Position numbers and translations under genes: made by a program. This document shows, in pieces, positions 1 to 64,000 of a stretch of 64,000 bases of DNA. The notes beneath the pieces were generated by a model that was not told where the DNA came from, made no database searches, and saw only the letters and a list, made by a program, of their open reading frames with translations. The stretch is from Oceanicoccus sp. KOV_DT_Chl (lineage in GTDB: Bacteria > Pseudomonadota > Gammaproteobacteria > Pseudomonadales > Dasaniaceae), in assembly GCF_900120175.1 (NCBI RefSeq), contig NZ_FQLF01000002.1, positions 2,232,001 to 2,296,000 on the forward strand, given 5' to 3'. Each line of letters opens with the position of its first letter. Position 1 is the first letter of the stretch.

Positions 1-1
1 A

Positions 2-588
2 ATGTCAGCTAACAGTACCTATACTACATCCGCCAAAATTCTTCATGGCAGTTATTTTATTATTATATTTTTCTGCTGTCTGATGATGCCGTATTGGCAG
101 TTTGGTGTGGTTCCCTTTGTTTCCGATCGTACCGATGGTCCGGTCTATACCGACCAGGAAGTTATATTGTCCCCCATAACTGCAGCTGATGCATTGGAGG
201 AAGATGTGATGCTCAACGAATTCAAGTGGTGTCGCTATTGTCATGTGATGCAGGAGGGGGGGCTGAAGAACCAGGCCCATCGTTGTACCGTATTTTTGGT
301 CGTCAGGCGGCTACCATGCCTGGCTTCTTTTATTCAGATGCATTTTTGGCGGCAGGCGAAAGCAAGCTAATTTGGACGGAGCAAACGCTGGATGAATTTA
401 TTACTGATCCGCAAGCGTATATTCCCGGTAATCGAATGGGGCATGGCCCAGTAGTAATCTCCGACCCGGAGCGGCGTAAGCGGGTGCTTAATCTGTTAAA
501 AAAATGGACCGCAGAAGGCAGTACAGTTGAGCGAGATTATTTACAGGCAGAGTTGGATAAAGCTGGCGTAAACGCTTCAAAGCAGTGA
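2..588 (+). pseudogene. c-type cytochrome, interrupted by a one-base frameshift
   Basis: This is a class I c-type cytochrome, an electron carrier expected in the periplasm, anchored by an N-terminal hydrophobic segment (about residues 15-35). The haem-binding CRYCH motif is encoded at 230-244. The C-terminal half, with a likely Met ligand in PGNRMGHG and the usual final helix RRKRVLNLLKKW, lies in another frame. The two frames meet at a run of seven G at 256-262. Adding one G joins them into a continuous protein of about 195 residues, so one base is missing, either truly or as a sequencing error. The start at base 2 may be internal, because the upstream region is outside the window. It is followed closely by an exported protein and may share its transcript. 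Confidence 0.75.
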
Positions 589-613
589 TAAATAACAGAG
601 TGAAGGTGATGCA

Positions 614-1345
614 ATGAAAAAATTAACGTTATATATGCTATCGATTTTGATGATGGTGTTATCAGCCAATGTTTTGGCCGGTGGTCACAAAGAGGCTATG
701 AAAGATCCCAAAAAAATGGAGGAGTTTTTAGAAAAGCGCCTGGATAAGGCCACAGGTATGGAGTCCAGGCAAAAAGAGCTCGGCGAAAAAGTGGCTGCAA
801 TTGTTAAAGAAATGAGCCCGGAAAAAGGCGATTTAGATCCTGAAGTATTAGGCCACTATGTCAATATTGCCGTGCGTACGATGAATCATAACTCTTCCTA
901 TCAGCATGAGTTCAACGACGCCTTGGTAAAATTACATCTTACGGCAGTCGCATTTGCTAAAGACCAGAATATGTATGAAGAGCTGGTTGCGAACGATGTC
1001 AAAACTACCAAGTTTATGATGCTGCGTATTGGTGGTGGTATCAAAATGACTGGGCGTGAAGACTTTGCCCTAAAAGCTATCTTTGAACAAACCACCTGCT
1101 TTTATCAGTTGGTCGATGATTTAGTATGGAACAGCCCTACCAGTGTTACCTATACTTCGCCCTTTAAGCGCGTGTTGGAAGCCAGTCAAAAAGTACGAAT
1201 TTTTAAAGGTTTGACTGAGCAAGAAGTGCATGAAAATTACATTATCCCTCGTTATAAAGCCTATGCTGAAATAATGGGAGTGAAATTAGATGTGTCGCCT
1301 TTGGGTCCAAACGGTGAAGTAACCGTTAGCCTGATAAAGTCATGA
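614..1345 (+). CDS. exported protein of unknown function
   Basis: The 243-residue product begins with a clear Sec signal peptide (MKKLTLYMLSILMMVLSANVLAGG, cleavage after about residue 22, VLA-GG), so it should be periplasmic. The mature part is charged and mostly helical in appearance, rich in Lys and Glu near its start. It has one Cys, in QTTCFY, and no motif I recognise. An RBS-like GAAGGTG lies just upstream of the ATG. It sits 25 bases after an interrupted cytochrome c and before a small Tat protein, so a periplasmic role alongside the cytochrome is possible. No function can be assigned from the sequence. Confidence 0.8.
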   Translation: MKKLTLYMLSILMMVLSANVLAGGHKEAMKDPKKMEEFLEKRLDKATGMESRQKELGEKVAAIVKEMSPEKGDLDPEVLGHYVNIAVRTMNHNSSYQHEFNDALVKLHLTAVAFAKDQNMYEELVANDVKTTKFMMLRIGGGIKMTGREDFALKAIFEQTTCFYQLVDDLVWNSPTSVTYTSPFKRVLEASQKVRIFKGLTEQEVHENYIIPRYKAYAEIMGVKLDVSPLGPNGEVTVSLIKS

Positions 1346-1373
1346 ATTCAATAGTTTAATTACGGGAATAACT

Positions 1374-1583
1374 ATGAAAACAAATCGTAGAGAGTTTATT
1401 AGTATCAGTACCACCGCTGCATTTGCAATGGGATCAGGTGTGGCTGTTGCAGCAAGCAAAACGCTTAGCCCCAATGAACAGGCATTAGCGAAATTAGCAA
1501 GCACACCATATGCAAGCAGTGCTATGCCAGATATGTTTTCGTCCTTAGTTGATGCGACCGGCTTTGAGAATCATCGTAAATAA
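1374..1583 (+). CDS. small Tat-signal protein
   Basis: This is a 69-residue protein whose first half is a twin-arginine signal: NRREFISIS is followed by a short hydrophobic stretch and a VAVAASK cleavage region. Only about 40 residues remain after processing, with no cysteines. Such small Tat proteins often act as partners of, or escorts for, a neighbouring Tat or redox enzyme. The next gene, a DUF1838 protein starting 43 bases later, has no signal of its own, so co-export by piggy-back is conceivable but is inference. The AATAACT ATG context has only a weak RBS (ACGGGAA). Confidence 0.7.
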   Translation: MKTNRREFISISTTAAFAMGSGVAVAASKTLSPNEQALAKLASTPYASSAMPDMFSSLVDATGFENHRK

Positions 1584-1625
1584 AGAATTTGCATTTAACC
1601 TATAATTTAATATCAGGAAAACATT

Positions 1626-2507
1626 ATGATTACGCTGAATGGTTACAACGACTCACGCTTACCTAAAGACTTTGGTTTAAACCTTAACGATCCGGCTACT
1701 AATTTGAAGCACTTTGCACGATTGATGGGTAGCTCTAATCCGGAAAAAGAAACAGTGGGTTATTATGGTGGCCACTTATTCGCTTCTTTGGATAACAAAA
1801 AGTTAATTCCTCTATTAGGTTTAGAGGGTATAGGTGTTACCCGTATGGAAACACAGGCTAATGGTGATGTGCATACCTTTCACCGTGAAATAGGTTTTTA
1901 TTCAGATGTTAAAACTGGCAAATACATTGATACCTGGCACAACCCATTAATTGATGACAAGGTTGAGATTTATCATATTAAAAATGACCATGTAAATAAT
2001 AAGATGGCGCCGATTAATGTAATGGATTTTGATGGTCATGAAGTGAAAATTCCATTTCCTGCCAAGTGGGATATTTTGGGTGCAACCGGCGTTAATAATT
2101 TCGAGTTGCTAATGGAAATGCCAACTATTTTGTCGAAGGCGCAATGGCCGCGGGAATATCCTGGGCCGACTACAAAAATTTCAGAAATGTTTATGCGCCA
2201 GTTTGATACTGCAGACCTGCTAAATGAGAAGTTGGATTCGATTCCAAATATGGGGTCATGGTGCCGTGTATCTACCTGGTTTCCATGGATGTTGATGGGT
2301 GAATTACCAGGGGAGCTGGTATTCCGTACGCACTCCGTAAAATTAGAGAATGGTGTTGACGACTTACCTAAGCAATTACGCGATAAAATTGAAAAGACGG
2401 CACCTGAGTATTTTAATGCGCCACCACAATCTACTTGGGGCACGCCAAATGAATCTTCATTTGTAAATTACTTACGTGACCGCAAACCGGTACCAGTTAA
2501 AAAGTAA
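1626..2507 (+). CDS. DUF1838 family protein
   Basis: The 293-residue product matches the DUF1838 family, judged by the pattern GYYGGHLFA, THFHREIGFY-like and QWPREYPGP followed by the tryptophan-rich WCRVSTWFPWMLMG near residue 215. The family has no settled biochemical role and is often found near SDR and decarboxylase genes in environmental bacteria. A second copy lies at 45953-46816 on the other strand, and the WPRE and WFPWML / WLPWML blocks are shared. No signal peptide is present, but the gene directly follows a tiny Tat protein. The start is supported by AGGAAAA seven bases upstream. A terminator hairpin follows the stop. Confidence 0.8.
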   Translation: MITLNGYNDSRLPKDFGLNLNDPATNLKHFARLMGSSNPEKETVGYYGGHLFASLDNKKLIPLLGLEGIGVTRMETQANGDVHTFHREIGFYSDVKTGKYIDTWHNPLIDDKVEIYHIKNDHVNNKMAPINVMDFDGHEVKIPFPAKWDILGATGVNNFELLMEMPTILSKAQWPREYPGPTTKISEMFMRQFDTADLLNEKLDSIPNMGSWCRVSTWFPWMLMGELPGELVFRTHSVKLENGVDDLPKQLRDKIEKTAPEYFNAPPQSTWGTPNESSFVNYLRDRKPVPVKK

Positions 2508-2522
2508 CTGACGGATCTGTTG

Positions 2523-2552
2523 AAAAAGGCATTCCTTGGGGGTGCCTTTTTT
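2523..2552 (+). terminator. rho-independent terminator
   Basis: The stem pairs AAAAAGGCA with TGCCTTTTTT around an 11-base loop, and a T-run follows. It lies 16 bases after the DUF1838 stop codon and before the next lipoprotein gene, so it probably ends or attenuates the upstream operon. Confidence 0.75.
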
Positions 2553-2602
2553 CTTGGTAATACTGATCGCAGATATATAGCGGCAAAGAGGTTTGGTGAA
2601 AA

Positions 2603-4015
2603 ATGAAAGTGATAACAGTAAAAAGTCTATTGGTAGTAACAATTTCTTCTGTGGTGATGGCTGCCTGTGCCACAACAGAGCATGAGCCATTGGTTCGAGA
2701 TACTGCGCCGGTGCTATCTGATCTGGATAACAAGGACCGTGTTGCCATACTGAATACTGCTTGGGGAACACCTAAAGCTTATAGTGCAGCCTACCGTACG
2801 GGCTTGGCTGACAGGGCTTATCGTGGACCAAAACAAATGACAGAAAATGAGCCTTGTACAGATATGTACTATGGCGAATGGCCTTATCGTGTTAAGCAAG
2901 GACTGCTACCGTTTTCTGTTGGTTATCGCACGCCTAAATTTGAAATGCTGTTTGATGGCTTGGGCGTTTATCGACTGGATAAAAAGCTGGAAATGTATAC
3001 CAGTGTACTCAATCCAAAAATACAATTAACCACTTATCAGGTTGATAAGGGGGTAAAAAAGGGCACGCTTAAAGTCAGTCCTGCATCTGAATTAAAGCTG
3101 CCGATTGAACGCTTGAATCTAGGGCCCGACCCACGTACAGGCGAAGATTATATTACTGACTTTTATACCATCGACCACCCGAATGGTTTGCATGACCTTG
3201 ATGAAATTAGCTGGATGACAAATTATCGTTTGTCCTTTATTGAAGGATTGCCTCGCGACTCTGTACCTGAATTAAATGAAACCTATACCATTCTTAATAA
3301 CAATACCAAGCAGTGGCTGGTCGATCGCTTTGGCGGAAAAATAGATTATCGCGATGGCTATTATGAATCTATTCCCGGCAAAAGTGAGCGCCATGATGAC
3401 TTGGCGGTTAAATATGTACGCGAAGGTTTTAAAAATATGGTAGTGGCTCGTGAAACCACGGATTATAACAACTACGCGATAAATACCATGGGTAAGGCCT
3501 GGATTGATAAAGGTTTCTGTGAAGCAGGTATTGAAGAAGGTAAAGACGTAAATACTCAGTATATTCGTCAGGCTGGCCGTACACCAGAATACAACGTGTT
3601 GCTTGCCGATCTAGTTGCCAAGCATATAAAGCAAATTCCGAAGGGAGAAGAGGTGTCCATTTTGTACACCAATTATGGTATGCCATGGCCGGGCGGAAAT
3701 CCCAAGGGACCAATGTCCAGCGCTTTGCCGCTAGCCAAGGAAACATTCCATGAAAACGGATTTAATAACTTTCTGAGTGCCAAGCATTATTTGTTAGCAC
3801 GTTTTGACCAAGGTAATGGCGGCGACTGGAAACTTAACTTTAACAAAAAGGGTGGCACTGGCGGCACTGATGCACGTACCCGTAGTTTGTATAGTTATGC
3901 AATGGAAGCCAGAAATAAAACGTCTTTTGAGTTGGACCCTTTGGATTTTCCGAATATTCGTGAAAATCTGGATGTCGCTGTAGGTCAGGAAAAAGAAAAA
4001 ATATCATTATCGTAA
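2603..4015 (+). CDS. large lipoprotein, possibly chelatase-like fold, function unknown
   Basis: This 470-residue protein starts with a lipoprotein signal (VVMAACATT, lipidated Cys near residue 22), so it is probably membrane-anchored in the periplasm. Two similar strand-loop elements are visible, VAILNTAWGTP near residue 48 and VSILYTNYGMPWPGG near residue 350. They resemble the LLxNxGxP strand of ferrochelatase-like proteins and would fit two alpha/beta halves, but I cannot confirm the family. A highly polar central region has many Tyr and Asp. The gene follows a DUF1838 gene after a terminator and is 35 bases before another unknown gene. The start is an ATG with only a weak upstream RBS (GTGAAAA). 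Confidence 0.7.
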   Translation: MKVITVKSLLVVTISSVVMAACATTEHEPLVRDTAPVLSDLDNKDRVAILNTAWGTPKAYSAAYRTGLADRAYRGPKQMTENEPCTDMYYGEWPYRVKQGLLPFSVGYRTPKFEMLFDGLGVYRLDKKLEMYTSVLNPKIQLTTYQVDKGVKKGTLKVSPASELKLPIERLNLGPDPRTGEDYITDFYTIDHPNGLHDLDEISWMTNYRLSFIEGLPRDSVPELNETYTILNNNTKQWLVDRFGGKIDYRDGYYESIPGKSERHDDLAVKYVREGFKNMVVARETTDYNNYAINTMGKAWIDKGFCEAGIEEGKDVNTQYIRQAGRTPEYNVLLADLVAKHIKQIPKGEEVSILYTNYGMPWPGGNPKGPMSSALPLAKETFHENGFNNFLSAKHYLLARFDQGNGGDWKLNFNKKGGTGGTDARTRSLYSYAMEARNKTSFELDPLDFPNIRENLDVAVGQEKEKISLS

Positions 4016-4050
4016 CCTCGCACTGGTTTGGTGATAACGAGGATACTAAA

Positions 4051-4890
4051 GTGGTTATTCGTGATCTTAATAACATGCCTTATAACTCTAAAGAAGATTT
4101 TAAAAATGAAGAGTTTTGGATTAGTTGGTGTGAGCGTTATACCGGTGCAACGGAATTTGAGCAAAAAGTGATTGCTGATGATGCGCAATGTGATGCCGGT
4201 TGGACACGTATCACGCTGACGGATGTTTTCCATAAGCAGATTCCCGATTTCGCGGTAGGTTATGCGGCTAGAATTCGTGGTGGTGTAGAGCGTTACGGTG
4301 TTTTTCCGGAGTTGGATATTAATGTTGTGAGCAAGGGCGCTATCAGCAAAGATAACGGCGGTGAGGTTGTCGTTAAATCCGGCCAGTTGGCAGGTGCTAA
4401 ATTATTGGTACGACCGGATTACAAGCCGGGCATCCCCGAAGACTTAACCTACTTTGATGTTTTTACTCCGGGAGCAAGAGGAAGGCTGAAAAATGTTAGC
4501 CCGGATGCATTCCGCCCATTTAATGAATTCACCAAGCCGGAAGACCATGCCTGGTCGGCGTGGAATGATTTTACTGGTTATATCGGCACCCAGGGTTTAG
4601 CTAACCCGGGTGAGCCTTTAAAGGCGCCAGCAAAAGCAGTTTCGGAGGTTATTTATTTTGGTCCTTATCGTACTATCTTTAACGCCCCTTCGCTGGTTAC
4701 TTTGCCGTTTGATAAGAGCAAGGTCAGTGATGCTAGTAAGCTGAAGGCGCTTATTTATAACGACTTGACTAACAGTTACGACCCTGTCTATCCAGTGCCT
4801 GGTGGTGCCGCGTTAAGGGTGGATGAAAAAGCGGGTACTGCAACTTTCGATGTGCAGGTATTGGGCAACTTTGTGTTGGTGCAGGGTTAA
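4051..4890 (+). CDS. hypothetical protein
   Basis: The 279-residue product has no signal peptide or membrane segment and no motif I recognise. The chosen start is GTG at 4051 with GAGGA eight bases upstream; no ATG fits better. The N-terminal part is acidic and aromatic (NEEFWISWCERY). The middle holds GYAARIRGGVERYG, and the C-terminal 80 residues look like a beta-rich domain ending in a hydrophobic strand (VQVLGNFVLVQG). It lies 35 bases after the large lipoprotein gene and ends 20 bases before a strong terminator, so the two are likely cotranscribed. Confidence 0.7.
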   Translation: MVIRDLNNMPYNSKEDFKNEEFWISWCERYTGATEFEQKVIADDAQCDAGWTRITLTDVFHKQIPDFAVGYAARIRGGVERYGVFPELDINVVSKGAISKDNGGEVVVKSGQLAGAKLLVRPDYKPGIPEDLTYFDVFTPGARGRLKNVSPDAFRPFNEFTKPEDHAWSAWNDFTGYIGTQGLANPGEPLKAPAKAVSEVIYFGPYRTIFNAPSLVTLPFDKSKVSDASKLKALIYNDLTNSYDPVYPVPGGAALRVDEKAGTATFDVQVLGNFVLVQG

Positions 4891-4909
4891 ACAACACAAG
4901 CGGCTATAC

Positions 4910-4947
4910 AATAAAAAACCCCCGCCATTGAGCGGGGGTTTTTTTAT
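4910..4947. terminator. bidirectional rho-independent terminator
   Basis: A near-perfect inverted repeat pairs AAAAAACCCCCGC with GCGGGGGTTTTTTT around a six-base loop, with A and T tracts on both sides. It lies between the convergent gene ends at 4890 (plus) and 4997 (minus) and can serve both strands. Confidence 0.9.
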
Positions 4948-4996
4948 TGCTGCGCAGAAAATACCTCGTCTAAATATTTACGTTATTGATAGGCTA

Positions 4997-5688
4997 TTAT
5001 TTTGATCGGTGTAAATAATCAAGTACATAATTCATTAAGTTGTTGATGGTGGTATAACGTTCTTCAGGAGTTGCTAGAATATCATCGGCGGCCTGAATAT
5101 ATTCCCCTGTTACTAATTCGTCACCACAGTGAGTGACAATTGCTCGTGCTGAGTCGTATGTAGTCTCCAAGTGGCATTGCAGGCCAATGACATTGCGGCC
5201 GATTTGAAAGGCCTGGTTTTTACAGGCCGCACTTTCGGCAAGCAGTATCGCCTTGGTTGGCAGGGTAAAGGTCTCGCCATGCCAGTGAAAAACATCGACC
5301 TGTGGTGGAAATTTAAACGTCATATTATTGGGGCGGGTACACTGGTAATGGGGAACCAGCCTATTTCTTTTACCGGATTGGCAAATATTTTTGCGCCCAT
5401 TGCGCTGGCAATAAGTTGCGCGCCCAGACAAATTCCCAGTACCGGTATGCCGGAGTCTATCGCTTGTTGAATGAAGGTTTTTTCATTGCCTAGCCAGGGA
5501 TATTGCTCTTCATCATTAACGCTCATAGGGCCACCCATAATAATAAGCATTTCAATGCCATCAAGAGCGGGTAACGATTCTGCGGCGTAAAGTTTGGTGC
5601 TGCTGATATCATAGCCAGCTGTGTGAAGCCAGGTCTCGATGCTACCGAGTCCTTCAAAAGGCACATGTTGTAAATAGTGCGCGCGCAT
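4997..5688 (-). pseudogene. class I glutamine amidotransferase, interrupted by a frameshift
   Basis: The protein resembles stand-alone GMP-synthase-like glutamine amidotransferases. The nucleophile elbow GICLGAQL (Cys87) and the oxyanion motif MGGPMSVND lie in the first frame. The FHWHGETFTLP block and the catalytic His in GLQCHLE lie in the second frame. The frames meet at a GGGG run on the plus strand (5330-5333). One extra base there gives an open frame of about 230 residues, the normal length for the family. The gene is either a recent pseudogene or carries a sequencing error. An RBS-like AAGGAAAG precedes the ATG at 5688. The neighbours give no pathway context. Confidence 0.8.
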
Positions 5689-5827
5689 AGGCTTTCCTTA
5701 TGTCAGCGCTGAACGAGTCCAGTGCTGATAATTGGCTATTAAAAAAGTAAAATGATTTGTACCATCGTTGAAGAAAGCGGTAAATCGTAAATAGAAAAAT
5801 ATATAAAATTATTTCGTTTTGATTGGG

Positions 5828-6631
5828 TTAATGATCCATGATGTTGCCATCAATTAATTGCACTTGTATTTCTTGAGTGCTTGGAAGAACCTGTGGCCCG
5901 AATTGATTATAGATGGCGACATCGGCAGCGTCTCGGCCATAGCCAATAGCGACGTAGCCACCTTTAAGCTCGTACTGCGTTGCATCAAAGGTATACCAGC
6001 GGCCGCCAACGTAGGCTTCAAACCAGGCATGCAGATCCATAGGTTGCAAGCCGTGCAAGTAGCCTACAACCAGCCTTGCTGGAATGCTAAGGCTGCGGCA
6101 TAGCGCAATCCCCAAGTGAGCAAGATCACGGCAAACCCCTGACTGCCTTACGTTGACTTCAGTTGCAGATATTGGTGTGTCACTTCGGCCTGGTTGGTAA
6201 GCAATATTATTGCGCAACCAGGTCTCTATCGCTTTGACTTGATCGTAACCAAGAAGGTGGCCTTCTGAGATTGAGGCAGCCATTAATCCAAAACGGTCTG
6301 ATTCACAATAACGACTGGGTAATAAGTAGCTGAGCACTGCGTCTGGCAAGTGTTCTACATCGACAAAGGGTGCTCCCGGAGATTGGTCAACGACATCGGC
6401 GGTCATTACATCTGCGGTGGTAAAGATTTCGAATAAGCCAGGTTGCGCTATAAGTCGCTGGCAGAGGTTGCCATAATTATCAGTAAACTCATAAACCGGC
6501 AGGCTAGGGTTGAGTCGATACTCTTCACTTGCTATCCATTGTTGCGCTCCGCTGCGCAAGCGCAACATTAAAATAAAGGGTGTGGGAACGGCGATATCGA
6601 ATGTCAAGAAACAGCTGGCACGTAACCACAT
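5828..6631 (-). CDS. transglutaminase-like domain protein
   Basis: The 267-residue protein has the bacterial transglutaminase-like N-terminal region ([20 protein letters not shown]) followed by a transglutaminase/protease-like core. The catalytic Cys is in [10 protein letters not shown] near residue 168, the His in [10 protein letters not shown] and the Asp in WYTFDAT. These form the usual Cys-His-Asp triad of the superfamily. Most such proteins are cytoplasmic and of unknown substrate; many lie near peptide-modification genes, which are not seen here. No signal peptide is present. The length is typical. The gene stands alone between two other minus-strand genes. Confidence 0.85.
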
Positions 6632-6688
6632 TCACTTTATCCTGAGTAAAATAACAGTTAAAAAAACACTAAGACCGGTAGTACTTGT

Positions 6689-7054
6689 CTAGAATTGCAG
6701 CAGCCATTCTTCGGCCTCCCGCTTATTATCAAATTGCGCCAATTGGTAGCCTTTGATATAGGCGGTTGAGTCAACAATAATATTGGGGTTGTTACCCGTT
6801 GCATGAAGCACGGCGACTTTTGTATTTTTTAGGTCCTCATTAGAGGCTAAATGAAGGCCAAAACTTTTTTGCTCGGCGACTGAAAGTTGCATGTCCAAAT
6901 GGATGACATTAATGAGTAACCTCAGCGGATTGAGTTGTGAATAGGCTGCACATACATCGCTAACTGCATTGAGTCTCTCGTCGAGCTCACTTGTTCCAGT
7001 GTAAGTCACGGTGACTATTAGTGCAGTGTCATCGAAATCGATGGTGTAGCTCAT
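6689..7054 (-). CDS. small STAS/SpoIIAA-like protein
   Basis: The 121-residue protein has alternating strands and helices consistent with the SpoIIAA/STAS-like fold seen in small proteins of unknown role: an N-terminal beta pair, a central LRLLINVIHLDM strand and a C-terminal helix REAEEWLLQF. I place the start at the ATG at 7054 because AAGGAAA lies about five bases upstream; a longer reading frame begins at 7162 but has no good RBS. No partner is obvious. The call rests on fold pattern only, so it is tentative. Confidence 0.6.
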   Translation of the reverse strand: MSYTIDFDDTALIVTVTYTGTSELDERLNAVSDVCAAYSQLNPLRLLINVIHLDMQLSVAEQKSFGLHLASNEDLKNTKVAVLHATGNNPNIIVDSTAYIKGYQLAQFDNKREAEEWLLQF

Positions 7055-7364
7055 AGGTTTCCTTAAGGTCCGGCGGCTTATATCTGTAGTGTTGGTAAAG
7101 TTATTATTAAGCAGATGGCAAATGCTTGGCCTGAAGATTAATTCAGGTTTAAAACGCCGCATCTGAATAGAATTAATGCCATTTGGGTTGTTGCTACCAA
7201 GGGGTTAGGTTGCCAAAGTGTAGACCGGATCCGTACCTTGCCACAATGAATAACGCATTCTTTATGTTTTAGATAAGCACAGATTACCAGCTTAATGTCC
7301 ATTTTTAGTGAGGTGGCTATCTTGGAATGGCTAATAAGTCGCGCCCATCGATGAACTGCTCATT

Positions 7365-7580
7365 TTATTCTGACGTTGATTTGATAATCTCTTCACGCTC
7401 GCGCTGGTAATCATCATAAGGCTGGCCGTGAGCTTGCATGCACTCTTCATACTGCACAGGGGGGCGTTTCTGGCATTCCAATTGGCGGTTTTGTTGAATC
7501 GCCTCATAGGCCTGTTGATTGCTGCAGCCAAAAATAAAACAGATAAAAATCAATAGTATGCCAACTGATCTTAATATCAT
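7365..7580 (-). CDS. small lipoprotein
   Basis: This is a predicted lipoprotein of about 71 residues. A short hydrophobic signal (ILRSVGILLIFICFIFGC) ends in a lipobox with Cys near residue 18. The mature part is polar, with two more cysteines in LECQKRPP and YEECMQAHG, and ends in a Glu-rich tail. Its function is unknown. The start is taken at the ATG at 7580, which begins directly with the signal; an in-frame GTG or ATG seven codons earlier is possible. It stands alone. Confidence 0.65.
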   Translation of the reverse strand: MILRSVGILLIFICFIFGCSNQQAYEAIQQNRQLECQKRPPVQYEECMQAHGQPYDDYQREREEIIKSTSE

Positions 7581-7601
7581 CTTGAATCCTCTAAAAACCA
7601 A

Positions 7602-7933
7602 GCACCAAATAAAAGCCTGAATAGGAGATAAATAGGATTAACGGTGCCAGCGGCCCTCGTGAATCCGTAGCGAGCTAGCGGTAAATACAAAGATTTCCCA
7701 GCAATGACACAAATTGGTTCACATATTGCTATAAGCTTTATAGTGGCCTGAATGCCATTGGCATAGCTGCCATAGAAGGCAGGGGGAAGTTTAGGCGTCT
7801 ATATCTCTCGAATCAATAGCATATACCACTGGTGCCGCATAGGGTGACCGGTGGCCAGACTGCGGGACAGTTGATGATAGGGTGTCTTTTAGCGCACTAA
7901 AATAGTGAAAATAGGTGCACCAATTTGGTGTGA
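7602..7933. other. intergenic region, no gene seen
   Basis: These 332 bases separate the divergent small lipoprotein gene and the glucosylglycerate operon. I see no convincing reading frame, RNA gene or terminator in it. It must hold the promoters of both units, but I cannot place them with confidence. Confidence 0.5.
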
Positions 7934-8860
7934 TTGAGTATTTTAAGAGCCAGTATTGTGCATGAGATGATTTCACAGGCGATCGCCAAACACCAGTTAC
8001 CGGCAAGTTTCGCGGACACGATTACTATGGCTTACTTGCCCATTGCGAAGGCAATTGCTGCGCGCTGTCAGGGCAGTCACTCGGCTTTATTGGTCGGTGT
8101 GCAAGGCACACAGGGCAGTGGAAAGAGCACAATGGCTGATTTTCTTCGTCTATTGCTAGAAACAGAAAATCAATTGCGGGTAGCGGTGATCTCAATTGAT
8201 GACTTCTATTTAACGCGGCAACAGCGTCAGCAGTTGGCAGTGGATATCCATCCTTTATTGAGCACCCGAGGCGTCCCCGGCACCCATGATTTATCGCTGG
8301 CATTTTCTACCCTAGAAAAACTACAGTCGCTGTCAATTGGAGAGACCTGTTTACTGCCGTGCTTTAACAAAGCGCTGGATGATCGCGAAGATGAAACCTT
8401 GTGGCCATCAGTGACGGGGCCAATTGATGTGATTATCTTTGAAGGCTGGTGCTTGGCTATCCCGCCACAAACTGATGAAGAGTTGCAACAGCCAATAAAT
8501 GACTTGGAAGCGATGGAAGATATGGATGGTCGCTGGCGGTCTTATGTGAATCAGTGCTTGCAACAGCAATACGGTGATTTGTTTGCTCAGCTGGACTGTT
8601 TAGTGGCGATTACAGCGCCGAGTTTTGACTGTGTGTATCAGTGGCGGCAGTTGCAAGAGCAAAAGCTAGCGGCCAGCTTGCGTAACGCTCCTGACGAGCA
8701 AAAATCCAAATTATTCACCCCGCAACAACTTAAACGTTTTATTGCTCACTATCAGCGGCTAACAGAACATGGTTTGAAGCAACTACCCGCTAGCGCTGAT
8801 TGGTTGATCGCATTGGATGAAAATCATCGGGTGCAGCAAATTGAAGAAAGGCAAATGTAG
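7934..8860 (+). CDS. D-glycerate kinase-like P-loop kinase
   Basis: The 308-residue protein is a P-loop kinase of the plant/fungal-type glycerate 3-kinase group. The Walker A motif is GVQGTQGSGKST (about residues 55-66), followed by ISIDDFYLT and by STRGVPGTHD, the usual substrate-loop pattern of this group. It would phosphorylate glycerate to 3-phosphoglycerate in the cytoplasm. It is the first of four genes for glucosylglycerate metabolism, so it probably recaptures glycerate released by the phosphorylase at the operon end. The start is uncertain: TTG at 7934 or ATG at 7967, neither with a strong RBS. The stop is one base before the next start. Confidence 0.8.
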   Translation: MSILRASIVHEMISQAIAKHQLPASFADTITMAYLPIAKAIAARCQGSHSALLVGVQGTQGSGKSTMADFLRLLLETENQLRVAVISIDDFYLTRQQRQQLAVDIHPLLSTRGVPGTHDLSLAFSTLEKLQSLSIGETCLLPCFNKALDDREDETLWPSVTGPIDVIIFEGWCLAIPPQTDEELQQPINDLEAMEDMDGRWRSYVNQCLQQQYGDLFAQLDCLVAITAPSFDCVYQWRQLQEQKLAASLRNAPDEQKSKLFTPQQLKRFIAHYQRLTEHGLKQLPASADWLIALDENHRVQQIEERQM

Positions 8861-8861
8861 T

Positions 8862-9716
8862 ATGAGTAATACCGCTGCGTATTTGATTAGCACCGATCTC
8901 GATGGCACATTGTTAGACCATCATAATTATAGCTGGCAGGCGGCAAGTGAAGCGCTGCAGCAATTAAAGATCAAATCCATCCCTATAGTCATAAATACCA
9001 GCAAAACAGCGCCGGAAGTATTGGCTTTGCAACAGCAGCTAGCTATCAATGATCCTTTTATTGTTGAAAATGGGTCGGCGGTTTTTATTCATAAGCAGGA
9101 TGCCCGTTTTAATATTGAAACATTTAAAGTGGGGACTCAGCCTCACTTGACCGATAAAGAAAAAGTATTCAGTGACTGGTTCGCCATCATACTGGGAAAG
9201 CCACGGGCTGATAGTTTAGAGGCGCTGAGGTTCGCGCGTAGAGAATTTAACTGGCAGTTTAATGGCTTTAGCGATTGCAGTACTGCTCAAATTTCAGACT
9301 TGACCGGTTTGTCTTTAGCTAGTGCAGCGCAGGCCAAAAATCGCCAGTTCTCGGAGCCATTGCTGTGGCAAGATAGTGAAGCAAATTTAGCAACCTTTAG
9401 AGTTTTTTTAGCCGAGCGGGAATTAACCTTGTTGAAGGGCGGCCGGTTTTATCATGTGTTGGGCAATACCAATAAAGGTAAAGCTATTCAGTGGTTACAA
9501 CAGCGCATGACTCAATCTGGAAAAACATCGCTTATTGCGTTGGGTGACAGCCAAAACGATCTGGATATGTTACGTGTCGCTGATTATCCGGTGTTGGTGA
9601 AATCACCTAGCCATGATTACCCAGTGTTTGAGCATCCCAATTTAATTAAAACAGATGGTGAAGGTCCTGTCGGGTGGAGCGACGCCATTAAACAATTAAC
9701 GGTTACTAGAACATAA
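8862..9716 (+). CDS. glucosyl/mannosyl-3-phosphoglycerate phosphatase (HAD)
   Basis: This is a 284-residue HAD-superfamily phosphatase of the mannosyl-3-phosphoglycerate phosphatase family. Motif I is STDLDGTLLD near the N-terminus, NTSKT is motif II, and GDSQNDLDML is the late acidic motif. With a glucosyl-3-phosphoglycerate synthase next to it, the likely reaction is dephosphorylation of glucosyl-3-phosphoglycerate to glucosylglycerate. The start at 8862 is chosen because GAAAGG lies just upstream and the protein then begins close to the first HAD strand; a longer frame from 8817 would overlap the kinase. Ten bases separate its stop from the synthase start. Confidence 0.87.
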   Translation: MSNTAAYLISTDLDGTLLDHHNYSWQAASEALQQLKIKSIPIVINTSKTAPEVLALQQQLAINDPFIVENGSAVFIHKQDARFNIETFKVGTQPHLTDKEKVFSDWFAIILGKPRADSLEALRFARREFNWQFNGFSDCSTAQISDLTGLSLASAAQAKNRQFSEPLLWQDSEANLATFRVFLAERELTLLKGGRFYHVLGNTNKGKAIQWLQQRMTQSGKTSLIALGDSQNDLDMLRVADYPVLVKSPSHDYPVFEHPNLIKTDGEGPVGWSDAIKQLTVTRT

Positions 9717-9726
9717 GGAGTCCCTG

Positions 9727-10947
9727 ATGGGCGATTTTTATCAAAACGGTATTGTTACCACGCTGCATAATTTAAACCAAAGACCGTTAGAAGAAATGGA
9801 AGCAGAGCTTCGACAGTTTTCTAAAGTGAGACCAATGTCTTTAGTATTGCCTTCACTGTATTCCGAGTTAGAAGGGGATGCACTGCCCAATATTGTCAAA
9901 GAATTAAGTAAGGTCGATTATTTATCCGAAATTGTGATTGGTCTGGATCAAGCAGATGAAGAACAGTACCGAAGCGCATTAAGGTTTTTTAAACCACTGA
10001 ATCAGAATTTCAAAGTGTTATGGAATGATGGCCCAAGGCTACGCGCACTGGATCAAAAGCTCATCGATGAAGGACTGAGTCCAATGGAAGCGGGTAAAGG
10101 CCGAAATGTCTGGTTTTGCCTGGGCTACACACTGGCCTCAAAAAAATCAAAATCAGTGGCTTTACACGATTGTGACATTGTCACTTACGATCGAGGTTTG
10201 TTGGCGAGATTGATCTATCCTGTGGCCAATCCCAGTTTCAACTACGAGTTCTGTAAAGGCTATTATGCTCGCGTCGCCGATGGCAAGATCAATGGAAGGG
10301 TTAGCCGTTTATTAGTCACGCCATTAATTCGCGCGCTCACCCGAACGCTGGGGCACTATGATTATCTGGATTATCTGGATAGTTTTCGCTATCCATTAGC
10401 CGGTGAATTTTCATTTCGTAGCGGTGTGTGCACCGATATTCGTATTCCCAGTGACTGGGGGCTGGAAATCGGTGTGTTATCCGAGCTAAACAGAAATTAC
10501 GCTAATAACCGTATTTGCCAGGCAGACATTGCTGATATCTATGATCATAAACATCAGGAGCTTTCGCCGGAAGATAGCGAAAAAGGTTTATCCAAAATGT
10601 CGATAGACATTGCCAAGGCCTTGTTTCGAAAGCTGGCAACTAATGGCGTGGTATTTAATACTGAAACGTTTCGTTCTATTAAAGCCACCTATTTTCGGAT
10701 TGCGCTGGATTTTGTGGAAACCTATAACAATGATGCAGTGATGAATGGTCTTAAGCTGGATATCCACAGCGAAGAAAAAGCAGTGGAATTATTTGCCATG
10801 AATATTCTGGAAGCGGGTGAAAGATTTTTATTAAACCCGATGGAGAAACCATTTATGCCTAGTTGGAATCGCGTGACCAGTGCTATACCGAGCATACTCG
10901 ATGAAATGGTTGCGGCTGTTGATGCTGACATGCGGGATTATCAATAA
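9727..10947 (+). CDS. gpgS: glucosyl-3-phosphoglycerate synthase
   Basis: The 406-residue enzyme belongs to the GT81 glucosyl-3-phosphoglycerate synthase family. It transfers glucose from a nucleotide sugar to 3-phosphoglycerate, the first step of glucosylglycerate synthesis. Diagnostic parts are VLPSLYSELEGDALP, WNDGPRLRALD, GKGRNVWFCLGYTLAS and the metal-binding ALHDCDIVTYDR near residue 155, followed by NPSFNYEFCKGYYARV. The length is typical. AAGGAG lies seven bases before the ATG. It lies between the phosphatase and the phosphorylase. Glucosylglycerate is a compatible solute tied to salt stress and nitrogen limitation in marine bacteria. Confidence 0.93.
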   Translation: MGDFYQNGIVTTLHNLNQRPLEEMEAELRQFSKVRPMSLVLPSLYSELEGDALPNIVKELSKVDYLSEIVIGLDQADEEQYRSALRFFKPLNQNFKVLWNDGPRLRALDQKLIDEGLSPMEAGKGRNVWFCLGYTLASKKSKSVALHDCDIVTYDRGLLARLIYPVANPSFNYEFCKGYYARVADGKINGRVSRLLVTPLIRALTRTLGHYDYLDYLDSFRYPLAGEFSFRSGVCTDIRIPSDWGLEIGVLSELNRNYANNRICQADIADIYDHKHQELSPEDSEKGLSKMSIDIAKALFRKLATNGVVFNTETFRSIKATYFRIALDFVETYNNDAVMNGLKLDIHSEEKAVELFAMNILEAGERFLLNPMEKPFMPSWNRVTSAIPSILDEMVAAVDADMRDYQ

Positions 10948-10968
10948 TCAGCTAATAGGTAAGTAGTG

Positions 10969-12726
10969 ATGACATCTTTACAGCAAGAGCTACGTTTTTT
11001 GGTAGAGACACATTTAGCCTTTATCTATGACGAGGCAAGTTATCCCGAGCTTGAGCATAGTCAATTAGCCAAGCAGCTGATTCAACTGATGGGGTTAGAC
11101 GAGTGTTGTGTAAAGCCGGAGGTCCACACCAGTTTATGGGATCAGCAAGATGTAATGGTGATTAGCTATGGTGATAGCGTACTACAGGATGGTGAGACGC
11201 CGTTACATACGCTTAACCAATTTTTAACCCAGCGGCTGGCAGGCACTATTAATTGTTTGCATATCTTGCCATTTTTTCCGTATAGCTCGGATGATGGTTT
11301 TTCTGTCATTGATTACACCCAGGTAAATGATGGCTTGGGCGGTTGGCAGGAAATAGAAGAGATTTCAAGTCAGTTTAAATTAATGTCGGATCTGGTGATC
11401 AACCACTGCTCCAGCCGTAGCCGCTGGTTTGATAATTTTAAGCAATGTAAACAACCCGGCGTCGATTATTTTATTGAGACTGATCCAGCCACGGATACCA
11501 GTGCCGTTGTTCGCCCTCGAACTTCGCCGCTATTACGTGAAGTGGAAACACTGGAGGGTAAAAAATATGTATGGTGTACTTTTAGTCACGATCAAGTGGA
11601 TTTAAACTTTGCTAACCCGCAAGTGCTGGCTGAGTTTGTCAATATCATAAAACTGTATCTGGATCGGGGGGTAAAAATATTTCGCCTAGATGCCGTTGCA
11701 TTTTTATGGAAAGAGTTAGGTACCAATTGCCTGCACCACCCCAAAACCCACGAAATCATTCGGTTGTTGCGTACCCTGGTTGAACATCACTCTGCTGATG
11801 CCATCATCATTACGGAAACCAATGTTCCCAACCACGAAAACCTTTCATACTTTGGTAATGCTAACGAAGCGCATGCGGTGTATAACTTTAGCTTGCCGCC
11901 ACTGCTAATCAATGCTTTGGTTACCGGCAGCAGTCAATATTTAAAAGCCTGGCAAATGACTATGCCGCCGGCGCAACAGGGCACCTTTTATTTTAATTTT
12001 ATTGCCTCCCATGATGGTATTGGTTTGCGGCCGGTTGAAGGTTTGCTGAGCGAAACGGAAATCGATACCTTAATTAATACCATGCAGCAGTTTGGCGCCC
12101 GCATATCCTGGCGCGCTGCCGATGGTGGGAAAAATAAAGCCTATGAAATCAATGTCAGTTTATTTGATGCGTTGCAGGGCACTGTTAATGGCCCTGATAA
12201 ATGGCAGATCCAACGGTTTTTATCTGCTCACGCAATCATGCTGGCATTAGAAGGCATTCCGGCCATTTATATTCACAGCTTGTTTGCTACCAATAACTAT
12301 CAGGAGGGCGTAGAGCTTACTAAGAATAATCGTACTATCAATCGCTACAAGTGGAATTCGAACGAGTTGGGTGCGCTGTTAGATAATCCGCAAACCCATC
12401 ACGCCAAAATTTTTACTCAATTAACGGCATTAATTAAAACCCGCCGCAAGCAACCAGCTTTTCATCCCGATGCCACTCAGTTTACCTTACATTTAGGTGA
12501 CGATATTTTTGGCTTTTGGCGCCAGAGCCCGCGCCGTGATCAAAGTATTTTTTGTATTAATAATGTAACTGACAAGCAGGTAGTGATTCCCTTATCGTCG
12601 ATCAATTTGATCAGTTTGGTAACGTGGGTAGATTTAATTTCCGGGCAGGCCTTTGAGGATTTACATAAGGATTTGATTCTGGAGCCTTACCAATCAGTTT
12701 GGCTAACTAACAAGGCCGGTTTATAA
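10969..12726 (+). CDS. GH13 glucosylglycerate phosphorylase-like enzyme
   Basis: The 585-residue protein is a GH13 subfamily 18 enzyme (sucrose phosphorylase group). The LPFFPYSSDDGFSVIDY block, the nucleophile Asp in KIFRLDAVAFLWKE, the acid/base Glu in IIITETNVPN and the transition-state Asp in FIASHDGIGLRP are all present. Members linked to gpgS are known to be glucosylglycerate phosphorylases, giving glucose-1-phosphate and glycerate. That fits the glycerate kinase at the head of this operon, so I prefer it to sucrose phosphorylase. A GTG at 10966 directly precedes the ATG used here. It ends the operon, about 145 bases before a sigma-54 type promoter. Confidence 0.87.
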   Translation: MTSLQQELRFLVETHLAFIYDEASYPELEHSQLAKQLIQLMGLDECCVKPEVHTSLWDQQDVMVISYGDSVLQDGETPLHTLNQFLTQRLAGTINCLHILPFFPYSSDDGFSVIDYTQVNDGLGGWQEIEEISSQFKLMSDLVINHCSSRSRWFDNFKQCKQPGVDYFIETDPATDTSAVVRPRTSPLLREVETLEGKKYVWCTFSHDQVDLNFANPQVLAEFVNIIKLYLDRGVKIFRLDAVAFLWKELGTNCLHHPKTHEIIRLLRTLVEHHSADAIIITETNVPNHENLSYFGNANEAHAVYNFSLPPLLINALVTGSSQYLKAWQMTMPPAQQGTFYFNFIASHDGIGLRPVEGLLSETEIDTLINTMQQFGARISWRAADGGKNKAYEINVSLFDALQGTVNGPDKWQIQRFLSAHAIMLALEGIPAIYIHSLFATNNYQEGVELTKNNRTINRYKWNSNELGALLDNPQTHHAKIFTQLTALIKTRRKQPAFHPDATQFTLHLGDDIFGFWRQSPRRDQSIFCINNVTDKQVVIPLSSINLISLVTWVDLISGQAFEDLHKDLILEPYQSVWLTNKAGL

Positions 12727-12871
12727 AATTCAAAGATGCCAAAACATAAGGGCTCCGAAATAGTGCGCGCAGTATGTTTTAGCATGATTGGTGTTTCATT
12801 GCGGTGCGTTTTTAGTGTCGATAATTACTCTTAATAGCCCAAGCCCCTACTAAACAAGGGCTGAGGTAGAT

Positions 12872-12887
12872 TGGCACAGGCGTTGCA
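12872..12887 (+). promoter_or_regulatory. sigma-54 (RpoN) type promoter
   Basis: TGGCACAGGCGTTGCA matches the -24/-12 consensus TGGCAC-N5-TTGCW exactly, with GG and GC separated by ten bases. It lies 244 bases upstream of the ABC transporter start. Transcription would begin near 12898 and put the guanidine-I riboswitch in the leader. Sigma-54 control fits nitrogen-limitation regulation through NtrC; I could not place a convincing NtrC site upstream. Confidence 0.8.
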
Positions 12888-12939
12888 ATAACTTAATCAG
12901 TGCTGAGATTTCTGGTTGTCAACCGGAGCGCAACACCAA

Positions 12940-13062
12940 ACCCAATAGATGGCTAGGGTTCCGATCTTGCTGGTAATGCCTGCAAGGTGGCTGGTCCGAG
13001 AGCTATCGACCTCCTCCACGGGGGGTTACACGGCGGGACAAAAGCCCGGGAGACCTTGTTGT
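12940..13062 (+). ncRNA. guanidine-I riboswitch (ykkC)
   Basis: The leader holds the conserved ykkC core in the right order: CTAGGGTTCCG at 12953, CTGGTCCGAGAG at 12991, and ACACGGCGGGACAAAAGCCC at 13028 followed by GGGAGA. These match the guanidine-I aptamer consensus. It lies between the sigma-54 promoter and the first gene of a guanidine import and degradation locus, so it should turn expression on when guanidine is bound. Ends are approximate. Confidence 0.92.
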
Positions 13063-13115
13063 AAACACAGGATCTCACGCGCCCCAAAACCACTGTGTAG
13101 CTGTTGGAGGCTTCA

Positions 13116-14105
13116 ATGAAAATTTTTTCCATTCGTAAAGCAATAAGTTCACTGGCCGCTGTCGCGGCAATTTCTCTTTCCAGTTTTGCCGCCACAGCGG
13201 CTGAGCCTTTAAAAATCGGTTACAGCGATTGGCCCGGCTGGGTTGCCTGGGAAGTCGCTATAGAAAAAGGCTGGTTCAAACAAGCAGGAGTTAGCGTTAA
13301 GTTTGAATGGTTTGATTATGTTGCGTCTATGGATGCATTTGCCGCTGGTAAATTGGACGCGGTGGCTATGACCAATGGTGATACTTTGGTTACAGGTGCT
13401 ACTGGTGCACAAGGCGTCATGATGTTAATCAATGACTACTCCAATGGTAACGATATGATCGTAGCGCGCCCGGGCATCAAATCAGTCGCCGAATTAAAAG
13501 GTAAAAAAATAGGGGTTGAGGTCGGCTTTGTTGGCCATCTACTGCTACTCAATGCTCTCGAAACAGCCGGATTGTCCGAAGCTGACGTCGAATTGATCAA
13601 TGTACCTACTAACGAAACACCTCAGGTGTTGGCTTCTGGTGATGTAGACGCGATAGTTGCATGGCAGCCAAATTCAGGTCAGGCGCTGCAACAAGTGCCA
13701 GGCTCTACTTCAGTGTCCAGTTCAGCGAATGCACCGGGCTTGATTTATGATGTGCTGGCAGTGAATCCTGCTTCATTAGTCAGTCGGAAAGAAGATTGGG
13801 CTAAAGTCGCCAAGGTTTGGTACAAAACTGTTGATTACATTCTGGATGAAAAAACCAAAGCAGACGCGCTGTCTATTATGGCTGCCAGAGTCGGGTTGAC
13901 GGCTGAGGAATACGCACCGCTATTAGCGGGTACTAAGCTGATGACGTTGGCAGAAGCTAAAAAAGTTTTTAAGAAAGCCGATGGCTTTGGTTCACTGTAT
14001 GGGTCGAGCAAAATTTCTGATGACTTCAATCTGAAGTATGACGTTTACCCCGAGGCTCAATCCTTGGATAACTATATTGACGGTTCAATCACTGGCGGTT
14101 TGTAA
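13116..14105 (+). CDS. ABC transporter substrate-binding protein (guanidine uptake)
   Basis: This is a NitT/TauT-type periplasmic binding protein of 329 residues. It has a Sec signal ending near [16 protein letters not shown]; the mature protein starts with the usual first beta strand and a [13 protein letters not shown] helix. The family binds small nitrogen or sulfur compounds. Here the ligand is inferred to be guanidine, because the gene is directly under a guanidine-I riboswitch and ahead of guanidine degradation genes. I use the ATG at 13116, which has TTGGAGG six bases upstream; an in-frame TTG at 13104 overlaps that RBS. The permease gene follows after 29 bases. Confidence 0.9.
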
Positions 14106-14134
14106 CTGTAATTTTTGGTTCGGGGGAAGTCCTT

Positions 14135-15103
14135 ATGTCGGAAGTAACACAGTGGTTCGCAGTTAGAACGGCATTGCCAAATAATAAGGCAATGTCGCTC
14201 ACTGTGTTGTCTTTTTTACTTCCCATTTTATTATGGTGCCTGGTGAGTTATGTGCCCTTTATCTGGCATCCAAAAATTGAAATAACTGAACCCGGTGGGG
14301 TAAGTTGGTTTCAACAAGGGATGCTGGTGGAGCGGAATGTATTCGCTGAGCAACAAGAAGAGGCGGAACAAAAAGGTTTGGCGTTGCCGCAAGGCTTTCG
14401 TGCAAACCCGGTTTATTTACCAGCGCCGCATGATGTGGCAACCGCTTTTTATACGGCCTTCACAACTGAGCCAAAGCGCAGAAGTGAGCAATGGTTACAT
14501 GAAAGCTTGTGGCACAGCATCACCATTATCTTTTGGGGATTTATATTGTCCTCTATTATCGGTGTGCCTATCGGTGTGCTTTGTGGTACCTATGCGGCAG
14601 TTTCAAAATTAAATGAACCCTTTATAGAATTTTTTCGTTACTTGCCGGCACCTGCATTCGGTGCTCTAGCGGTCGCTATATTGGGCATTCATGACGGCCC
14701 TAAAATTGCCATTATTTTTATCGGCACATTTTTTCAGCAAGTGTTAATTGTGGCTAATACTACCCGTAAGTTGGATCTTGCTTTATTAGAAGCCGCACTG
14801 ACATTAGGGGCAAAAAAGTTGCAGTTGCTGTTTCGGGTGGTGGTGCCCGGTATCTTGCCGGATTTATTTCGCGACCAACGTATTTTATTAGGCTGGGCAT
14901 GGACCTATTTAATTGTTGCAGAATTGATCGGCACCAGTTCGGGTATTACCTGGTTTATCACCCAGCAAGCACGCTATAAAAATTTTGATAATGTTTTTGC
15001 TGCCATAATTATGATCGGCATTATCGGTATCTTATCCGATATAGTATTAGCCCAGTTAGGTAAGCGATTGTTCCGCTGGGAAACAGCAAAGGCAAAGGCG
15101 TAG
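14135..15103 (+). CDS. ABC transporter permease (guanidine uptake)
   Basis: This is the inner-membrane permease of the importer, 322 residues, BPD_transp_1 type of the NitT/TauT group. An N-terminal membrane segment (near [19 protein letters not shown]) is followed by an unusual polar periplasmic stretch of about 75 residues, then five or so further segments. The EAA loop that docks the ATPase is visible as [20 protein letters not shown] near residue 212. GGGGGAAG lies seven bases before the ATG. It is cotranscribed with the binding protein and ATPase. Confidence 0.9.
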
Positions 15104-15107
15104 AGTA

Positions 15108-16064
15108 ATGAGTGTAATTGAGCTACCCAGTTATCTGGAGCAAAGCGATAAAGTGAAAGCCCGATTAGCCAAGCTTAAGCAGCGGGAAACTATTCTTGAA
15201 GTAAAAGGTTTGTGTAAAAATTTTGTATCACCTCAAGGTGCGACTATTAATGCACTGAAAGATATTAATTTTAAAACCCATCGTCGTGAGTTTGTATGTG
15301 TTATTGGCCCTTCTGGTTGTGGTAAATCCACCTTGATCAGAATGTTAGCCGGCCTGGAATCTCCTAGTGGTGGTCAAGTTTTATTGGATGGAAAACCGGT
15401 TTCTTTACCAGGTCCTGATCGGGGTATGGTCTTTCAAGGTTATACTTTATTCCCGTGGTTAAGCGTCAAGCACAATGTCATGTTCGGTTTGGAGATGTCG
15501 GGTCACTCGAAAGCGACTGCTGAAGGTGAGGCGATGGACTGGATTGAATTAGTAGGTTTGACCAAGTTTGCCGACAATTATCCGCATCAATTATCCGGCG
15601 GTATGAAACAACGGGTTGCGATTGCTCGAGCTTTGGCCAATAAGCCGCGCATCCTGTTAATGGATGAGCCCTTTGGCGCACTGGATGCACAAACGCGCTC
15701 TAAAATGCAGGAAAATTTACTAGAGATATGGCGAAATATTGATATCACGGTGTTATTTATTACCCATGATCTTGATGAAGCCATTTATCTGGCAGATCGT
15801 ATTTTGGTACTGAAAGCCCATCCCGGCGAGGTTAATGAACTGATCGAAGTGCCTGTGCCCAGACCGCGAACCGTCGAGCAGTTTATTTCGCCTGAATTTC
15901 TAGCCACTAAAAAACGGCTGGAAGAATTAATCCATCCGCCAACGACTGACGAGGATGAACCGGCCATGTCTATGGTGCGGATGGTGCGTGTTGGTGACGA
16001 TGTTGAGAATGGTCACAGTGATACGCCTTTTGATAATTCAGCGATGACATCCGAGGTGGAATAA
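15108..16064 (+). CDS. ABC transporter ATP-binding protein (guanidine uptake)
   Basis: This 318-residue ABC ATPase of the NitT/TauT (SsuB/TauB-like) type powers the importer. Walker A is GPSGCGKST (67-75), the signature is LSGGMKQR, Walker B is ILLMDEPF, and the switch His is in ITHD. The C-terminal 50 residues after the ATPase core form an acidic tail rather than a known regulatory domain. Four bases separate it from the permease stop, so the two genes are translationally close. A leader with a second guanidine riboswitch follows its stop codon. Confidence 0.92.
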
Positions 16065-16090
16065 TGTCATCGCTCCTCAATTTACTAACC

Positions 16091-16140
16091 GGCATCGGGG
16101 ACGACCCCGCTGTCGCGATTCACACGGGACGGCCCGCGGT
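16091..16140 (+). ncRNA. guanidine-II riboswitch (mini-ykkC)
   Basis: Two GC-rich hairpins stand 15 bases apart. The first is CGGGG-ACGA-CCCCG (16096-16109) and the second CGGG-ACGG-CCCG (16125-16136). Twin hairpins with ACGR tetraloops define the guanidine-II class. It lies in the 216-base gap between the transporter ATPase and the first deiminase gene, so it can regulate the degradation genes separately from the transporter. The start codon is about 145 bases downstream. A 6-bp inverted repeat at 16222-16239 may be part of the expression platform. Confidence 0.85.
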
Positions 16141-16280
16141 TAACTCTTATGCCGGATGCGGTCGCTAGTTGTATAGCAACTACTTATTTAAAACTTATTG
16201 ATATTGTAAGCCTTGCATTCACACGACTGCGTTGTCGTGGAAACGAATATTGTCGAAAAAATATTATCGGGGGATAAGCA

Positions 16281-17012
16281 ATGACAGACGTTAATTACAA
16301 TCACATGGTCTATAGCGACACCTTGCCAGGCGGTAGTCACTGGTCAATGACGATGCGCAAAGGTATGACACTGCGCTTAATAGATGATGAGGGTGGTGCC
16401 AATTTGGGGATGTTGTTTTACAACCCTGCAAATTTACTGGAGCGCTATAACGCTCCGGATACCTTGAAATGTCAGCACAGTTTTAAATTGACCCAAGGAC
16501 ATTGCTTGTATTCGGATATGGGTCGTATTTTTTGTTCCATTATCGAAGATAGCGCCGGTTGGCACGATACCGTTTGCGGCAACAGTAATCGCGAGCTGGT
16601 GACTAAAAAATGGGGAGAGAAAAATTATCAGCAATACCGCAATGACTGGCAGCTGAGTGGCTATGATTCGTTTTTAGTGGAAGTGGCAAAGTACGGGTTA
16701 GGAAAAAAAGATTTAGCTGCCAATATTAATTGGTTTAGCAAGGTTGCCACCGATGAACAGGGCAATCTGTGTTTTGATCCGGCTGCCGCAAAAGCGGGCA
16801 GTTATGTGGATCTGCGTTTTGAAATGGATACCCTGGTGGTGATGCACACCTGTCCGCATCCTTTAAATCCTGCGTTGGAGTATCCGCGTAAACCAGTGAG
16901 TTATCAGTTGCGTTACTCGGCACCGATTACCGACGATGATCTATGTAAAAACCATTGTCCTGAGAATCAGCGTGGTTTTAAAAACACTGAATTATTTAAC
17001 TTAGGCTTGTAG
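16281..17012 (+). CDS. DUF1989 protein UAAP1, likely carboxyguanidine deiminase subunit
   Basis: This 243-residue protein belongs to the DUF1989 family (urea amidolyase-associated protein 1). In guanidine-degrading bacteria two such proteins form carboxyguanidine deiminase (CgdAB), which turns carboxyguanidine into allophanate and ammonia. Family blocks include GGSHWSMTMRKGMTLRLID near the start and the Cys/His-rich HDTVCGNSN and MHTCPHPLNP, likely metal ligands. GGGGGATAA precedes the ATG. It is the first gene after the guanidine-II riboswitch and lies 12 bases before its partner. It was long annotated as urea-related; the riboswitches argue for guanidine. Confidence 0.9.
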   Translation: MTDVNYNHMVYSDTLPGGSHWSMTMRKGMTLRLIDDEGGANLGMLFYNPANLLERYNAPDTLKCQHSFKLTQGHCLYSDMGRIFCSIIEDSAGWHDTVCGNSNRELVTKKWGEKNYQQYRNDWQLSGYDSFLVEVAKYGLGKKDLAANINWFSKVATDEQGNLCFDPAAAKAGSYVDLRFEMDTLVVMHTCPHPLNPALEYPRKPVSYQLRYSAPITDDDLCKNHCPENQRGFKNTELFNLGL

Positions 17013-17024
17013 GCGGGTGGCAGA

Positions 17025-17666
17025 ATGATTAAGCACAGTACATTAAACACCGAGCAAGCTATTTACCGTGAAGTGATTGCGGCCGGTGATTATTATTTAA
17101 AACCGTTAAAAGCGGGGCAGACGATTCGTATTCTTGATCTGGAAGGCAATCAGGCGGCGGATACTTTATTTTATAGTGAGCATGACCCTGCGGAGCGTTA
17201 CAGCGCTATGGATACTATCCGGGAGCAGGGCAATGTGTATCTCAGCGCCGGTTCAGTGTTGATGAGCAATGACAATAATCCGATGCTGGAAATTGTCGCT
17301 GACACTTGTGGCCGCCACGATACATTAGGAGGTGCTTGTGCCACTGAGTCCAACACCGTGCGCTATGCGCTGGATAAAAAATGTATGCACGCCTGTCGTG
17401 ATTCCTGGTTGTTGGCAGTGGCAGAAAATGAACAGTTTGGTATGAGTAAGCGCGACATCACTCATAACATTAATTTCTTTATGAACGTACCGATTACCAC
17501 GGATGGCGGATTGACGTTTGCAGATGGCATTAGCGATGCGGGTAAATATGTTGAGTTACAAGCGAAGATGGATGTGCTGGTACTGATTTCGAATTGCCCG
17601 CAGTTAAACAACCCTTGCAATGCTTACAACCCGACACCGGTTGAAGTCATTATTTGGGATTGCTGA
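17025..17666 (+). CDS. DUF1989 protein UAAP2, likely carboxyguanidine deiminase subunit
   Basis: This is the second DUF1989 protein, 213 residues, paralogous to the preceding gene product. Matching blocks are [20 protein letters not shown], the Cys/His-containing [14 protein letters not shown], and [13 protein letters not shown] near the C-terminus. It probably pairs with its neighbour as carboxyguanidine deiminase. It is shorter than UAAP1 at both ends, as usual. GGCGGGTGG lies just upstream of the ATG. Its stop is ten bases before the carboxylase start, in a tight operon. Confidence 0.9.
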
Positions 17667-17676
17667 GGAGCGCATC

Positions 17677-20600
17677 ATGTTTAACACTGTATTAATTGCC
17701 AACCGTGGTGCTATTAGCACACGTATTATTCGTACCTTGAAACAGTTAGGGGTGAAGTCGGTAGCTGTTTTTAACGAAGCCGATGCCGAATCCTTGCATG
17801 TGCAGCAAGCCGATGTTGCTGTCAGCTTAGGGGTGGGCAATGCCGCAGACACTTATTTGGATATGGATAAAATCATTGCCGCCGCTAAGCTACATAAAGC
17901 GCAGGCGATTCATCCCGGTTATGGTTTTTTAAGTGAGAACACCGGATTTGTGCAGCGCTGTGAAGCCGAGGGTATTGTTTTTATTGGACCCACTGCGGAA
18001 CAAATGAATATCTTTGGTTTAAAGCATCAAGCCAGGGATGTGGCGGAACAGGCTGGGGTGCCTTTGGTACCCGGTTCGCCCTTGCTGAATGACCTACAGG
18101 CTGCGCTGCAATGGGCTACCGATGTCGGCTACCCGATAATATTAAAAAGCACCGCCGGCGGTGGTGGTATCGGCATGCAAGTGTGCCAAAGCCAGCAGGA
18201 ACTGGAACAGGCCTGGAGCAGTGTCAAGCGCTTAAGTGCTAATTATTTTTCCAATGATGGTGTCTTTCTGGAAAAATTTATCGGCAATGCTCGCCATATT
18301 GAAGTGCAGGCTTTTGGTGATGGCAAGGGTGTGGTGGTGTCGTTGGGTGAGCGTGATTGTTCTGCTCAGCGTCGTAATCAAAAAGTAATTGAAGAAACCC
18401 CCGCGCCAAATTTAAGCGAAACCATGCGTCAGGAATTACATGCCACGGCGGAGCGCTTGATGGCTGCGGTCAATTATCGCAATGCCGGCACGGTGGAATT
18501 TATTTATGATGCGGACAACGATAAGTTTTACTTTTTGGAAGTTAATACGCGTTTGCAGGTTGAGCACGGCGTCACCGAACAGGTGTGGGGTGTGGATCTG
18601 GTGCACTGGATGTTGCAACAAGCCTGCGGTGAAATGGATGACCTGTTGGCACTTAAGCAGCAAACGCAACCACAGGGTCATGCCATTCAGGTTCGGGTTT
18701 ATGCTGAAGATCCGCTGAAAGATTTTCAACCTTGCGCCGGTTTGCTCTCGCAAGTGCAGTGGCCAGTTGCCGATGGCTTGCGTATTAATCACTGGATTGA
18801 ATCGGGTGTTGAAGTACCGTCGCTGTTTGATCCCATGTTAGCCAAAGTGATTGTGCATGCGACTGACCGTCAGCAGGCTTTAACGCAGTTAACCGAGGCG
18901 CTGGCTAACAGCATTATTTATGGTATTGAAACCAATCTTGATTATGTACAAAAAATACTGGCATCTAACAGTTGCCAGCAGGGGCGTTTGTTAACCCGTA
19001 GCCTGGCGGATTTTGTCTATACCACAACAGCGATTCAAGTATTGCAAGCCGGTACCCAAACCACGGTTCAGGATTTTCCTGGTCGTACCGGTTTATGGCA
19101 TGTCGGTGTGCCACCTTCAGGGCCGATGGATAGCCTGTCTTTGCAACTCGCTAATCGTTTGCTAGGCAATGATGACAGCGCAGCAGCCCTGGAAATTACG
19201 CTGAATGGCCCGACCTTATTATTTACCAGTGCAACCCGGTTGGCATTGGTCGGTGGCGAGATCGAAGCGTTTATCGATGATCTGCCTGTTGCCATGAATC
19301 AAGTCATTACTATTGCCGCTGGTCAGCAATTACGCCTAGGGAAAATTTTAGCGGGTGCGCGCAGCTACTTAGCTGTAGCGGGGGGCTTGCAGTGTCCTTT
19401 GTATTTAGGTTCTCGAGCCACATTCACCCTTGGCAAATTTGGCGGTCATGCGGGGCGCGCATTGCGTGCAGGGGATGTATTGCACCTGGTAGAGAGCACC
19501 GGGACTGATAAAGAAACTGTGTTGCCGCAGCATAGTTGCCCTGTCATAAACGATGAGTGGACGCTGCGGGTTATCTATGGGCCTCATGGCGCCCCGGATT
19601 TTTTTCAGCAAAGTGATATTGATACTTTTATCAATCATCAGTGGGAAGTGCATTACAACTCAAGCCGCACCGGTGTGCGTTTGATTGGCCCCAAGCCGCA
19701 GTGGGCGCGTGAGACAGGCGGTGAAGCAGGTTTACATCCCTCTAATATTCACGATAACGCTTACGCTTTTGGGGCGGTGGATTTTACCGGTGATATGCCG
19801 GTTATTTTAGGGCCGGATGGACCGTCGTTGGGTGGTTTTGTCTGCCCAGTTACGGTGATTACTGCTGACCTGTGGAAGCTGGGACAATTAAAAGCTGGCG
19901 CCAGAATTCGTTTCCAGGCGATTACGGTGGAGCAAGCGGTAACGTTAGAAGCGCAGCAGCAAGCAGCGATTAAACAACTATCGCCATTAACACCGTTAGC
20001 AATTGCTGAGCAGCAATTGATTTCTCCCATCGTTAAGCATTCCAAAACCGGTGATGACGAGGTGGTTTATCGTGTGGCCGGTGATCATTTTTTATTGGTT
20101 GAATTAGGGCCGCTGGAACTCAATATCGAGCGGCGTTTTAAAGTCCACGCCTTAATGCTGTGGTTAGAGGCGCATCAGTTGGACGGTATGCGTGAACTGA
20201 CACCAGGTATTCGCTCATTGCAAATTCATTATGATTCACAGCAACTGTCGCTGAGCTCGCTGCTTGAGCATATTGAGCAAGGTGTTGCCACACTTATCAA
20301 TAGTGAACAACTCAGTGTGCCGTCTCGTATCGTGCACCTGCCATTGAGTTGGGATGATGAAGCCTGTCAATTAGCGATAAAAAAATACATGCAGTCGGTG
20401 CGTCCGGGGGCGCCCTGGTGTCCGAGCAATCTGGAATTTATTCGTCGCATTAATGGCTTGGAAGATATCGAAGCAGTAAAAGACATTGTCTTTAATGCTG
20501 CTTATTTAGTGATGGGTTTAGGCGATGTCTATTTAGGTGCGCCGGTGGCGACTCCGTTAGACCCGCGCCACCGTTTGGTAACCACCAAATATAATCCGGC

Positions 20601-21267
20601 CAGAACCTGGACTGCGGAAAATTCGGTGGGTATCGGTGGCGCTTATATGTGCGTGTACGGGATGGAAGGGCCAGGTGGTTATCAATTTGTAGGCCGCACT
20701 TTGCAAATGTGGAACCGCTATCGCAGTACTTCATGTTTTTCGCAGCCCTGGTTGCTGCGCTTTTTTGATCAAATTCGTTTCTATCCGGTGACTGCGGATG
20801 AATTGCACGCTATTCGCCGTGATTTTCCTTTGGGCAATTATCCTTTGCGGATTGAAGAAACCGAATTTAAGTTGGCCGATTACCAACAGTTTCTCGATCA
20901 GCAACAAGCACCCATTGAACAATTTCAACAGCAGCGGCAGCAAGCGTTTGCTGACGAGTTGGCGCACTGGCGAGCTACCGGTCAATTGACTTATGAACAA
21001 CAAGAAGTGATGTCTGCGCCGTTAGATCAGCACATTATTCCAGAAGGAATGGTAGCGGTTGATAGTTCGGTTTCCGGTAATGTCTGGCAGCTGCAGGTGA
21101 AAGAGGGTGACATCGTGGCGAGTGGTGATGTGTTGATGGTATTGGAATCCATGAAAATGGAGATTGAAGTATTTGCTAGTAGCGCTGGTACTGTGCAGAA
21201 AATTTTATCCCAGCCGGGACAGGCAGTGGTAGCCGGTCAACAGCTGCTGTGGTTGAAAGCGCAGTAA
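17677..21267 (+). CDS. biotin-dependent guanidine (urea) carboxylase
   Basis: This is a 1196-residue multidomain carboxylase. Residues 1-450 form the biotin carboxylase (LIANRGAISTRIIRT, HPGYGFLSEN, the ATP-grasp STAGGGGIGMQ, and EVNTRLQVEHGVTE). The middle is the KipI/KipA-like carboxyltransferase pair. The last 70 residues are the biotin carrier with Lys1160 in LESMKMEIEV. Family enzymes carboxylate urea or, when linked to DUF1989 pairs and guanidine riboswitches, guanidine; the context favours guanidine. ATP, bicarbonate and biotin are required. I use the ATG at 17677 with GAGGAG upstream; a longer frame overlaps UAAP2. The length is full. Confidence 0.93.
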   Translation: MFNTVLIANRGAISTRIIRTLKQLGVKSVAVFNEADAESLHVQQADVAVSLGVGNAADTYLDMDKIIAAAKLHKAQAIHPGYGFLSENTGFVQRCEAEGIVFIGPTAEQMNIFGLKHQARDVAEQAGVPLVPGSPLLNDLQAALQWATDVGYPIILKSTAGGGGIGMQVCQSQQELEQAWSSVKRLSANYFSNDGVFLEKFIGNARHIEVQAFGDGKGVVVSLGERDCSAQRRNQKVIEETPAPNLSETMRQELHATAERLMAAVNYRNAGTVEFIYDADNDKFYFLEVNTRLQVEHGVTEQVWGVDLVHWMLQQACGEMDDLLALKQQTQPQGHAIQVRVYAEDPLKDFQPCAGLLSQVQWPVADGLRINHWIESGVEVPSLFDPMLAKVIVHATDRQQALTQLTEALANSIIYGIETNLDYVQKILASNSCQQGRLLTRSLADFVYTTTAIQVLQAGTQTTVQDFPGRTGLWHVGVPPSGPMDSLSLQLANRLLGNDDSAAALEITLNGPTLLFTSATRLALVGGEIEAFIDDLPVAMNQVITIAAGQQLRLGKILAGARSYLAVAGGLQCPLYLGSRATFTLGKFGGHAGRALRAGDVLHLVESTGTDKETVLPQHSCPVINDEWTLRVIYGPHGAPDFFQQSDIDTFINHQWEVHYNSSRTGVRLIGPKPQWARETGGEAGLHPSNIHDNAYAFGAVDFTGDMPVILGPDGPSLGGFVCPVTVITADLWKLGQLKAGARIRFQAITVEQAVTLEAQQQAAIKQLSPLTPLAIAEQQLISPIVKHSKTGDDEVVYRVAGDHFLLVELGPLELNIERRFKVHALMLWLEAHQLDGMRELTPGIRSLQIHYDSQQLSLSSLLEHIEQGVATLINSEQLSVPSRIVHLPLSWDDEACQLAIKKYMQSVRPGAPWCPSNLEFIRRINGLEDIEAVKDIVFNAAYLVMGLGDVYLGAPVATPLDPRHRLVTTKYNPARTWTAENSVGIGGAYMCVYGMEGPGGYQFVGRTLQMWNRYRSTSCFSQPWLLRFFDQIRFYPVTADELHAIRRDFPLGNYPLRIEETEFKLADYQQFLDQQQAPIEQFQQQRQQAFADELAHWRATGQLTYEQQEVMSAPLDQHIIPEGMVAVDSSVSGNVWQLQVKEGDIVASGDVLMVLESMKMEIEVFASSAGTVQKILSQPGQAVVAGQQLLWLKAQ

Positions 21268-21312
21268 GTCTGAGTATCGCGAACACATTATGTAGATGAG
21301 AGAAATCAAATT

Positions 21313-23112
21313 ATGAGTAACACCTTAATCAATTTATCATTGGCCGCTGTAAGCGAAAGTTATCTGTCGGCCAGTACCACGCCGCGGCAATTAATTTTGC
21401 AATTACGGCAGCAGGCAATAGCACAGAGTGATTACAATGCCTGGATTCACTTGCTGACCGAAGATGAGTTAGAGCCTTATTTTTTAGCACTGGAACAAGC
21501 TGATAGCGATGCCTTGCCTTTGTACGGCGTGCCCTTTGCCATTAAAGACAATATTGATTTAGCGGGAATTGCGACCACCGCGGCCTGCCCGGATTTTGCT
21601 TATACGCCGACACAATCTGCTTTTGTGGTGGAGCAGCTGATTGCAGCGGGTGCGGTGCCTCTGGGGAAAACCAATCTCGATCAATTTGCCACCGGTTTGG
21701 TCGGTGTGCGCTCTCCTTTTGGTGAGGGAAAAAACACCTTTAATAAAGACTATATTTCTGGTGGTAGTAGCGCCGGGTCTGCCATTGCTACTGCACTGGG
21801 GCAAGTCAGTTTTGCTTTGGGTACAGATACGGCGGGTTCTGGTCGTGTACCTGCCGCGTTAAATAATTTAATCGGGCATAAGCCCAGTCTCGGCTTGTTA
21901 AGCACGCGCGGTGTAGTTCCTGCTTGCCGGACTCTGGATTGTGTCAGCATATTTGCCTTAAACACCGACGATGCAGCCACTGTGTTAGACGTCGCGGCTT
22001 GTTATGATGAACAGGACCCCTACGCAAGACCTAATCATTACGCTAACCGCAAACGTTTTTTTGGCAACACCAAAGCGGCGTTTACCTTTGCGGTGCCAGC
22101 ACAGCTGGATTTTCAACATAATACGGAAACTGAAAAACTGTTTGATCAAGCGGTCGCTCACTTTATTGCGCTGGGTGGTGAGAAAATTGAAATTAACTTT
22201 GAGCCGTTTTTGACCGTTGCCAAGTTATTATACGAAGGTCCCTGGGTAGCTGAGCGCTGGTTAGCAACTGAGCAGGTAAAAACTGAATCGATGTTGCCGG
22301 TAATTCAAACCATTATCAAAGGTGCAGAAGGCACCACCGCTGCCCAGGCCTTTGCGGCACAATACCGTCTGGCTGAATTAAAACGCCAGTGTGATGCGCT
22401 AATTGCTGGCGTAGACTTTACTGTCATCCCGACTTCGCCAACCTTTTACACCCGTCAACAGTTGCGTGAACAGCCGATTGCGCACAACTCAACTTTAGGT
22501 ACCTATACCAACTTTGTGAACCTGTTAGATTACACCGCGACCGCAGTGCCTATTGGCTTTACTGATTGCGGCGTGCCCTGGGGTGTTTCATTATTTTCCC
22601 ACGCCTTTGACGATATTCGCTTGCTGTCTTATAGCCAGCAATTACAACAGGCTTGTGGTCTACCCATGGCGACGGGGAGTCACCCTTTACCTCAGCCAGC
22701 CATAGCAAAACAGGCTGCCATAGAATCAACAGTGGAGGTGGTTGTTTGTGGCGCGCATCTTGAGGGGCAGCCATTGAATTGGCAGCTGAGTGAGCGCGGG
22801 GCCACGCTTATGGCTAAAACCCATAGTGCTTCCAATTACTTATTGTACGCCCTCGCGGATGGTAAGCGGCCAGCGATGATGCGTGATGAAGATGATGGTG
22901 TGGCGATCGAAGTAGAGGTCTGGTCATTACCAATAGAAAATTTTGGCTCCTTCGTGGCCGGTATTCCGGCTCCGTTGGGGATTGGTAAAGTGGAGCTGGC
23001 GGATGGTCGTTGGTTGAGTGGCTTTATTGCCGATGCCTCGGGTTTGGTGGGGGCCAGTAATATCAGCTCCTATGGCGGTTGGCGGCACTGGCTGGCTGCG
23101 GCTAAAAGCTAG
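21313..23112 (+). CDS. atzF: allophanate hydrolase
   Basis: The 599-residue enzyme splits allophanate into CO2 and ammonia, the last step of guanidine or urea carboxylation pathways. The N-terminal amidase-signature domain has the Lys-cisSer-Ser triad: Lys78 in FAIKDN, Ser152 in GGSSAGSA and Ser176 in TAGSGRVP. The C-terminal 130 residues form the small second domain typical of AtzF-type enzymes, ending near SSYGGWRHW. It is a stand-alone protein, not fused to the carboxylase. An RBS-like GATGAGAG lies upstream. It is the last gene of the locus. Confidence 0.93.
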   Translation: MSNTLINLSLAAVSESYLSASTTPRQLILQLRQQAIAQSDYNAWIHLLTEDELEPYFLALEQADSDALPLYGVPFAIKDNIDLAGIATTAACPDFAYTPTQSAFVVEQLIAAGAVPLGKTNLDQFATGLVGVRSPFGEGKNTFNKDYISGGSSAGSAIATALGQVSFALGTDTAGSGRVPAALNNLIGHKPSLGLLSTRGVVPACRTLDCVSIFALNTDDAATVLDVAACYDEQDPYARPNHYANRKRFFGNTKAAFTFAVPAQLDFQHNTETEKLFDQAVAHFIALGGEKIEINFEPFLTVAKLLYEGPWVAERWLATEQVKTESMLPVIQTIIKGAEGTTAAQAFAAQYRLAELKRQCDALIAGVDFTVIPTSPTFYTRQQLREQPIAHNSTLGTYTNFVNLLDYTATAVPIGFTDCGVPWGVSLFSHAFDDIRLLSYSQQLQQACGLPMATGSHPLPQPAIAKQAAIESTVEVVVCGAHLEGQPLNWQLSERGATLMAKTHSASNYLLYALADGKRPAMMRDEDDGVAIEVEVWSLPIENFGSFVAGIPAPLGIGKVELADGRWLSGFIADASGLVGASNISSYGGWRHWLAAAKS

Positions 23113-23143
23113 GGCATCTATACTTCAGGATCAATGTTTAGAT

Positions 23144-23177
23144 TCCTCCGTTGAGTGTAAACGCCCGGTGGAGGTTT
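23144..23177 (+). terminator. possible weak terminator after allophanate hydrolase
   Basis: CCTCC and GGAGG can pair across a loop of about 20 bases, followed by TTTTA. The stem is short and the loop long, so this is only a candidate for the end of the guanidine operon. Confidence 0.3.
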
Positions 23178-23295
23178 TATCCCTGACTCCCCCGCACCCC
23201 AATGTCTCCGTTTGCTACGATATTTATCCCCAAAAGTGGCGCTGAATCTGTAATACTTCCCCACCAGTATTATCATCTGTTTCAGGAATACGCCC

Positions 23296-24606
23296 TTGCC
23301 CTTGCTACACGATCTTTCCCTGCACCCCAAATTATTAAAAGCACTGGATAAACTCGGCTTTACCGAGGCCACACCGGTGCAGGCAGAATCTATCCCGGGG
23401 GCTTTGGCGGGTAAAGATTTGATGGTTTCAGCTGCAACCGGTAGCGGTAAAACCGCTGCTTTTTTACTGCCGTTGATCGACCGGCTGTTGAACCATGCCG
23501 CCCCTAACAGTGCCACCAGAGCACTGATCTTATTGCCGACTAGAGAGCTGGCGCTGCAAACCAAAAAGAACTTTGAGCAATTGGCCGCGTTTACCCCTAT
23601 TAAGTGTGGTTTGATCATGGGTGGTGAGGCCTTCAAACATCAGGTAGCCACGTTACGAAAAAACCCGGAAGTGATTATTGCTACCCCCGGGCGACTGGTC
23701 GATCATATTGAAAAAGGTACTACCGATTTTCGCGATCTTGAAGTGTTGGTGCTGGATGAAGCAGACCGCATGCTGGATATGGGTTTTGCCATTGCCATGA
23801 ATGCCATAGCCGATTGTTGTAACAAACAGCGCCAAAATTTATTGTTTTCAGCGACCTTGAGCCACAAGGGCCTGGGGCAAATTCTTAAAACCTTTAATCA
23901 ACCCCTATCTATTGAGGTTGGTTCGCCTCGTCAACAGCATCTGAATATTCAGCAGCAATTAGTATTAGCCGATTCGATCAAGCATAAAGAGAAATTGGTT
24001 ACGGCCTTAATTGCCGAAGAGCAGGCCCGCAAGGTATTTGTGTTTTGCAATACCCGCCAGCACTGTCAGCAATTAAGTCATGTGTTGAAATATAATAAAC
24101 TGAAAGTAAATTTTATTCACGGCGAGATTTCGCAAAACGACCGCAAGCAAATTATGAATCAATTCCGTCAGGGCAGTATTGATGTGCTGGTGGCAACCGA
24201 TCTCGCTGCCCGTGGTCTGGATATTGATGATGTGGATTTGGTTATCAATTTTAATATTGCCCAGTCCGGGGACGATCATATCCACCGCGTCGGAAGAACC
24301 GGGCGCGCAGGGCAGGAAGGCAAAGCTATTACCATTATCGATAGCAATGAATGGAATCAAATGTCTAGCATCGAGCGTTATTTAGGTATTCGATTCGAGC
24401 ACAGAGTGGTTAAGGATTTAAAAGCGAATTATACCGGTCCTAAAAAATTGAAAAATTCCGGTAAGTCAGTAGGTGCCAAAAAGAAAAAGGTCTCTAAGGC
24501 AGATGCTAAGGCCAAGGCTAAATCGGCGAAGAAAAATAAAGCTGGTACAGGAAATTTAAAACCGGTGACGGGTGATGGTTTTGGGGTGATGCGGAAAAAG
24601 AAGTGA
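23296..24606 (+). CDS. DEAD-box RNA helicase
   Basis: This is a 436-residue ATP-dependent RNA helicase. In order: Q motif (GFTEATPVQAESIP), motif I AATGSGKT, Ia PTRELALQ, Ib TPGRL, II DEAD in LVLDEADRMLDMG, III SAT, then the helicase C domain with VATDLAARGLDIDD and HRVGRTGRAG. The tail after residue 380 is Lys/Ala-rich and basic, as in RNA-binding tails of SrmB/RhlE-like helicases. It acts in the cytoplasm on RNA, probably in ribosome assembly or cold adaptation. The start is TTG at 23296 with AGGAA upstream; no ATG fits the N-terminus. Confidence 0.92.
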   Translation: MPLLHDLSLHPKLLKALDKLGFTEATPVQAESIPGALAGKDLMVSAATGSGKTAAFLLPLIDRLLNHAAPNSATRALILLPTRELALQTKKNFEQLAAFTPIKCGLIMGGEAFKHQVATLRKNPEVIIATPGRLVDHIEKGTTDFRDLEVLVLDEADRMLDMGFAIAMNAIADCCNKQRQNLLFSATLSHKGLGQILKTFNQPLSIEVGSPRQQHLNIQQQLVLADSIKHKEKLVTALIAEEQARKVFVFCNTRQHCQQLSHVLKYNKLKVNFIHGEISQNDRKQIMNQFRQGSIDVLVATDLAARGLDIDDVDLVINFNIAQSGDDHIHRVGRTGRAGQEGKAITIIDSNEWNQMSSIERYLGIRFEHRVVKDLKANYTGPKKLKNSGKSVGAKKKKVSKADAKAKAKSAKKNKAGTGNLKPVTGDGFGVMRKKK

Positions 24607-24741
24607 CGCCAGAGTTCTGTTTTTTAGTGTAATTTTCCGCCTTGGTGCAATTAAATCAAGTAGATTTTGGATAGTAAATAATAAGTGCGCTAAGAGCTTG
24701 TATCGTTTGGCTATTGATACACCTATTTAGGAGTAATTAAT

Positions 24742-24948
24742 TTGTTTAAATTAATTCTACAATCAATCGGCATTTTTATATTGGGTACAGCAGTGCTGGC
24801 TATCATTGCAAGATTCACTTTTCATGGTCAGTATGATGAAATGACCATAGTGCCGAAAATATTGATTGGGATATTATACTGCCTGCCGATTGTGGTTTCG
24901 GCCAGCTATTTTGTAAAAGGCTACAAGCTTACGGTTGCAAAAAAGTAG
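24742..24948 (+). CDS. small membrane protein
   Basis: The 68-residue product has two hydrophobic segments (about residues 5-24 and 40-58) with a short polar loop, and ends in Lys-Lys. It starts at TTG with TAGGAG ten bases upstream. The function is unknown and no family is recognised. It stands alone between the helicase and a minus-strand gene. Confidence 0.55.
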   Translation: MFKLILQSIGIFILGTAVLAIIARFTFHGQYDEMTIVPKILIGILYCLPIVVSASYFVKGYKLTVAKK

Positions 24949-25080
24949 CAGGGAAAGAGCGCGTTTTTTTGCAACTTGGGGGTCGCATCCGATTTTGTGA
25001 TCGGCTGAAATAGCTGTAGCGATAGCGTATGGGTTTGCTAATAGGGAAAACTGAGAAGCATTTCAATTTTTCATGAGGTA

Positions 25081-25911
25081 TTACTTTGATTTATCAACGG
25101 CAAAACTGGTTGACGTCCATAAACTTTGCCATACCGCTTCAGTTGATGCGCTAAGTTCAGGAGAAGGCCTCACCATATGGACTGCGCTCACCATAAATTC
25201 ACCACCTTGCAGCACTGGGATTACAATTTTACCTTGATCATCGGTGATTAATTGGGCTTCCAATACCTTGTCACCAATTCGGTTAAATATCAGTGCTTTT
25301 TTATTGGTAAAAGGTTTGCCTTGCCATAACAGTTGCAGGCTAATATTGTCCTGCTTGGCTGACAGCTGATAGGGATTGTCATTTACCACCCATTCAAAAT
25401 CCAGACCTAATATTTGATCTTGCCCGTCGCCGTTACCGACCGCGATTAAACTTTTGACATAGCGTTTGTAGGCTTCAGTAAAACCGCTGGCGGGCAGTCC
25501 GCGTTGCTGATGTTCCGTCAGTACCCAGTCAAGTCCTGACTCGGTTAAAAACCCAGTGAATTTTTCCGGGCTTGGGTAGACCACAGTAGAGTTGTTAGAA
25601 ATATAGGATGCTATATGTAAACCTTCACCTAAGGGGAGTTGGCTAAGTGCGGGTAATTGTCCAAATCGGGATTCGATCTCTACCGTTTTATTAGCCATGG
25701 TTAGTTCAAACGTCTCAAAATTAGTTTTGAAATAGCGCAGTGGTTCGCCTTTAAAGTGTTGCCCTACGCGTAAGTTCGCTTCAATCAATGAGCGCTCTTG
25801 TAACTGGAAGTTGAGCGGCTGTAGCCAAAATTCATGACTGTAACCGGTAATGCAGTGAAGGATTAATCCAATGAGTGATAATAGCTGTATATATAATTTG
25901 TTATTGCTCAT
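25081..25911 (-). CDS. DUF4198-like exported protein
   Basis: The protein of about 276 residues has a signal peptide ending near GYSHEFWLQP, and SHEFWL at the mature N-terminus is typical of DUF4198 proteins linked to metal (Ni/Co) uptake. The rest is beta-rich with two immunoglobulin-like parts. The mature His near the N-terminus may bind metal. The gene is divergent from a HupE/UreJ-family gene starting about 55 bases away, whose product also begins its mature part with SHEIRPA. The pair suggests a metal-handling unit. The start could also be a GTG three codons upstream. Confidence 0.75.
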   Translation of the reverse strand: MSNNKLYIQLLSLIGLILHCITGYSHEFWLQPLNFQLQERSLIEANLRVGQHFKGEPLRYFKTNFETFELTMANKTVEIESRFGQLPALSQLPLGEGLHIASYISNNSTVVYPSPEKFTGFLTESGLDWVLTEHQQRGLPASGFTEAYKRYVKSLIAVGNGDGQDQILGLDFEWVVNDNPYQLSAKQDNISLQLLWQGKPFTNKKALIFNRIGDKVLEAQLITDDQGKIVIPVLQGGEFMVSAVHMVRPSPELSASTEAVWQSLWTSTSFAVDKSK

Positions 25912-25967
25912 AATAAGCACGCTAGCCCTGACTGAAATTAAATCAACTATAACATTTATTAGACATT

Positions 25968-27137
25968 ATGAATTATTTTAAAAGCTTACAAATTGTTTTC
26001 CTGACGATACTTCTACTACTGAGTAACGCCCTTCATAGTCATGAAATTCGGCCTGCTATCATCGATGTTAATATCGCACAAAATGGCGAAATCCAGATAC
26101 AGTTAATCGTTAATTTGGAGGCATTAATTGCAGATATCGGGCCGCAGCATAGCGATACGTCACAATCTGAAAATGCCGAATTCTATGACAGGTTACGAAA
26201 GTTATCGGCTGAGCAGTTAGCTGAAGAATTGCAAATTTTTTCTCCGCGCTTGCTACAGGATACTCAACTGCGTGCTGACGAGTTACCAGTGGTATTGGAT
26301 ATTATCTCTAGCAATATACCCGCCGTGGGTGATGTCGAATTGGCGCGTGATTCGGTTATTAACATGGCAGGGCAGTTACCGCTAACGGCGCAAACGCTCA
26401 GTTGGAGGTGGGGTGAGCGCTTGCCGTCGGCAGCCTTACGGGTTAGCACCAAGCAGCAAGCCGATATTTATACTGCCTATTTGCAAAATGGCCAAGCCAG
26501 TAAAAAGATTAATGTCTCTGGAATATTAGTGTCGGGTGGTAGTGCGGCAGCGCAATCAGAGATGGTTCAGCAAAGCAGCTTTGATATTTTTAACAATTAT
26601 CTGTTAGTGGGCTTTACCCATATTTTACCCAAAGGTTTGGATCATATTTTATTTGTGGTGGGTTTGTTTTTACTGTCCACCCAGTGGCGGCCACTATTGT
26701 GGCAGGTGAGTAGTTTTACTCTCGCGCATACGGTGACGCTGGCACTGGGTATGTTAGGTATCGTGACCTTATCGCCGGCGATAGTGGAGCCATTAATTGC
26801 GGCATCGATCGTTTATGTGTGTGTGGAGAATATTTTTGCCGCTAAGTTAAGCCGTTGGCGACCGCTGTTGGTATTTGCTTTTGGTCTGCTGCATGGTCTG
26901 GGTTTTGCTGGTGTATTAACCGAGATTGGTCTCTCTAGCCAAAGTTTTGTTACCGGTTTGATTGCGTTTAATATCGGTGTTGAGTTGGGGCAGCTGACAG
27001 TGATTGCCCTGTGCTTTCTTATTGTGGGTTTTTGGTTTGGTAATAAACCCTGGTACCGGCAACAGGTCACGATACCCGCCTCAATAGGGGTTGCTTTAAT
27101 TGGAGCTTATTGGTTTATCGAAAGAGTATTTTGGTAA
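25968..27137 (+). CDS. hupE: HupE/UreJ family membrane protein
   Basis: The 389-residue protein has a signal peptide and a mature N-terminus SHEIRPA. About 190 periplasmic residues follow, then a C-terminal membrane domain of six or so segments. HupE hallmarks are in the membrane part: GFTHILPKGLDHILFVVGLF, SFTLAHTVTLAL and FGLLHGLGFAGVL. These His-containing motifs are those of nickel/cobalt permeases. No hydrogenase or urease lies nearby, so the metal and its user are unknown. It is transcribed divergently from the DUF4198 gene and ends at a bidirectional terminator. Confidence 0.85.
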   Translation: MNYFKSLQIVFLTILLLLSNALHSHEIRPAIIDVNIAQNGEIQIQLIVNLEALIADIGPQHSDTSQSENAEFYDRLRKLSAEQLAEELQIFSPRLLQDTQLRADELPVVLDIISSNIPAVGDVELARDSVINMAGQLPLTAQTLSWRWGERLPSAALRVSTKQQADIYTAYLQNGQASKKINVSGILVSGGSAAAQSEMVQQSSFDIFNNYLLVGFTHILPKGLDHILFVVGLFLLSTQWRPLLWQVSSFTLAHTVTLALGMLGIVTLSPAIVEPLIAASIVYVCVENIFAAKLSRWRPLLVFAFGLLHGLGFAGVLTEIGLSSQSFVTGLIAFNIGVELGQLTVIALCFLIVGFWFGNKPWYRQQVTIPASIGVALIGAYWFIERVFW

Positions 27138-27152
27138 AGCATTAAATCATAG

Positions 27153-27188
27153 GCAATAAAAAAGGGCTATTAAGCCCTTTTTTATTGC
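27153..27188. terminator. bidirectional terminator
   Basis: A perfect palindrome pairs AAAAAAGGGCT with AGCCCTTTTTT around a two- to four-base loop, extended outward by GCAAT/ATTGC. It serves both the plus-strand hupE (ends 27137) and the minus-strand cysteine-rich gene (ends 27202). Confidence 0.9.
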
Positions 27189-27201
27189 TGGATTAGAAAA
27201 A

Positions 27202-27579
27202 TTAATAGTCAGTCCAGTCGCCGCCCTGAAAGCCGCAGCCAGTTTCCATTGATTCCCAGTCACCATCATAGTAAACCCACTTTACTTCGCCAGTGTCACA
27301 GGAGCCTTTGGCACCTTCCATAGAGCAATCACCTTTGGCGTGCTTAGAGTCGCTGTTGTCGTCAATGCTGCCTAATACTTTACAGCCAGCTGCATTAGCG
27401 GGTTGCTCACAAGTTTTTACTTGAGAATCCATCATGTTGTTTTGCAGCATATAGGTACAGCTACCATCACCGGCCTTGCCCTTTGGAGCACCGTCATCTT
27501 CGCTGTGTAGCCCGGCAAAAGCGCTGCTGGATAGGGCGATGGCTGCGGCTAGCGTCAAGCTTTTCGAGAATATTTTCAT
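27202..27579 (-). CDS. secreted six-cysteine protein
   Basis: The 125-residue product has a Sec signal (LTLAAAIALSSSAFAG, cleaved after about residue 22). The mature part is acidic and has six cysteines, enough for three disulfides, ending in GCGFQGGDW. A paralog with the same cysteine order and C-terminal GCSFQGGNW lies at 32104-32439. The function is unknown; small size and secretion suggest a periplasmic or extracellular structural or binding role. I start at 27579, where AAGGTGAG lies upstream, rather than at an in-frame ATG 34 codons earlier. Confidence 0.75.
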   Translation of the reverse strand: MKIFSKSLTLAAAIALSSSAFAGLHSEDDGAPKGKAGDGSCTYMLQNNMMDSQVKTCEQPANAAGCKVLGSIDDNSDSKHAKGDCSMEGAKGSCDTGEVKWVYYDGDWESMETGCGFQGGDWTDY

Positions 27580-27670
27580 AAGAGGTCTCACCTTATTGTT
27601 GTGTGGAGTGAATGTATTGGTTCGATTACAAAATTTACTACTAGTAATACGATCATAGTATAAAAACGGA

Positions 27671-28738
27671 TCAGGGTGCATCTACTTCGTGGCACTCATC
27701 CTCCGTTCTCGGGTTGCCATCGTCATCGCAGGTGATCCCTTCTTTGGCCACCCATAAGGGGGTTCCTGCAACAATCATTGTTGGTACCGCAATATACCCT
27801 TTGATGCCACCGATGGCTAAATCATTGAGTGGGTTAATAATGATATCAACTTGTCCTTTGGCAACCGCTTTCTCACAAACAGTTAAATCATTAACGTATT
27901 TGGTTTTGATGGTGTGCTTGGGCATAAATGCGCGGGCCGTCTGGGTAGTTAAGGGACCAGCACAAATGCGTACATTCGGGCGCGATACTAAATCGCTAAA
28001 ATGTTTTATCTCTTTAACCAAAGGAGACTTTTCCGGAATATGAATATATTGGCTGGAAGCGGTCATGGTACAGCCGAAGCGACGTGAAATGCGGCGGCGT
28101 AAACCCTGGGTATTTCCACCTGTGGCATTCAATTGGGAAACAAAATCGACTTTATTCGCAGTTAATACCGACGTTGCTGGCAGCCGGCCCGGAGGCAGTA
28201 CTACAGATTCAAGTTGCAGTTTGACGTTGTAGTGATTGCTAATTTCATCCAGTACCGCCTGTTGGTATTTTTGGCTGATGCTGGAAAAATACCATGCGGT
28301 ATTAGCTGGGGTTTCCGGTACTCCCTGAGTGAGTTGACGAATCACGCCGCTGTCCAGAATATCTTTGAACATGCCTACAGGTTTTTCTGGCCAATGGGCG
28401 ATTTCAGGTTGGGGTAGACAGTCGGCCATGCGCACAATGTATTGCTTGGCTGCACCGGGTTGGTTGCTGGGCTCAGACTCTAGAATGGCTTGATCTTTGC
28501 CGCTGGCTAACACTCTTACCCAGCCGGCATCAAAAGCGCGGATCAATTGTTCGCGGCCCTTCGCGGTTTCGGCTGCAGACCAGTTGCCATTGCGCGCGGG
28601 CAGTTCCTCTACTTTGGACATTGCGGCACCACCATGGGCACCAGCATAGCTAAAAGCGCTGAACAACAGTGCGGTCAGCACGGTGCTGGAAAACATAGTG
28701 CTTGGCAGCAAAGTGGCAAGCGTGTTTCGAAACTGCAT
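27671..28738 (-). CDS. periplasmic solute-binding protein-like
   Basis: The protein of about 355 residues has an N-terminal signal (TVLTALLFSAFSYAGAHGG) and a mature part resembling type 3 / PhnD-like periplasmic binding proteins: GGNTQGLRRRISRRF, RPNVRICAGPLTTQT, GQVDIIINPLNDL. It ends with an unusual Asp/Cys-rich tail (CDDDGNPRTEDECHE) that may bind metal. No permease or ATPase gene is adjacent, so a sensing or orphan role is possible. I start at the ATG at 28738 with GGAG upstream; a TTG twelve codons earlier is an alternative. It lies downstream of the cytochrome/ThDP genes on the same strand. Confidence 0.65.
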   Translation of the reverse strand: MQFRNTLATLLPSTMFSSTVLTALLFSAFSYAGAHGGAAMSKVEELPARNGNWSAAETAKGREQLIRAFDAGWVRVLASGKDQAILESEPSNQPGAAKQYIVRMADCLPQPEIAHWPEKPVGMFKDILDSGVIRQLTQGVPETPANTAWYFSSISQKYQQAVLDEISNHYNVKLQLESVVLPPGRLPATSVLTANKVDFVSQLNATGGNTQGLRRRISRRFGCTMTASSQYIHIPEKSPLVKEIKHFSDLVSRPNVRICAGPLTTQTARAFMPKHTIKTKYVNDLTVCEKAVAKGQVDIIINPLNDLAIGGIKGYIAVPTMIVAGTPLWVAKEGITCDDDGNPRTEDECHEVDAP

Positions 28739-28867
28739 CCTTAGTCTCCGGATATGGCTACTGATATTAAGCAACTGAACTCTAGTGCCCTAATATAATC
28801 TTTGATCCCGTAATGATGTGCAAGACTATGTAAAGCTTTGTTAATTATCGACTTCATTGGGCAGAAA

Positions 28868-29563
28868 TTAATACAAACTCTTAATAACCCGGTGGGCCAA
28901 CTCCTCTCCCAATATTTTCCCAAACATGCCCAGGACCGGGTTGTGTTGCATTGAGAGTTGCTCGAAATGCTGCGCGCGTAATTGAATTTGCGCCAGACTG
29001 GAGGAATCGACCGGACCGATATTGTTTGCCCAAATAATCAGCCATTGTTGCATGTAGCTTAGTGCTTGTTGTTCTAGCTCTAGTTGCTTGGCTGGCTCGG
29101 CGTCAGTCATAAAAAATAGCGGTGAAATATAATTACGTAACCATAAGCCCTGTGGCGGCGTGAGATGAAATTGCTGCATAGCCTGCAGGTAATGTTCACT
29201 GAGTGGTTGATAGTATTGCTGATAATAGTCAGGCGCTGTGGCTAAGTCGCGATGAGGAAAAAAATCCATATCAAGATGCAGCTTGTCTCCCATTAAGCTG
29301 AAGTCACTGCCGAAACGTGGCACGTCATAGTGGTATTCGGGTTTGATTACCACAAGCGATGCCACCATGCCAGGGCCAGTAATAAACTCAGCGATGACCA
29401 TTTTAGCAATTCGTAAACCGCTGAAAACAAAAACTGATCCTATCTTTTCACCCTGTAAAGTGTTGATTGTGTTTAAGTCTTGATAGTCTGCGTTTAGTGT
29501 TAATTGCAGAGGGGCGGCAGTTAAGTCGTAAAGTTGCTGGCTTAAAGCATTTTGAAAGATCAT
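28868..29563 (-). CDS. bilin reductase / RCC reductase-like protein
   Basis: The 231-residue protein has the features of the ferredoxin-dependent bilin reductase / red chlorophyll catabolite reductase fold. A central block YHYDVPRFGSDFSLMGDKLH runs into LDMDFFPHRDL, then DYYQQYYQPLSEHYL and a C-terminal Gln/Leu-rich helical part. In that family the PxFGxD strand precedes an Asp-rich strand near the tetrapyrrole. No signal peptide is present. The assignment rests on pattern recall and needs a profile search. Upstream genes encode a cytochrome c and a Tat ThDP enzyme, but the spacing of about 40 bases does not prove an operon. Confidence 0.5.
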   Translation of the reverse strand: MIFQNALSQQLYDLTAAPLQLTLNADYQDLNTINTLQGEKIGSVFVFSGLRIAKMVIAEFITGPGMVASLVVIKPEYHYDVPRFGSDFSLMGDKLHLDMDFFPHRDLATAPDYYQQYYQPLSEHYLQAMQQFHLTPPQGLWLRNYISPLFFMTDAEPAKQLELEQQALSYMQQWLIIWANNIGPVDSSSLAQIQLRAQHFEQLSMQHNPVLGMFGKILGEELAHRVIKSLY

Positions 29564-29604
29564 TGAGCAAAAATTCCGAAAATTATTGATTAATTGTATT
29601 AAAG

Positions 29605-29925
29605 TCAGGGTTGTGTAGACAAAATAATATCGACTAACTCTCGTGCCTGTGGCTTTGATAGCGTAGGGTGAGCGATCATCATTTCATTGCCCCACACACC
29701 GCTGCCACCGTTAATAATTTTATCACTTAGATAGTGTTGCTGATCTTTTCCACCGTAACGTTGCGCTATAGCCAAAAAGCTGGGACCAACGCCAGCCTCT
29801 GTTAACGTGTGACAGGAAAAACAATCGTAGTCATCAAAGACATCCAGGTCATTGGCCACTGCGCAAAAGGGCAGTGCGGTGACGAAGACAATTAGCCAAT
29901 AATATGAAATTGTTTGAGGGATCAC
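29605..29925 (-). CDS. small periplasmic cytochrome c
   Basis: This is a 106-residue class I cytochrome c with a signal peptide ending near CAVANDL. The haem motif is CFSCH near residue 35, followed by GVGPSFLAIAQRYGG. The Met ligand is in NEMMIAHP and the final helix is QARELVDIIL, as in cytochrome c-551/c5 types. Its start overlaps the stop of the ThDP enzyme gene by four bases (ATGA), so translation is coupled and the pair is probably a functional unit, with the cytochrome as electron acceptor of the exported enzyme. That role is inference. Confidence 0.88.
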   Translation of the reverse strand: MIPQTISYYWLIVFVTALPFCAVANDLDVFDDYDCFSCHTLTEAGVGPSFLAIAQRYGGKDQQHYLSDKIINGGSGVWGNEMMIAHPTLSKPQARELVDIILSTQP

Positions 29926-31898
29926 ACTTTTTTATCTCGCAGTGCCGCAATATCAATATCCGGGTGCCAGTTATCGTTGGCGCCTTTTCCTTGTTGCATG
30001 ATTTTGGCGTCGATTAAATAGGCTTTGCCACCTCGATTGGCTATAGCGGCGCGTTTCAGTGCTGCGGTCATCTGTTCGGGCTTGCTGGCGCGTTCAGCGG
30101 CGACGCCGAATGATTCCGATAATTTAACAAAATCCACCGGCGGGTCGCCCAGATAGCAACTGATGTCTTTCCATAAATGACGGCGTGCTTTATCTTTAGC
30201 CAACGGCGAAAATGCGTAGATGCGTTCGCGTTCACCGTCATAGGCCTCGTTATCAAAAATGACAATGGTAATAGGTATTTGGTGACGAGCGGCCATCCAG
30301 AGTGTTTCACTTTGACCAAACAAGAATCCGCCATCACCCAATAAGCAAACCACTTGTCGGTCAGGTTGAGCGACTTTAACACCCAGTGCAGCACCCACGC
30401 CCCAGCCCAAAGCAAAGCCGGTAGTTTGGCCGATAAGCCGTTTTCTCTTGCCGGCTTTTTTATCGCTGTAAAAATTTAACCACTCTAAGGGTGTGCGATT
30501 ATTGAGTTCCGAAACGATGATGGCATCTTTTTCCAACTGTTGCTCCAGTTCGTAACCGACACGATCCCAGCTCATTGGTGAACTATTCCAGTCGGCTTCA
30601 GCCTGTTCTTTTTGCTTGCGCTTTAATTTTTCAAACTTTTGTTGTAGTGCTTGTAAGCGAGGCGCGCTTATTTTTGCTAAAGCCTGTTCGCTAATCATGG
30701 TTTTAATGGCACTTTTAAGTGCAATAATCGTTTCTTTAATGCCACCGGCAATAGCAATATCCGTTGGTGAAATATTACCGATGTCACTGTACTCCAGCCG
30801 GGCGTGAATAATATGGGCTTTTGCTGGCGGTGGTGGAGCGATAATCCCCCAGCTTGGCATTTCGCTACCCAAATTTAAAAAGACATCTGAGCCAAATAAT
30901 CCGCGTGGTGCACCAGGTCCATAAAAACCTGCGAATAATGGGTGGTTAAATGGGAAGTCACCATAAACGGAGTACCCTTGACTAACAGGAGCGCCGAGCA
31001 TTTCAGCTAGTTCAATAATCTCATCTACTGCATGAGCGCGAGTGACTTCGTGGCCGACATTAATGTAGGGGCGCTTGGCATTAACCAGTAATTTTGCTGC
31101 GGCATTAATCAGTTCGGGTTTGGGTTGCAGATTAACATCAACCCGGAAAAGACTTTGCGGGTAGACTGTTTGTTTTTGGCCACCGTTATCCAGTACATTA
31201 CGCGGGTAGCGGATATGGACCGGACCGCCGGGTGGTGTGTTTGCCATTTTTAATGCGCGACGAGTAAATTCACTAACACGTTCAATATGGTGTATCTCCC
31301 AAGCCCACTTGGTAAACTGTTTCATCGGTTCAATCCAGTCATCCATTTGCTGAAATTGATTGCGGCCGCGATAGTCGGTGGCTTGAGCATCTGAAAATAC
31401 CGCGATCGCAGAGCGGTCTTTCCAAGCGTTATAGAGGTTGTTCATGGCATTGGGTACAGCAACACCCGGTAGAAAAAGTGCTGCTGTTTTACCGCTGGCC
31501 AGCTCATAACCGTGAGCCATAGCGGCGGCCTGCCCTTCCTGCAGGGCGAGTACGAATTTAATTTGCGGACGCAACGCCAGGGCATCGAATAATGCACTCA
31601 TGCCGGTAGCTGTGGTAGCAAAAATATATTCAACATCAGCGGCCAGTAAAGTTTCAACTAACACATCCGCGCCGGTGCCTTCTACTATCTTGCCAGCACG
31701 CGGCAGCTGTTCTGAATCTGATTTGTCATCAGCGACCATTTTCGCCATTGATTGCGCGGCAGTACCTGACAAACCCAGTGCCATAAGCGCCTTGCCAAAG
31801 CCTCGCCGAGAGAGTTTGCCGTCCAATAACTGTTTCACGGCGAACTGTACGGTTGAGTGGTCGTCAGGGCTTGGGGTGTCTGATGGTAAGTCTGCCAT
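29922..31898 (-). CDS. Tat-type ThDP-dependent enzyme (acetolactate synthase-like)
   Basis: This is a 658-residue thiamine diphosphate enzyme of the acetolactate synthase/benzoylformate decarboxylase superfamily. The Pyr domain has the cofactor-activating Glu121 in LALQEGQAAAMAHG. A central Rossmann domain follows, then the PP domain with GDG at 521-523 and Asn550, the Mg-ThDP motif. Unusually, LSRRGFGKALMALGLSG at 29-45 is a twin-arginine motif before a hydrophobic stretch, implying export of the folded holoenzyme. The downstream cytochrome c gene overlaps its stop by four bases. A periplasmic 2-keto acid decarboxylase or dehydrogenase passing electrons to cytochrome is the natural hypothesis; the substrate is unknown. 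Confidence 0.85.
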   Translation of the reverse strand: MADLPSDTPSPDDHSTVQFAVKQLLDGKLSRRGFGKALMALGLSGTAAQSMAKMVADDKSDSEQLPRAGKIVEGTGADVLVETLLAADVEYIFATTATGMSALFDALALRPQIKFVLALQEGQAAAMAHGYELASGKTAALFLPGVAVPNAMNNLYNAWKDRSAIAVFSDAQATDYRGRNQFQQMDDWIEPMKQFTKWAWEIHHIERVSEFTRRALKMANTPPGGPVHIRYPRNVLDNGGQKQTVYPQSLFRVDVNLQPKPELINAAAKLLVNAKRPYINVGHEVTRAHAVDEIIELAEMLGAPVSQGYSVYGDFPFNHPLFAGFYGPGAPRGLFGSDVFLNLGSEMPSWGIIAPPPPAKAHIIHARLEYSDIGNISPTDIAIAGGIKETIIALKSAIKTMISEQALAKISAPRLQALQQKFEKLKRKQKEQAEADWNSSPMSWDRVGYELEQQLEKDAIIVSELNNRTPLEWLNFYSDKKAGKRKRLIGQTTGFALGWGVGAALGVKVAQPDRQVVCLLGDGGFLFGQSETLWMAARHQIPITIVIFDNEAYDGERERIYAFSPLAKDKARRHLWKDISCYLGDPPVDFVKLSESFGVAAERASKPEQMTAALKRAAIANRGGKAYLIDAKIMQQGKGANDNWHPDIDIAALRDKKV

Positions 31899-32103
31899 AG
31901 TGCCGATTCTGCTTTTAGATGTTTGCGCTCAGTATATGATCAGCCTACACAGGAATAAATGTCCTTAACACTCTTTACCATATCTTTACTGTTAATGCGG
32001 TTATTTTTGCCGGCATTGATAATAAGATATTTCAAAGTTCGCGTGGCGTGGGAAGCAATACGTGGCGGCTCGTCAATACTGGATAAAATGTAGTAGGTCT
32101 ATA

Positions 32104-32439
32104 ATGAAGAACACCATCACGTCGAGAAAAGCGATAGCCTCTTTAGCTACGTTGCTATTAGTGACCCCATTGGGTGCCTATGCCGGCAGTTGTAATTTTG
32201 TGCAAGAAAATATGTTTGCGGGTCCATTTAATGTCTGTGCTAGTCCTGTTGATGCTGGGCGTTGTGAAGAATTTGGTGATGAAGGCTCTAATGCTGACGC
32301 TAATTATACTGATGCAAGTTGTGTGACCGATAAGGTCATTGGTACATGTGTGATGGAAGAGTACACGCTAATTTATTACAGCGGTGAAGCTGACTCTCTG
32401 GAAGTGGGTTGCAGTTTTCAAGGTGGTAATTGGAAGTAA
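32104..32439 (+). CDS. secreted six-cysteine protein, paralog
   Basis: This 111-residue protein has a Sec signal ending at GAYAGSC and a mature part with six cysteines in the same order as the protein at 27202-27579: Cys at the mature N-terminus, CASP/CEQP, a third Cys after Gly or Arg, then paired Cys and a C-terminal GCSFQGGNW. The two flank the ThDP/cytochrome group on opposite strands. The function is unknown. I start at the ATG at 32104 rather than an in-frame one at 32062, because the signal peptide begins there. Confidence 0.75.
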   Translation: MKNTITSRKAIASLATLLLVTPLGAYAGSCNFVQENMFAGPFNVCASPVDAGRCEEFGDEGSNADANYTDASCVTDKVIGTCVMEEYTLIYYSGEADSLEVGCSFQGGNWK

Positions 32440-32620
32440 GCATTTAGGCGTCTAGCCATTCTTTATCCAGTAGCATTTCTGCTGCTGGGGTCTCTCCTAT
32501 TAAATCTCTGTTATTACACTATCAACTTAAGATAAACATCGATACATTAACGCTATTTTGCTAGCAGTAAATTTCTTGATGCTGGCAAACATGCTAATGG
32601 TCTATGGATTGGTGTTGATG

Positions 32621-33826
32621 ATGGAAAAATCTACTAGTGCCTATTTCAACCGCAATGTTCTATTGCTGACATTGGTGCAGGCGTTGGCTATGAGTATTAG
32701 CCCCGCGCTTATTTTTATTGGTGCCATTATTGGTGGTCAATTGGCGCCTACGCCAGAATGGGCAACTTTACCAATTGCGGTTATGGTAATCGGTACAGCG
32801 TTAGCCGTGTATCCCGTGGTGAGTATGATGCAGCACTTCGGGAGACAGCGGGTGTTTATTGCTGCGCTAATGTTAATGGCAGCAAGTTGCGGGTTAATAG
32901 TGTTGGCTTTGCAATGGCGGAGTTTCGTGCTGTTTTGTACTGCGGTTATTCTTATAGGTTGTAGTTTGGCGGCGATTCAACAGATTCGCTTCGCGGCTAT
33001 GGAAAGCGTGCCAAATCAACAAAAACCCACAGCAGCATCAATGATTATGCTAGCTGGTGTTGTCGCTGCGTTTCTTGGCCCTGAAGTAATGGTTCGCGGT
33101 CAAAGTTTAGCGGCAGTAAATTTTGTTGGCTCTTTTGGTCTATTATCTTTGTGTTTTGTTATTGCTGCTGCAATATTGTTGAATTATCGGCAGCCGTCGG
33201 CCCCAACATCGACTGCGCAGCCTGTTGCATCCGCTACGCTGCCACAGCTTTTTTCACACCCATTATTTGTAGTGGCATTGACCGGCGCAGGTGTGGGCTT
33301 TTTGTTAATGAGTTTCGTCATGACAGCGACCCCTGTCAGCATGCATGATCACAATGGCCACAGCCTGAGTGATACTAAATGGGTTATTCAGTCACATGTC
33401 AGCGCCATGTTTTTACCTTCGCTGGTGCTACCCTTGTTAATAAATCGTTTCGGTATAGCTACCATGATGGTGATGGGGTTGGGTTGCTATGCAATTATGG
33501 TAGTTGTTGGTTTGTCAGGTGTAGGAGTGTTAAATTATTGGATTGCATTGATATTTTTAGGCATAGGTTGGAATTTCTTATTTGTGTCTGCTACCAGTTT
33601 ACTACCGCAAACGCATAAGCCGGAGCAACAATATAAAGCGCAAGCAGTTAATGATACCGCAGTATTTTCGATGCAAGCGATAGCGGCCTTAAGTTCGGGT
33701 GTGGTATTAAATTATTGGGGTTGGGAGTTTTTATTATGGACTTGTGTGCCGGTTATAGTGGGGCAATTAATACTCATTAAAATTTGCTATCAGCGGATGG
33801 CTGCTATTAATAAAGCTGTCAATTAA
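32621..33826 (+). CDS. MFS transporter
   Basis: This is a major facilitator superfamily transporter of about 401 residues and twelve membrane segments, in the inner membrane. The cytoplasmic N-terminus STSAYFNRNVLLLTLVQAL and the loop HFGRQRVF after segment 2 are typical, as is a long central loop rich in Pro, Ser and Thr after segment 6. The substrate is unknown. The frame stays open back to a TTG at 32558, which would add a hydrophobic stretch before the usual start; I prefer the ATG at 32621, although neither has a strong RBS. It is not in an obvious operon. Confidence 0.85.
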   Translation: MEKSTSAYFNRNVLLLTLVQALAMSISPALIFIGAIIGGQLAPTPEWATLPIAVMVIGTALAVYPVVSMMQHFGRQRVFIAALMLMAASCGLIVLALQWRSFVLFCTAVILIGCSLAAIQQIRFAAMESVPNQQKPTAASMIMLAGVVAAFLGPEVMVRGQSLAAVNFVGSFGLLSLCFVIAAAILLNYRQPSAPTSTAQPVASATLPQLFSHPLFVVALTGAGVGFLLMSFVMTATPVSMHDHNGHSLSDTKWVIQSHVSAMFLPSLVLPLLINRFGIATMMVMGLGCYAIMVVVGLSGVGVLNYWIALIFLGIGWNFLFVSATSLLPQTHKPEQQYKAQAVNDTAVFSMQAIAALSSGVVLNYWGWEFLLWTCVPVIVGQLILIKICYQRMAAINKAVN

Positions 33827-33915
33827 TAAAAGTGACGGGCAATATTGCTTAGAGTTGTTAACCGGTTATTACCGTGTTAGTTTGCCTGCACATAAATGAC
33901 AGGGGTGTTGTAAGT

Positions 33916-34494
33916 ATGTTGCAAATTTTGAAAACTGTTTTTTTAGTCATGTTGATTGCTGCTTGTGCTAATGGTCCAGAATTGAATTATGATTATTTGT
34001 TGGATAGAGATTATTCTTTGCTAAAAACCTACCGTTGGTATGATGATGTGTATAGCTCCAAAGAGGCCGAGTATCGGAGTTATAATGCTTCAGACAAACG
34101 TGTCCGAACTTATATTGATCGTGAGTTAATTGCTAAAGGTTACCGCCTATTGAATGAAGGTAAAAGTGACTTTTTAATTAATTACCATATTTCAAAACAA
34201 GAGCGATATTCGAATAGTCAATTTAATGATTATTATGATAGAGGGATGCATGGTGCCGTGTCGACCGGCACCATGGGAACTGCAGTTGCTGTGGGCTATA
34301 GTAGCGGTAATAATGAGCCTCGTACTTATAAAGAGGGCACCGTGGTGATTGATATTCTAGCCACTGCTGATAATAAAATTATTTGGCGTGGTATTGCCGA
34401 GGGTAGATTACCTAAAGAACTATCCCAGGCTAAACGCAATCATATAGCGAATGAGCTCGCTAAAGAAATGCTAGCGGAGTTTCCGCCTAAGTAG
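33916..34494 (+). CDS. DUF4136 lipoprotein
   Basis: This 192-residue protein has a lipoprotein signal (LKTVFLVMLIAACANG, Cys near residue 17). The mature part fits the DUF4136 family: DYSLLKTYRWYDD near the start, RVRTYIDRELIAKGYRLL, DFLINYHIS, a Gly/Ser-rich loop with AVAVGYSSGN, and a final EGTVVIDILAT strand. These proteins are outer-membrane-associated and of unknown function. AGGGGTG lies upstream of the ATG at 33916; an earlier in-frame start is less likely because the signal would be too long. Confidence 0.85.
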   Translation: MLQILKTVFLVMLIAACANGPELNYDYLLDRDYSLLKTYRWYDDVYSSKEAEYRSYNASDKRVRTYIDRELIAKGYRLLNEGKSDFLINYHISKQERYSNSQFNDYYDRGMHGAVSTGTMGTAVAVGYSSGNNEPRTYKEGTVVIDILATADNKIIWRGIAEGRLPKELSQAKRNHIANELAKEMLAEFPPK

Positions 34495-34610
34495 TTTTTA
34501 TAGCAGCATACACATGGCTTGATGCTCAACAACTATTGACATTATTCATTGAATATAAATAATTTACCAATAGCAATCAATAGAGTACACCAGTGATGAT
34601 AGGCGTAGTA

Positions 34611-35684
34611 TTAATTAATGGCTAATAGATCTTCTTGAAGTAAAATTCTCGCTAAAAAATCCTCAAATAAGGGTTCATCAGCCTTTAGATTTATGGCTTT
34701 TAGTACTAACTTTTTCGCTAGTAAATAGTCGCTCGACAGTTCTGCCTCCTTAGCCAAAGAATAAAAATAATAAGGATTTTTTTGGCGGAGTTTTCCTAAC
34801 CTGGTTAAGAAAATCTCGGCATTATCCGTCTGACCCTGCTGGTCATACAGTGTGGCTAGATTATTGATTGCCGCATAGGCGAACGGATCAATGGCTATAG
34901 CCGTTAAATAGCTTTTTTCGGCTTCAATTAATTGCTGGTTGGCTTTATAGGTCGCGCCTAAGTTAGACCAAAAGCTGGCTTTTTGCGGAAATAGTGCAAT
35001 TGCCTTAGTTAACAGTCGATAGGCTTTATAGTGTTCGCCATTAGCTAGGGCTGACATAGCCAGGTTGTTATAAAATAAACCGGCAGCTTGCTTGTCGCCA
35101 ATGGTTGTTGCTTGAATAGTTCCTTGTAACCGGCTGCTATTGATTTCAACCACAAGACGTTTATTGGTAGATAAATCGATAACAGAATTAACATGAATGT
35201 TCATTGATACCATCGCACCGTTTCGGTCCCACTGCGGATATTTTTCTACTATTTGAAAGTGGGCTTTTAATCCATAATGCCTGGCGAGTGCGATATAGGC
35301 ATTGGCAAAGCCAAGGCAGTTAGCACTTTTTTGTTGAAGCACGTGTTCAGCAGTGAGGGTGTCAGTAGCAAAGTATTCAATGCCAAGGAAGGCAGGGCTA
35401 AGTAATACTTGATGGAGCATTCGCGCCCTAAATTCTGCCGGTTGGGAGTGGTTAATATAGCTATCAAAATACGCGATAGTACCCGGGTTTAGTAACAGTG
35501 GAGTGTAATGTTCATTCTCGGCAAGGGCTTGTTTTGGACTTTTCATGCCAGCGTCAGTTTGAAAATCTGCAATGTGCTGGAATGAAAATGTAGATTTTGG
35601 TATTCCGATGCAACCGTTTAGTACCAACAGCGAGAGAAGAACGCTGCAAAAGCCCAGACGTTGATAGAACCAGAAAATAGACAA
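34611..35684 (-). CDS. lipoprotein with transglutaminase-like and TPR domains
   Basis: The 357-residue protein starts with a lipoprotein signal (LLSLLVLNGCIGIP, Cys near residue 25). A transglutaminase-like core follows: the Cys in SANCLGFANAYIALARHYGL near residue 121 and NIHVNSVIDL with a likely His. From about residue 200 there are three or four TPR repeats (ALFPQKASFWSNLGATYKAN, AIDPFAYAAINNLATLYDQQ). The combination suggests a periplasmic scaffold or processing protein. The exact role is unknown. It is convergent with the DUF4136 gene. Confidence 0.8.
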   Translation of the reverse strand: MSIFWFYQRLGFCSVLLSLLVLNGCIGIPKSTFSFQHIADFQTDAGMKSPKQALAENEHYTPLLLNPGTIAYFDSYINHSQPAEFRARMLHQVLLSPAFLGIEYFATDTLTAEHVLQQKSANCLGFANAYIALARHYGLKAHFQIVEKYPQWDRNGAMVSMNIHVNSVIDLSTNKRLVVEINSSRLQGTIQATTIGDKQAAGLFYNNLAMSALANGEHYKAYRLLTKAIALFPQKASFWSNLGATYKANQQLIEAEKSYLTAIAIDPFAYAAINNLATLYDQQGQTDNAEIFLTRLGKLRQKNPYYFYSLAKEAELSSDYLLAKKLVLKAINLKADEPLFEDFLARILLQEDLLAIN

Positions 35685-35843
35685 TCTGACACCTTAATAG
35701 CGACTTGGAGAATTTAATTATAACGTTAGCAGTTACTTTCCGAATGATTAGAAAATTGTATTGAAGGGGGTTTATATAACTATGTGTTCTTTACAAGTAG
35801 AATCTAATGCGGATGGTTGGCAATCGGCTGGAAATATTACCCG

Positions 35844-36074
35844 TTAGCTGTGTTGAGATAGAATAAATTGCTCTTTGGTATATTGCTTCAACAGCGTTAG
35901 AGGATCAACGTTTTGTAGAACGCCGACGCCGTGAGGGTAAACTAAAGAATACTCCTGACCGATTAATTGATCATTCTGATAGACGCTGACAAAGACTGTG
36001 TGAAAGTCACTGCGAGTCCTAAGTTCGTAGTGCTGATTATTGAATTGAAATATTTCAATGTCGTGATGTTGCAT
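35844..36074 (-). CDS. small hypothetical protein
   Basis: The 76-residue product has no signal or membrane segment and looks like a small beta-rich protein (YELRTRSDFHTVFVSVY), ending with a helix. CAAGG lies just before the ATG. No family is recognised. It heads a run of small minus-strand membrane-protein genes but is separated from the next by about 80 bases. Confidence 0.5.
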   Translation of the reverse strand: MQHHDIEIFQFNNQHYELRTRSDFHTVFVSVYQNDQLIGQEYSLVYPHGVGVLQNVDPLTLLKQYTKEQFILSQHS

Positions 36075-36154
36075 GGTAAACCTTGCTTGAAGCCCCTGAT
36101 AAAAGTCAAGGGGGGTAATTAAGCCTTGCCCCCCAAAGCTACAGCAGAAATAGC

Positions 36155-36520
36155 TTAGTCTGCGAGTTTCGGTGAAGCGCCGTATTCATTATCAGCCTCG
36201 CTGTCGAGCAGCATAAAGACGAGTAATATCAGTGCGCCTATTAAGGGAACTAAGGCAATTAGAATCCACCAGCCGCTGCGACCTGTATCGTGCAGCCTTC
36301 TGATACCGACGGCTATAGAGGGTATGAGCACTGCCAGTGCATAAAGCCCGCTTAATAAGCCTAGCCCGGTTTCAGGGCTTAGGCTGCCAGTTAAACCATC
36401 GATAAAAGTTAGTACGATACTAAAGATCAAGTTAAACAGTACAAAGTTCCAGTACTCCTTTCGACGAGCTCGGCCACTGAATTGTGCATATTTTTTTAAT
36501 ACTTCAAGATACCAGTTCAT
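36155..36520 (-). CDS. DUF805 membrane protein
   Basis: This is a 121-residue inner-membrane protein of the DUF805 family. The N-terminal YLEVLKKYAQFSGRARRKEYW is diagnostic and is followed by four hydrophobic segments with RRLHDTGRSGWW between the third and fourth. The role is unknown; the family is widespread and has been linked to envelope stress or small-molecule responses without clear function. AGGAAG precedes the ATG. Confidence 0.9.
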   Translation of the reverse strand: MNWYLEVLKKYAQFSGRARRKEYWNFVLFNLIFSIVLTFIDGLTGSLSPETGLGLLSGLYALAVLIPSIAVGIRRLHDTGRSGWWILIALVPLIGALILLVFMLLDSEADNEYGASPKLAD

Positions 36521-36568
36521 AGTTTTCTTCCTTGTTTCCCCGTTAAAAATTCAGGCAATTATGGGGAG

Positions 36569-37162
36569 TTAATTACCTGAGAGTGAATTTTTAAGCTGAT
36601 TATCGTGAAGACGGGATAGCATAAGCAGTGAGCAGATGGTGCCTAACAATGCCATCGCCATATCCGATTGCGTATCCCAAATATAACCTTGCGTGCCTAA
36701 AAACGCTTCGGCGTTTTCGCCGGTGGCAAGCGCCACCCACCATTCAATTAGCTCGTAAAAGGCACTAAAGGCTAAACAAATAGATATGATAATAAATCCC
36801 ATCCAGATGCTGCCATTCACTACCTGACGGCGGAGTAATATTTCACGTGCCACGAGTGCGGGCACAAAGCCTTGAAAAAAATGGCCGACTTTATCGTAGT
36901 TGTTTCTTTCGGCGCCAAACAAACCATCAAAAAAAGGCACTTCGGCATAGGTGTAATGGCCGCCTATCATGAGCACAATGCAGTGTAATAACACCAGGCT
37001 ATAAAGTATGGGTGTTAGTTTGAACGATTGAAAGCTTATAGCAAGCAGGATTACAGCGATCAGTGCAGGAGTAACTTCAAGAAGCCAGGTGAACTGATCT
37101 TTGGGGTTGATACCTGACCAAACTAAAAAGACAGTAAATATTATTATCCACAGGGCTCTAAT
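36569..37162 (-). CDS. DUF2238 (YjdF-like) membrane protein with likely ATT start
   Basis: This inner-membrane protein of the YjdF/DUF2238 family has the motifs GGHYTYAEVPF, YDKVGHFFQGFVPA and AFYELIEWW, and WDTQSDMAMALLG near the end. The frame stays open upstream of the first GTG (36994) and adds two membrane segments expected for the family (LWIIIFTVFLVW and LIAVILLAI). No ATG, GTG or TTG exists in that stretch. A perfect Shine-Dalgarno, AAGGAGGG, lies seven bases before an ATT codon at 37160-37162, giving a normal length of 197 residues. A non-canonical ATT start is therefore likely. Confidence 0.8.
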   Translation of the reverse strand: MRALWIIIFTVFLVWSGINPKDQFTWLLEVTPALIAVILLAISFQSFKLTPILYSLVLLHCIVLMIGGHYTYAEVPFFDGLFGAERNNYDKVGHFFQGFVPALVAREILLRRQVVNGSIWMGFIIISICLAFSAFYELIEWWVALATGENAEAFLGTQGYIWDTQSDMAMALLGTICSLLMLSRLHDNQLKNSLSGN

Positions 37163-37288
37163 ATTTTGACCCTCCTTATCGGTTACGTAAACTCGATGTA
37201 CTTGATAGTCGGCTTGGTAAAAGCAGTTTAGCGCACACTAAATTATCTGCCAGGCTTTAAATTCAGAGTTGGTGTTTATAGTATGCGA

Positions 37289-37723
37289 TTAGTTATTTTT
37301 AATGACAACACTTTTTGCTAGCTTGTCATGCCACGCTTGTTTTTTTCTATCCCAGATCACCCAAAAAAAACCAATGCCAAAAGGTAAGGCAGAAATAATA
37401 TAGGCGAAGTATCGGATAAGGGATTGTAATGCTGTCAATTTTTGACCGCTGCTAGCGTCAACAACGGCGAGGTGGAAGATTAGTTTCCCGGGTGTTCCTG
37501 CGCGGTAGCGCCAGAATAAAAGAGTGGCAACAATTGGCAGTACCCAGCTTATGAAAATGTCAATATAACCTAATACAGGTGGGGCGTTTTCTGCTAAATA
37601 GGCTTCGCCATAAATAAGATACAGTATCGGTGCGGTGAAGGCCAACAGAATAAATGTATCAGCTATGGTTGCAGCAAGTCTGATCCAGAAGCCTGCATAA
37701 GTAGGGGCTGCAGACTCCACCAT
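37289..37723 (-). CDS. RDD family membrane protein
   Basis: This 144-residue protein has the RDD domain: the N-terminal AGFWIRLAATIADTFIL carries the Arg and Asp of the name. Three membrane segments are visible, with WRYRAGTPGKLIFHL after the second and WDRKKQAWHDKLAKSVVI at the end. Family members are small inner-membrane proteins of uncertain, possibly transport, function. It starts three bases after the stop of the upstream gene at 37727, so the two are cotranscribed. Confidence 0.9.
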   Translation of the reverse strand: MVESAAPTYAGFWIRLAATIADTFILLAFTAPILYLIYGEAYLAENAPPVLGYIDIFISWVLPIVATLLFWRYRAGTPGKLIFHLAVVDASSGQKLTALQSLIRYFAYIISALPFGIGFFWVIWDRKKQAWHDKLAKSVVIKNN

Positions 37724-37726
37724 GCA

Positions 37727-37969
37727 TTACTCCTGTTCTGCAGGCTTCTCAACGCCGGTATATTTTAAAATCAATCGATTAAAAAACTTTTCAGTTGGGC
37801 GGAATACATAAGCGACAGCAGTAGTCATTAAGCCGTAGAAGAAGCGTTCTTCATTATCCTGAGCGACAACTAAGACGAGTACTGCGACAATAATAGCGGC
37901 CAGTATCGAATAAATAGTCCATGCTATTTTAGTGTAGGAGGCGTGTTTGTTTTGTAAATTGTCTGTCAT
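37727..37969 (-). CDS. small membrane protein
   Basis: The 80-residue product has a hydrophobic segment at about residues 16-40 and a weaker one at 47-58, then a charged tail (GVEKPAEQE). The family is not recognised. Its stop lies three bases before the RDD gene start, which suggests a two-gene operon with the RDD protein. Confidence 0.6.
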   Translation of the reverse strand: MTDNLQNKHASYTKIAWTIYSILAAIIVAVLVLVVAQDNEERFFYGLMTTAVAYVFRPTEKFFNRLILKYTGVEKPAEQE

Positions 37970-38276
37970 TCTATTTAGTCTCTGTAAAAATTGCTTTGCA
38001 TTTGAAGTTAATTTCTGATTATAGATTAGTAGCCGCTTTAAAAACTCATATCAAGTGTTATGAAGTAAACAGTCCATTTTTAATTAACAGCGTATCTGGT
38101 TTTTCATAACATTTTATGGCTAATTATTCTAGATTTAGTCATGTGTATAAGTCGCATTAATCCTTTATTGCTGTTCTCCATCAGAATTTCTGCTTGTGAG
38201 TCTTAGGCAATAATCATGAGTAAAGTTCCTGATTAGCATAATACGTTTAAAGTGCGCTGAGTAAATAGAAACTTTG
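37970..38276. other. AT-rich intergenic region, no gene seen
   Basis: These 307 bases are AT-rich and show no convincing reading frame, hairpin or repeat. They separate the RDD gene pair from a decayed gene region. Confidence 0.5.
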
Positions 38277-38764
38277 TTAATAATCGTTTGGATTAATGTC
38301 GCAGTTATATCGGCAAACTCCTTTTTCTTGATCTAGCCGCCGGTTAGCTTCTGAGAGGTATAAACTAGCATCCTGGCTGACACGGTCTGTAAGCTTCTTT
38401 TTATCAATAATTAGCGTGCCATTGATACTGATTGGCACGTGTCGGCGGAGGTTGCCTACAGGCGCGTCAGGATTAAAATCCGCTGACGGCAAGTATTGTG
38501 TTATGTAGCGCTGCTGCAGGCTATTCTATCGATCGTGCATCTTCCCAGTTGACGCCTTTGTCAAATGAACGCGCAGTTTGGGCCCCCAATGGCCGTTAGC
38601 AAACAGGCCCATATCGCACAGTCGCGAGGGTCGCGGGTGGTGTAACTGGCGGGAATACCAGCAGGCACTGTTGGCCGAGGTACCCAGCTGCCATAGTTAC
38701 GATAAATGATGGCCGTACCTTTGCGGGTGCCAAATAGAGCGTACTTGGACAGAATTGAATCCAC
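38277..38764 (-). pseudogene. decayed coding region of unknown family
   Basis: Two short minus-strand frames, 38561-38764 and 38277-38492, are joined by readable protein-like sequence in other frames (RSFDKGVNWEDARSIE between 38521 and 38570, then QQRYITQYLPSADFNPD running into the second frame). One frame break lies near a five-base C run (38583-38587). A single ancestral gene of about 160 residues broken by two frameshifts explains this best. No family is recognised. The C-terminal part has a CRYNCD pair of cysteines. It is equally possible that these are two unrelated short genes. Confidence 0.4.
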
Positions 38765-38846
38765 CTATGAAAAGGACGCATAATAAATAAGCAGCAGGAA
38801 ATTTATAGAGTAGGCGTCGTTGTAGAGTAACTAATGTTGTTTAGTA

Positions 38847-39344
38847 TTATAGTAGTTCAAAAATGCAGTTGTTCTGCGTCAGCATTTTTTTGCTGCCGGA
38901 GTATTGTTGATAAAGTTGCTCATGTGAGGCTTGGGAGAAAGTATCACTTCTTTCTGCGTATTGTGAGATCCACTCTATCAGCATGGGCAGATTATTATCT
39001 TGTTCTTCTTTGGATTGATACTTGTGCGGCTCCCAGGGACGAGATTTGGCATTTTCAATGCAGGTTTTAATGGGGAGGTTCATAAATATAATTTCTGTAG
39101 AAGACGGCAGCGCTATAGTCAGTAAGTCAGAGTAACAGCCCTCGATAACCCAGTTTTTGTGCATACGAATAAAGTCCAAAATTGCTTTTTCAGATTCTAT
39201 TATTGGTTTTCTTAGCGGCGGTATAGTTGGCATCCAGGCTAGCGTATCAAGATCAAGATGTGCCAGAGCTTCGGTTTGACAAAGCTTTTTTGCAAGGGTG
39301 GATTTACCAGATCCGGAATTTCCAAATATTAAAATTTTTTTCAA
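38847..39344 (-). CDS. small P-loop nucleotide kinase-like protein
   Basis: The 165-residue protein has Walker A FGNSGSGKST at residues 8-17 and is of the adenylate-kinase-like topology-modulation (FlaR-like) type: HLDLDTLAWMP follows as the substrate-binding strand, and KNWVIEGCYSDL follows it. It has no other domain. It probably phosphorylates a nucleotide or small molecule in the cytoplasm, but the substrate is unknown. It stands alone, with a gap of 34 bases after the upstream membrane-protein gene. Confidence 0.8.
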   Translation of the reverse strand: MKKILIFGNSGSGKSTLAKKLCQTEALAHLDLDTLAWMPTIPPLRKPIIESEKAILDFIRMHKNWVIEGCYSDLLTIALPSSTEIIFMNLPIKTCIENAKSRPWEPHKYQSKEEQDNNLPMLIEWISQYAERSDTFSQASHEQLYQQYSGSKKMLTQNNCIFELL

Positions 39345-39378
39345 GTTTTTGACCCTGTTGATAAGTAAATATTCCCAG

Positions 39379-39789
39379 CTAGTTGTTGGGCCGTTCTAAT
39401 TTTATGCGATAAAAAATATACCAGGCTATGATTATATCAAATGCCATGCAAGCAACCACATAAGCTGCTGGTGCAATAGCTCCACCGGCTCCAAAAAGAT
39501 GAAGCCCGACGTCCCATAGCGGATGTAAAAGCCAGCCTACTGCCAGCCAAATGACAGAGTGTTTATTTGCAAGCCAGTAAAACGTGGCATAAATAGCAAC
39601 GCCAGAAAGCTCGATAAAAAACCAACTAACATTCCCCCAAATCAGCGAAAAAATAAGATAAATAACGGCAGCGATCACTAGGCACAATCCCAACAGGTCT
39701 TGCATAGATTTGTAGTTTAATCTGCTGGATAAAACCAGTAGTGGTGTAGCGGCAATAACGCCAAGCAGAAGAAAAATAGCGGTAATCAT
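39379..39789 (-). CDS. DUF6010-like membrane protein
   Basis: The 136-residue inner-membrane protein has four or five hydrophobic segments. WLLHPLWDVGLHLFG in the middle and ACMAFDIIIAWYIFYR at the end resemble the DUF6010 family, which has no known function. The start is a direct ATG with a weak RBS. It is on the same strand as a kinase-like gene just downstream. Confidence 0.6.
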   Translation of the reverse strand: MITAIFLLLGVIAATPLLVLSSRLNYKSMQDLLGLCLVIAAVIYLIFSLIWGNVSWFFIELSGVAIYATFYWLANKHSVIWLAVGWLLHPLWDVGLHLFGAGGAIAPAAYVVACMAFDIIIAWYIFYRIKLERPNN

Positions 39790-39867
39790 TCAATGCCTGT
39801 TACTGGTTTAATAAAAGGCTGTATAACAGCTGATAGTTATTAGCATATAGATATACCACCAGTTCTT

Positions 39868-40227
39868 TTAGGAGAGCTGACTAAAAATAACCTTATTGCC
39901 AAACGGGTCGGCAATGGACATATCTCTACCCCAGGGCTGTTCTTTTATCTCTGGCCGGGAATATTCATATTGCTTGTTATATAGGTGTTGATGAAAGGCA
40001 TCAAGTTCATCGATTTCTACTCTGATAGATGAGCCTGGGCTACTGTCGCCATGGTGTTCGGTAACATGGATGACGCAGCCGCCTTTTGAAATTTGCATAT
40101 ACAGCGGTAATCCTGCTTCGAATCGATGTTCCCAGTCCAACTTGAACTCAAGAAATTCTATATAAAATTCTTTAGCCTTTTTTTCGTCGAAAGAGCGAAA
40201 TATAGGAATTGGGTATCCAAAGTTCAT
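39868..40227 (-). CDS. glyoxalase/bleomycin-resistance-fold protein
   Basis: The product of about 119 residues has the vicinal-oxygen-chelate fold pattern: PIPIFRSFDEKKAKEFYIEF at the start, CVIHVTEHHGD in the middle, and DPFGNKVIFSQ as the terminal strand. The pattern SFDEKKAKEFYxxFLxFKLDWEHR is typical of bacterial glyoxalase superfamily members annotated as bleomycin-resistance-like. I use the ATG at 40227, where the fold begins; an earlier in-frame ATG adds 14 residues. The substrate cannot be predicted. Confidence 0.85.
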   Translation of the reverse strand: MNFGYPIPIFRSFDEKKAKEFYIEFLEFKLDWEHRFEAGLPLYMQISKGGCVIHVTEHHGDSSPGSSIRVEIDELDAFHQHLYNKQYEYSRPEIKEQPWGRDMSIADPFGNKVIFSQLS

Positions 40228-40352
40228 TGCTAAAATCTCTGGTAGTAATTTTTTATGCAGTGTTATCAATTTTGTATAAAGTCCAGAGCAGTGATCTAAG
40301 TGTGAAATTATTCTAATAACTTAGAAGTAAGTCAGCTGTCTTTTTTAACGAC

Positions 40353-40976
40353 TTAAATAGTAAAGTTGACTTCTCCGGTCATTAAATTATGCATGCCGCC
40401 AATGATTTTTATTTCATTTTTTTCAGCCATTTCTTTTAAAATTGGACTTCTTGCAACAATTCCATTCATGACACGTTTAACATTAATAATAGTGACTTTT
40501 TCGACAAATTCATCATTTGATGATTTTCTGTTGACTATGACTGTTTCTTCATCATCAATAGCGGGTCGAATTTTGGAAAGTAATGCAGTTAAATTTCCCA
40601 TTTCGACATGATCACAAGCGCCTTTGATCGCGCCGCAGTTGCTATGCCCCAAAATAACAATAATTTTTGCACCGGCAACTTTGCAAGCAAATTCCATACT
40701 ACCTAAAATGTCTTCATTCAGAATATTCCCTGCAATGCGGGTGCTAAAAATATCACCTAGCCCTTGGTCAAATATAATTTCTGCGGAAGTTCTGGAATCA
40801 ATACAGCTTAAAACAATGGCAAATGGGTGCTGTCCATCTGAGGTTTCATTTGCCTGCTGTAATAGATTGCGGTTGGCTTTTAAATTATTAATAAATCTGA
40901 TATTGCCTTCTTTTAAGAGATTAAAGGCTTTCTCTGGTGTGATGGAGTCTTGATCTTCTTTGGTGAGTGTTTTCAC
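40353..40976 (-). CDS. beta-carbonic anhydrase
   Basis: The 207-residue enzyme hydrates CO2 to bicarbonate. Zinc ligands Cys58, His111 and Cys114 lie in VLSCIDSRTS and GHSNCGAIKGA, and the Asp60-Arg62 dyad is intact. The GMHNLMTGEV end is typical. The length matches short bacterial beta-class enzymes and no signal peptide is present, so it is cytoplasmic. It may support bicarbonate-requiring carboxylases such as the guanidine carboxylase, but it is far from that operon. Confidence 0.93.
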   Translation of the reverse strand: MKTLTKEDQDSITPEKAFNLLKEGNIRFINNLKANRNLLQQANETSDGQHPFAIVLSCIDSRTSAEIIFDQGLGDIFSTRIAGNILNEDILGSMEFACKVAGAKIIVILGHSNCGAIKGACDHVEMGNLTALLSKIRPAIDDEETVIVNRKSSNDEFVEKVTIINVKRVMNGIVARSPILKEMAEKNEIKIIGGMHNLMTGEVNFTI

Positions 40977-41155
40977 TAATTATCCTGTCTTTTGATTATT
41001 TCAGATTACTTTATAGAATGTGGTGTGACACTTTACTAAATATCATTTCAAATAAAAAGATTAAAAGAGCGCTGTAGTTAGGTTTGCTGGGTGCTAATTG
41101 TTCTGGTCGTTTGATTGCTCGAGGTGTTGCCAAACTGCAAGGTGCTGGAGTGGGT

Positions 41156-41426
41156 TTAAGTGTAGGCTGTGCACTTTAGTGACACCCACAAGCGCGTACA
41201 TAATGCATCTGTAAGTTCTGAATTTATCTGAGTGTGGCCTAAATACTCATTGAGTTGTTTATCGCTGGGTGCCAGTGTGGCTGTCAGGTTGTCCGTGTAG
41301 ACTTCTATTTTCTGCGGCTGGCGTCGGCGAATTACCGGTTCGTTTCTATCAATGCCCATCCCCAGCGCTTCACGTTATTAGATGCTCCTTGATAATAAAG
41401 TCTTCAATCAGGCGCCTTAATTCTTG
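41156..41426 (-). pseudogene. remnant of a PpiC/SurA-type peptidyl-prolyl isomerase
   Basis: The minus strand reads ELRRLIEDFIIKEHLI in one frame, then REALGMGIDRNEPVIRRR and KIEVYTDNL in the next. This is the conserved N-terminal helical region of parvulin-type isomerases (LIEEELLYREALALGLDRDDPVIRRRL-like). The two parts are separated by one extra base near 41376. The C-terminal isomerase domain is missing: the frame ends at 41156 and the flanks show no continuation. It is a truncated, frameshifted remnant. Confidence 0.6.
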
Positions 41427-41432
41427 GGGATG

Positions 41433-41693
41433 TTATTGCTCATTGTCCATACACTGTGGTTTTTGGTAATTTAAACAGGCTTTGCGTGTGCAGGCCGCGG
41501 TTTTGCCATCTGCACTGCGTCGACAGTTATTGCAGCCATCAAAATAACTCAGGCAGGATTCCGGAATCATGGTTTCCCAGCTATTGGCATGATATTCCGT
41601 TCGCTCGGTGTCACTTTGTGGCGGTGGCTGACTATTGCAGGCAGCTAACAGCATGACTAAAAGAAAGGTCAAACAATATTGAAAGAGACGCAT
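41433..41693 (-). CDS. small cysteine-rich lipoprotein
   Basis: The product of about 86 residues starts with a lipoprotein signal (CLTFLLVMLLAACNSQ, lipidated Cys near residue 19). The mature part has a short Pro/Ser linker and a cysteine cluster: SCLSYFDGCNNCRRS, AACTRKACLNY and PQC. Seven cysteines in about 45 residues suggest disulfides or metal binding. The function is unknown. It lies 24 bases upstream of nothing obvious and just downstream of a beta-barrel gene on the same strand. Confidence 0.75.
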   Translation of the reverse strand: MRLFQYCLTFLLVMLLAACNSQPPPQSDTERTEYHANSWETMIPESCLSYFDGCNNCRRSADGKTAACTRKACLNYQKPQCMDNEQ

Positions 41694-41716
41694 AGTTATC
41701 ACCCTGAAGTCGACAG

Positions 41717-42514
41717 TTATTTAGGAAACAGCAGCGTCACAATAAGTCGGAATGCCAGCCCTTCCGGGGCGCCGTCAGGTCCTGCCGCCCAATATTTGAC
41801 CCCGCCACCTATGCTAACCAGTTGATCGCTCACCTTTGTTACTTTGCTTATATTGAGATTAATCGGTACTGTCCATCGATTGTCTTTCCAGTCATAGGTG
41901 CTCTCAGTGTTAACCGTATAAGTGATCGCATCGGCGGTCGTGTAAGATAAAAACGGTTGCAAAAATGTGGCACTGATCTCGTTGCGGTCATCATTACCAT
42001 CCATCGACCAGATATGGTTGCCCAGTGCGCCGTAGGTCCAGCCATTCTCCTGTTTCAATGCTACAGCTGTGGGACCAATGCCCCATTTGTCACCGGTCAA
42101 TGTGTCGTCTGATCCGGTAGGAATTAAGGCGACCGGGCCGACACCCCAGATCCAGCCGGAGTCACTTGGTGCTTTGGGTGAGAAAAATACGCTTTGCACA
42201 ACATCGCCGATACCGCTTTCTGAGTCGCCATCAAAAGGGAGGTCGTCTTGTGAAATAAGCGGCAGAATGGTGCGTGAAATAATGTTCCAGTCTTCGTTCA
42301 ACTCGATAGGAACCACCGGCTGAATATTTAATGTCCAGCGATCACCCCGATCATCTGCGCCAATATCCTGATCGTAATTTAACTGTAAGGGCACACTGAT
42401 CAGTGCGGCGACCGGGTTGGACAATTGTTTGGCGAGTTCAGCACTGTCGTTCGCTGACGCGGCCATCGGTAATAAAAATAATCCAAACAAACCTACTTTA
42501 AATCGACGAAACAT
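41717..42514 (-). CDS. outer-membrane beta-barrel protein
   Basis: This 265-residue protein has a signal peptide ending at AASANDS and a mature part of alternating amphipathic strands with Asp/Gly turns, ending LAFRLIVTLLFPK. The pattern (SVPLQLNYDQDIG, NIQPVVPIELNEDWN, GIGPTAVALKQENGW) is that of the MetA-pathway-like and transporter-annotated barrels common in marine Gammaproteobacteria. The role is unknown; it may be a passive hydrophobic-compound channel. I use the ATG at 42514; two residues precede it in a longer frame. No TonB features. Confidence 0.75.
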   Translation of the reverse strand: MFRRFKVGLFGLFLLPMAASANDSAELAKQLSNPVAALISVPLQLNYDQDIGADDRGDRWTLNIQPVVPIELNEDWNIISRTILPLISQDDLPFDGDSESGIGDVVQSVFFSPKAPSDSGWIWGVGPVALIPTGSDDTLTGDKWGIGPTAVALKQENGWTYGALGNHIWSMDGNDDRNEISATFLQPFLSYTTADAITYTVNTESTYDWKDNRWTVPINLNISKVTKVSDQLVSIGGGVKYWAAGPDGAPEGLAFRLIVTLLFPK

Positions 42515-42720
42515 AATCATAATTCCTGTCTTAAGTGATATACCAAATAGGGGAAGTACACGCTCTTCTGCTTGTTGCCGGGCTAGGTAAACTTGTACCG
42601 GTCATTAATCGGGCTACCAGACTGAAAACCTGTTGCTGCAGGTTTAGGTCTCACTATATCGCTTTAAGGCAATAACAATAAACAATGTGTTCAATAGACC
42701 CAAGGTCCGTTATACACGTT

Positions 42721-43165
42721 TTAGACTTTTTCTTCAGCTTCAAGCCAGCGATAGACTACCCCGGCCAAGATTGCACCTGCGATGGGGGCAATCCAGAAAA
42801 GCCATAATTGAGATAGCGCCCAGCCTCCCTGAAATAAGGCAACGCCAGTACTTCTTGCTGGATTAACAGACGTATTAGTAATTGGAATACTGATAAGATG
42901 AATAAGTGTCAGGGCTAGACCAATAGCGATAGGAGCAAACCCTTGTGGTGCACGTTTATCTGTTGCGCCTAGAATAATGAATAAAAACATAAAGGTCATT
43001 ACAATTTCCGTCACCAGTGCGGCAATCAAGCTATACCCACCTGGAGAGTGCTCTGCATAACCATTCGAAGCAAAACCTGCCGTCACATCGAAACCGGTCT
43101 GGCCGGTGGCAATAACATATAAAATTGCTGCTCCTGCAACACCGCCGGCAACTTGCGCAATTGAT
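42721..43165 (-). pseudogene. aqpZ: 5'-truncated aquaporin Z
   Basis: The frame encodes the C-terminal 150 or so residues of Aqp[54 protein letters not shown] and the second NPA in [20 protein letters not shown]. The first two membrane segments and the first NPA motif are missing. Homology starts at the IAQ codon at about 43160, immediately after the stop codon of the PEP-CTERM gene, so a deletion or recombination joined the two genes there. It cannot form a normal pore. A misassembly at the junction is the alternative. Confidence 0.85.
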
Positions 43166-43881
43166 CTAGTTTTTACGCTTGATGTTAACCATTGCAATGA
43201 TCGCCGAGCAGAAAAGCCAAGCAGACGTTGGAATAGGTACGGCGGCTACAGTGTAGCGAATGTCATCGAAGCCAATACCGCCTGGATCTGTATTCCAAAT
43301 AGATACACCTGCGATATCTTCTGCGCCGGAGTCCCTGCTGAAGCCAAAATAGTTCACTAGGCCAAGACTTGATAGTGAGAGCGAATCAATGAGTGAGCCA
43401 TCACGAGCCCAAAATTCGAAGTTTGCTGTGCCTCCATGACCCCGAGTATAGCAAGCCCAAATTCAAGTTGATCCTGATCAAATAGTAATGCCAGAGCGCC
43501 TTCGCCACCAAAACTACCAATACTATGACCATCTATGCCTTTGTTGGAGCCTTCTTCGGCGACACGAATGTTTTCGCCAATGGCGCCAGACTGTAAACTC
43601 AAAGGCTCGAGTGGAGAGCCGCTGAGAACGTCTGAGGCGCCACTATAGCTAAGCGCCTGACCAGTGAATCGCTCTGAAAAACTTGCACCAGAAACAGCTA
43701 ACGGACTATCGAAGTTGACGCTTCCTCCGGGCGTTGGAATATCCTGAAAATCAATAAGCCCTGTTCCAGATAAACTAAAGTAGTCGACCAGATTGATAGG
43801 GGCTGCATTTGATAATGGCGTAACCAGTAGCAGTTTGATTATAAGAGCGATAAAAATTGACGGTTTAGTTGACTTTGTCAT
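43166..43881 (-). pseudogene. PEP-CTERM protein, interrupted by a frameshift
   Basis: This is an exported protein with an N-terminal signal (LIIKLLLVTPLSNAAPIN) and a C-terminal PEP-CTERM sorting tail, [20 protein letters not shown] plus a basic end. The first frame (to 43357) goes off sense near 43440. Adding one base at the CCCC run (43440-43443) restores GGHGGTANFEFWARDGSLID and runs straight into the tail, for about 238 residues. It should be sorted by an exosortase, which is not in this window. The role is unknown; such proteins are often surface or exopolysaccharide-associated. Confidence 0.8.
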
Positions 43882-44066
43882 GGAAATTACTCCTTGCAGT
43901 AAGCTTGAATTTATTATGTTAATTATTGCTACTACTTAGACTTAAGTTATAGATAATACGGAATATCTATTTATATTCAAGCGAACAACTAAAGAGTGTT
44001 GATTCTTTGGCTATCAATTATAGCCTTGGAAATATCAATATAGCTAAGTAATTTTCCTGTAGGTTT

Positions 44067-44930
44067 TTATACATACTTACTCAATAAAGATTCATAATAT
44101 TTCCATAGCGACTCGGCATGAGTATTTTGCTTGCAAAGAGTATGGCAATATCTTGCTTTTTTATCGGCTAAATATTTTCCGGCAAGGGGAGATATTTCAT
44201 TGATATCGGATACAGTTAGCCATATAGCTGTTTGTGCTCCCTGTAATGGCGTTAGCAATCTACCAGAGGCATAACCTAGCCATACCAAAGGAGTCATTAA
44301 ATATTTAAATAGAGGCGATGACTTCCTATAAAATAAATTGGTATTTACAATGCCGGGATGAACAGAAAAACTCAGAGCGCCGGTATTGGCTAGTTGCCGT
44401 TGAAACTCCTGTGCCAACAAAACCTGACCTAACTTGCTCATGCGGTAACTTTGCATGGCATTATAGTTATCGGCGTCAATTTTCGCCTGATGAGTAATGT
44501 CGCTATAAGTGAGTGCTGGTGATTTTTCAGCTGACAAGGAGCTTATCTGTATTATTCTTGCTTGTGATTTTATCAGCACCGGTTTCAGGAGGGTTAATAT
44601 AAGCTGGTTGGCGAGGTAGTGAGTTTGAAACTGTAATTCAAATCCATCTTCTGTAAATTGATGTGGTGGCGCCATAACACCAGCATTAGCTATAAGAATA
44701 TCTATTGTTTTAACGTTACTAATCAGATAATTACAAGCATTTCTACAGGAAGACAAGCTTGAAAGATTAAGCTCTAACGGTTTGGCATTGTGGCCAATGA
44801 TGGTACAGGTCTGTTGTGCTGATGAAAGAGATCTGCAGGCAAGAATTAGGTGGTAGCCTTTTGATGCCAGGTCTTTAGCTGTTGCTAGTCCCATGCCGCT
44901 GTTTGCGCCGGTAATTAATGCAATTGGCAT
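44067..44930 (-). CDS. short-chain dehydrogenase (retinol-dehydrogenase-like)
   Basis: This is an NAD(P)-dependent SDR of about 287 residues. The cofactor motif ALITGANSGMGLAT starts near residue 5, NAGVMA follows near 85, and the YRMSK catalytic pair lies near residue 165 after ISSLSA. The C-terminal extension is typical of retinol/light-dependent protochlorophyllide-reductase-like SDRs. No signal peptide: it is cytoplasmic, unlike the three Rossmann enzymes further on. I use the ATG at 44930. The substrate is unknown. Confidence 0.88.
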   Translation of the reverse strand: MPIALITGANSGMGLATAKDLASKGYHLILACRSLSSAQQTCTIIGHNAKPLELNLSSLSSCRNACNYLISNVKTIDILIANAGVMAPPHQFTEDGFELQFQTHYLANQLILTLLKPVLIKSQARIIQISSLSAEKSPALTYSDITHQAKIDADNYNAMQSYRMSKLGQVLLAQEFQRQLANTGALSFSVHPGIVNTNLFYRKSSPLFKYLMTPLVWLGYASGRLLTPLQGAQTAIWLTVSDINEISPLAGKYLADKKARYCHTLCKQNTHAESLWKYYESLLSKYV

Positions 44931-45061
44931 ATAAATCAACCTGTCATGTATTATTGAGATGTATTCTTAAAGAACCATAGAGTTGTTGATTTCCAGCAAG
45001 TTATTATTCCAGTCACTTTGATAATTCTAGATTCATTTAGTAGCTTTTTATGACCAGCCCA

Positions 45062-45880
45062 TTAAACTCGAAAACGATCTAACAATTCATCATCAATGCC
45101 AAACTCTTCACCCATTTCCAAAAAACGTGCTAATGAAACCACATCATCGCCTTTGTCTTTGGTGAAATCTTCAGCCTCTTTAATGACTAATTTACGTACC
45201 GGTGCGGGTATTCCCATTAACGCCTGCATGGCACCGTCATCCCATTCCATATTGATTGGCACATCTGCTGCTTGTACTGCATCGGCAGTTTCTTTCAGTT
45301 CGTGCATACTGAATTCGGTCGTGCGACTGTGGTAGTAGAATTTGCGCTGGTGATCGCCTAGGCCTACCGGTAAGTCCATGGCTTTGAGGCGTTGTTCGCG
45401 ATCCATTTCTTCCAGCTCTTCGTCCATAACGATGGCTTCGATGTTGGCGATGACGATACCACTGCTTTTTTCCAGTAATTTTATCTCGTCTACTGTACAT
45501 TCCATGATTTGCGGACATTCGAGCAGGCTGGGAGGTTTAACTTTTTTTGACGGAATTTGAGTAAAGCGGGTGTTGTCGAGTTCGTTAACGCCGGCGGGAT
45601 AAAAACGCGCTGTTTCCATCATGTCCTCCAGATAACCAAAAGGTGGGCAGTTGATGACAAACTCGCCGGATTCCTGAATATTGGTAAGAGTGTGAGAGCC
45701 TTGACGAAGCCCGATCATCATCCGCGGATTTTTTTGCATCACGTCGTATTGCATGATGTGGGAGTAGGGGGCGGCGTTAACGCGGCCGTTTTTATCCAGC
45801 GTGGTGATGATGGTAATTAATTTGGGGAATACCCAAATGTCGGAATACCAAAACGGTTTTATTTTTATTTCTTTTTTCAT
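45062..45880 (-). CDS. flavin reductase-like protein with C-terminal PCP_red-like domain
   Basis: The 272-residue protein begins with a flavin-reductase-like FMN-binding split-barrel domain: NGRVNAAPYSHIMQYDV, PRMMIGLR and GEFVINCPP, about residues 8-200. Residues 211-272 (MEWDDGAMQALMGIPAPVRK, then EAEDFTKDKGDDVV) strongly resemble the PCP_red domain at the end of light-independent protochlorophyllide reductase subunits. The fusion of the two is unusual. It may act as a flavin or tetrapyrrole redox protein in the cytoplasm; the function is not established. A terminator separates it from the DUF1838 gene upstream. Confidence 0.75.
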   Translation of the reverse strand: MKKEIKIKPFWYSDIWVFPKLITIITTLDKNGRVNAAPYSHIMQYDVMQKNPRMMIGLRQGSHTLTNIQESGEFVINCPPFGYLEDMMETARFYPAGVNELDNTRFTQIPSKKVKPPSLLECPQIMECTVDEIKLLEKSSGIVIANIEAIVMDEELEEMDREQRLKAMDLPVGLGDHQRKFYYHSRTTEFSMHELKETADAVQAADVPINMEWDDGAMQALMGIPAPVRKLVIKEAEDFTKDKGDDVVSLARFLEMGEEFGIDDELLDRFRV

Positions 45881-45904
45881 TGTAACTCCGCTGATTTTTT
45901 TGTT

Positions 45905-45940
45905 AAAAAAACCCTGAGTGAATAATCAGTCAGGGTTTTT
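45905..45940 (-). terminator. rho-independent terminator
   Basis: AAAAAACCCTGA pairs with TCAGGGTTTTT across a 13-base loop. On the minus strand it follows the DUF1838 stop (45953) by 13 bases and precedes the flavin reductase gene. Confidence 0.75.
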
Positions 45941-45952
45941 AGTATTATTTTC

Positions 45953-46816
45953 TTACTTAACCGGGGCTGGTGTTTGCTCCTTGGCGTAATGCTCAAGGCT
46001 GGACAGACTAGGGCCGTAGTCTGAATCCGGTGCAGTTAAAAACTCAGGGGCATTGGCTTCCAGGTGCGCGCGAATATTGGCTGAGAAAATATCCGTGTTA
46101 TCACTACACACATTGCTGCCCATATATAACACGTGGCCGGGTTTGGTACCGCGCAACATCCACGGTAACCACGGGGTTACCCGGCTCCAGCTGCCGGTGT
46201 AATCAACGCCAGTTAGTTCGGGGTTTTCAATATCGGCTTTTTTAAACTGGTAGCGCATCATTTCCGACACTTGCACCATGGGGCCTGAGGATTCCCGTGG
46301 CCACTGGGCGGGTTGTAATTGGTTAGGGTAGTACAGGTGCATATCGGTAGACAATTCCATCATGCCATTGCCCAAGTCACGCCAAGGGAAAATTAATGGC
46401 ACTTTGATTGGCGCCACTGGCTTATCACCACCAAAATCCTCCGGCATGATAATCAACCATTCGCTGATGCTGTAGTTAAAGGGGTCGTTGTATACGTGAA
46501 CTACGGGTACTACTTCTTTGGTTTCAGGGTCAGTCCATTCGTTGATGATTTCGCCAGTGCGCGCGTCGGTATATATAATGGTTTCTCGGTTGATACGGCG
46601 GATAGTGCCGTCTTCCTGTGGTTCCAGACGAGTGGCTAACGTGGCTTCAAAGCCGCACATGGGGTATACCGCTTTGCCGTCTTCGACACCCATAACGGTG
46701 CCTTTGCTAGCAATAAATTTGGTTTTGCTGGAATCCAGGTTACCCTGCAGGCGAGCCCAGGCATCGCGGTTCCAGATGGGGTTCATTACGTCGATTGTGG
46801 TTTCAAATGTTGCCAT
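45953..46816 (-). CDS. DUF1838 family protein, second copy
   Basis: The 287-residue product is a DUF1838 protein: CGFEATLATRLE, REGGTIRRINRETIIYT-like text, QPAQWPRESSGPMVQVSEM and WSRVTPWLPWMLRG. It shares the WPRE, VSEM and WLPWML blocks with the protein at 1626-2507. No signal peptide. The role is unknown. Neighbours are a flavin reductase fusion downstream and an exported NAD(P)-binding protein upstream, so a function in the same redox pathway is possible. The start ATG has AGGAACA upstream. Confidence 0.85.
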   Translation of the reverse strand: MATFETTIDVMNPIWNRDAWARLQGNLDSSKTKFIASKGTVMGVEDGKAVYPMCGFEATLATRLEPQEDGTIRRINRETIIYTDARTGEIINEWTDPETKEVVPVVHVYNDPFNYSISEWLIIMPEDFGGDKPVAPIKVPLIFPWRDLGNGMMELSTDMHLYYPNQLQPAQWPRESSGPMVQVSEMMRYQFKKADIENPELTGVDYTGSWSRVTPWLPWMLRGTKPGHVLYMGSNVCSDNTDIFSANIRAHLEANAPEFLTAPDSDYGPSLSSLEHYAKEQTPAPVK

Positions 46817-46975
46817 GATCAGTGTTCCTTAACGCTGGTGGGGCTGCGCAGAATAAATGCTATCAATATAAGAGAGAGGCGCAGCGCCGAGAGAGCGACA
46901 ATTCAATCATAATTGCCGCTTGAGGGATAGAAAACCGCTGGGGATTTACTTACCTTAACGTTTGCTGTTACTGGC

Positions 46976-47779
46976 TTAAAAGTTGTCTGAGTCCACTGTC
47001 ATGTCTGCAAAGACTTGTTGCCAATTAATGCTGGCAGTGGTTTGCCCATCGTCATCATCCTGAATCTCAAAGGTTTTATTGGTTGCTTGATCATGGATTA
47101 ACGCTTTTACCGCGACTGTGGCCACATCAGCGCGAGAGATAGTTGAGGGGATGCCATCAGTTTGGGTGAATTTGATTGCTTTGGTATTCGCCGGTTCATC
47201 TTTGAGGCCGCCAGCAGGGCGGATAATGACGTGGTTTATACCGGAGTCACGCAAATACAATTCAGATTTATGCTTCCATTTTAAAACGTCATCACCAAAC
47301 CAGTTAAGTGGATGTAGCCACCAGGTGGTGCCGCCGGAGGTGATTAAAATAAATTTTTTGATGCTGTGGTATTTCGCTTGCTCGATCAGCTCTACCGTGC
47401 CTTGGTAGTCAACCGTTTCGGGATTGTTATCACCTTCAGAGCCGATTGCAGTACCTAATGTCGAGATCACATAGTCAACTTGCGCGAAAATCGCTGGCAA
47501 AGTTTCGGGCTCAGTGACGTCAGCGACAGCAATAGTCACGCCCTTGTCTAAATAATCACTAAACAGTTGTTTGGCTTTGTCGCCGTTACGCGCCATAGCA
47601 ACTACGTGATAGTCTGCAGCTAAAAGTTCGGTGACTACTAGTCGACCGGTACCACCAGTGGCTCCGGCTACTAACACGGTCGATTTGCCTGCGGCCTCTA
47701 CGGCAGAAGCGAATGAACTCAGCAATAGCGCAGCGACAAAACCAGCCCAAAAATTAAAAAAGAACTTGTTACCTGCCAT
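46976..47779 (-). CDS. exported NAD(P)-binding (NmrA-like) protein
   Basis: This 267-residue protein is an atypical SDR/NmrA-like Rossmann protein: VLVAGATGGTGRLVV near residue 36 is the dinucleotide site, then VDYVISTLGT and FILITSGGTTWW. Unusually, about 28 residues of signal peptide (FFFNFWAGFVAALLLSSFAS) precede the fold, with a likely cleavage near VEAAG. If processed, it acts in the periplasm, where NAD(P)H is normally scarce. It is the first of three signal-bearing Rossmann enzymes in a row. It may instead be membrane-anchored with the domain in the cytoplasm. Confidence 0.8.
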   Translation of the reverse strand: MAGNKFFFNFWAGFVAALLLSSFASAVEAAGKSTVLVAGATGGTGRLVVTELLAADYHVVAMARNGDKAKQLFSDYLDKGVTIAVADVTEPETLPAIFAQVDYVISTLGTAIGSEGDNNPETVDYQGTVELIEQAKYHSIKKFILITSGGTTWWLHPLNWFGDDVLKWKHKSELYLRDSGINHVIIRPAGGLKDEPANTKAIKFTQTDGIPSTISRADVATVAVKALIHDQATNKTFEIQDDDDGQTTASINWQQVFADMTVDSDNF

Positions 47780-47823
47780 ATTATTTCCCTTTATATAAAT
47801 ATTTTGGCGGTACTGAAAATACG

Positions 47824-48627
47824 CTACATGCCAATTTCAGCACCGTCACTATAATTAATAAATTTACCATTCTGTGTCGCTGTAAGGTTGGCAATAACTT
47901 TGATCATACTACCAACGCTTTCGGCAGGGGTAATGGCCTTGGGCATTTTCATGCCGCTGTCGGCGTCCATGGTGTCAACCATGCCAGGCGACAGCATGGT
48001 AACAATAATATCTTTTTTGGCTGTTTCAAAAGACAGTGTGTACAAATACATATTAAGCGCGGTTTTACTGGCGCGATAGCTGTACATCATGGGCATTTTC
48101 GGGCCTTCAGCAAAAGAGCCGGCTTTGCTGGAGATGGCAATAATTTTTTTCTGTTTTGACGCGTCCACGTTTGGCATGAATGCCTGAATTACCCGCAGTG
48201 GACCAATGGCATTGACCTCAAGACTTTTTGCTGCCATCTCCATATCCACACCTTTAAGATTTTTATAAGCCGATTTGTATTTCGGCGTTAGTGCGGCATT
48301 GTTGAGTAGTACGTCAATGGGCTGGTCTGTATATTTTTGCGCTAGTGCATCGATATGGGATTGGTTGGTGACATCCAGTTGTTCGACTGCAATATTACTT
48401 CGCTCAGCTGCGAAAGCATTGAGTGCGTCGGCGCTGGCAGGTTTGCGGGTGGTGGCGATAACATTCCAGCCAAGCATGCTATATTGATTGGCAAATTCCA
48501 GACCGATGCCATGATTGCTGCCGGTAATTAAAATGGTCGGTTGGTCGGGGTTAAAGCCGGCCAAAGCATTGTGATTAATTAATAGCAGTGTCCATAAGAG
48601 TGTTTTTAATAATGATTTCTTTAACAT
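47824..48627 (-). CDS. exported short-chain dehydrogenase
   Basis: This is a classical SDR of about 267 residues with a signal peptide in front: LLKTLLWTLLLINHNALAG, predicted cleavage near ALAG. The cofactor motif ILITGSNHGIGLEF starts near residue 29. NNAAL follows, and the Tyr-Lys pair is in MYSYRASKTALN with IAISS before it, so the active site is intact. The C-terminus is short. The start is the ATG at 48627; a longer frame begins six codons earlier. It is 44 bases from the upstream exported Rossmann gene and 42 from the next. The substrate is unknown. Confidence 0.82.
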   Translation of the reverse strand: MLKKSLLKTLLWTLLLINHNALAGFNPDQPTILITGSNHGIGLEFANQYSMLGWNVIATTRKPASADALNAFAAERSNIAVEQLDVTNQSHIDALAQKYTDQPIDVLLNNAALTPKYKSAYKNLKGVDMEMAAKSLEVNAIGPLRVIQAFMPNVDASKQKKIIAISSKAGSFAEGPKMPMMYSYRASKTALNMYLYTLSFETAKKDIIVTMLSPGMVDTMDADSGMKMPKAITPAESVGSMIKVIANLTATQNGKFINYSDGAEIGM

Positions 48628-48669
48628 TTTTATCTCGCAGTCCAATGATTAAATAGTTTGTTGTTTTGG

Positions 48670-49422
48670 TTACCAAGGCAGGGTGCTGCCATCATAATCC
48701 AGATAGGCACCCGTTGTTTTTAGGGTGAGGTTGTCTATGTTACGGATCATATCAGTGACGGCCAGCTCTGGCGGCCTTAATTTCATTTTTACACCAGACA
48801 TAAAGTCGGTATCGGTTGGGCCCGGATTGACCAGGCCGACAATTATTTTTTTACGTTTAAGCTCTTTAGCCATGGTCGCGTAAGCCATATTTAGCGCTGA
48901 TTTGGATGAGCGGTAAATATAAAGTAGGCCAAAAGTTTTTTTAATGGAGCCCATGCTGGAAGAAACAGCGATAATTTTCTTTTGCTGGCTAGCTTGGATA
49001 TTAGGTAGAAAGGCTTCGGCTAATTTCATTGGACCGTAGACATTAACTGCCATTACTTTAGCGTAGACTTCATAGTCAATGTTGCCCAATTTCTGTTGCT
49101 CATTACCGCCAGAAATACCAGCATTGCTGAGTAATATATCAATAGGCTGCCCATGATATTTTGCAGCCAGTTTTTCGATAGCAGCGTGATCAAGTACATC
49201 GAGGGGTTCAACAATAACCTTGCTATTGGTTTTGGCTATAGCGTTGAGTTCATCTGCTGTTGCTGGATTTCTAGCCGTAGCAATTACGGTGTAACCCTTA
49301 TCTGCATACTGCTTAACAAATTCCAGGCCAATTCCACGATTGGCGCCGGTAATTAAAACTGTATCAGCAAACGCAGTGCTACTTAAGAAAATAGTGAGTA
49401 ATAAAAATATTTTTTTAAACAT
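48670..49422 (-). CDS. exported short-chain dehydrogenase, paralog
   Basis: The 250-residue SDR starts with a 19-residue Sec signal (FKKIFLLLTIFLSSTAFAD) with a clear AFAD cleavage region, then VLITGANRGIGLEFV. SNAGISGG and the Tyr-Lys pair in YIYRSSKSALN are intact, with VSSSMG upstream. It is similar in plan to the neighbouring gene product, so the two are probably duplicates. As exported SDRs they break the usual rule that SDRs are cytoplasmic. It is 11 bases downstream of an ATP/ADP-translocase-like gene on the same strand. Confidence 0.82.
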   Translation of the reverse strand: MFKKIFLLLTIFLSSTAFADTVLITGANRGIGLEFVKQYADKGYTVIATARNPATADELNAIAKTNSKVIVEPLDVLDHAAIEKLAAKYHGQPIDILLSNAGISGGNEQQKLGNIDYEVYAKVMAVNVYGPMKLAEAFLPNIQASQQKKIIAVSSSMGSIKKTFGLLYIYRSSKSALNMAYATMAKELKRKKIIVGLVNPGPTDTDFMSGVKMKLRPPELAVTDMIRNIDNLTLKTTGAYLDYDGSTLPW

Positions 49423-49433
49423 GAAATTAAGCT

Positions 49434-50717
49434 CTACTCTTGAGTGTTCATGGATTCAGTTTTTTTACCTAGTATCAGGCCAACAGTTGCCCATATTGCG
49501 GCAATGCCCGCGCCAACAATAGCGACCCCGGTCATACCTAACCCCAAGCCTTGGGTCAGGCCAGTGAAAGCCCAGCCCCAAAAGGTATCGCCACCGCGAT
49601 AGACCACCACATCGATAACCGGTTTGGCTTTAAAACGGGTGTCGTGATCGACATAAGTAAATAACATTTCTCTAGCAGGGCGTGTAATTGCGTAATTGCC
49701 GCCACGTCGCATGATTTGTAAGCCGACGATAACGGTGAGTAATGGCGCCATCGCCACGGTTAAAAGTCCTCCCATCACAATCAGTGGGATCAGTGCCAGT
49801 GTCCAGCCTAGCCCCAGGCCTGTTGCTAAACGGGAGGTGACAAATAGCCCTGCTACGATGGTTAGGGTGTTAGTGGCTAAATCCATAAACGCCCAGATTT
49901 CGGTACGCTGCTCGCGACTCATATCGGCCATGAGATTTTTTAACTCTAAATAAACGAAGGAGCCTATGCCGGTATAGAGAAATAAAAACAAACCTATACC
50001 AATCATGAAGGGGTTTTTCAGGAACAGCATAAAACCATCGAGTGAGCCGCCGCCCATAGATGAAACCGCTGCACTATGGCCGGTATTTCCCAGATCAGTA
50101 TGTTTGATAGTTTGCAGTAAAAAGATTAGTGGTAGCGTCGCTAGCAGCACGACGCTGGCAACTAGCATCAGGTTATAGGTACCCAAATCAGAAAAAAGTA
50201 GAGGGATGGATGGGCCAACCATGGCACCGATACTGGCGCCGGTGGTAATGATCCCGAACAAGCGTTTGGATTGCTCCTTGGTGAACAAGTCGGCCATAAA
50301 GCTCCAGAATACCGACACTGGAAATAAACTGAAAACGCTCACCCATATATAAAATGCCTGATCAATCCATGGCGAGTTTCCAATCATGGTGGAGGCAATA
50401 TAAAAGCCGATAAAGGTCAGTGCAAAGAAACTGTAAACACTGGGCACCAGTCGCTTGGTCGACAGCTTGGCAATAGCAACGCCGTAAAGAGCAATGACAG
50501 CAAAGCTGAAAAAGAAATTAATCGTCCATAAAGTGGCTACTTCTGCATCCGACCACTCGCTGGCCATAGCGTCGCGCACGGGCCGTAAAATGTAATAAGC
50601 GGCCATCAATATCAGCACTAACAAAAATGAGCACAGCGTAGCCTTGATTTCGTGGGCTTCAACTTTAGACACGGACGCTATAAATTTAGCGATAATATTT
50701 TGGTCCTGAGCAGCCAC
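49434..50717 (-). CDS. ATP/ADP translocase-like (NTT/Npt) MFS-fold transporter
   Basis: This 427-residue inner-membrane protein has about twelve segments and the YYILRPVRDAMAS motif near residue 40, the mark of NTP/NDP exchange (Npt1/Npt2-like) transporters. RLFGIITTGASIGAMVGPS and RPAREMLFTYV are also family blocks. Intracellular parasites use such carriers for ATP; free-living relatives have unknown substrates, possibly nucleotides or cofactors. A role in moving nucleotide cofactors to the exported dehydrogenases next to it is a tempting but untested idea. CTTGTAAGGAGAAG precedes the ATG. Confidence 0.8.
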   Translation of the reverse strand: MAAQDQNIIAKFIASVSKVEAHEIKATLCSFLLVLILMAAYYILRPVRDAMASEWSDAEVATLWTINFFFSFAVIALYGVAIAKLSTKRLVPSVYSFFALTFIGFYIASTMIGNSPWIDQAFYIWVSVFSLFPVSVFWSFMADLFTKEQSKRLFGIITTGASIGAMVGPSIPLLFSDLGTYNLMLVASVVLLATLPLIFLLQTIKHTDLGNTGHSAAVSSMGGGSLDGFMLFLKNPFMIGIGLFLFLYTGIGSFVYLELKNLMADMSREQRTEIWAFMDLATNTLTIVAGLFVTSRLATGLGLGWTLALIPLIVMGGLLTVAMAPLLTVIVGLQIMRRGGNYAITRPAREMLFTYVDHDTRFKAKPVIDVVVYRGGDTFWGWAFTGLTQGLGLGMTGVAIVGAGIAAIWATVGLILGKKTESMNTQE

Positions 50718-50798
50718 AGCTTCTCCTTATAACATCAATTAGCAAAGCCGATTACACTACGTGAAGCCTTGTTGAAATTCTATAAGGCGGTTGTTGCT

Positions 50799-51119
50799 TT
50801 ACATATCTTTTACACTCTTGGACGTTGACGTTGAGATGGGGCCGGTCCAGCCAGGGTGAAAAGGGGTGTAAGGGTCGGTAGTGTAATCATCGGCAATATA
50901 GCCCGTGCAGCGCGGTGGTTTGCTGGTCGTTCTGGCTGCGAGGTTCATTGTACTGGCTGCAGCCCAGGGTGCTGGATAGCGCATGCCTATACCGGCAGAG
51001 GTGCAGGCCAGTACTTGTAACAGCACAAAAATTAAATAATTATCGTACAGTGCCAGATACACCAGGTTAATCGATAGGTTGGGAATATGACAGCCAAGCG
51101 CTTTGATTTTTTGCGTCAT
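50799..51119 (-). CDS. small membrane protein
   Basis: The 106-residue product has one membrane segment (about residues 18-43, LVYLALYDNYLIFVLLQVLA) and a polar Pro/Thr-rich tail that may be outside. Its start overlaps the stop of the next gene upstream by four bases (ATGA), so the two are translationally coupled. The family is not recognised. Confidence 0.65.
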   Translation of the reverse strand: MTQKIKALGCHIPNLSINLVYLALYDNYLIFVLLQVLACTSAGIGMRYPAPWAAASTMNLAARTTSKPPRCTGYIADDYTTDPYTPFHPGWTGPISTSTSKSVKDM

Positions 51120-51646
51120 TGGGGTGTCGTGTTCGGGGCAATATAATGATCCCAGTAAATGTTATGCCAATTAGGTTGGTATGCCCCAAGTACTAGCCAG
51201 GTCGCAATCCAGGCGGCCCAAATTGGCCAATCGATCATATTGGCGATAAGCCAGATGGAGAGAAATAGCTGGCCGGAGCTGGAGCCCCAGAGTGCACCAA
51301 ATATTGCGGAAATCAGGATGTTTTTGCGGCGCTCAAATACAGGAGTGTAATAGCACCACACGCCACTGTAGGCAATGATAATAAAGCTGATGCTACAAGC
51401 GGTATATATTAACCAATTGGGGTTATCCAGTTGTTGCTGGGTGAATAGTGGTGAGTTGAGTAGTAATTCCATGGCACCGCTGAAGTAGGAGAGTAAATAA
51501 CAGCAGCAAAAATAAATTCCGGCGCGCATCCAGGCAATTTTAGGTACATAGATATCCCAAGGGTGATTTCTATAACGGCGCCAATAAGTGGCAGCCAGTG
51601 CGAAAAGCAGGGCTGCAATGATGGTCATTAAAAGCTCAATAGTCAT
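51116..51646 (-). CDS. membrane protein of unknown function
   Basis: This 176-residue protein has five hydrophobic segments with conserved-looking Trp and Tyr residues (AATYWRRYRNHPWD, WCYYTPVFERRKN, WIATWLVLGAYQPNWHNIYW). This is the pattern of small cyclase- or desaturase-like membrane proteins, but I cannot name a family. Its stop overlaps the start of the downstream small membrane gene, so they probably form a pair. The start is a direct ATG. Confidence 0.65.
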   Translation of the reverse strand: MTIELLMTIIAALLFALAATYWRRYRNHPWDIYVPKIAWMRAGIYFCCCYLLSYFSGAMELLLNSPLFTQQQLDNPNWLIYTACSISFIIIAYSGVWCYYTPVFERRKNILISAIFGALWGSSSGQLFLSIWLIANMIDWPIWAAWIATWLVLGAYQPNWHNIYWDHYIAPNTTPQ

Positions 51647-51924
51647 AATGATTGTTTCTTGTTGGTTTTATTATTACTTCTTAGCTTAAGATATTGTGCT
51701 GGCTGCGTCTATGTGGACAAAGGGGAGGCAGAGTGAAGGCGGGAGAGTAATCTGGCCTGAAGTTGTCAGTATTACCGTTATAATTCACACATTTTGCCGA
51801 CTCATCTGCTGTCTCTGTGGCTATAATGGCCTCTGGTTATTAATAATAACATCGTTGTGTTTGAGGCTGGTTGAGCGTAGGCCGTTGAACAATAATGAGA
51901 TAAAAGTATTCTCTGGAGAAAATA

Positions 51925-52401
51925 GTGATTAGATTGTTGTCTTTATGCGCCCTCTTGGTAGTGGCTAGTGGCGTGCAAGCGTCCGTTTTTGGTAAGCATG
52001 TGAGAGCGGCGGGAGTTGACGAGAAATTCCCTGAGCAAATCACCATTAGCCGATTTTCTACAGCGATGGTTAACGATATGGCCTGTGAGTGGGAGGGGGC
52101 AGGTAGTCTCGAACTGCGAACCGACAGGGGTAATGTGGATTTATCCAATTTTGGTTTTTCGCCGAGCGTGGTTAAAGTCAGTTGTGAAGGTAAAAAGCCT
52201 TTCTACGTAGTCGCTGTTGATCCGAATTACTTGGGCGCTAATGCTGCAGAAGGTGATATTGGCTTATGGTTTGGCGAGGTGAAAGATCGCTATGGATGCG
52301 AGGGCTATCACGGCTGCGACAAGGTTCATGTCTTACATACCTACCGCGCGCCAGAAAATATAGTACCAGTCACATCTAATGGTTCATTACAGAGCTGGTA
52401 G
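51925..52401 (+). CDS. secreted protein of unknown function
   Basis: The 158-residue protein has a Sec signal (IRLLSLCALLVVASGVQAS, cleavage after about residue 19). The mature part is acidic with four cysteines (one in MACEW, one in VSCEG, and CEGYHGC near the end) and looks beta-rich. The start is GTG at 51925 with TCTGGAG upstream. No family is recognised. A strong terminator follows 19 bases after the stop. It is divergent from the membrane gene pair. Confidence 0.7.
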   Translation: MIRLLSLCALLVVASGVQASVFGKHVRAAGVDEKFPEQITISRFSTAMVNDMACEWEGAGSLELRTDRGNVDLSNFGFSPSVVKVSCEGKKPFYVVAVDPNYLGANAAEGDIGLWFGEVKDRYGCEGYHGCDKVHVLHTYRAPENIVPVTSNGSLQSW

Positions 52402-52419
52402 TTTTTTATTGTTTTAGCT

Positions 52420-52451
52420 AAAGGCCGCCTTCTTGAATGCGGCCTTTTTTG
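52420..52451 (+). terminator. rho-independent terminator
   Basis: AAAGGCCGC pairs with GCGGCCTTTTTT across a ten-base loop. It lies just after the secreted-protein gene that ends at 52401. Confidence 0.88.
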
Positions 52452-52571
52452 TTTCTATCAAGTCAGTAGCAATTGTTTACAAAACTTTACCGGGTGAATT
52501 GCTAAAGCGCCCTGTCAGCGAATACTCTTATTGCATAATAGAGAAAGTAATTAACTGAGTGGGTCATCATC

Positions 52572-53639
52572 TTGAAAAAAATCGTTTTCGGTGTGGTACT
52601 GATATTACTGCTGTGGCTGTGCGCAGTGCTTTTTTTAGATACCGGTATTGAAACTACGGTAGTGGTGCCGAGTGAAACCTCACAGGCTATATCGGTAACA
52701 AGTCAATGTGAAACGATTCAACTATCAATGCCATTAAGCGCGCAGGGCCGTATAAATTTTGATATCGAGGGGGAATTGTGCTGGCAGGGATCTCTGGTCG
52801 GAAAAACATTACAGATATTAATTAGTGGTGCCGGTTATGGTCCTGTGTACTGGAATTTTCCTTATCAACCTGAAACGTATTCCTATCAACGTGCGGCCCT
52901 AACTAAAGGCTACGCTACCTTTAATTATTACCGAACCGGTATTGGCGCAAGTGATCACCCGCCAGCCTGGTTGGTCACAGTTGAGGCGCATGCGTATGTA
53001 CTGGAGCAATTGATTCAGTATTTTAGCGAAAGCAAGGGCATGGGCAGGGTGGTTACCGTGGGTCACTCCTTAGGTTCAGTTATTGCTTTGGCGCACGCTA
53101 TCAAACGGCCAAGGCAGATCGATGGTTTAGTGTTGACCGGGTTCCTGCACAACTCCAATCCGGAATTTAATCAAATCATGCGCCAGAGTACAGGTTTAGC
53201 AATGTTCAGTGAGGGCTTTGCGGGCAAGATTATTGACCCTTTGTATATGCTATCAAATAACGGAATGCGCGAGCAGGTGTTTTATTACACAGGAAATTAC
53301 GATCCAGCGGTGGCTGCAGTAGATGAATTAAATCGTCAGACCTTAACGGTCACTGAAATACTATCGATGCTGAAATATTTTGGTGACCGGTCAACACAGC
53401 TTAAGCTACCGGTGTTGATAGTTGTCGGGGAAAAAGATTTTGTTGTCTGTGGGGGCGCTTTGCCTTGTGAGAATCCATCGTATGTGGCTAATTATGAAAA
53501 ACAGTTTTTTCATCCGCAATCTGATGTGACAACTATGTTAGTAAAGAATACCGGCCACAATATTAATTTGCATTTTTCAGCGCCTGAAAGTTTCACACAA
53601 ATATTGACGTGGATGGATGGCTTGGATGATAAGGAGTAG
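52572..53639 (+). CDS. alpha/beta hydrolase, membrane-anchored or exported
   Basis: The 355-residue protein has an N-terminal hydrophobic segment (IVFGVVLILLLWLCAVLFL) that may be a signal or anchor, then an alpha/beta-hydrolase core. The nucleophile is in VTVGHSLGSVIA near residue 165, the acid in VVGEKDFVVC, and the His in KNTGHNINLH. A CEDI-like disulfide may link GALPC with an earlier Cys. The start is TTG at 52572; the RBS is weak. The substrate is unknown; being near the TonB receptor, it may process an imported ester or terpenoid. Confidence 0.8.
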   Translation: MKKIVFGVVLILLLWLCAVLFLDTGIETTVVVPSETSQAISVTSQCETIQLSMPLSAQGRINFDIEGELCWQGSLVGKTLQILISGAGYGPVYWNFPYQPETYSYQRAALTKGYATFNYYRTGIGASDHPPAWLVTVEAHAYVLEQLIQYFSESKGMGRVVTVGHSLGSVIALAHAIKRPRQIDGLVLTGFLHNSNPEFNQIMRQSTGLAMFSEGFAGKIIDPLYMLSNNGMREQVFYYTGNYDPAVAAVDELNRQTLTVTEILSMLKYFGDRSTQLKLPVLIVVGEKDFVVCGGALPCENPSYVANYEKQFFHPQSDVTTMLVKNTGHNINLHFSAPESFTQILTWMDGLDDKE

Positions 53640-53677
53640 GCGGGTAATAAATATCTCTTTGCTTATTCTATTAGCGC

Positions 53678-55708
53678 TTAGTAAAATTTAAGGTTAAATC
53701 CTACGTTAATTCTACGTCCCGGTGTTGCTGTGCCATTTTCTCTGGTGTTCATTGCTGATTTGACATCTTCGCGATCGAAGATATCTCTAACGTTGAGAAA
53801 AATCTGCATATCTCGATCTATAAATTCAGGCTTTATTAGCATATTAAAGTCGGTTCGAGATAGATAAGGTAACGATTCGTTTATATAATTACCCGATGGT
53901 GTGGTTGGTGTTCGCCTTCCCTGCTGATAAAGGTGATTGATTGCGTAGCTGATGTTGTTGCCCGTGTCGTATTTTATACCCACGCTAGCAATAATGTCGG
54001 GGTATGCAGGGTTGTCATCAGGTACTTCATCGGCCCCGAATTGATTGGTGGCAGTTTGCTTGGAGCTGTTGTAAGCCATATTGGCAGAAAATAACCAGCG
54101 TTTGTGTTGGTAGCTGCCATCCAGCTCAAGACCATAAGACTCTGTGTCTTTGTAATTACTATACTCAATAAAAAATCCAGGGGTAGGTGAGCCTATAATA
54201 TCAATAGTGTCGCTTACCTTTGATAAATATGTGCTCACACTATAGCGCCAGCGATTAGCTGCATGCATCCAGATCAATTCATAGGTTTTGACTTTCTCAG
54301 GGTTTAGTTTGTTACCACCGCCTTTTACGATAGCATTATCTGTTTGCTCGTTGACTGCTGGTGCGCGAAAGGCTTCGCCATATAGGAATTTAACTGCGGA
54401 GCTTTGTGTCGGATGATAAATCAGGGCGACGCGCGGAGAGAAATGATTGCCAAAGTCGCTGTAGTGATCATAGCGGCCACCTAGAATTACTTGAAATTTA
54501 TTATCTAAAAACCGCTCTTCAATTTGTCCCATTACCCCGGTTTGTTCTCGACTTTTATTATCCACCGTTGGCTGAGTGCCTTCTAATGCTGCAAGCAGGT
54601 GCTTGGTTTTCATGTAGTCGTGATTGAGTCCTAATACTATTTGCCTTGAATCATTACCTAGCGGGTTTTTAGCCACAACATTAATGCCGCGACGGATGTC
54701 GTTACTGTCCCAGGTGAAGGCCGGTGAGACTGGTGGTTCGCCAATATTATTGATGCCAAAAGCGCCGAGTAATTCATCTTCAATATAATAGGCAGTATTG
54801 TCTAACGTCCAGTCATCGTTTAATGGCTGCTGGTACGAAAGTTTCAATGCTTTCATTTTCGCCAGGCCATTGGTGTGATGTCCATTCGGGAAAAAACCGC
54901 CGCCATCCCCAGAACCAAAGCTGTCATCGACATCGTGTTCAGAATAATAAAAAGCAGCTTCGAAATTATTAATAGCTAACTTATTAGTGGTGGTGATGTT
55001 GCTGTATTCGCCACTCACTTCATCTTCTACCAACATTGAGGGAGATGAGTGAAAATTGTCTTCCAATTCAAGATCATCTACTTCGGTGTAGGATAATGCG
55101 CTGGTTAAAGTTACTTGCTCATTAAAACTATGTTTCAGTCTAGCGGTAGCTTGTAGATAGCCGTATTGCCCGAGCTCTGATCTGAATTCGGCGGTATCTT
55201 TTTCGCTGCCCCAGCTATTAAGTGATACCACACCGTTAAAGGCATCTGCGCCATATAAAGCCGATCCAGGTCCGCGAATAAGTTCAATGCTTTGCAAATT
55301 ACCCAGTGCGTAATTGGGGCTGCCATAGACAGCGGAGGCACTGCTGTAGTTATTGAGCGGCATGCCATCCAGCAGTACTAGAAAACTATTGTATTGATTA
55401 GGCGCGGAGTAGCCACGAAATGAAGGGACGAGCATGCCATTGAGGTGTTCACTGAGATAAACGCCAGGCAGATGTTCCAGGGCTTCAAAGGTTTTCTCGG
55501 CGCCCTGACGTTGCCATTCCTGCTCCGATATGATGGACACTGAAGAGCCGACATATTTTTCATCCTCCAGAAAAAGGGAGGCCACCTTGACCTGCAGCAA
55601 GGCTTCTAATGGCAGATCCAACAAATCTTCTGACGTATCAGCTGTGCTGTAGACGTTGCCCGATAATAAGGTTGATAAGTAAATTACCTTAGTAAATCGA
55701 TTGTTCAT
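53678..55708 (-). CDS. TonB-dependent outer-membrane receptor
   Basis: The protein of about 676 residues has a signal peptide (KVIYLSTLLSGNVYST) and the DLLDLPLEALLQVKVAS segment seen in CirA/BtuB-like receptors. A plug domain follows, with LLDGMPLNNY and RGPGSALYGADAFNGVVSL, and then a 22-strand barrel ending VGFNLKFY with a terminal aromatic residue. It should take up an iron complex, cobalamin-like or other large substrate using TonB energy; the substrate is unknown. I use the ATG at 55708, which begins the signal; a start seven codons earlier is possible. It stands alone near exported enzymes. Confidence 0.88.
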   Translation of the reverse strand: MNNRFTKVIYLSTLLSGNVYSTADTSEDLLDLPLEALLQVKVASLFLEDEKYVGSSVSIISEQEWQRQGAEKTFEALEHLPGVYLSEHLNGMLVPSFRGYSAPNQYNSFLVLLDGMPLNNYSSASAVYGSPNYALGNLQSIELIRGPGSALYGADAFNGVVSLNSWGSEKDTAEFRSELGQYGYLQATARLKHSFNEQVTLTSALSYTEVDDLELEDNFHSSPSMLVEDEVSGEYSNITTTNKLAINNFEAAFYYSEHDVDDSFGSGDGGGFFPNGHHTNGLAKMKALKLSYQQPLNDDWTLDNTAYYIEDELLGAFGINNIGEPPVSPAFTWDSNDIRRGINVVAKNPLGNDSRQIVLGLNHDYMKTKHLLAALEGTQPTVDNKSREQTGVMGQIEERFLDNKFQVILGGRYDHYSDFGNHFSPRVALIYHPTQSSAVKFLYGEAFRAPAVNEQTDNAIVKGGGNKLNPEKVKTYELIWMHAANRWRYSVSTYLSKVSDTIDIIGSPTPGFFIEYSNYKDTESYGLELDGSYQHKRWLFSANMAYNSSKQTATNQFGADEVPDDNPAYPDIIASVGIKYDTGNNISYAINHLYQQGRRTPTTPSGNYINESLPYLSRTDFNMLIKPEFIDRDMQIFLNVRDIFDREDVKSAMNTRENGTATPGRRINVGFNLKFY

Positions 55709-55854
55709 TACCGCCGATAAGTTTTCCATGGGTGCGCCAGCGATATAGTTATTCGCTTAATTGGATTCAGACTGATTAGTAAGGTTAGCTGGCGATTTGA
55801 GGTATGTAAAATAGCGAGTAGGCATATGCGCTAGCCAGACGCGGGTAGCGGTAC

Positions 55855-56162
55855 TTAGGAGAGTTCCAGTTCATACTGGCCAGTTGCAGCTAATGGTACA
55901 AAACCGCCTACCCACGCGGTAGCGGTGTTAATAGTAGCGCTATTCCCTATGACCAGGCATTCAAAGCCCGCGCATCAATAATGTCACCGTAGATGCCATA
56001 GTTATCGGCTCCTTTCCAGTCAGTCAGTACGTTTAGTGGTGTGTCGAAATTAGACAGTGGGCTGGGAATTCCCATTTAGTTACCGTCGTATTGGTAGCCA
56101 GGGCTACAATCTGCTGCTGTCATGGTGTTAGCGCCGGTTTGACTGGGGTTCCAGGTTTGCAT
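55855..56162 (-). pseudogene. decayed gene of unknown secreted protein
   Basis: The minus strand reads MQTWNPSQTGANTMTAADCS, then an in-frame stop, MGIPSPLSNFDTPLNVLTDW and YGIYGDIIDARALNAWS. Near 55947 it needs another frame, which gives IGNSATINTATAWVGGFVPL and ends in a TAA at 55855. The clearly protein-like text with a stop and a frameshift marks a decayed gene, probably for a secreted or surface protein. No family is recognised. The upstream boundary is uncertain. Confidence 0.5.
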
Positions 56163-56456
56163 GCGATTCTTACGCCGGTGGATGCAGAGCCTTTTATTAC
56201 CGCTACCCCAGCCAATCAGTCACTGGAAAGTTTTGCTTATGATAGTTTTATGGGGTAAAAATTAAAGAATAAAGAGCACGATTTTTACTAAGCTATTAGA
56301 GATTTTGAGTTAAATGGGGTGGTTTCCATATGTATGCCAAAGGTTGGCTCGGTTTATAAATGTAGTGCCAGTGGTCTTAGCTATTTGTCAGATAGTGTCA
56401 AAAATATCGCTTGATTAATCACCGTGATGGCGGGTGCAGGTGTCAGCTAGAGATGA

Positions 56457-56744
56457 GTTAAGGGCACCCCCAGGAATCTTCAATACCTGTATAAACAGCT
56501 TTTGGAAATGACCCCAAAGTCGTATATTAAATACACGCAACTCAATCATATCAGGCGAAAGCTACTAAGCAACGCTAATAGAGGTATGAGTGTTAGTGAG
56601 ATTGCTGGTGGTTATGGGTTCTCGCATATGGGGCAATTTTCCAAAGATTTTAAAATCCTGTTCAAAGAATCCCCAAAAAAATATCGAAAAAAAATGACAG
56701 AAAGAATAGTAGAGTATATGGTGCGGGAGAGTGATTCTAACTAG
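56457..56744 (+). pseudogene. AraC-family regulator fragment (DNA-binding domain)
   Basis: The fragment encodes the C-terminal HTH domain of an AraC-family regulator: RNLQYLYKQLLEMTPKSYIK, then IRRKLLSN, SVSEIAGGYGFSHMGQFSKD and FKESPKKYRKK. The first half of the domain and the sensor domain are missing, since the frame is closed by a TGA at 56454-56456 and no ligand-binding region is seen upstream. The ATG at 56502 lies inside a conserved helix, so it is not a natural start. It is a 5'-truncated regulator, probably inactive, next to the UbiD/SnoaL genes it may once have controlled. Confidence 0.7.
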
Positions 56745-56789
56745 CTGCTCAAGCGACTAATCATAATGTAAATTTAAAATATAGTGATT

Positions 56790-57314
56790 TTATAATGGGC
56801 CAATTTTGCTAATGCCACCGGGTAAACTAAAATCACGCCAAACCGCTATTTTCCCTTTTTTCACTAAAAAGTAACCGGCAATTTCAAAGTGCATACTGCG
56901 CTTTTCATTTTTGGCATAAAAGTGATCAAAACGTTCATTGATGACAATCGGGCCAATGGCTTCTGAATAACGCGTTATCCATTCGACTTTAGTCATGGAT
57001 TTTAAAAAACTATCCAACGCTTTAATAAAGGCGTCTTTGCCAACAATGTCGGGTCGGCCTTCAAACATTTGATAAATGATATCGTCAGCTAAAAATGTTG
57101 TCAGGTGTTCGGCATCCATTCGCGACCAGTCATCACAAAAGCGCGTGACCATTTCAACATTCGCGGTTTCTTCGGCTGTCCAGGGGCGTTTTGTTGAGAT
57201 TTGATTATCGTTTGCAGTGCTGAGACTGGTGCAGCCGCTTACGCCAGCGCCGGCAATAGCGCCTGAGGCTAATAGCAGTGTGCGTCGGTTGAGATAAAAC
57301 TGGTTCTTTTCCAT
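56790..57314 (-). CDS. Tat lipoprotein of the SnoaL/limonene-epoxide-hydrolase fold
   Basis: The 174-residue protein has a twin-arginine signal (NRRTLLLASGAIAGAG) ending in a lipobox VSGC, so it is a Tat-exported lipoprotein. The mature part is a SnoaL/nuclear-transport-factor-2-like fold of the limonene-1,2-epoxide-hydrolase type: EMVTRFCDDWSRMDAEHLTT, FLADDIIYQMFEG, GKDAFIKALDSF, and GYFLVKKGKIAVWRDF as the closing strands. Such small folds usually act in the cytoplasm. It lies 79 bases downstream of the Tat-UbiD gene on the same strand, so the two probably act together outside the cytoplasm. Confidence 0.8.
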   Translation of the reverse strand: MEKNQFYLNRRTLLLASGAIAGAGVSGCTSLSTANDNQISTKRPWTAEETANVEMVTRFCDDWSRMDAEHLTTFLADDIIYQMFEGRPDIVGKDAFIKALDSFLKSMTKVEWITRYSEAIGPIVINERFDHFYAKNEKRSMHFEIAGYFLVKKGKIAVWRDFSLPGGISKIGPL

Positions 57315-57393
57315 TTTGATTCTCAGTCGGTGTTATTTATTAGCGAGTCGAGCGACGCCGGTTATTGTGGATAGGCATTCCAAAGTTAGCATG

Positions 57394-59058
57394 CTACCAC
57401 TTGTTGCCTCCTGTTATTAGTTCAGCGTACTGCTTATTCACATTGCTAATGGCGTCGGGTGCCAGCTCGTTCAGCCAGTCGCGGTTGCGTTTAGCGAATT
57501 CAGTGGTGCGGCCTTCTGCGGCTAGTGGTCTGGTTGCGTCAATGACTAATTTGCTCGCGGGGTAGTCAGGTCCCTGGCCTGCCAGGCTTGGATCCAAAGG
57601 CATGCCGCGACCCTGGACAATAGCGTAGGCATCTTCAGGTTGCCAGCGGGCGGCAATAGCGTTATCAACTTGCCATTGGTCAAGTATGTCAACATCCTCA
57701 TCAAACACCATTACCAATTTGTAGATGGGGACAATTTTCGACAATATTTTACCTGCGCGCAGACCTTGGCCAGCTTTGGTTTTTTTAATTCGCACATAGG
57801 TAATGCCGGGAGCGTGCAAGGGTGAGTGAATTTCTATCAGCTGCGGTACCAGTTTTTGAAAGCTTTTGTTATACAGTGCTGCGGTAGGCGCCACGGTATA
57901 GCCACGAGTAACGCCAGTAAAAACATTTAAAACCCAGGGGTTTTTACGGTGAGTCACGGTATCGACACGCATGGTAAAATTATCAGATTTTTGTGGTCCC
58001 ATATAACCCATCATTTCACCAAATGGCCCTTCAGGGAGGGCCGGATGATCAAGCATTACCACACCTTCAATAACAATTTCGGCGTGGGCAGGAATCATCA
58101 GGTTATTGCTTTCTGATTTGATAGTTTCCAGTGCTTTGCCACGTATGCCACCGGCCACTGCCAGTTCATTAATTTTGCCTTTTTGTAAAACGCGGTTCAC
58201 CACCCGCGAGCCGCTGACAATCCAGACATAAGGGTCTTGGCCGACGACAATTGAAACCGGTACCGATTTTTCACCACGTTCTTTGGCGGCCATGAAATGT
58301 TTCCAGGCTGATTGGTTGGGTTCGGAGTTGACGCTAATAGTTCGTGGGCCATGAATTTGGCAGCGGTAAGTGCCGTAGTTCATGCCCAGTTCAGGGTCTT
58401 CGGTGAAGATTGAACCTGTGTCAATGTAGCGACCACCATCGGCAGGGTTGGATTGAATAAAAGCGAATTGGTTTAAGTCAATGTTATCACCTGTGATGAT
58501 AACTTCCTTACAGGGCGCTTGTTGCGCACTGACGACTACTGGATCGATGGGCTCATAAATACCCTTATCCAATTTGGTGCTCATATAGTCGATGGCTTTG
58601 CGGTAACTCGCTCTGGGGTCGTTCGCCACCGGATCCAAACCAAAAGTGATTGCCTCGGAATGCCAGTGTCCCTGATGGTTGGCGATAACCGGCCCCTTTA
58701 CCCATTGGCCATTAATTTTAATGTGTTCTACCAGTAGCGCGGGCGCGCGGGTCCAGCCATGCTCCTCTACTAACCGGTACATCAGCGCGGTCATTTCGTA
58801 GGCGTCTTGATCTAGTTTTTCAATTCTTAAAACCAGGCCACGTTCTTCTAACGCGGCAATATAGCTGCGTAAGTCATCGAAGGGTTTATCAACCGATAGC
58901 GGACCGTATTGAAGCTTGCTTTTTGGTCTTTCATTAAAAGATGAGGGGACTGCACACCCTGCGGTAACGGCAACAGCTCCCGCTACAGCGGCACCGGCGA
59001 CACTGCTGGTTAAAAAGCTGCGACGGGATGAATTACTTGGATGGTCGGCTTGGCTCAT
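57394..59058 (-). CDS. Tat-exported UbiD-family decarboxylase
   Basis: This 554-residue protein is a UbiD-family (prenyl-FMN) decarboxylase-like enzyme: LGMNYGTYRCQIHGPRT, a prFMN-site block near residue 225, then LPEGPFGEMMGYMGP with the catalytic Glu, and ANDPRASYRKA. It starts with SRRSFLTSSVAGAAVAG, a clear twin-arginine signal, and VTAGC may add a lipid anchor. UbiD enzymes are normally cytoplasmic and need a prFMN synthase (UbiX), which is not seen here. Folded export by Tat would carry the cofactor out. The substrate, possibly an aromatic or alpha,beta-unsaturated acid, is unknown. Confidence 0.85.
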   Translation of the reverse strand: MSQADHPSNSSRRSFLTSSVAGAAVAGAVAVTAGCAVPSSFNERPKSKLQYGPLSVDKPFDDLRSYIAALEERGLVLRIEKLDQDAYEMTALMYRLVEEHGWTRAPALLVEHIKINGQWVKGPVIANHQGHWHSEAITFGLDPVANDPRASYRKAIDYMSTKLDKGIYEPIDPVVVSAQQAPCKEVIITGDNIDLNQFAFIQSNPADGGRYIDTGSIFTEDPELGMNYGTYRCQIHGPRTISVNSEPNQSAWKHFMAAKERGEKSVPVSIVVGQDPYVWIVSGSRVVNRVLQKGKINELAVAGGIRGKALETIKSESNNLMIPAHAEIVIEGVVMLDHPALPEGPFGEMMGYMGPQKSDNFTMRVDTVTHRKNPWVLNVFTGVTRGYTVAPTAALYNKSFQKLVPQLIEIHSPLHAPGITYVRIKKTKAGQGLRAGKILSKIVPIYKLVMVFDEDVDILDQWQVDNAIAARWQPEDAYAIVQGRGMPLDPSLAGQGPDYPASKLVIDATRPLAAEGRTTEFAKRNRDWLNELAPDAISNVNKQYAELITGGNKW

Positions 59059-59134
59059 GGTTGGCTCCGTGATTAATTTTACCTACATGTAGTATGCGTA
59101 ATTGCCGGTAGCGTAATTTATCATTTATCAAATT

Positions 59135-59938
59135 TTATTGAATAGCTTTCGCGGGCACTGAAAAACTATTGAGAAAGTCGATGCTATAAGCGAGCAGTTG
59201 CCGGTGTTGCTCCTCAAGTGGGAGCGTGCCAAAGGAGCGATGAGCCACGTCTTCGGGAGCAAAATCACCAAACTGGAAATGGTCACTGCCATCAATGACT
59301 TGATAGCGAGTTGTTGCCGGTAAATAGGGTTTGGCGGCAGTAAATGTTTGTTTGCGTTTGGGGTCGTGATGACGGTTACCGTATAGCGATAGCACCGGTA
59401 GACCCAGAGTAGAAATATCGTAATCGGCATTGGTATAAGAGTCCCACATCAGTAAGCCGTCGGCACCCGTGGGGTGCTTGGCCAGAAACATGGCCGATGC
59501 GCCGCCGCCCATTGAGTGTCCGCCTACTACCCATTGCTGAATGGATGGGTAGTGTGCTTGTACTTCGAGCGCGCGTTCATAGTCAAAAATTGCAAAGTTG
59601 CTGGGCATGGGGATTAGAGCGGTTAAAAAGCCGGCTTCGGCAATTTGGCGGGTTAGCGGGGCAAAGCCTCGAGCATCGCAAAGTGCACAAGGATAGAAGA
59701 TCAGGCCGATAGTCGGTGTTGATACTGTGGCTTTGGGGGTAAATACAATCCACTGCTTTTCTATTAATGCGGTTTGATCCAGCTTGGCTGCAGCGCTTGA
59801 GCTGACCGCGGCGATGGCTTTGGCCGAAGCGTGGGTCTTGGTGGTCAGCTGCCCTAGCCAGCCAAATCGAAAAGCAGTGCCAAACAATACCACCAAAAGT
59901 AGTGTGGTGGCGGTTAGTATCAGTGATCGTCTAAGCAT
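59135..59938 (-). CDS. alpha/beta hydrolase with N-terminal signal or anchor
   Basis: The 267-residue protein has a hydrophobic N-terminus (LILTATTLLLVVLFGTAF) acting as signal or anchor, then a dienelactone-hydrolase/chlorophyllase-like alpha/beta hydrolase: PCALCDARGFAPL near the start with two Cys, the nucleophile in VVGGHSMGGGASAMF, LSLYGNRHHDPKR and the His in DGSDHFQFGDF. It probably cleaves an ester outside the cytoplasm. It lies 76 bases upstream of the UbiD gene on the same strand. Confidence 0.82.
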   Translation of the reverse strand: MLRRSLILTATTLLLVVLFGTAFRFGWLGQLTTKTHASAKAIAAVSSSAAAKLDQTALIEKQWIVFTPKATVSTPTIGLIFYPCALCDARGFAPLTRQIAEAGFLTALIPMPSNFAIFDYERALEVQAHYPSIQQWVVGGHSMGGGASAMFLAKHPTGADGLLMWDSYTNADYDISTLGLPVLSLYGNRHHDPKRKQTFTAAKPYLPATTRYQVIDGSDHFQFGDFAPEDVAHRSFGTLPLEEQHRQLLAYSIDFLNSFSVPAKAIQ

Positions 59939-60111
59939 GTATATCCTGCCGGTTGTTTATTAGATATTTGACCCAGCCCTTAAATCATAAGCTTTGCAGC
60001 GACAACAGTGGATAGCGTAAAGGCTAATTTACATCTTTTTACACTTGGCTTGGTTGAACTGGTTACCTAACTACGAAAGACTAACTGGATAATAACAGGG
60101 GTAGCAAAAAG

Positions 60112-61470
60112 ATGAGTAAATCGGGTGTTGATATCCCTAATACCAAGGGCATCAAGCTGGGGCCAATTTGGTTAGAGCCGGGCATTAATCGGCTAAATTG
60201 TATGGGGTTGTTTGTCGGTAGTTTTTTTACTATCGGTGTATTGACGTTAATTTCGGTGGGCACTAATTATGTGTTGGCCGAGAATTTGGGCATCCCTTTT
60301 TCCGAGCGCGGGACGATTGCTGGTGATTTGGCATTTTGGACCGAGATCACACAAATTTTGTTGTTTTCGCTGATTGGTGTGGCGGCAGATCGAATTGGAC
60401 GGCGACCGATTTTTGTCGCTGGCTTGCTGGCATTTGGATTGGGGTATTTTTTATATCCCTTTGCGGAATCTTTGCAGGAACTTACCGCTTACCGGGTAAT
60501 TTATGCTGCTGGGTTGGCGTTATCTACTGGCATGCTGGCTACAGTGTCGGCGGATTACCCGCAAAATATAAGCCGTGGAAAAATGATTGCCTTTGTCGGC
60601 ATGTTGAACGGCCTGGGTGTGGTATTGCTGAATAGTGTATTTGGCCGTTTGCCTTCCTGGTTTGTCGATGCCGGCGTTGACCCCATTATGGCGGGTCGCT
60701 ACGCACATTTTCTGGTGGCTGGCTTGTGTGTATTGGTGGCCGTGGTTTTGCAATTCACGTTGAAGCCGGGGGTGGAAGTATCGGTAGAGAAAAAACAATC
60801 GCTGATGGCGTTGGCTAAAGCGGGAGTAAGGGAAGCGCGAAATCCACGTATTGCTTTGGCTTATGGTTCTGCGTTTGTAGCTCGAAGTGATGTGGTAATA
60901 CTAGGCACGTTCTTAGTGACATGGGGAGTAGGCGCTGGCGAAAAAATGGGCCTGACAACAGCGGAAGCTTCTGTGCAAGCGACGATTATTTTCGTTATTA
61001 CTCAGGCGTCCGCATTGATGTGGGCGCCGATTGCCGGGTTGTTGATGGATCGCATTAATCGTATTACTGGCATGGTAATTTTTATGTTGGTATCGGGTTT
61101 GGCATTTAGCCTACCGGTACTTATAGACAATCCATTAGAGTCAGCCGCCATTCCCATTTTTATTTTGTTGGGTATAGGTCAGATTAGTGCCTTTTTAGGC
61201 TCACAAATATTAATTGGCCAAGAAGCGCCGCTGGAAGAGCGGGGCAGTGTTGTCGGCATGTTTAATATGATGGGAGCGATTGGAATATTAGCGGCGACTG
61301 CGATTGGTGGCCGCTTGTTTGATCAGGTCGGGCCTTGGGCGCCGTTTATGGTGATCAGTGTGGCCAACCTGACGTTGATGCTGGTTGCATTGTATGTGCG
61401 CCGGCGTGACCCCGGTCCAGTGCCGCAGCGAGAAGTAGAATTTTGGCAGCGCTGGTTGGCGCGTACTTAA
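60112..61470 (+). CDS. MFS transporter
   Basis: This 452-residue transporter has about twelve membrane segments. The loop after segment 2, GVAADRIGRRPIFVAGLLAF, is the MFS signature, and a Lys/Val-rich central loop separates the halves. PNTKGIKLGPIWLEPGINRL before segment 1 is unusual. The family is sugar- or metabolite-porter-like; the substrate is unknown. It is divergent from the hydrolase/UbiD genes and 100 bases upstream of an aldehyde dehydrogenase, so it probably imports a compound oxidised by that enzyme. The start is ATG at 60112 with a weak RBS. Confidence 0.88.
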   Translation: MSKSGVDIPNTKGIKLGPIWLEPGINRLNCMGLFVGSFFTIGVLTLISVGTNYVLAENLGIPFSERGTIAGDLAFWTEITQILLFSLIGVAADRIGRRPIFVAGLLAFGLGYFLYPFAESLQELTAYRVIYAAGLALSTGMLATVSADYPQNISRGKMIAFVGMLNGLGVVLLNSVFGRLPSWFVDAGVDPIMAGRYAHFLVAGLCVLVAVVLQFTLKPGVEVSVEKKQSLMALAKAGVREARNPRIALAYGSAFVARSDVVILGTFLVTWGVGAGEKMGLTTAEASVQATIIFVITQASALMWAPIAGLLMDRINRITGMVIFMLVSGLAFSLPVLIDNPLESAAIPIFILLGIGQISAFLGSQILIGQEAPLEERGSVVGMFNMMGAIGILAATAIGGRLFDQVGPWAPFMVISVANLTLMLVALYVRRRDPGPVPQREVEFWQRWLART

Positions 61471-61570
61471 GTAAATAAGTGCTAGCCCAAGTCAGCGAAA
61501 TTAACTGTTCAGTGAAATCAAAAATAAAGTGAATAACTTTATTAACGAGTAATGAAAAAGAGTAACGACT

Positions 61571-63082
61571 ATGCCTGAAGTAATAGACATCCCGGAGATT
61601 GCCGCAGCGACGCGCAGTTTTATTGGTTCCGAACACAAATTGCTAATTAATGGAGAGTGGGTTAGCAATGTTGCAGGCGATAGTCTGGCAGTTATAGATC
61701 CTGCGACAGGCGAACAAATTGCCGCGGTACCAGCGGCGGGTGAAGCTGAAGTTAACAGCGCTGTTGCCGCAGCCAGGGCGGCGTTTGATAAAGGCCCGTG
61801 GCGCACGATGGGTGCCACTGCGCGTGCAGAATTGTTATTAAAATGGGCTGATTTGGTTGAACAGCACCACCAACAATTTGCAGAAACCGAAGTATTGTGT
61901 ACCGGCATGCCAATGAGTGTGGCGGGCGCTGTAGCACCGATTATCGCCCGCGATTGGCTGCGCTATTATGCCGGTTGGGCAACAAAAATTGCTGGCCAAA
62001 CGCTGGCGCAGGATCCTTATCCAGTACCCGGCGTCGAACGTTTTTTGATGACGAGAAAAGAGCCAGTAGGTGTTGCCGCGCAAATCGTGCCATGGAATTT
62101 CCCGCTGGGCATGACAGTGATGAAGCTAGGCCCAGCGCTCGCAGCAGGTTGCACCGTGGTATTAAAACCGGATGAGCATACACCTTTATCAGCGTTGCTA
62201 CTGGGTCGATTGGCTTGCGAGGCGGGGTTTCCTCCCGGCGTGATCAATATTATTCCCGGTCATGGTCATGTTGCCGGAGCGGCTTTGGCCGCGCACCCGG
62301 ATGTCGATAAAATTTCGTTTACCGGTTCTACCGAAGTCGGGAAAAAAATAATTGATGCCGCTAAAGGTAATTTGAAAAAAGTAACACTGGAATTGGGTGG
62401 CAAGTCTCCTTTCATTGTTATGCCAGATGCAGATTTAAGCAAAACTATTCCAATGGCAGTACAGCAGGGCTATTTTTTACAGAGTCAAAATTGCGTGTGT
62501 CCGTCGCGCATGTTGGTCCATAAAAATGTCTACGATCAATTTGTTGAAGGGCTGGCAGCTGGTGCGGATAGTCTGATTATCGGGCCGGGGTTAAATCCAG
62601 CAACCACACTGGGGCCGTTGGTTTCCGCGCAGCAGTTACAGCGGGTGCAGAGCTATGTGCAATCAGGAATAAAAGAAGGGGCGGAACTTATTACCGGCGG
62701 TGATGAATTGGATCGCCCGGGTAACTTTATGCGTCCGGCGGTATTTGCTGGCGCCCATCGTGATATGAAGATTGTGCGTGAAGAAATTTTTGGGCCAGTG
62801 TTAAGTGTCATAAAGTTAGATACCGACGATATCGATGAGATAGTACATCAGGCCAATGATACTGAATATGGTTTAAATGGCAGTGTGTGGACAGAAAATA
62901 TTGGCACCGCAATGCGAATTTCTGCGGGTATTCGTTCCGGTATTGTCGGTATCAATGCTCACACTATGTCAGATATCAATGGTGGTTTAGGCGGCTACAA
63001 ACAGTCTGGATGGGGGCGCGAGATGGGAGAGGAGTCCTTGCATGCGTATTTGGAAACCAAGACCATTATGATGCATTATTAA
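61571..63082 (+). CDS. aldehyde dehydrogenase
   Basis: This is a 503-residue NAD(P)-dependent aldehyde dehydrogenase. VPWNFPLGM is the cofactor-stack segment, FTGSTEVGK is the Rossmann turn, LELGGKSPFIV holds the general-base Glu, and SQNCVCPSRM contains the catalytic Cys. EEIFGPVLSVIK and GVNGS-like LNGSVWTEN follow as usual. It is cytoplasmic and of full length. The family oxidises aliphatic or aromatic aldehydes to acids; the specific substrate is unknown. It is on the same strand as the MFS transporter just upstream. Confidence 0.93.
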   Translation: MPEVIDIPEIAAATRSFIGSEHKLLINGEWVSNVAGDSLAVIDPATGEQIAAVPAAGEAEVNSAVAAARAAFDKGPWRTMGATARAELLLKWADLVEQHHQQFAETEVLCTGMPMSVAGAVAPIIARDWLRYYAGWATKIAGQTLAQDPYPVPGVERFLMTRKEPVGVAAQIVPWNFPLGMTVMKLGPALAAGCTVVLKPDEHTPLSALLLGRLACEAGFPPGVINIIPGHGHVAGAALAAHPDVDKISFTGSTEVGKKIIDAAKGNLKKVTLELGGKSPFIVMPDADLSKTIPMAVQQGYFLQSQNCVCPSRMLVHKNVYDQFVEGLAAGADSLIIGPGLNPATTLGPLVSAQQLQRVQSYVQSGIKEGAELITGGDELDRPGNFMRPAVFAGAHRDMKIVREEIFGPVLSVIKLDTDDIDEIVHQANDTEYGLNGSVWTENIGTAMRISAGIRSGIVGINAHTMSDINGGLGGYKQSGWGREMGEESLHAYLETKTIMMHY

Positions 63083-63223
63083 TTAATTTCGTGAAGGAAT
63101 TTAATCCTGAAGCTGGGGCGCATCAATAAATTACGTTAGCGCAAAAGTGTATTTAATCTTGCTAGTGGCGAGATTTTCAGCATTTAAATAACGTACTGCT
63201 TTGATAAACCTTTTAAAGGCATA

Positions 63224-64000
63224 ATGATGAATAATAACGCCACTGCTAATAATTTTTTGAGTCAGCATTTTTCACTGTGGTGGGTGTTGCCGGCTGTGTG
63301 CTGTTAATAGGCTTAGTCATGCTGGTCGGTCCTTATAGCGATGATGTCATCTTGGCCCCGGATAAAATGCAAAACTTTTGGTATAAGTGGCAACTGGCCG
63401 AGCCGACTTTCTGGACTCGCTTTACGGCCTGGGGTGGTTATGCCTCTCATCAAATTGCTGCCTGGAGTATTATTTGGTATGCGCAGCATAAAAAGCCAAA
63501 ATACAGCAATAATTTGCATGACTTTAATATTATCGCCCTGCTGATCAATGCGGTTTTTGTCGGGTTACATATAATCCAAACTAAAATTTGGTACGACGCT
63601 ACTGCCCAGGATGTTCATGAGGCGACTTCGTTTGGTTCGGTAACGTTGATGCTAGTGTTTATCCTGATTATGGAAAACCAGCGCCGTGGAATGTTTTTTG
63701 GTAAGCGCGCGCCGCTCTTGACGGAAGTGGGGCAGTTTCTTCGTCGTTATCACGGTTACTATTTTTCCTGGGCTATTATCTATACGTTTTGGTATCACCC
63801 TGTCGAGATTACCTATGGTCACTTACTAGGTACTTTCTATATCTTGCTTTTGATGTTGCAAGGTAGTTTGTTCTTTACCCGCATGCATATCAATCGCGGA
63901 TGGACTGTTTTTTTGGAGTTGTTTGTAGTGATACATGGTATGGCCGTGGCCATCGTCAAGCAGGGTGAGGTCGCAACCGCCCGGTTTTTCTTTGGTTTTT
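63224..64000 (+). pseudogene. partial membrane protein, interrupted by a frameshift, running off the window
   Basis: The gene starts at an ATG (63224) with AAAGG upstream and encodes NFLSQHFSLWWVLPAVC before a stop at 63305. The next frame continues in phase as LLIGLVMLVGPYSDDVILAP and stays open to the window end with at least five further hydrophobic segments (IIALLINAVFVGLHIIQ, FGSVTLMLVFILI). One missing base near 63298-63301 (GTGTG|CTG) joins the frames. This site is not a homopolymer. The protein is an inner-membrane protein of unknown family, and its C-terminus lies outside the window. Confidence 0.6.

Follow-up and report, generated by a model that had tools for sequence, protein, structure and literature searches.

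What is the function of a gene island in which decarboxylases, dehydrogenases and hydrolases with export-type motifs lie together with transporters? We addressed this question for a 64,000-nucleotide stretch of the genome of Oceanicoccus sp. KOV_DT_Chl (hereafter, the window). A preliminary description had proposed that the genes at 44067–63082 encode an extracytoplasmic catabolic pathway, in which a TonB receptor imports a substrate that could be an aromatic, a terpenoid or a steroid. Our analysis favors a different reading, to which we assign a probability of roughly 0.55: the island breaks down tetrapyrrole pigments that the cell imports, in two compartments, the likeliest substrates being pheopigments derived from chlorophyll or linear bilins. 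We prefer a tetrapyrrole to the substrates first suggested because the most specific genes of the island are homologues of bilin reductases and RCCR.

Gene content of the island

Open reading frames (ORFs) and Pfam matches bore out every item that had been listed for the 19-kb cluster, export-type motifs included (Table 1). All export assignments are motif-based, and at that level the proposal of a set of apparently exported, catabolic-type enzymes stands. All three signal-bearing Rossmann enzymes (46976–49422) start with a hydrophobic N-terminal segment; among the best 25 NCBIfam matches listed for each SDR, none was over a cut-off. A purely extracytoplasmic pathway, however, does not fit the gene content, since no clear signal is seen on the bilin reductases, the aldehyde dehydrogenase, the flavin reductase or either of the window's DUF1838 proteins. 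Nor do positions 44067 and 63082 delimit the unit: the cluster is part of an island that spans the window and continues past both of its ends. Newly recognized here, along with this extension, are the DUF1838 gene near the start of the window and the bilin-reductase homologue; a second such homologue is the next gene downstream of the truncated membrane protein (L028, 1234–1920).

Table 1 Features of the island within the window.
Feature	Position	Strand	Remarks
Protein of unknown family (w614)	614–1345	+	Signal-like stretch at N-terminus
DUF1838 protein without signal	1626–2507	+	PF08894, 7e-43; congener 75%
Lipoprotein of unknown family	2603–4890	+	Two ORFs: 2603–4015, 4051–4890
Protein of unknown family (w27671)	27671–28774	-	Hydrophobic N-terminal stretch
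FDBR/RCCR (ferredoxin-dependent bilin reductase) homologue, without signal peptide	28868–29563	-	PF05996, 6.7e-12
Cytochrome c with hydrophobic N-terminal stretch	29605–29925	-	PF00034, 1.2e-5
ThDP enzyme	29922–31898	-	Tat-like N-terminus (LSRRGFGKALMALGLSG)
Short-chain dehydrogenase (SDR) without clear signal	44067–44939	-	Pfam
Flavin-reductase-fold protein	45062–45880	-	PF01613, 1.8e-17
DUF1838 protein without signal	45953–46816	-	PF08894, 1.3e-36
NmrA-type SDR (NmrA/NAD_binding_10), signal-bearing	46976–47779	-	PF13460, 6.9e-37; congener 64%
SDR, signal-bearing	47824–48645	-	PF00106, 1.4e-31
SDR, signal-bearing	48670–49422	-	PF00106, 5.4e-38
TLC/MFS-type carrier	49434–50717	-	PF03219, 8.7e-10; congener 79%
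Membrane-anchored alpha/beta hydrolase	52572–53639	+	47% relative near bilin reductase (G514)
TonB-dependent receptor	53678–55729	-	Pfam
Tat-type SnoaL/LEH lipoprotein	56790–57314	-	PF07858, 1.5e-7; NRRTLLL and VSGC lipobox
Tat-type UbiD-family predicted decarboxylase, possible lipoprotein	57394–59058	-	PF01977, 2.8e-53
Anchored alpha/beta hydrolase	59135–59938	-	PF12695, 1.8e-32; congener 59%
MFS transporter	60112–61470	+	PF07690, 3.8e-44
Aldehyde dehydrogenase (ALDH)	61571–63082	+	PF00171, 6.1e-166; congener 85%
Membrane protein, truncated by window end	63277–64000	+	

Relatives of several of the less familiar genes lie near bilin reductases or chelatase-like genes in other genomes. A relative of w614 (37% over 147 aa) is found near a bilin reductase in an actinobacterial metagenome-assembled genome (MAG), and in four genomes (G508, 68%; G514; G518; G520) a relative of w27671 is encoded no more than about 10 kb from chelatase-like genes. 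The SDR without clear signal has relatives of 27–29% near bilin reductases in G508 and G518 and no match in the congener (G005), and in some other genomes the SDR at 48670 has homologues that adjoin a UbiD-Tat or a bilin-reductase gene. The congener carries a SnoaL/LEH protein (74%) with the same signal, and its counterpart of the lipoprotein found as two ORFs is a single ORF of 764 aa. Epoxide opening by the SnoaL/LEH protein, part of the pathway first proposed, would have no more than a weak LEH match as its basis. Predicted structures of this lipoprotein (ORF 2603–4015, pLDDT 30) and of the DUF1838 pair (alignment A4, pLDDT 35) were too poor for fold comparison.

A distinct clade of Tat-type UbiD proteins

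In its N-terminal region, the UbiD protein of the cluster has the motif SRRSFLT, followed by a stretch of hydrophobic residues and then a lipobox, TAGC. Its N-terminal, rift and C-terminal domains (PF20695, PF01977 and PF20696) all exceed the Pfam cut-offs, while its score against NCBIfam TIGR00148 (212) falls below the cut-off of 244.85. PMC5818171 gives R-Xn-E-X4-E as the UbiD catalytic motif, and the R-Xn-E-X4-E/D network is intact here, with R232, E343 and E348 invariant in all five rows of alignment A1. Judged by these features, the protein is a UbiD-family member and a predicted prenylated-FMN (prFMN) decarboxylase. It has the UbiD domains and the motif in common with the phenolic acid decarboxylase 7ae4, Fdc1 and HudA/PA0254 but, unlike them, carries a Tat signal with a lipobox and falls in a separate clade.

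This clade is distinct. Scored as an R-R motif plus an uncharged h-region, a pattern conserved in orthologues, a Tat motif was detected at 15 of 28 loci of the clade versus 0 of 52 other UbiD loci. These calls covered the initial part of each frame, and repeating them on the 52 over their first 170 residues again gave 0. The Tat label requires one change on the UbiD tree, in which the first 20 generic rows were included, the fragment L040 was excluded, and L009, whose own called start lacks the motif, was labeled Tat via its orthologue L010. A crude Tat filter was positive for 2 of the 58 window ORFs of at least 120 aa, both in the 44067–63082 cluster. Six further stretches of this genome, two of them overlapping the window ends by 0.5–1 kb, held 105 ORFs, of which the filter picked out one, another UbiD-Tat paralogue. 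This filter missed the ThDP enzyme, which has a lysine in its h-region, and a third UbiD paralogue (L017), the called start of which is internal.

At E<=1e-100, the UbiD-Tat profile matched 2 of 369 genomes sampled across the class, both of which have bilin reductases. The possibility that the clade always adjoins bilin reductases was rejected, as most clade loci do not; few of the 28 have other island genes nearby.

Decarboxylase partners and chelatase-family proteins

The closest solved structures to the ThDP enzyme were BbmA, followed by many benzoylformate decarboxylases. The flavin-reductase-fold protein is, from its sequence and gene context, a candidate prFMN maturase: in the congener, its gene (L014, 16410–17246) ends 2 bases before a UbiD-Tat gene, which begins at 17249. 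PMC13040415 describes PhdC, which has an HpaC-like flavin-reductase fold and serves a UbiD decarboxylase by maturing its cofactor, and places all PhdC-like sequences found in Actinomycetota. We liken the two by this description rather than by sequence, given the PF01613 domain and the abutting congener genes; unlike PhdC as described there, the island protein carries an extra C-terminal PCP_red-like stretch, which scores below cut-off.

Of 10 genomes searched, 7 encode ferrochelatase-family proteins distinct from HemH, and in 4 these exceed the Pfam cut-off. Their alignment (A5) leaves out L224, L227, L228 and L234, for which there was no ORF, and L235, an unrelated protein of 192 aa. Most carry a hydrophobic N-terminal anchor; the G508 member (L194, 7218–8876) has none in the called ORF. 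The gene adjoins a Tat DUF1838 gene in both G508 and G518, within 10 kb of a w27671-family gene. Within the window, the lipoprotein at 2603–4890 was considered as a ferrochelatase and found unsupported, with no Pfam match at E<=10 and an hhalign probability of 14% (E 0.0019) against the chelatase-like proteins.

Bilin-reductase homologues and the nature of the substrate

By profile comparison, the bilin-reductase homologue of the window belongs to the FDBR/RCCR superfamily. At E<=0.1, three subfamily profiles, among them the one that includes the window copy (A7), matched FDBR/RCCR chains exclusively in the PDB (13/13, 11/11 and 13/13 distinct sequences). The acidic position of the superfamily, which we take to be that of PcyA D105 and the RCCR Glu, is Asp in the window copy and the congener and Glu in the other seven rows of A7; subfamily B and two distant subfamily-A copies have neither.

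PF05996 was found in 3 of the 369 class-wide genomes. Among 23 genomes with a member of the UbiD clade, 14 have it, 12 of them above the cut-off; since these genomes are related and come from another collection, the Fisher value of 7e-19 overstates independence. PF05996 had no match in the other nine, some of which may be explained by MAG incompleteness, and G140 and G386 have bilin reductases and no UbiD match at the thresholds used. All three bilin-reductase genomes of the class-wide sample fall among the nine with DUF1838 (hypergeometric 1e-5, or 4e-4 without the window's own genome).

These associations bear on the substrate. According to the strongest alternative, the TonB receptor feeds a pathway that acts in the periplasm on a compound of aromatic, terpenoid or steroid-like type, and the bilin-reductase homologues have drifted to a non-tetrapyrrole substrate or are there by chance. 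Families common in aromatic catabolism are indeed present, both in the island (UbiD, ThDP decarboxylase, LEH/SnoaL, ALDH and SDR) and in the other genomes (CoA ligase, amidohydrolase, luciferase-like and Rieske enzymes); two scanned Rieske proteins from near bilin reductases match VanA_C. However, three separate FDBR/RCCR subfamilies recur with Tat-type enzymes, and to our knowledge every characterized member of the superfamily acts on linear tetrapyrroles. The receptor, moreover, is not co-conserved: it was found at E<=1e-10 in neither the congener block nor any other neighborhood compared, and receptors encoded beside bilin reductases in other genomes show no more than a weak likeness to it (best E 3e-6 over 68 aa). 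Its membership in the set is doubtful. We thus consider this alternative unlikely.

Much less probable is that the reductases make bilin for a photoreceptor or a bilin-binding globin, a role proposed for the pre-PcyA clusters of heterotrophs, the exported enzymes being unrelated. Rockwell 2023 (PMC10151467) documents pre-PcyA FDBRs in heterotrophic bacteria as real and active on biliverdin, in clusters that typically hold heme oxygenase, globin, V4R or Fe-S genes. The island likewise places the superfamily in non-photosynthetic bacteria, but with UbiD-Tat, ThDP-Tat, DUF1838, MFS and SDR genes instead; canonical heme oxygenase (PF01126) exceeded the cut-off in none of 18 genomes of this kind, with one match below it (G520). 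Because none of these 18 has heme oxygenase over cut-off, and a photosynthetic reaction center was found in none of five genomes searched, the reductases do not look biosynthetic. In addition, five genomes (G000, G005, G508, G511 and G514) carry three to five divergent copies each, weak ones included, near decarboxylases and hydrolases.

Conservation and linkage across genomes

Co-conservation of the cluster genes is partial. UbiD-Tat, ThDP-Tat, DUF1838, the MFS family and exported-type SDRs recur in other bilin-reductase genomes, the recurrence of the SDRs resting on a broad SDR grouping. Among the neighborhoods compared, four genes turned up in no genome but the window's own and that of one congener, namely those for the SnoaL-Tat protein, the flavin reductase, the TLC carrier and the 59.1-kb hydrolase, and the cytochrome c and the 2.6-kb lipoprotein were likewise confined to the genus; co-conservation of all cluster genes beyond the genus was accordingly rejected. 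The MFS family of the window occurs in eight genomes and lies near a bilin reductase in six outside this island (L031, L034, L121, L209, L210 and L215). The suggestion that the ThDP enzyme and cytochrome at 29.6–31.9 kb belong to the set held up, as both are linked to it in the congener (L014/L015); for the ThDP enzyme, it gains further support from a distant MAG (L202), in which the bilin-reductase, UbiD-Tat and ThDP-Tat genes adjoin one another.

That there is no pathway at all, and that independently acquired exported enzymes clustered by chance or at gene-transfer hot-spots, is the least probable reading: the distribution of the island is patchy, with 2 of the 7 genus genomes carrying it, UbiD-Tat genes occupy varied genomic places and several genes are genus-confined, but the congener retains a conserved, if rearranged, block of more than 40 kb, and recurrent gene pairs span families, even reaching the actinobacteria.

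A proposed route for tetrapyrrole breakdown

Computation shows the protein families, the export-type motifs, the UbiD catalytic motif, and the co-occurrence and linkage with bilin-reductase homologues. From there we infer a two-compartment route for tetrapyrrole breakdown, including its substrate, the chlorophyll origin of that substrate, where each step takes place and in which sequence the reactions follow. In the periplasm, the anchored hydrolases, the SDRs, the Tat UbiD and the Tat ThDP decarboxylase would trim side chains or the isocyclic ring, both decarboxylases having taken up their cofactors and folded in the cytoplasm before export; the flavin-reductase-fold protein perhaps aids UbiD as a prFMN maturase. 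In the cytoplasm, the ferredoxin-dependent bilin-reductase homologues would reduce the opened tetrapyrrole, and the ALDH and SDRs would finish the side products.

More tentatively, and with the odds against it, chlorophyll degradation could be largely periplasmic. Tat prFMN decarboxylases would attack pheopigments at their carboxyl or acrylate groups, such as the acrylate of chlorophyll c; metal removal would fall to ferrochelatase-family proteins that are encoded elsewhere in the genome and anchored outside the cytoplasm, the Tat ThDP enzyme would remove a glyoxylate-type group, and the RCCR/FDBR homologues would reduce the opened chain. If true, this would be, as far as we know, the first genetically defined bacterial route of chlorophyll mineralization.

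Plants break down chlorophyll through PPH, a dechelatase, PAO and RCCR, in the phyllobilin pathway. The likeness lies in RCCR, which shares a superfamily with the island reductases, in the alpha/beta hydrolases and SDRs around these reductases, and in the Rieske oxygenases and chelatase-family proteins of other genomes. Unlike the plant pathway, the island is bacterial, several of its enzymes bear export signals, and UbiD and ThDP decarboxylases are present; the PaO (pheophorbide oxygenase) family was over cut-off in 1 of 18 bacterial genomes (G140), with matches below it in G000 and G005.

Every year, huge amounts of chlorophyll and phycobilins are synthesized and broken down in water. We know of no defined bacterial gene set for consuming them, and found none in the open-licence literature searched, which likewise yielded no paper on an exported (Tat) UbiD. 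In the island of a non-photosynthetic bacterium, apparently exported decarboxylases are paired with proteins related to plant and algal enzymes acting on opened chlorophyll and bilins, which suggests a bacterial route of pigment breakdown. An exported UbiD clade would locate prenylated-FMN chemistry in a new part of the cell, and the recurrent set of bilin-reductase/RCCR homologues and Tat decarboxylases makes bacterial pigment consumption testable with named genes.

A conserved gene block around a bilin-reductase homologue

Within the window (C2:2232001-2296000 of genome G000), one product matched the ferredoxin-dependent bilin reductase family Fe_bilin_red (PF05996, 6.7e-12), with RCC_reductase just below its cut-off. 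A second bilin-reductase homologue starts ~230 bases beyond the window end. A third, scoring below the Pfam threshold, is encoded in another part of the genome (4.83 Mb). We compared profiles of three bilin-reductase subfamilies (A7, A8 and A9) with all PDB sequences at E<=0.1, which returned 13, 11 and 13 distinct sequences, all of them bilin reductases or red chlorophyll catabolite reductases. The A7 profile contains a conserved acidic position, Asp in the window copy and its congener and Glu in the remaining seven rows, which we take, partly by assumption, to be the catalytic acid of PcyA/RCCR. This position is neither Asp nor Glu in subfamily B and in two more distant copies.

The preliminary description had proposed an extracytoplasmic catabolic pathway at 44067-63082, and ORF listing and Pfam scans found every enzyme and transporter class it named where it had placed them. 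Most of the genes are indeed conserved together in the congener G005 (~925-977 kb of one contig, order partly rearranged), but the unit is larger than proposed. The ThDP enzyme and cytochrome c, whose membership had been a guess, both fall inside the G005 block, in which the TonB receptor and the 44.1-kb SDR are unmatched. Since UbiD-Tat (E<=1e-60) and bilin reductase were both missing from the five other genus genomes searched, one of them 64% complete, the island is sporadic in the genus. The nearest UbiD-Tat orthologue in G005 (C1:946613-948258, loci L007 and L012) is disrupted, its reading frame being broken and containing in-frame stops; the two other copies of that genome are intact.

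Features of the window and their counterparts in the G005 block
Feature	Position in window (strand)	Counterpart in G005 block
Lipoprotein gene	2603-4890 (+)	
Two exported/membrane proteins	25081-27137	
27.7-kb family protein	27671-28774 (-)	78%
Bilin-reductase homologue	28868-29563	
ThDP enzyme (ThDP-Tat)	29922-31898 (-)	81%
Flavin reductase (45.1-kb protein)	45062-45880 (-)	80%
Apparent AraC-type remnant	56440-56780 (+)	
SnoaL-Tat	56790-57314	74%
UbiD-Tat	57394-59058 (-)	two copies
Cytochrome c		present
ALDH		85%
MFS		present
Both alpha/beta hydrolases		present
TLC carrier		79%
Exported SDR		74%
NmrA		64%
DUF1838		75%

Export was called from sequence motifs alone; the N-termini of the UbiD (MSQADHPSNSSRRSFLTSSVAGAAVAGAVAVTAGC) and SnoaL (MEKNQFYLNRRTLLLASGAIAGAGVSGC) proteins look like Tat lipoprotein signals. 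Several further observations concern the window itself. The lipoprotein gene is split into two ORFs in different frames and is a single 764-aa ORF in the congener. Upstream of the TonB receptor gene, an otherwise empty stretch contains an apparent C-terminal remnant of an AraC-type regulator, recognized by eye. The two exported/membrane proteins, presumably HupE-like and DUF4198-like, flank the genes at 27-32 kb and both have counterparts in G005. In G000 and G005 alike, the chelatase-like genes are adjoined by a gene related to the HupE-like one.

A clade of Tat-type UbiD proteins

The window's genome encodes three UbiD paralogues of the Tat type and one ordinary UbiD, whose gene (C2:1961553-1962154) reads in two overlapping frames. 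We searched GTDB species genomes with the UbiD alignment A1 and kept the best 80 of 415 relatives. Among these, 28 loci (L035-L062) form a clade with identity of at least 40%, the rest reaching at most 33%. A scripted check found a Tat motif followed by a hydrophobic stretch in 15 of the 28 clade loci, compared with 0/52 of the others in the best 80, and still 0/52 when a longer N-terminal stretch was considered. Among the 13 clade loci lacking the motif, three (L040, L051 and L060) are fragmentary or 5'-cut, the motif being visible at L040 under another ORF call, and five, including L051, are actinobacterial UbiDs with a long N-terminal extension instead. On a maximum-likelihood tree of 53 rows, one change suffices to explain the Tat label (branch support 97/36), with 12 rows in neither group uncounted and long branches flagged by the program among the generic rows. 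The catalytic residues R232, E343 and E348 are invariant throughout A1 and agree with the Arg-Glu-Glu network described in PMC5818171. The nearest solved structure is 7ae4, a phenolic acid decarboxylase (E 1e-39).

Linkage and co-occurrence across genomes

In G511 (locus L202), a bilin reductase (9854-10786), UbiD-Tat (10811-12460) and ThDP-Tat (13427-15349) adjoin, the latter two sharing 45% and 48% identity with the window proteins. In one even, class-wide set of 369 genomes, bilin reductase was found in 3, DUF1838 in 9 and the UbiD-Tat profile (E<=1e-100) in 2. All three bilin-reductase genomes carry DUF1838, and both UbiD-Tat genomes carry bilin reductases; G386 has a bilin reductase without UbiD-Tat. 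With the window's genome removed, the overlap of bilin reductase with DUF1838 was 2/2 among 8/368 (p 4e-4), and that of UbiD-Tat with bilin reductase 1/1 among 2/368 (p 0.005). Among 145 relatives, bilin reductase occurred in 3, two of them with UbiD-Tat. Genomes with UbiD clade loci had a bilin reductase in 14 of 23 cases (12 over the cut-off, the other two being actinobacteria with matches below it). Judging by identical match coordinates, G517 (L045) among these 23 and G508 in the class-wide set are one and the same MAG. Eight genomes picked for bilin reductase or DUF1838 were tested for the ThDP enzyme: close full-length relatives occur in G000 (the window's genome), G005 and G508, and the other five hold 25-30% relatives alone. 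G511 has a further close relative.

The expected co-conservation was partial: UbiD-Tat, ThDP-Tat, DUF1838 and SDRs of a broad exported group recur in bilin-reductase genomes, whereas in the neighbourhoods compared SnoaL-Tat grouped within the genus alone and the TonB receptor with no other protein. The same comparison gave no grouping beyond the genus for the flavin reductase, TLC carrier, 59.1-kb hydrolase group, cytochrome c and 2.6-kb lipoprotein.

Other families also accompany bilin reductases. The window's MFS family lies near them in six genomes (G005, G140, G508, G511, G514 and G528), in some also with NmrA-type or TonB genes; Rieske and luciferase-like genes are repeatedly found near them or elsewhere in the same genomes, and Tat-type molybdopterin oxidoreductase genes adjoin those of subfamily B (L200, L205 and L208). 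At L205, CoA ligase, amidohydrolase and DsbA-like genes are close by. Ferrochelatase-family proteins distinct from HemH, most with an N-terminal hydrophobic anchor, turned up in seven of the ten genomes examined for them: G000, G005, G508 and G518, where they exceed the Pfam cut-off, and G511, G514 and G520. In G508 and G518 their genes neighbour a Tat DUF1838 gene, and both a 27.7-kb family member and an exported SDR are encoded no more than 10 kb away. Elsewhere in the window's genome (L240, C2:238000-257999), an anchored ferrochelatase-family protein (8627-10087) is followed by an alpha/beta hydrolase and a SnoaL protein. Relatives of this hydrolase (51%) occur in G508 and G518, some kilobases away from bilin reductases. 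Acyl-CoA-dehydrogenase-type flavoproteins (L030, L122 and L212) and arylmalonate-decarboxylase-family proteins (L030, L122 and L214) are encoded in the vicinity of distant bilin-reductase homologues; our guess is that these enzymes could act on maleimide-like products.

Relation to known systems and proposed pathway

Photosynthetic reaction-centre families were absent from the five genomes tested (0/5), and the PaO family exceeded its cut-off in 1 of 18. Canonical heme oxygenase did so in 0/18, with one match below cut-off in G520, which sets these genomes apart from the pre-PcyA clusters of PMC10151467. Open-licence literature on bacterial chlorophyll or bilin degradation clusters, DUF1838 and UbiD with Tat yielded no such system, which need not mean that none has been described.

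UbiD enzymes remove the carboxyl group from (hetero)aromatic and acrylic acids. For the ThDP enzyme, BbmA ranks first among the best 60 of 90 solved relatives, many of which are benzoylformate decarboxylases. Because of this chemistry and these relatives, the two decarboxylases could plausibly act on pheopigments, at carboxyl, acrylate or glyoxylate groups; we infer the step chemistry. The 45.1-kb protein shares its flavin-reductase fold family with the prFMN maturase PhdC (PMC13040415), and its congener gene immediately precedes a UbiD-Tat gene; for both reasons it is a candidate loader of the UbiD cofactor prior to export. Taken as a whole, the island would, at somewhat better than even odds (about 0.55), encode a two-compartment catabolic pathway for a tetrapyrrole.
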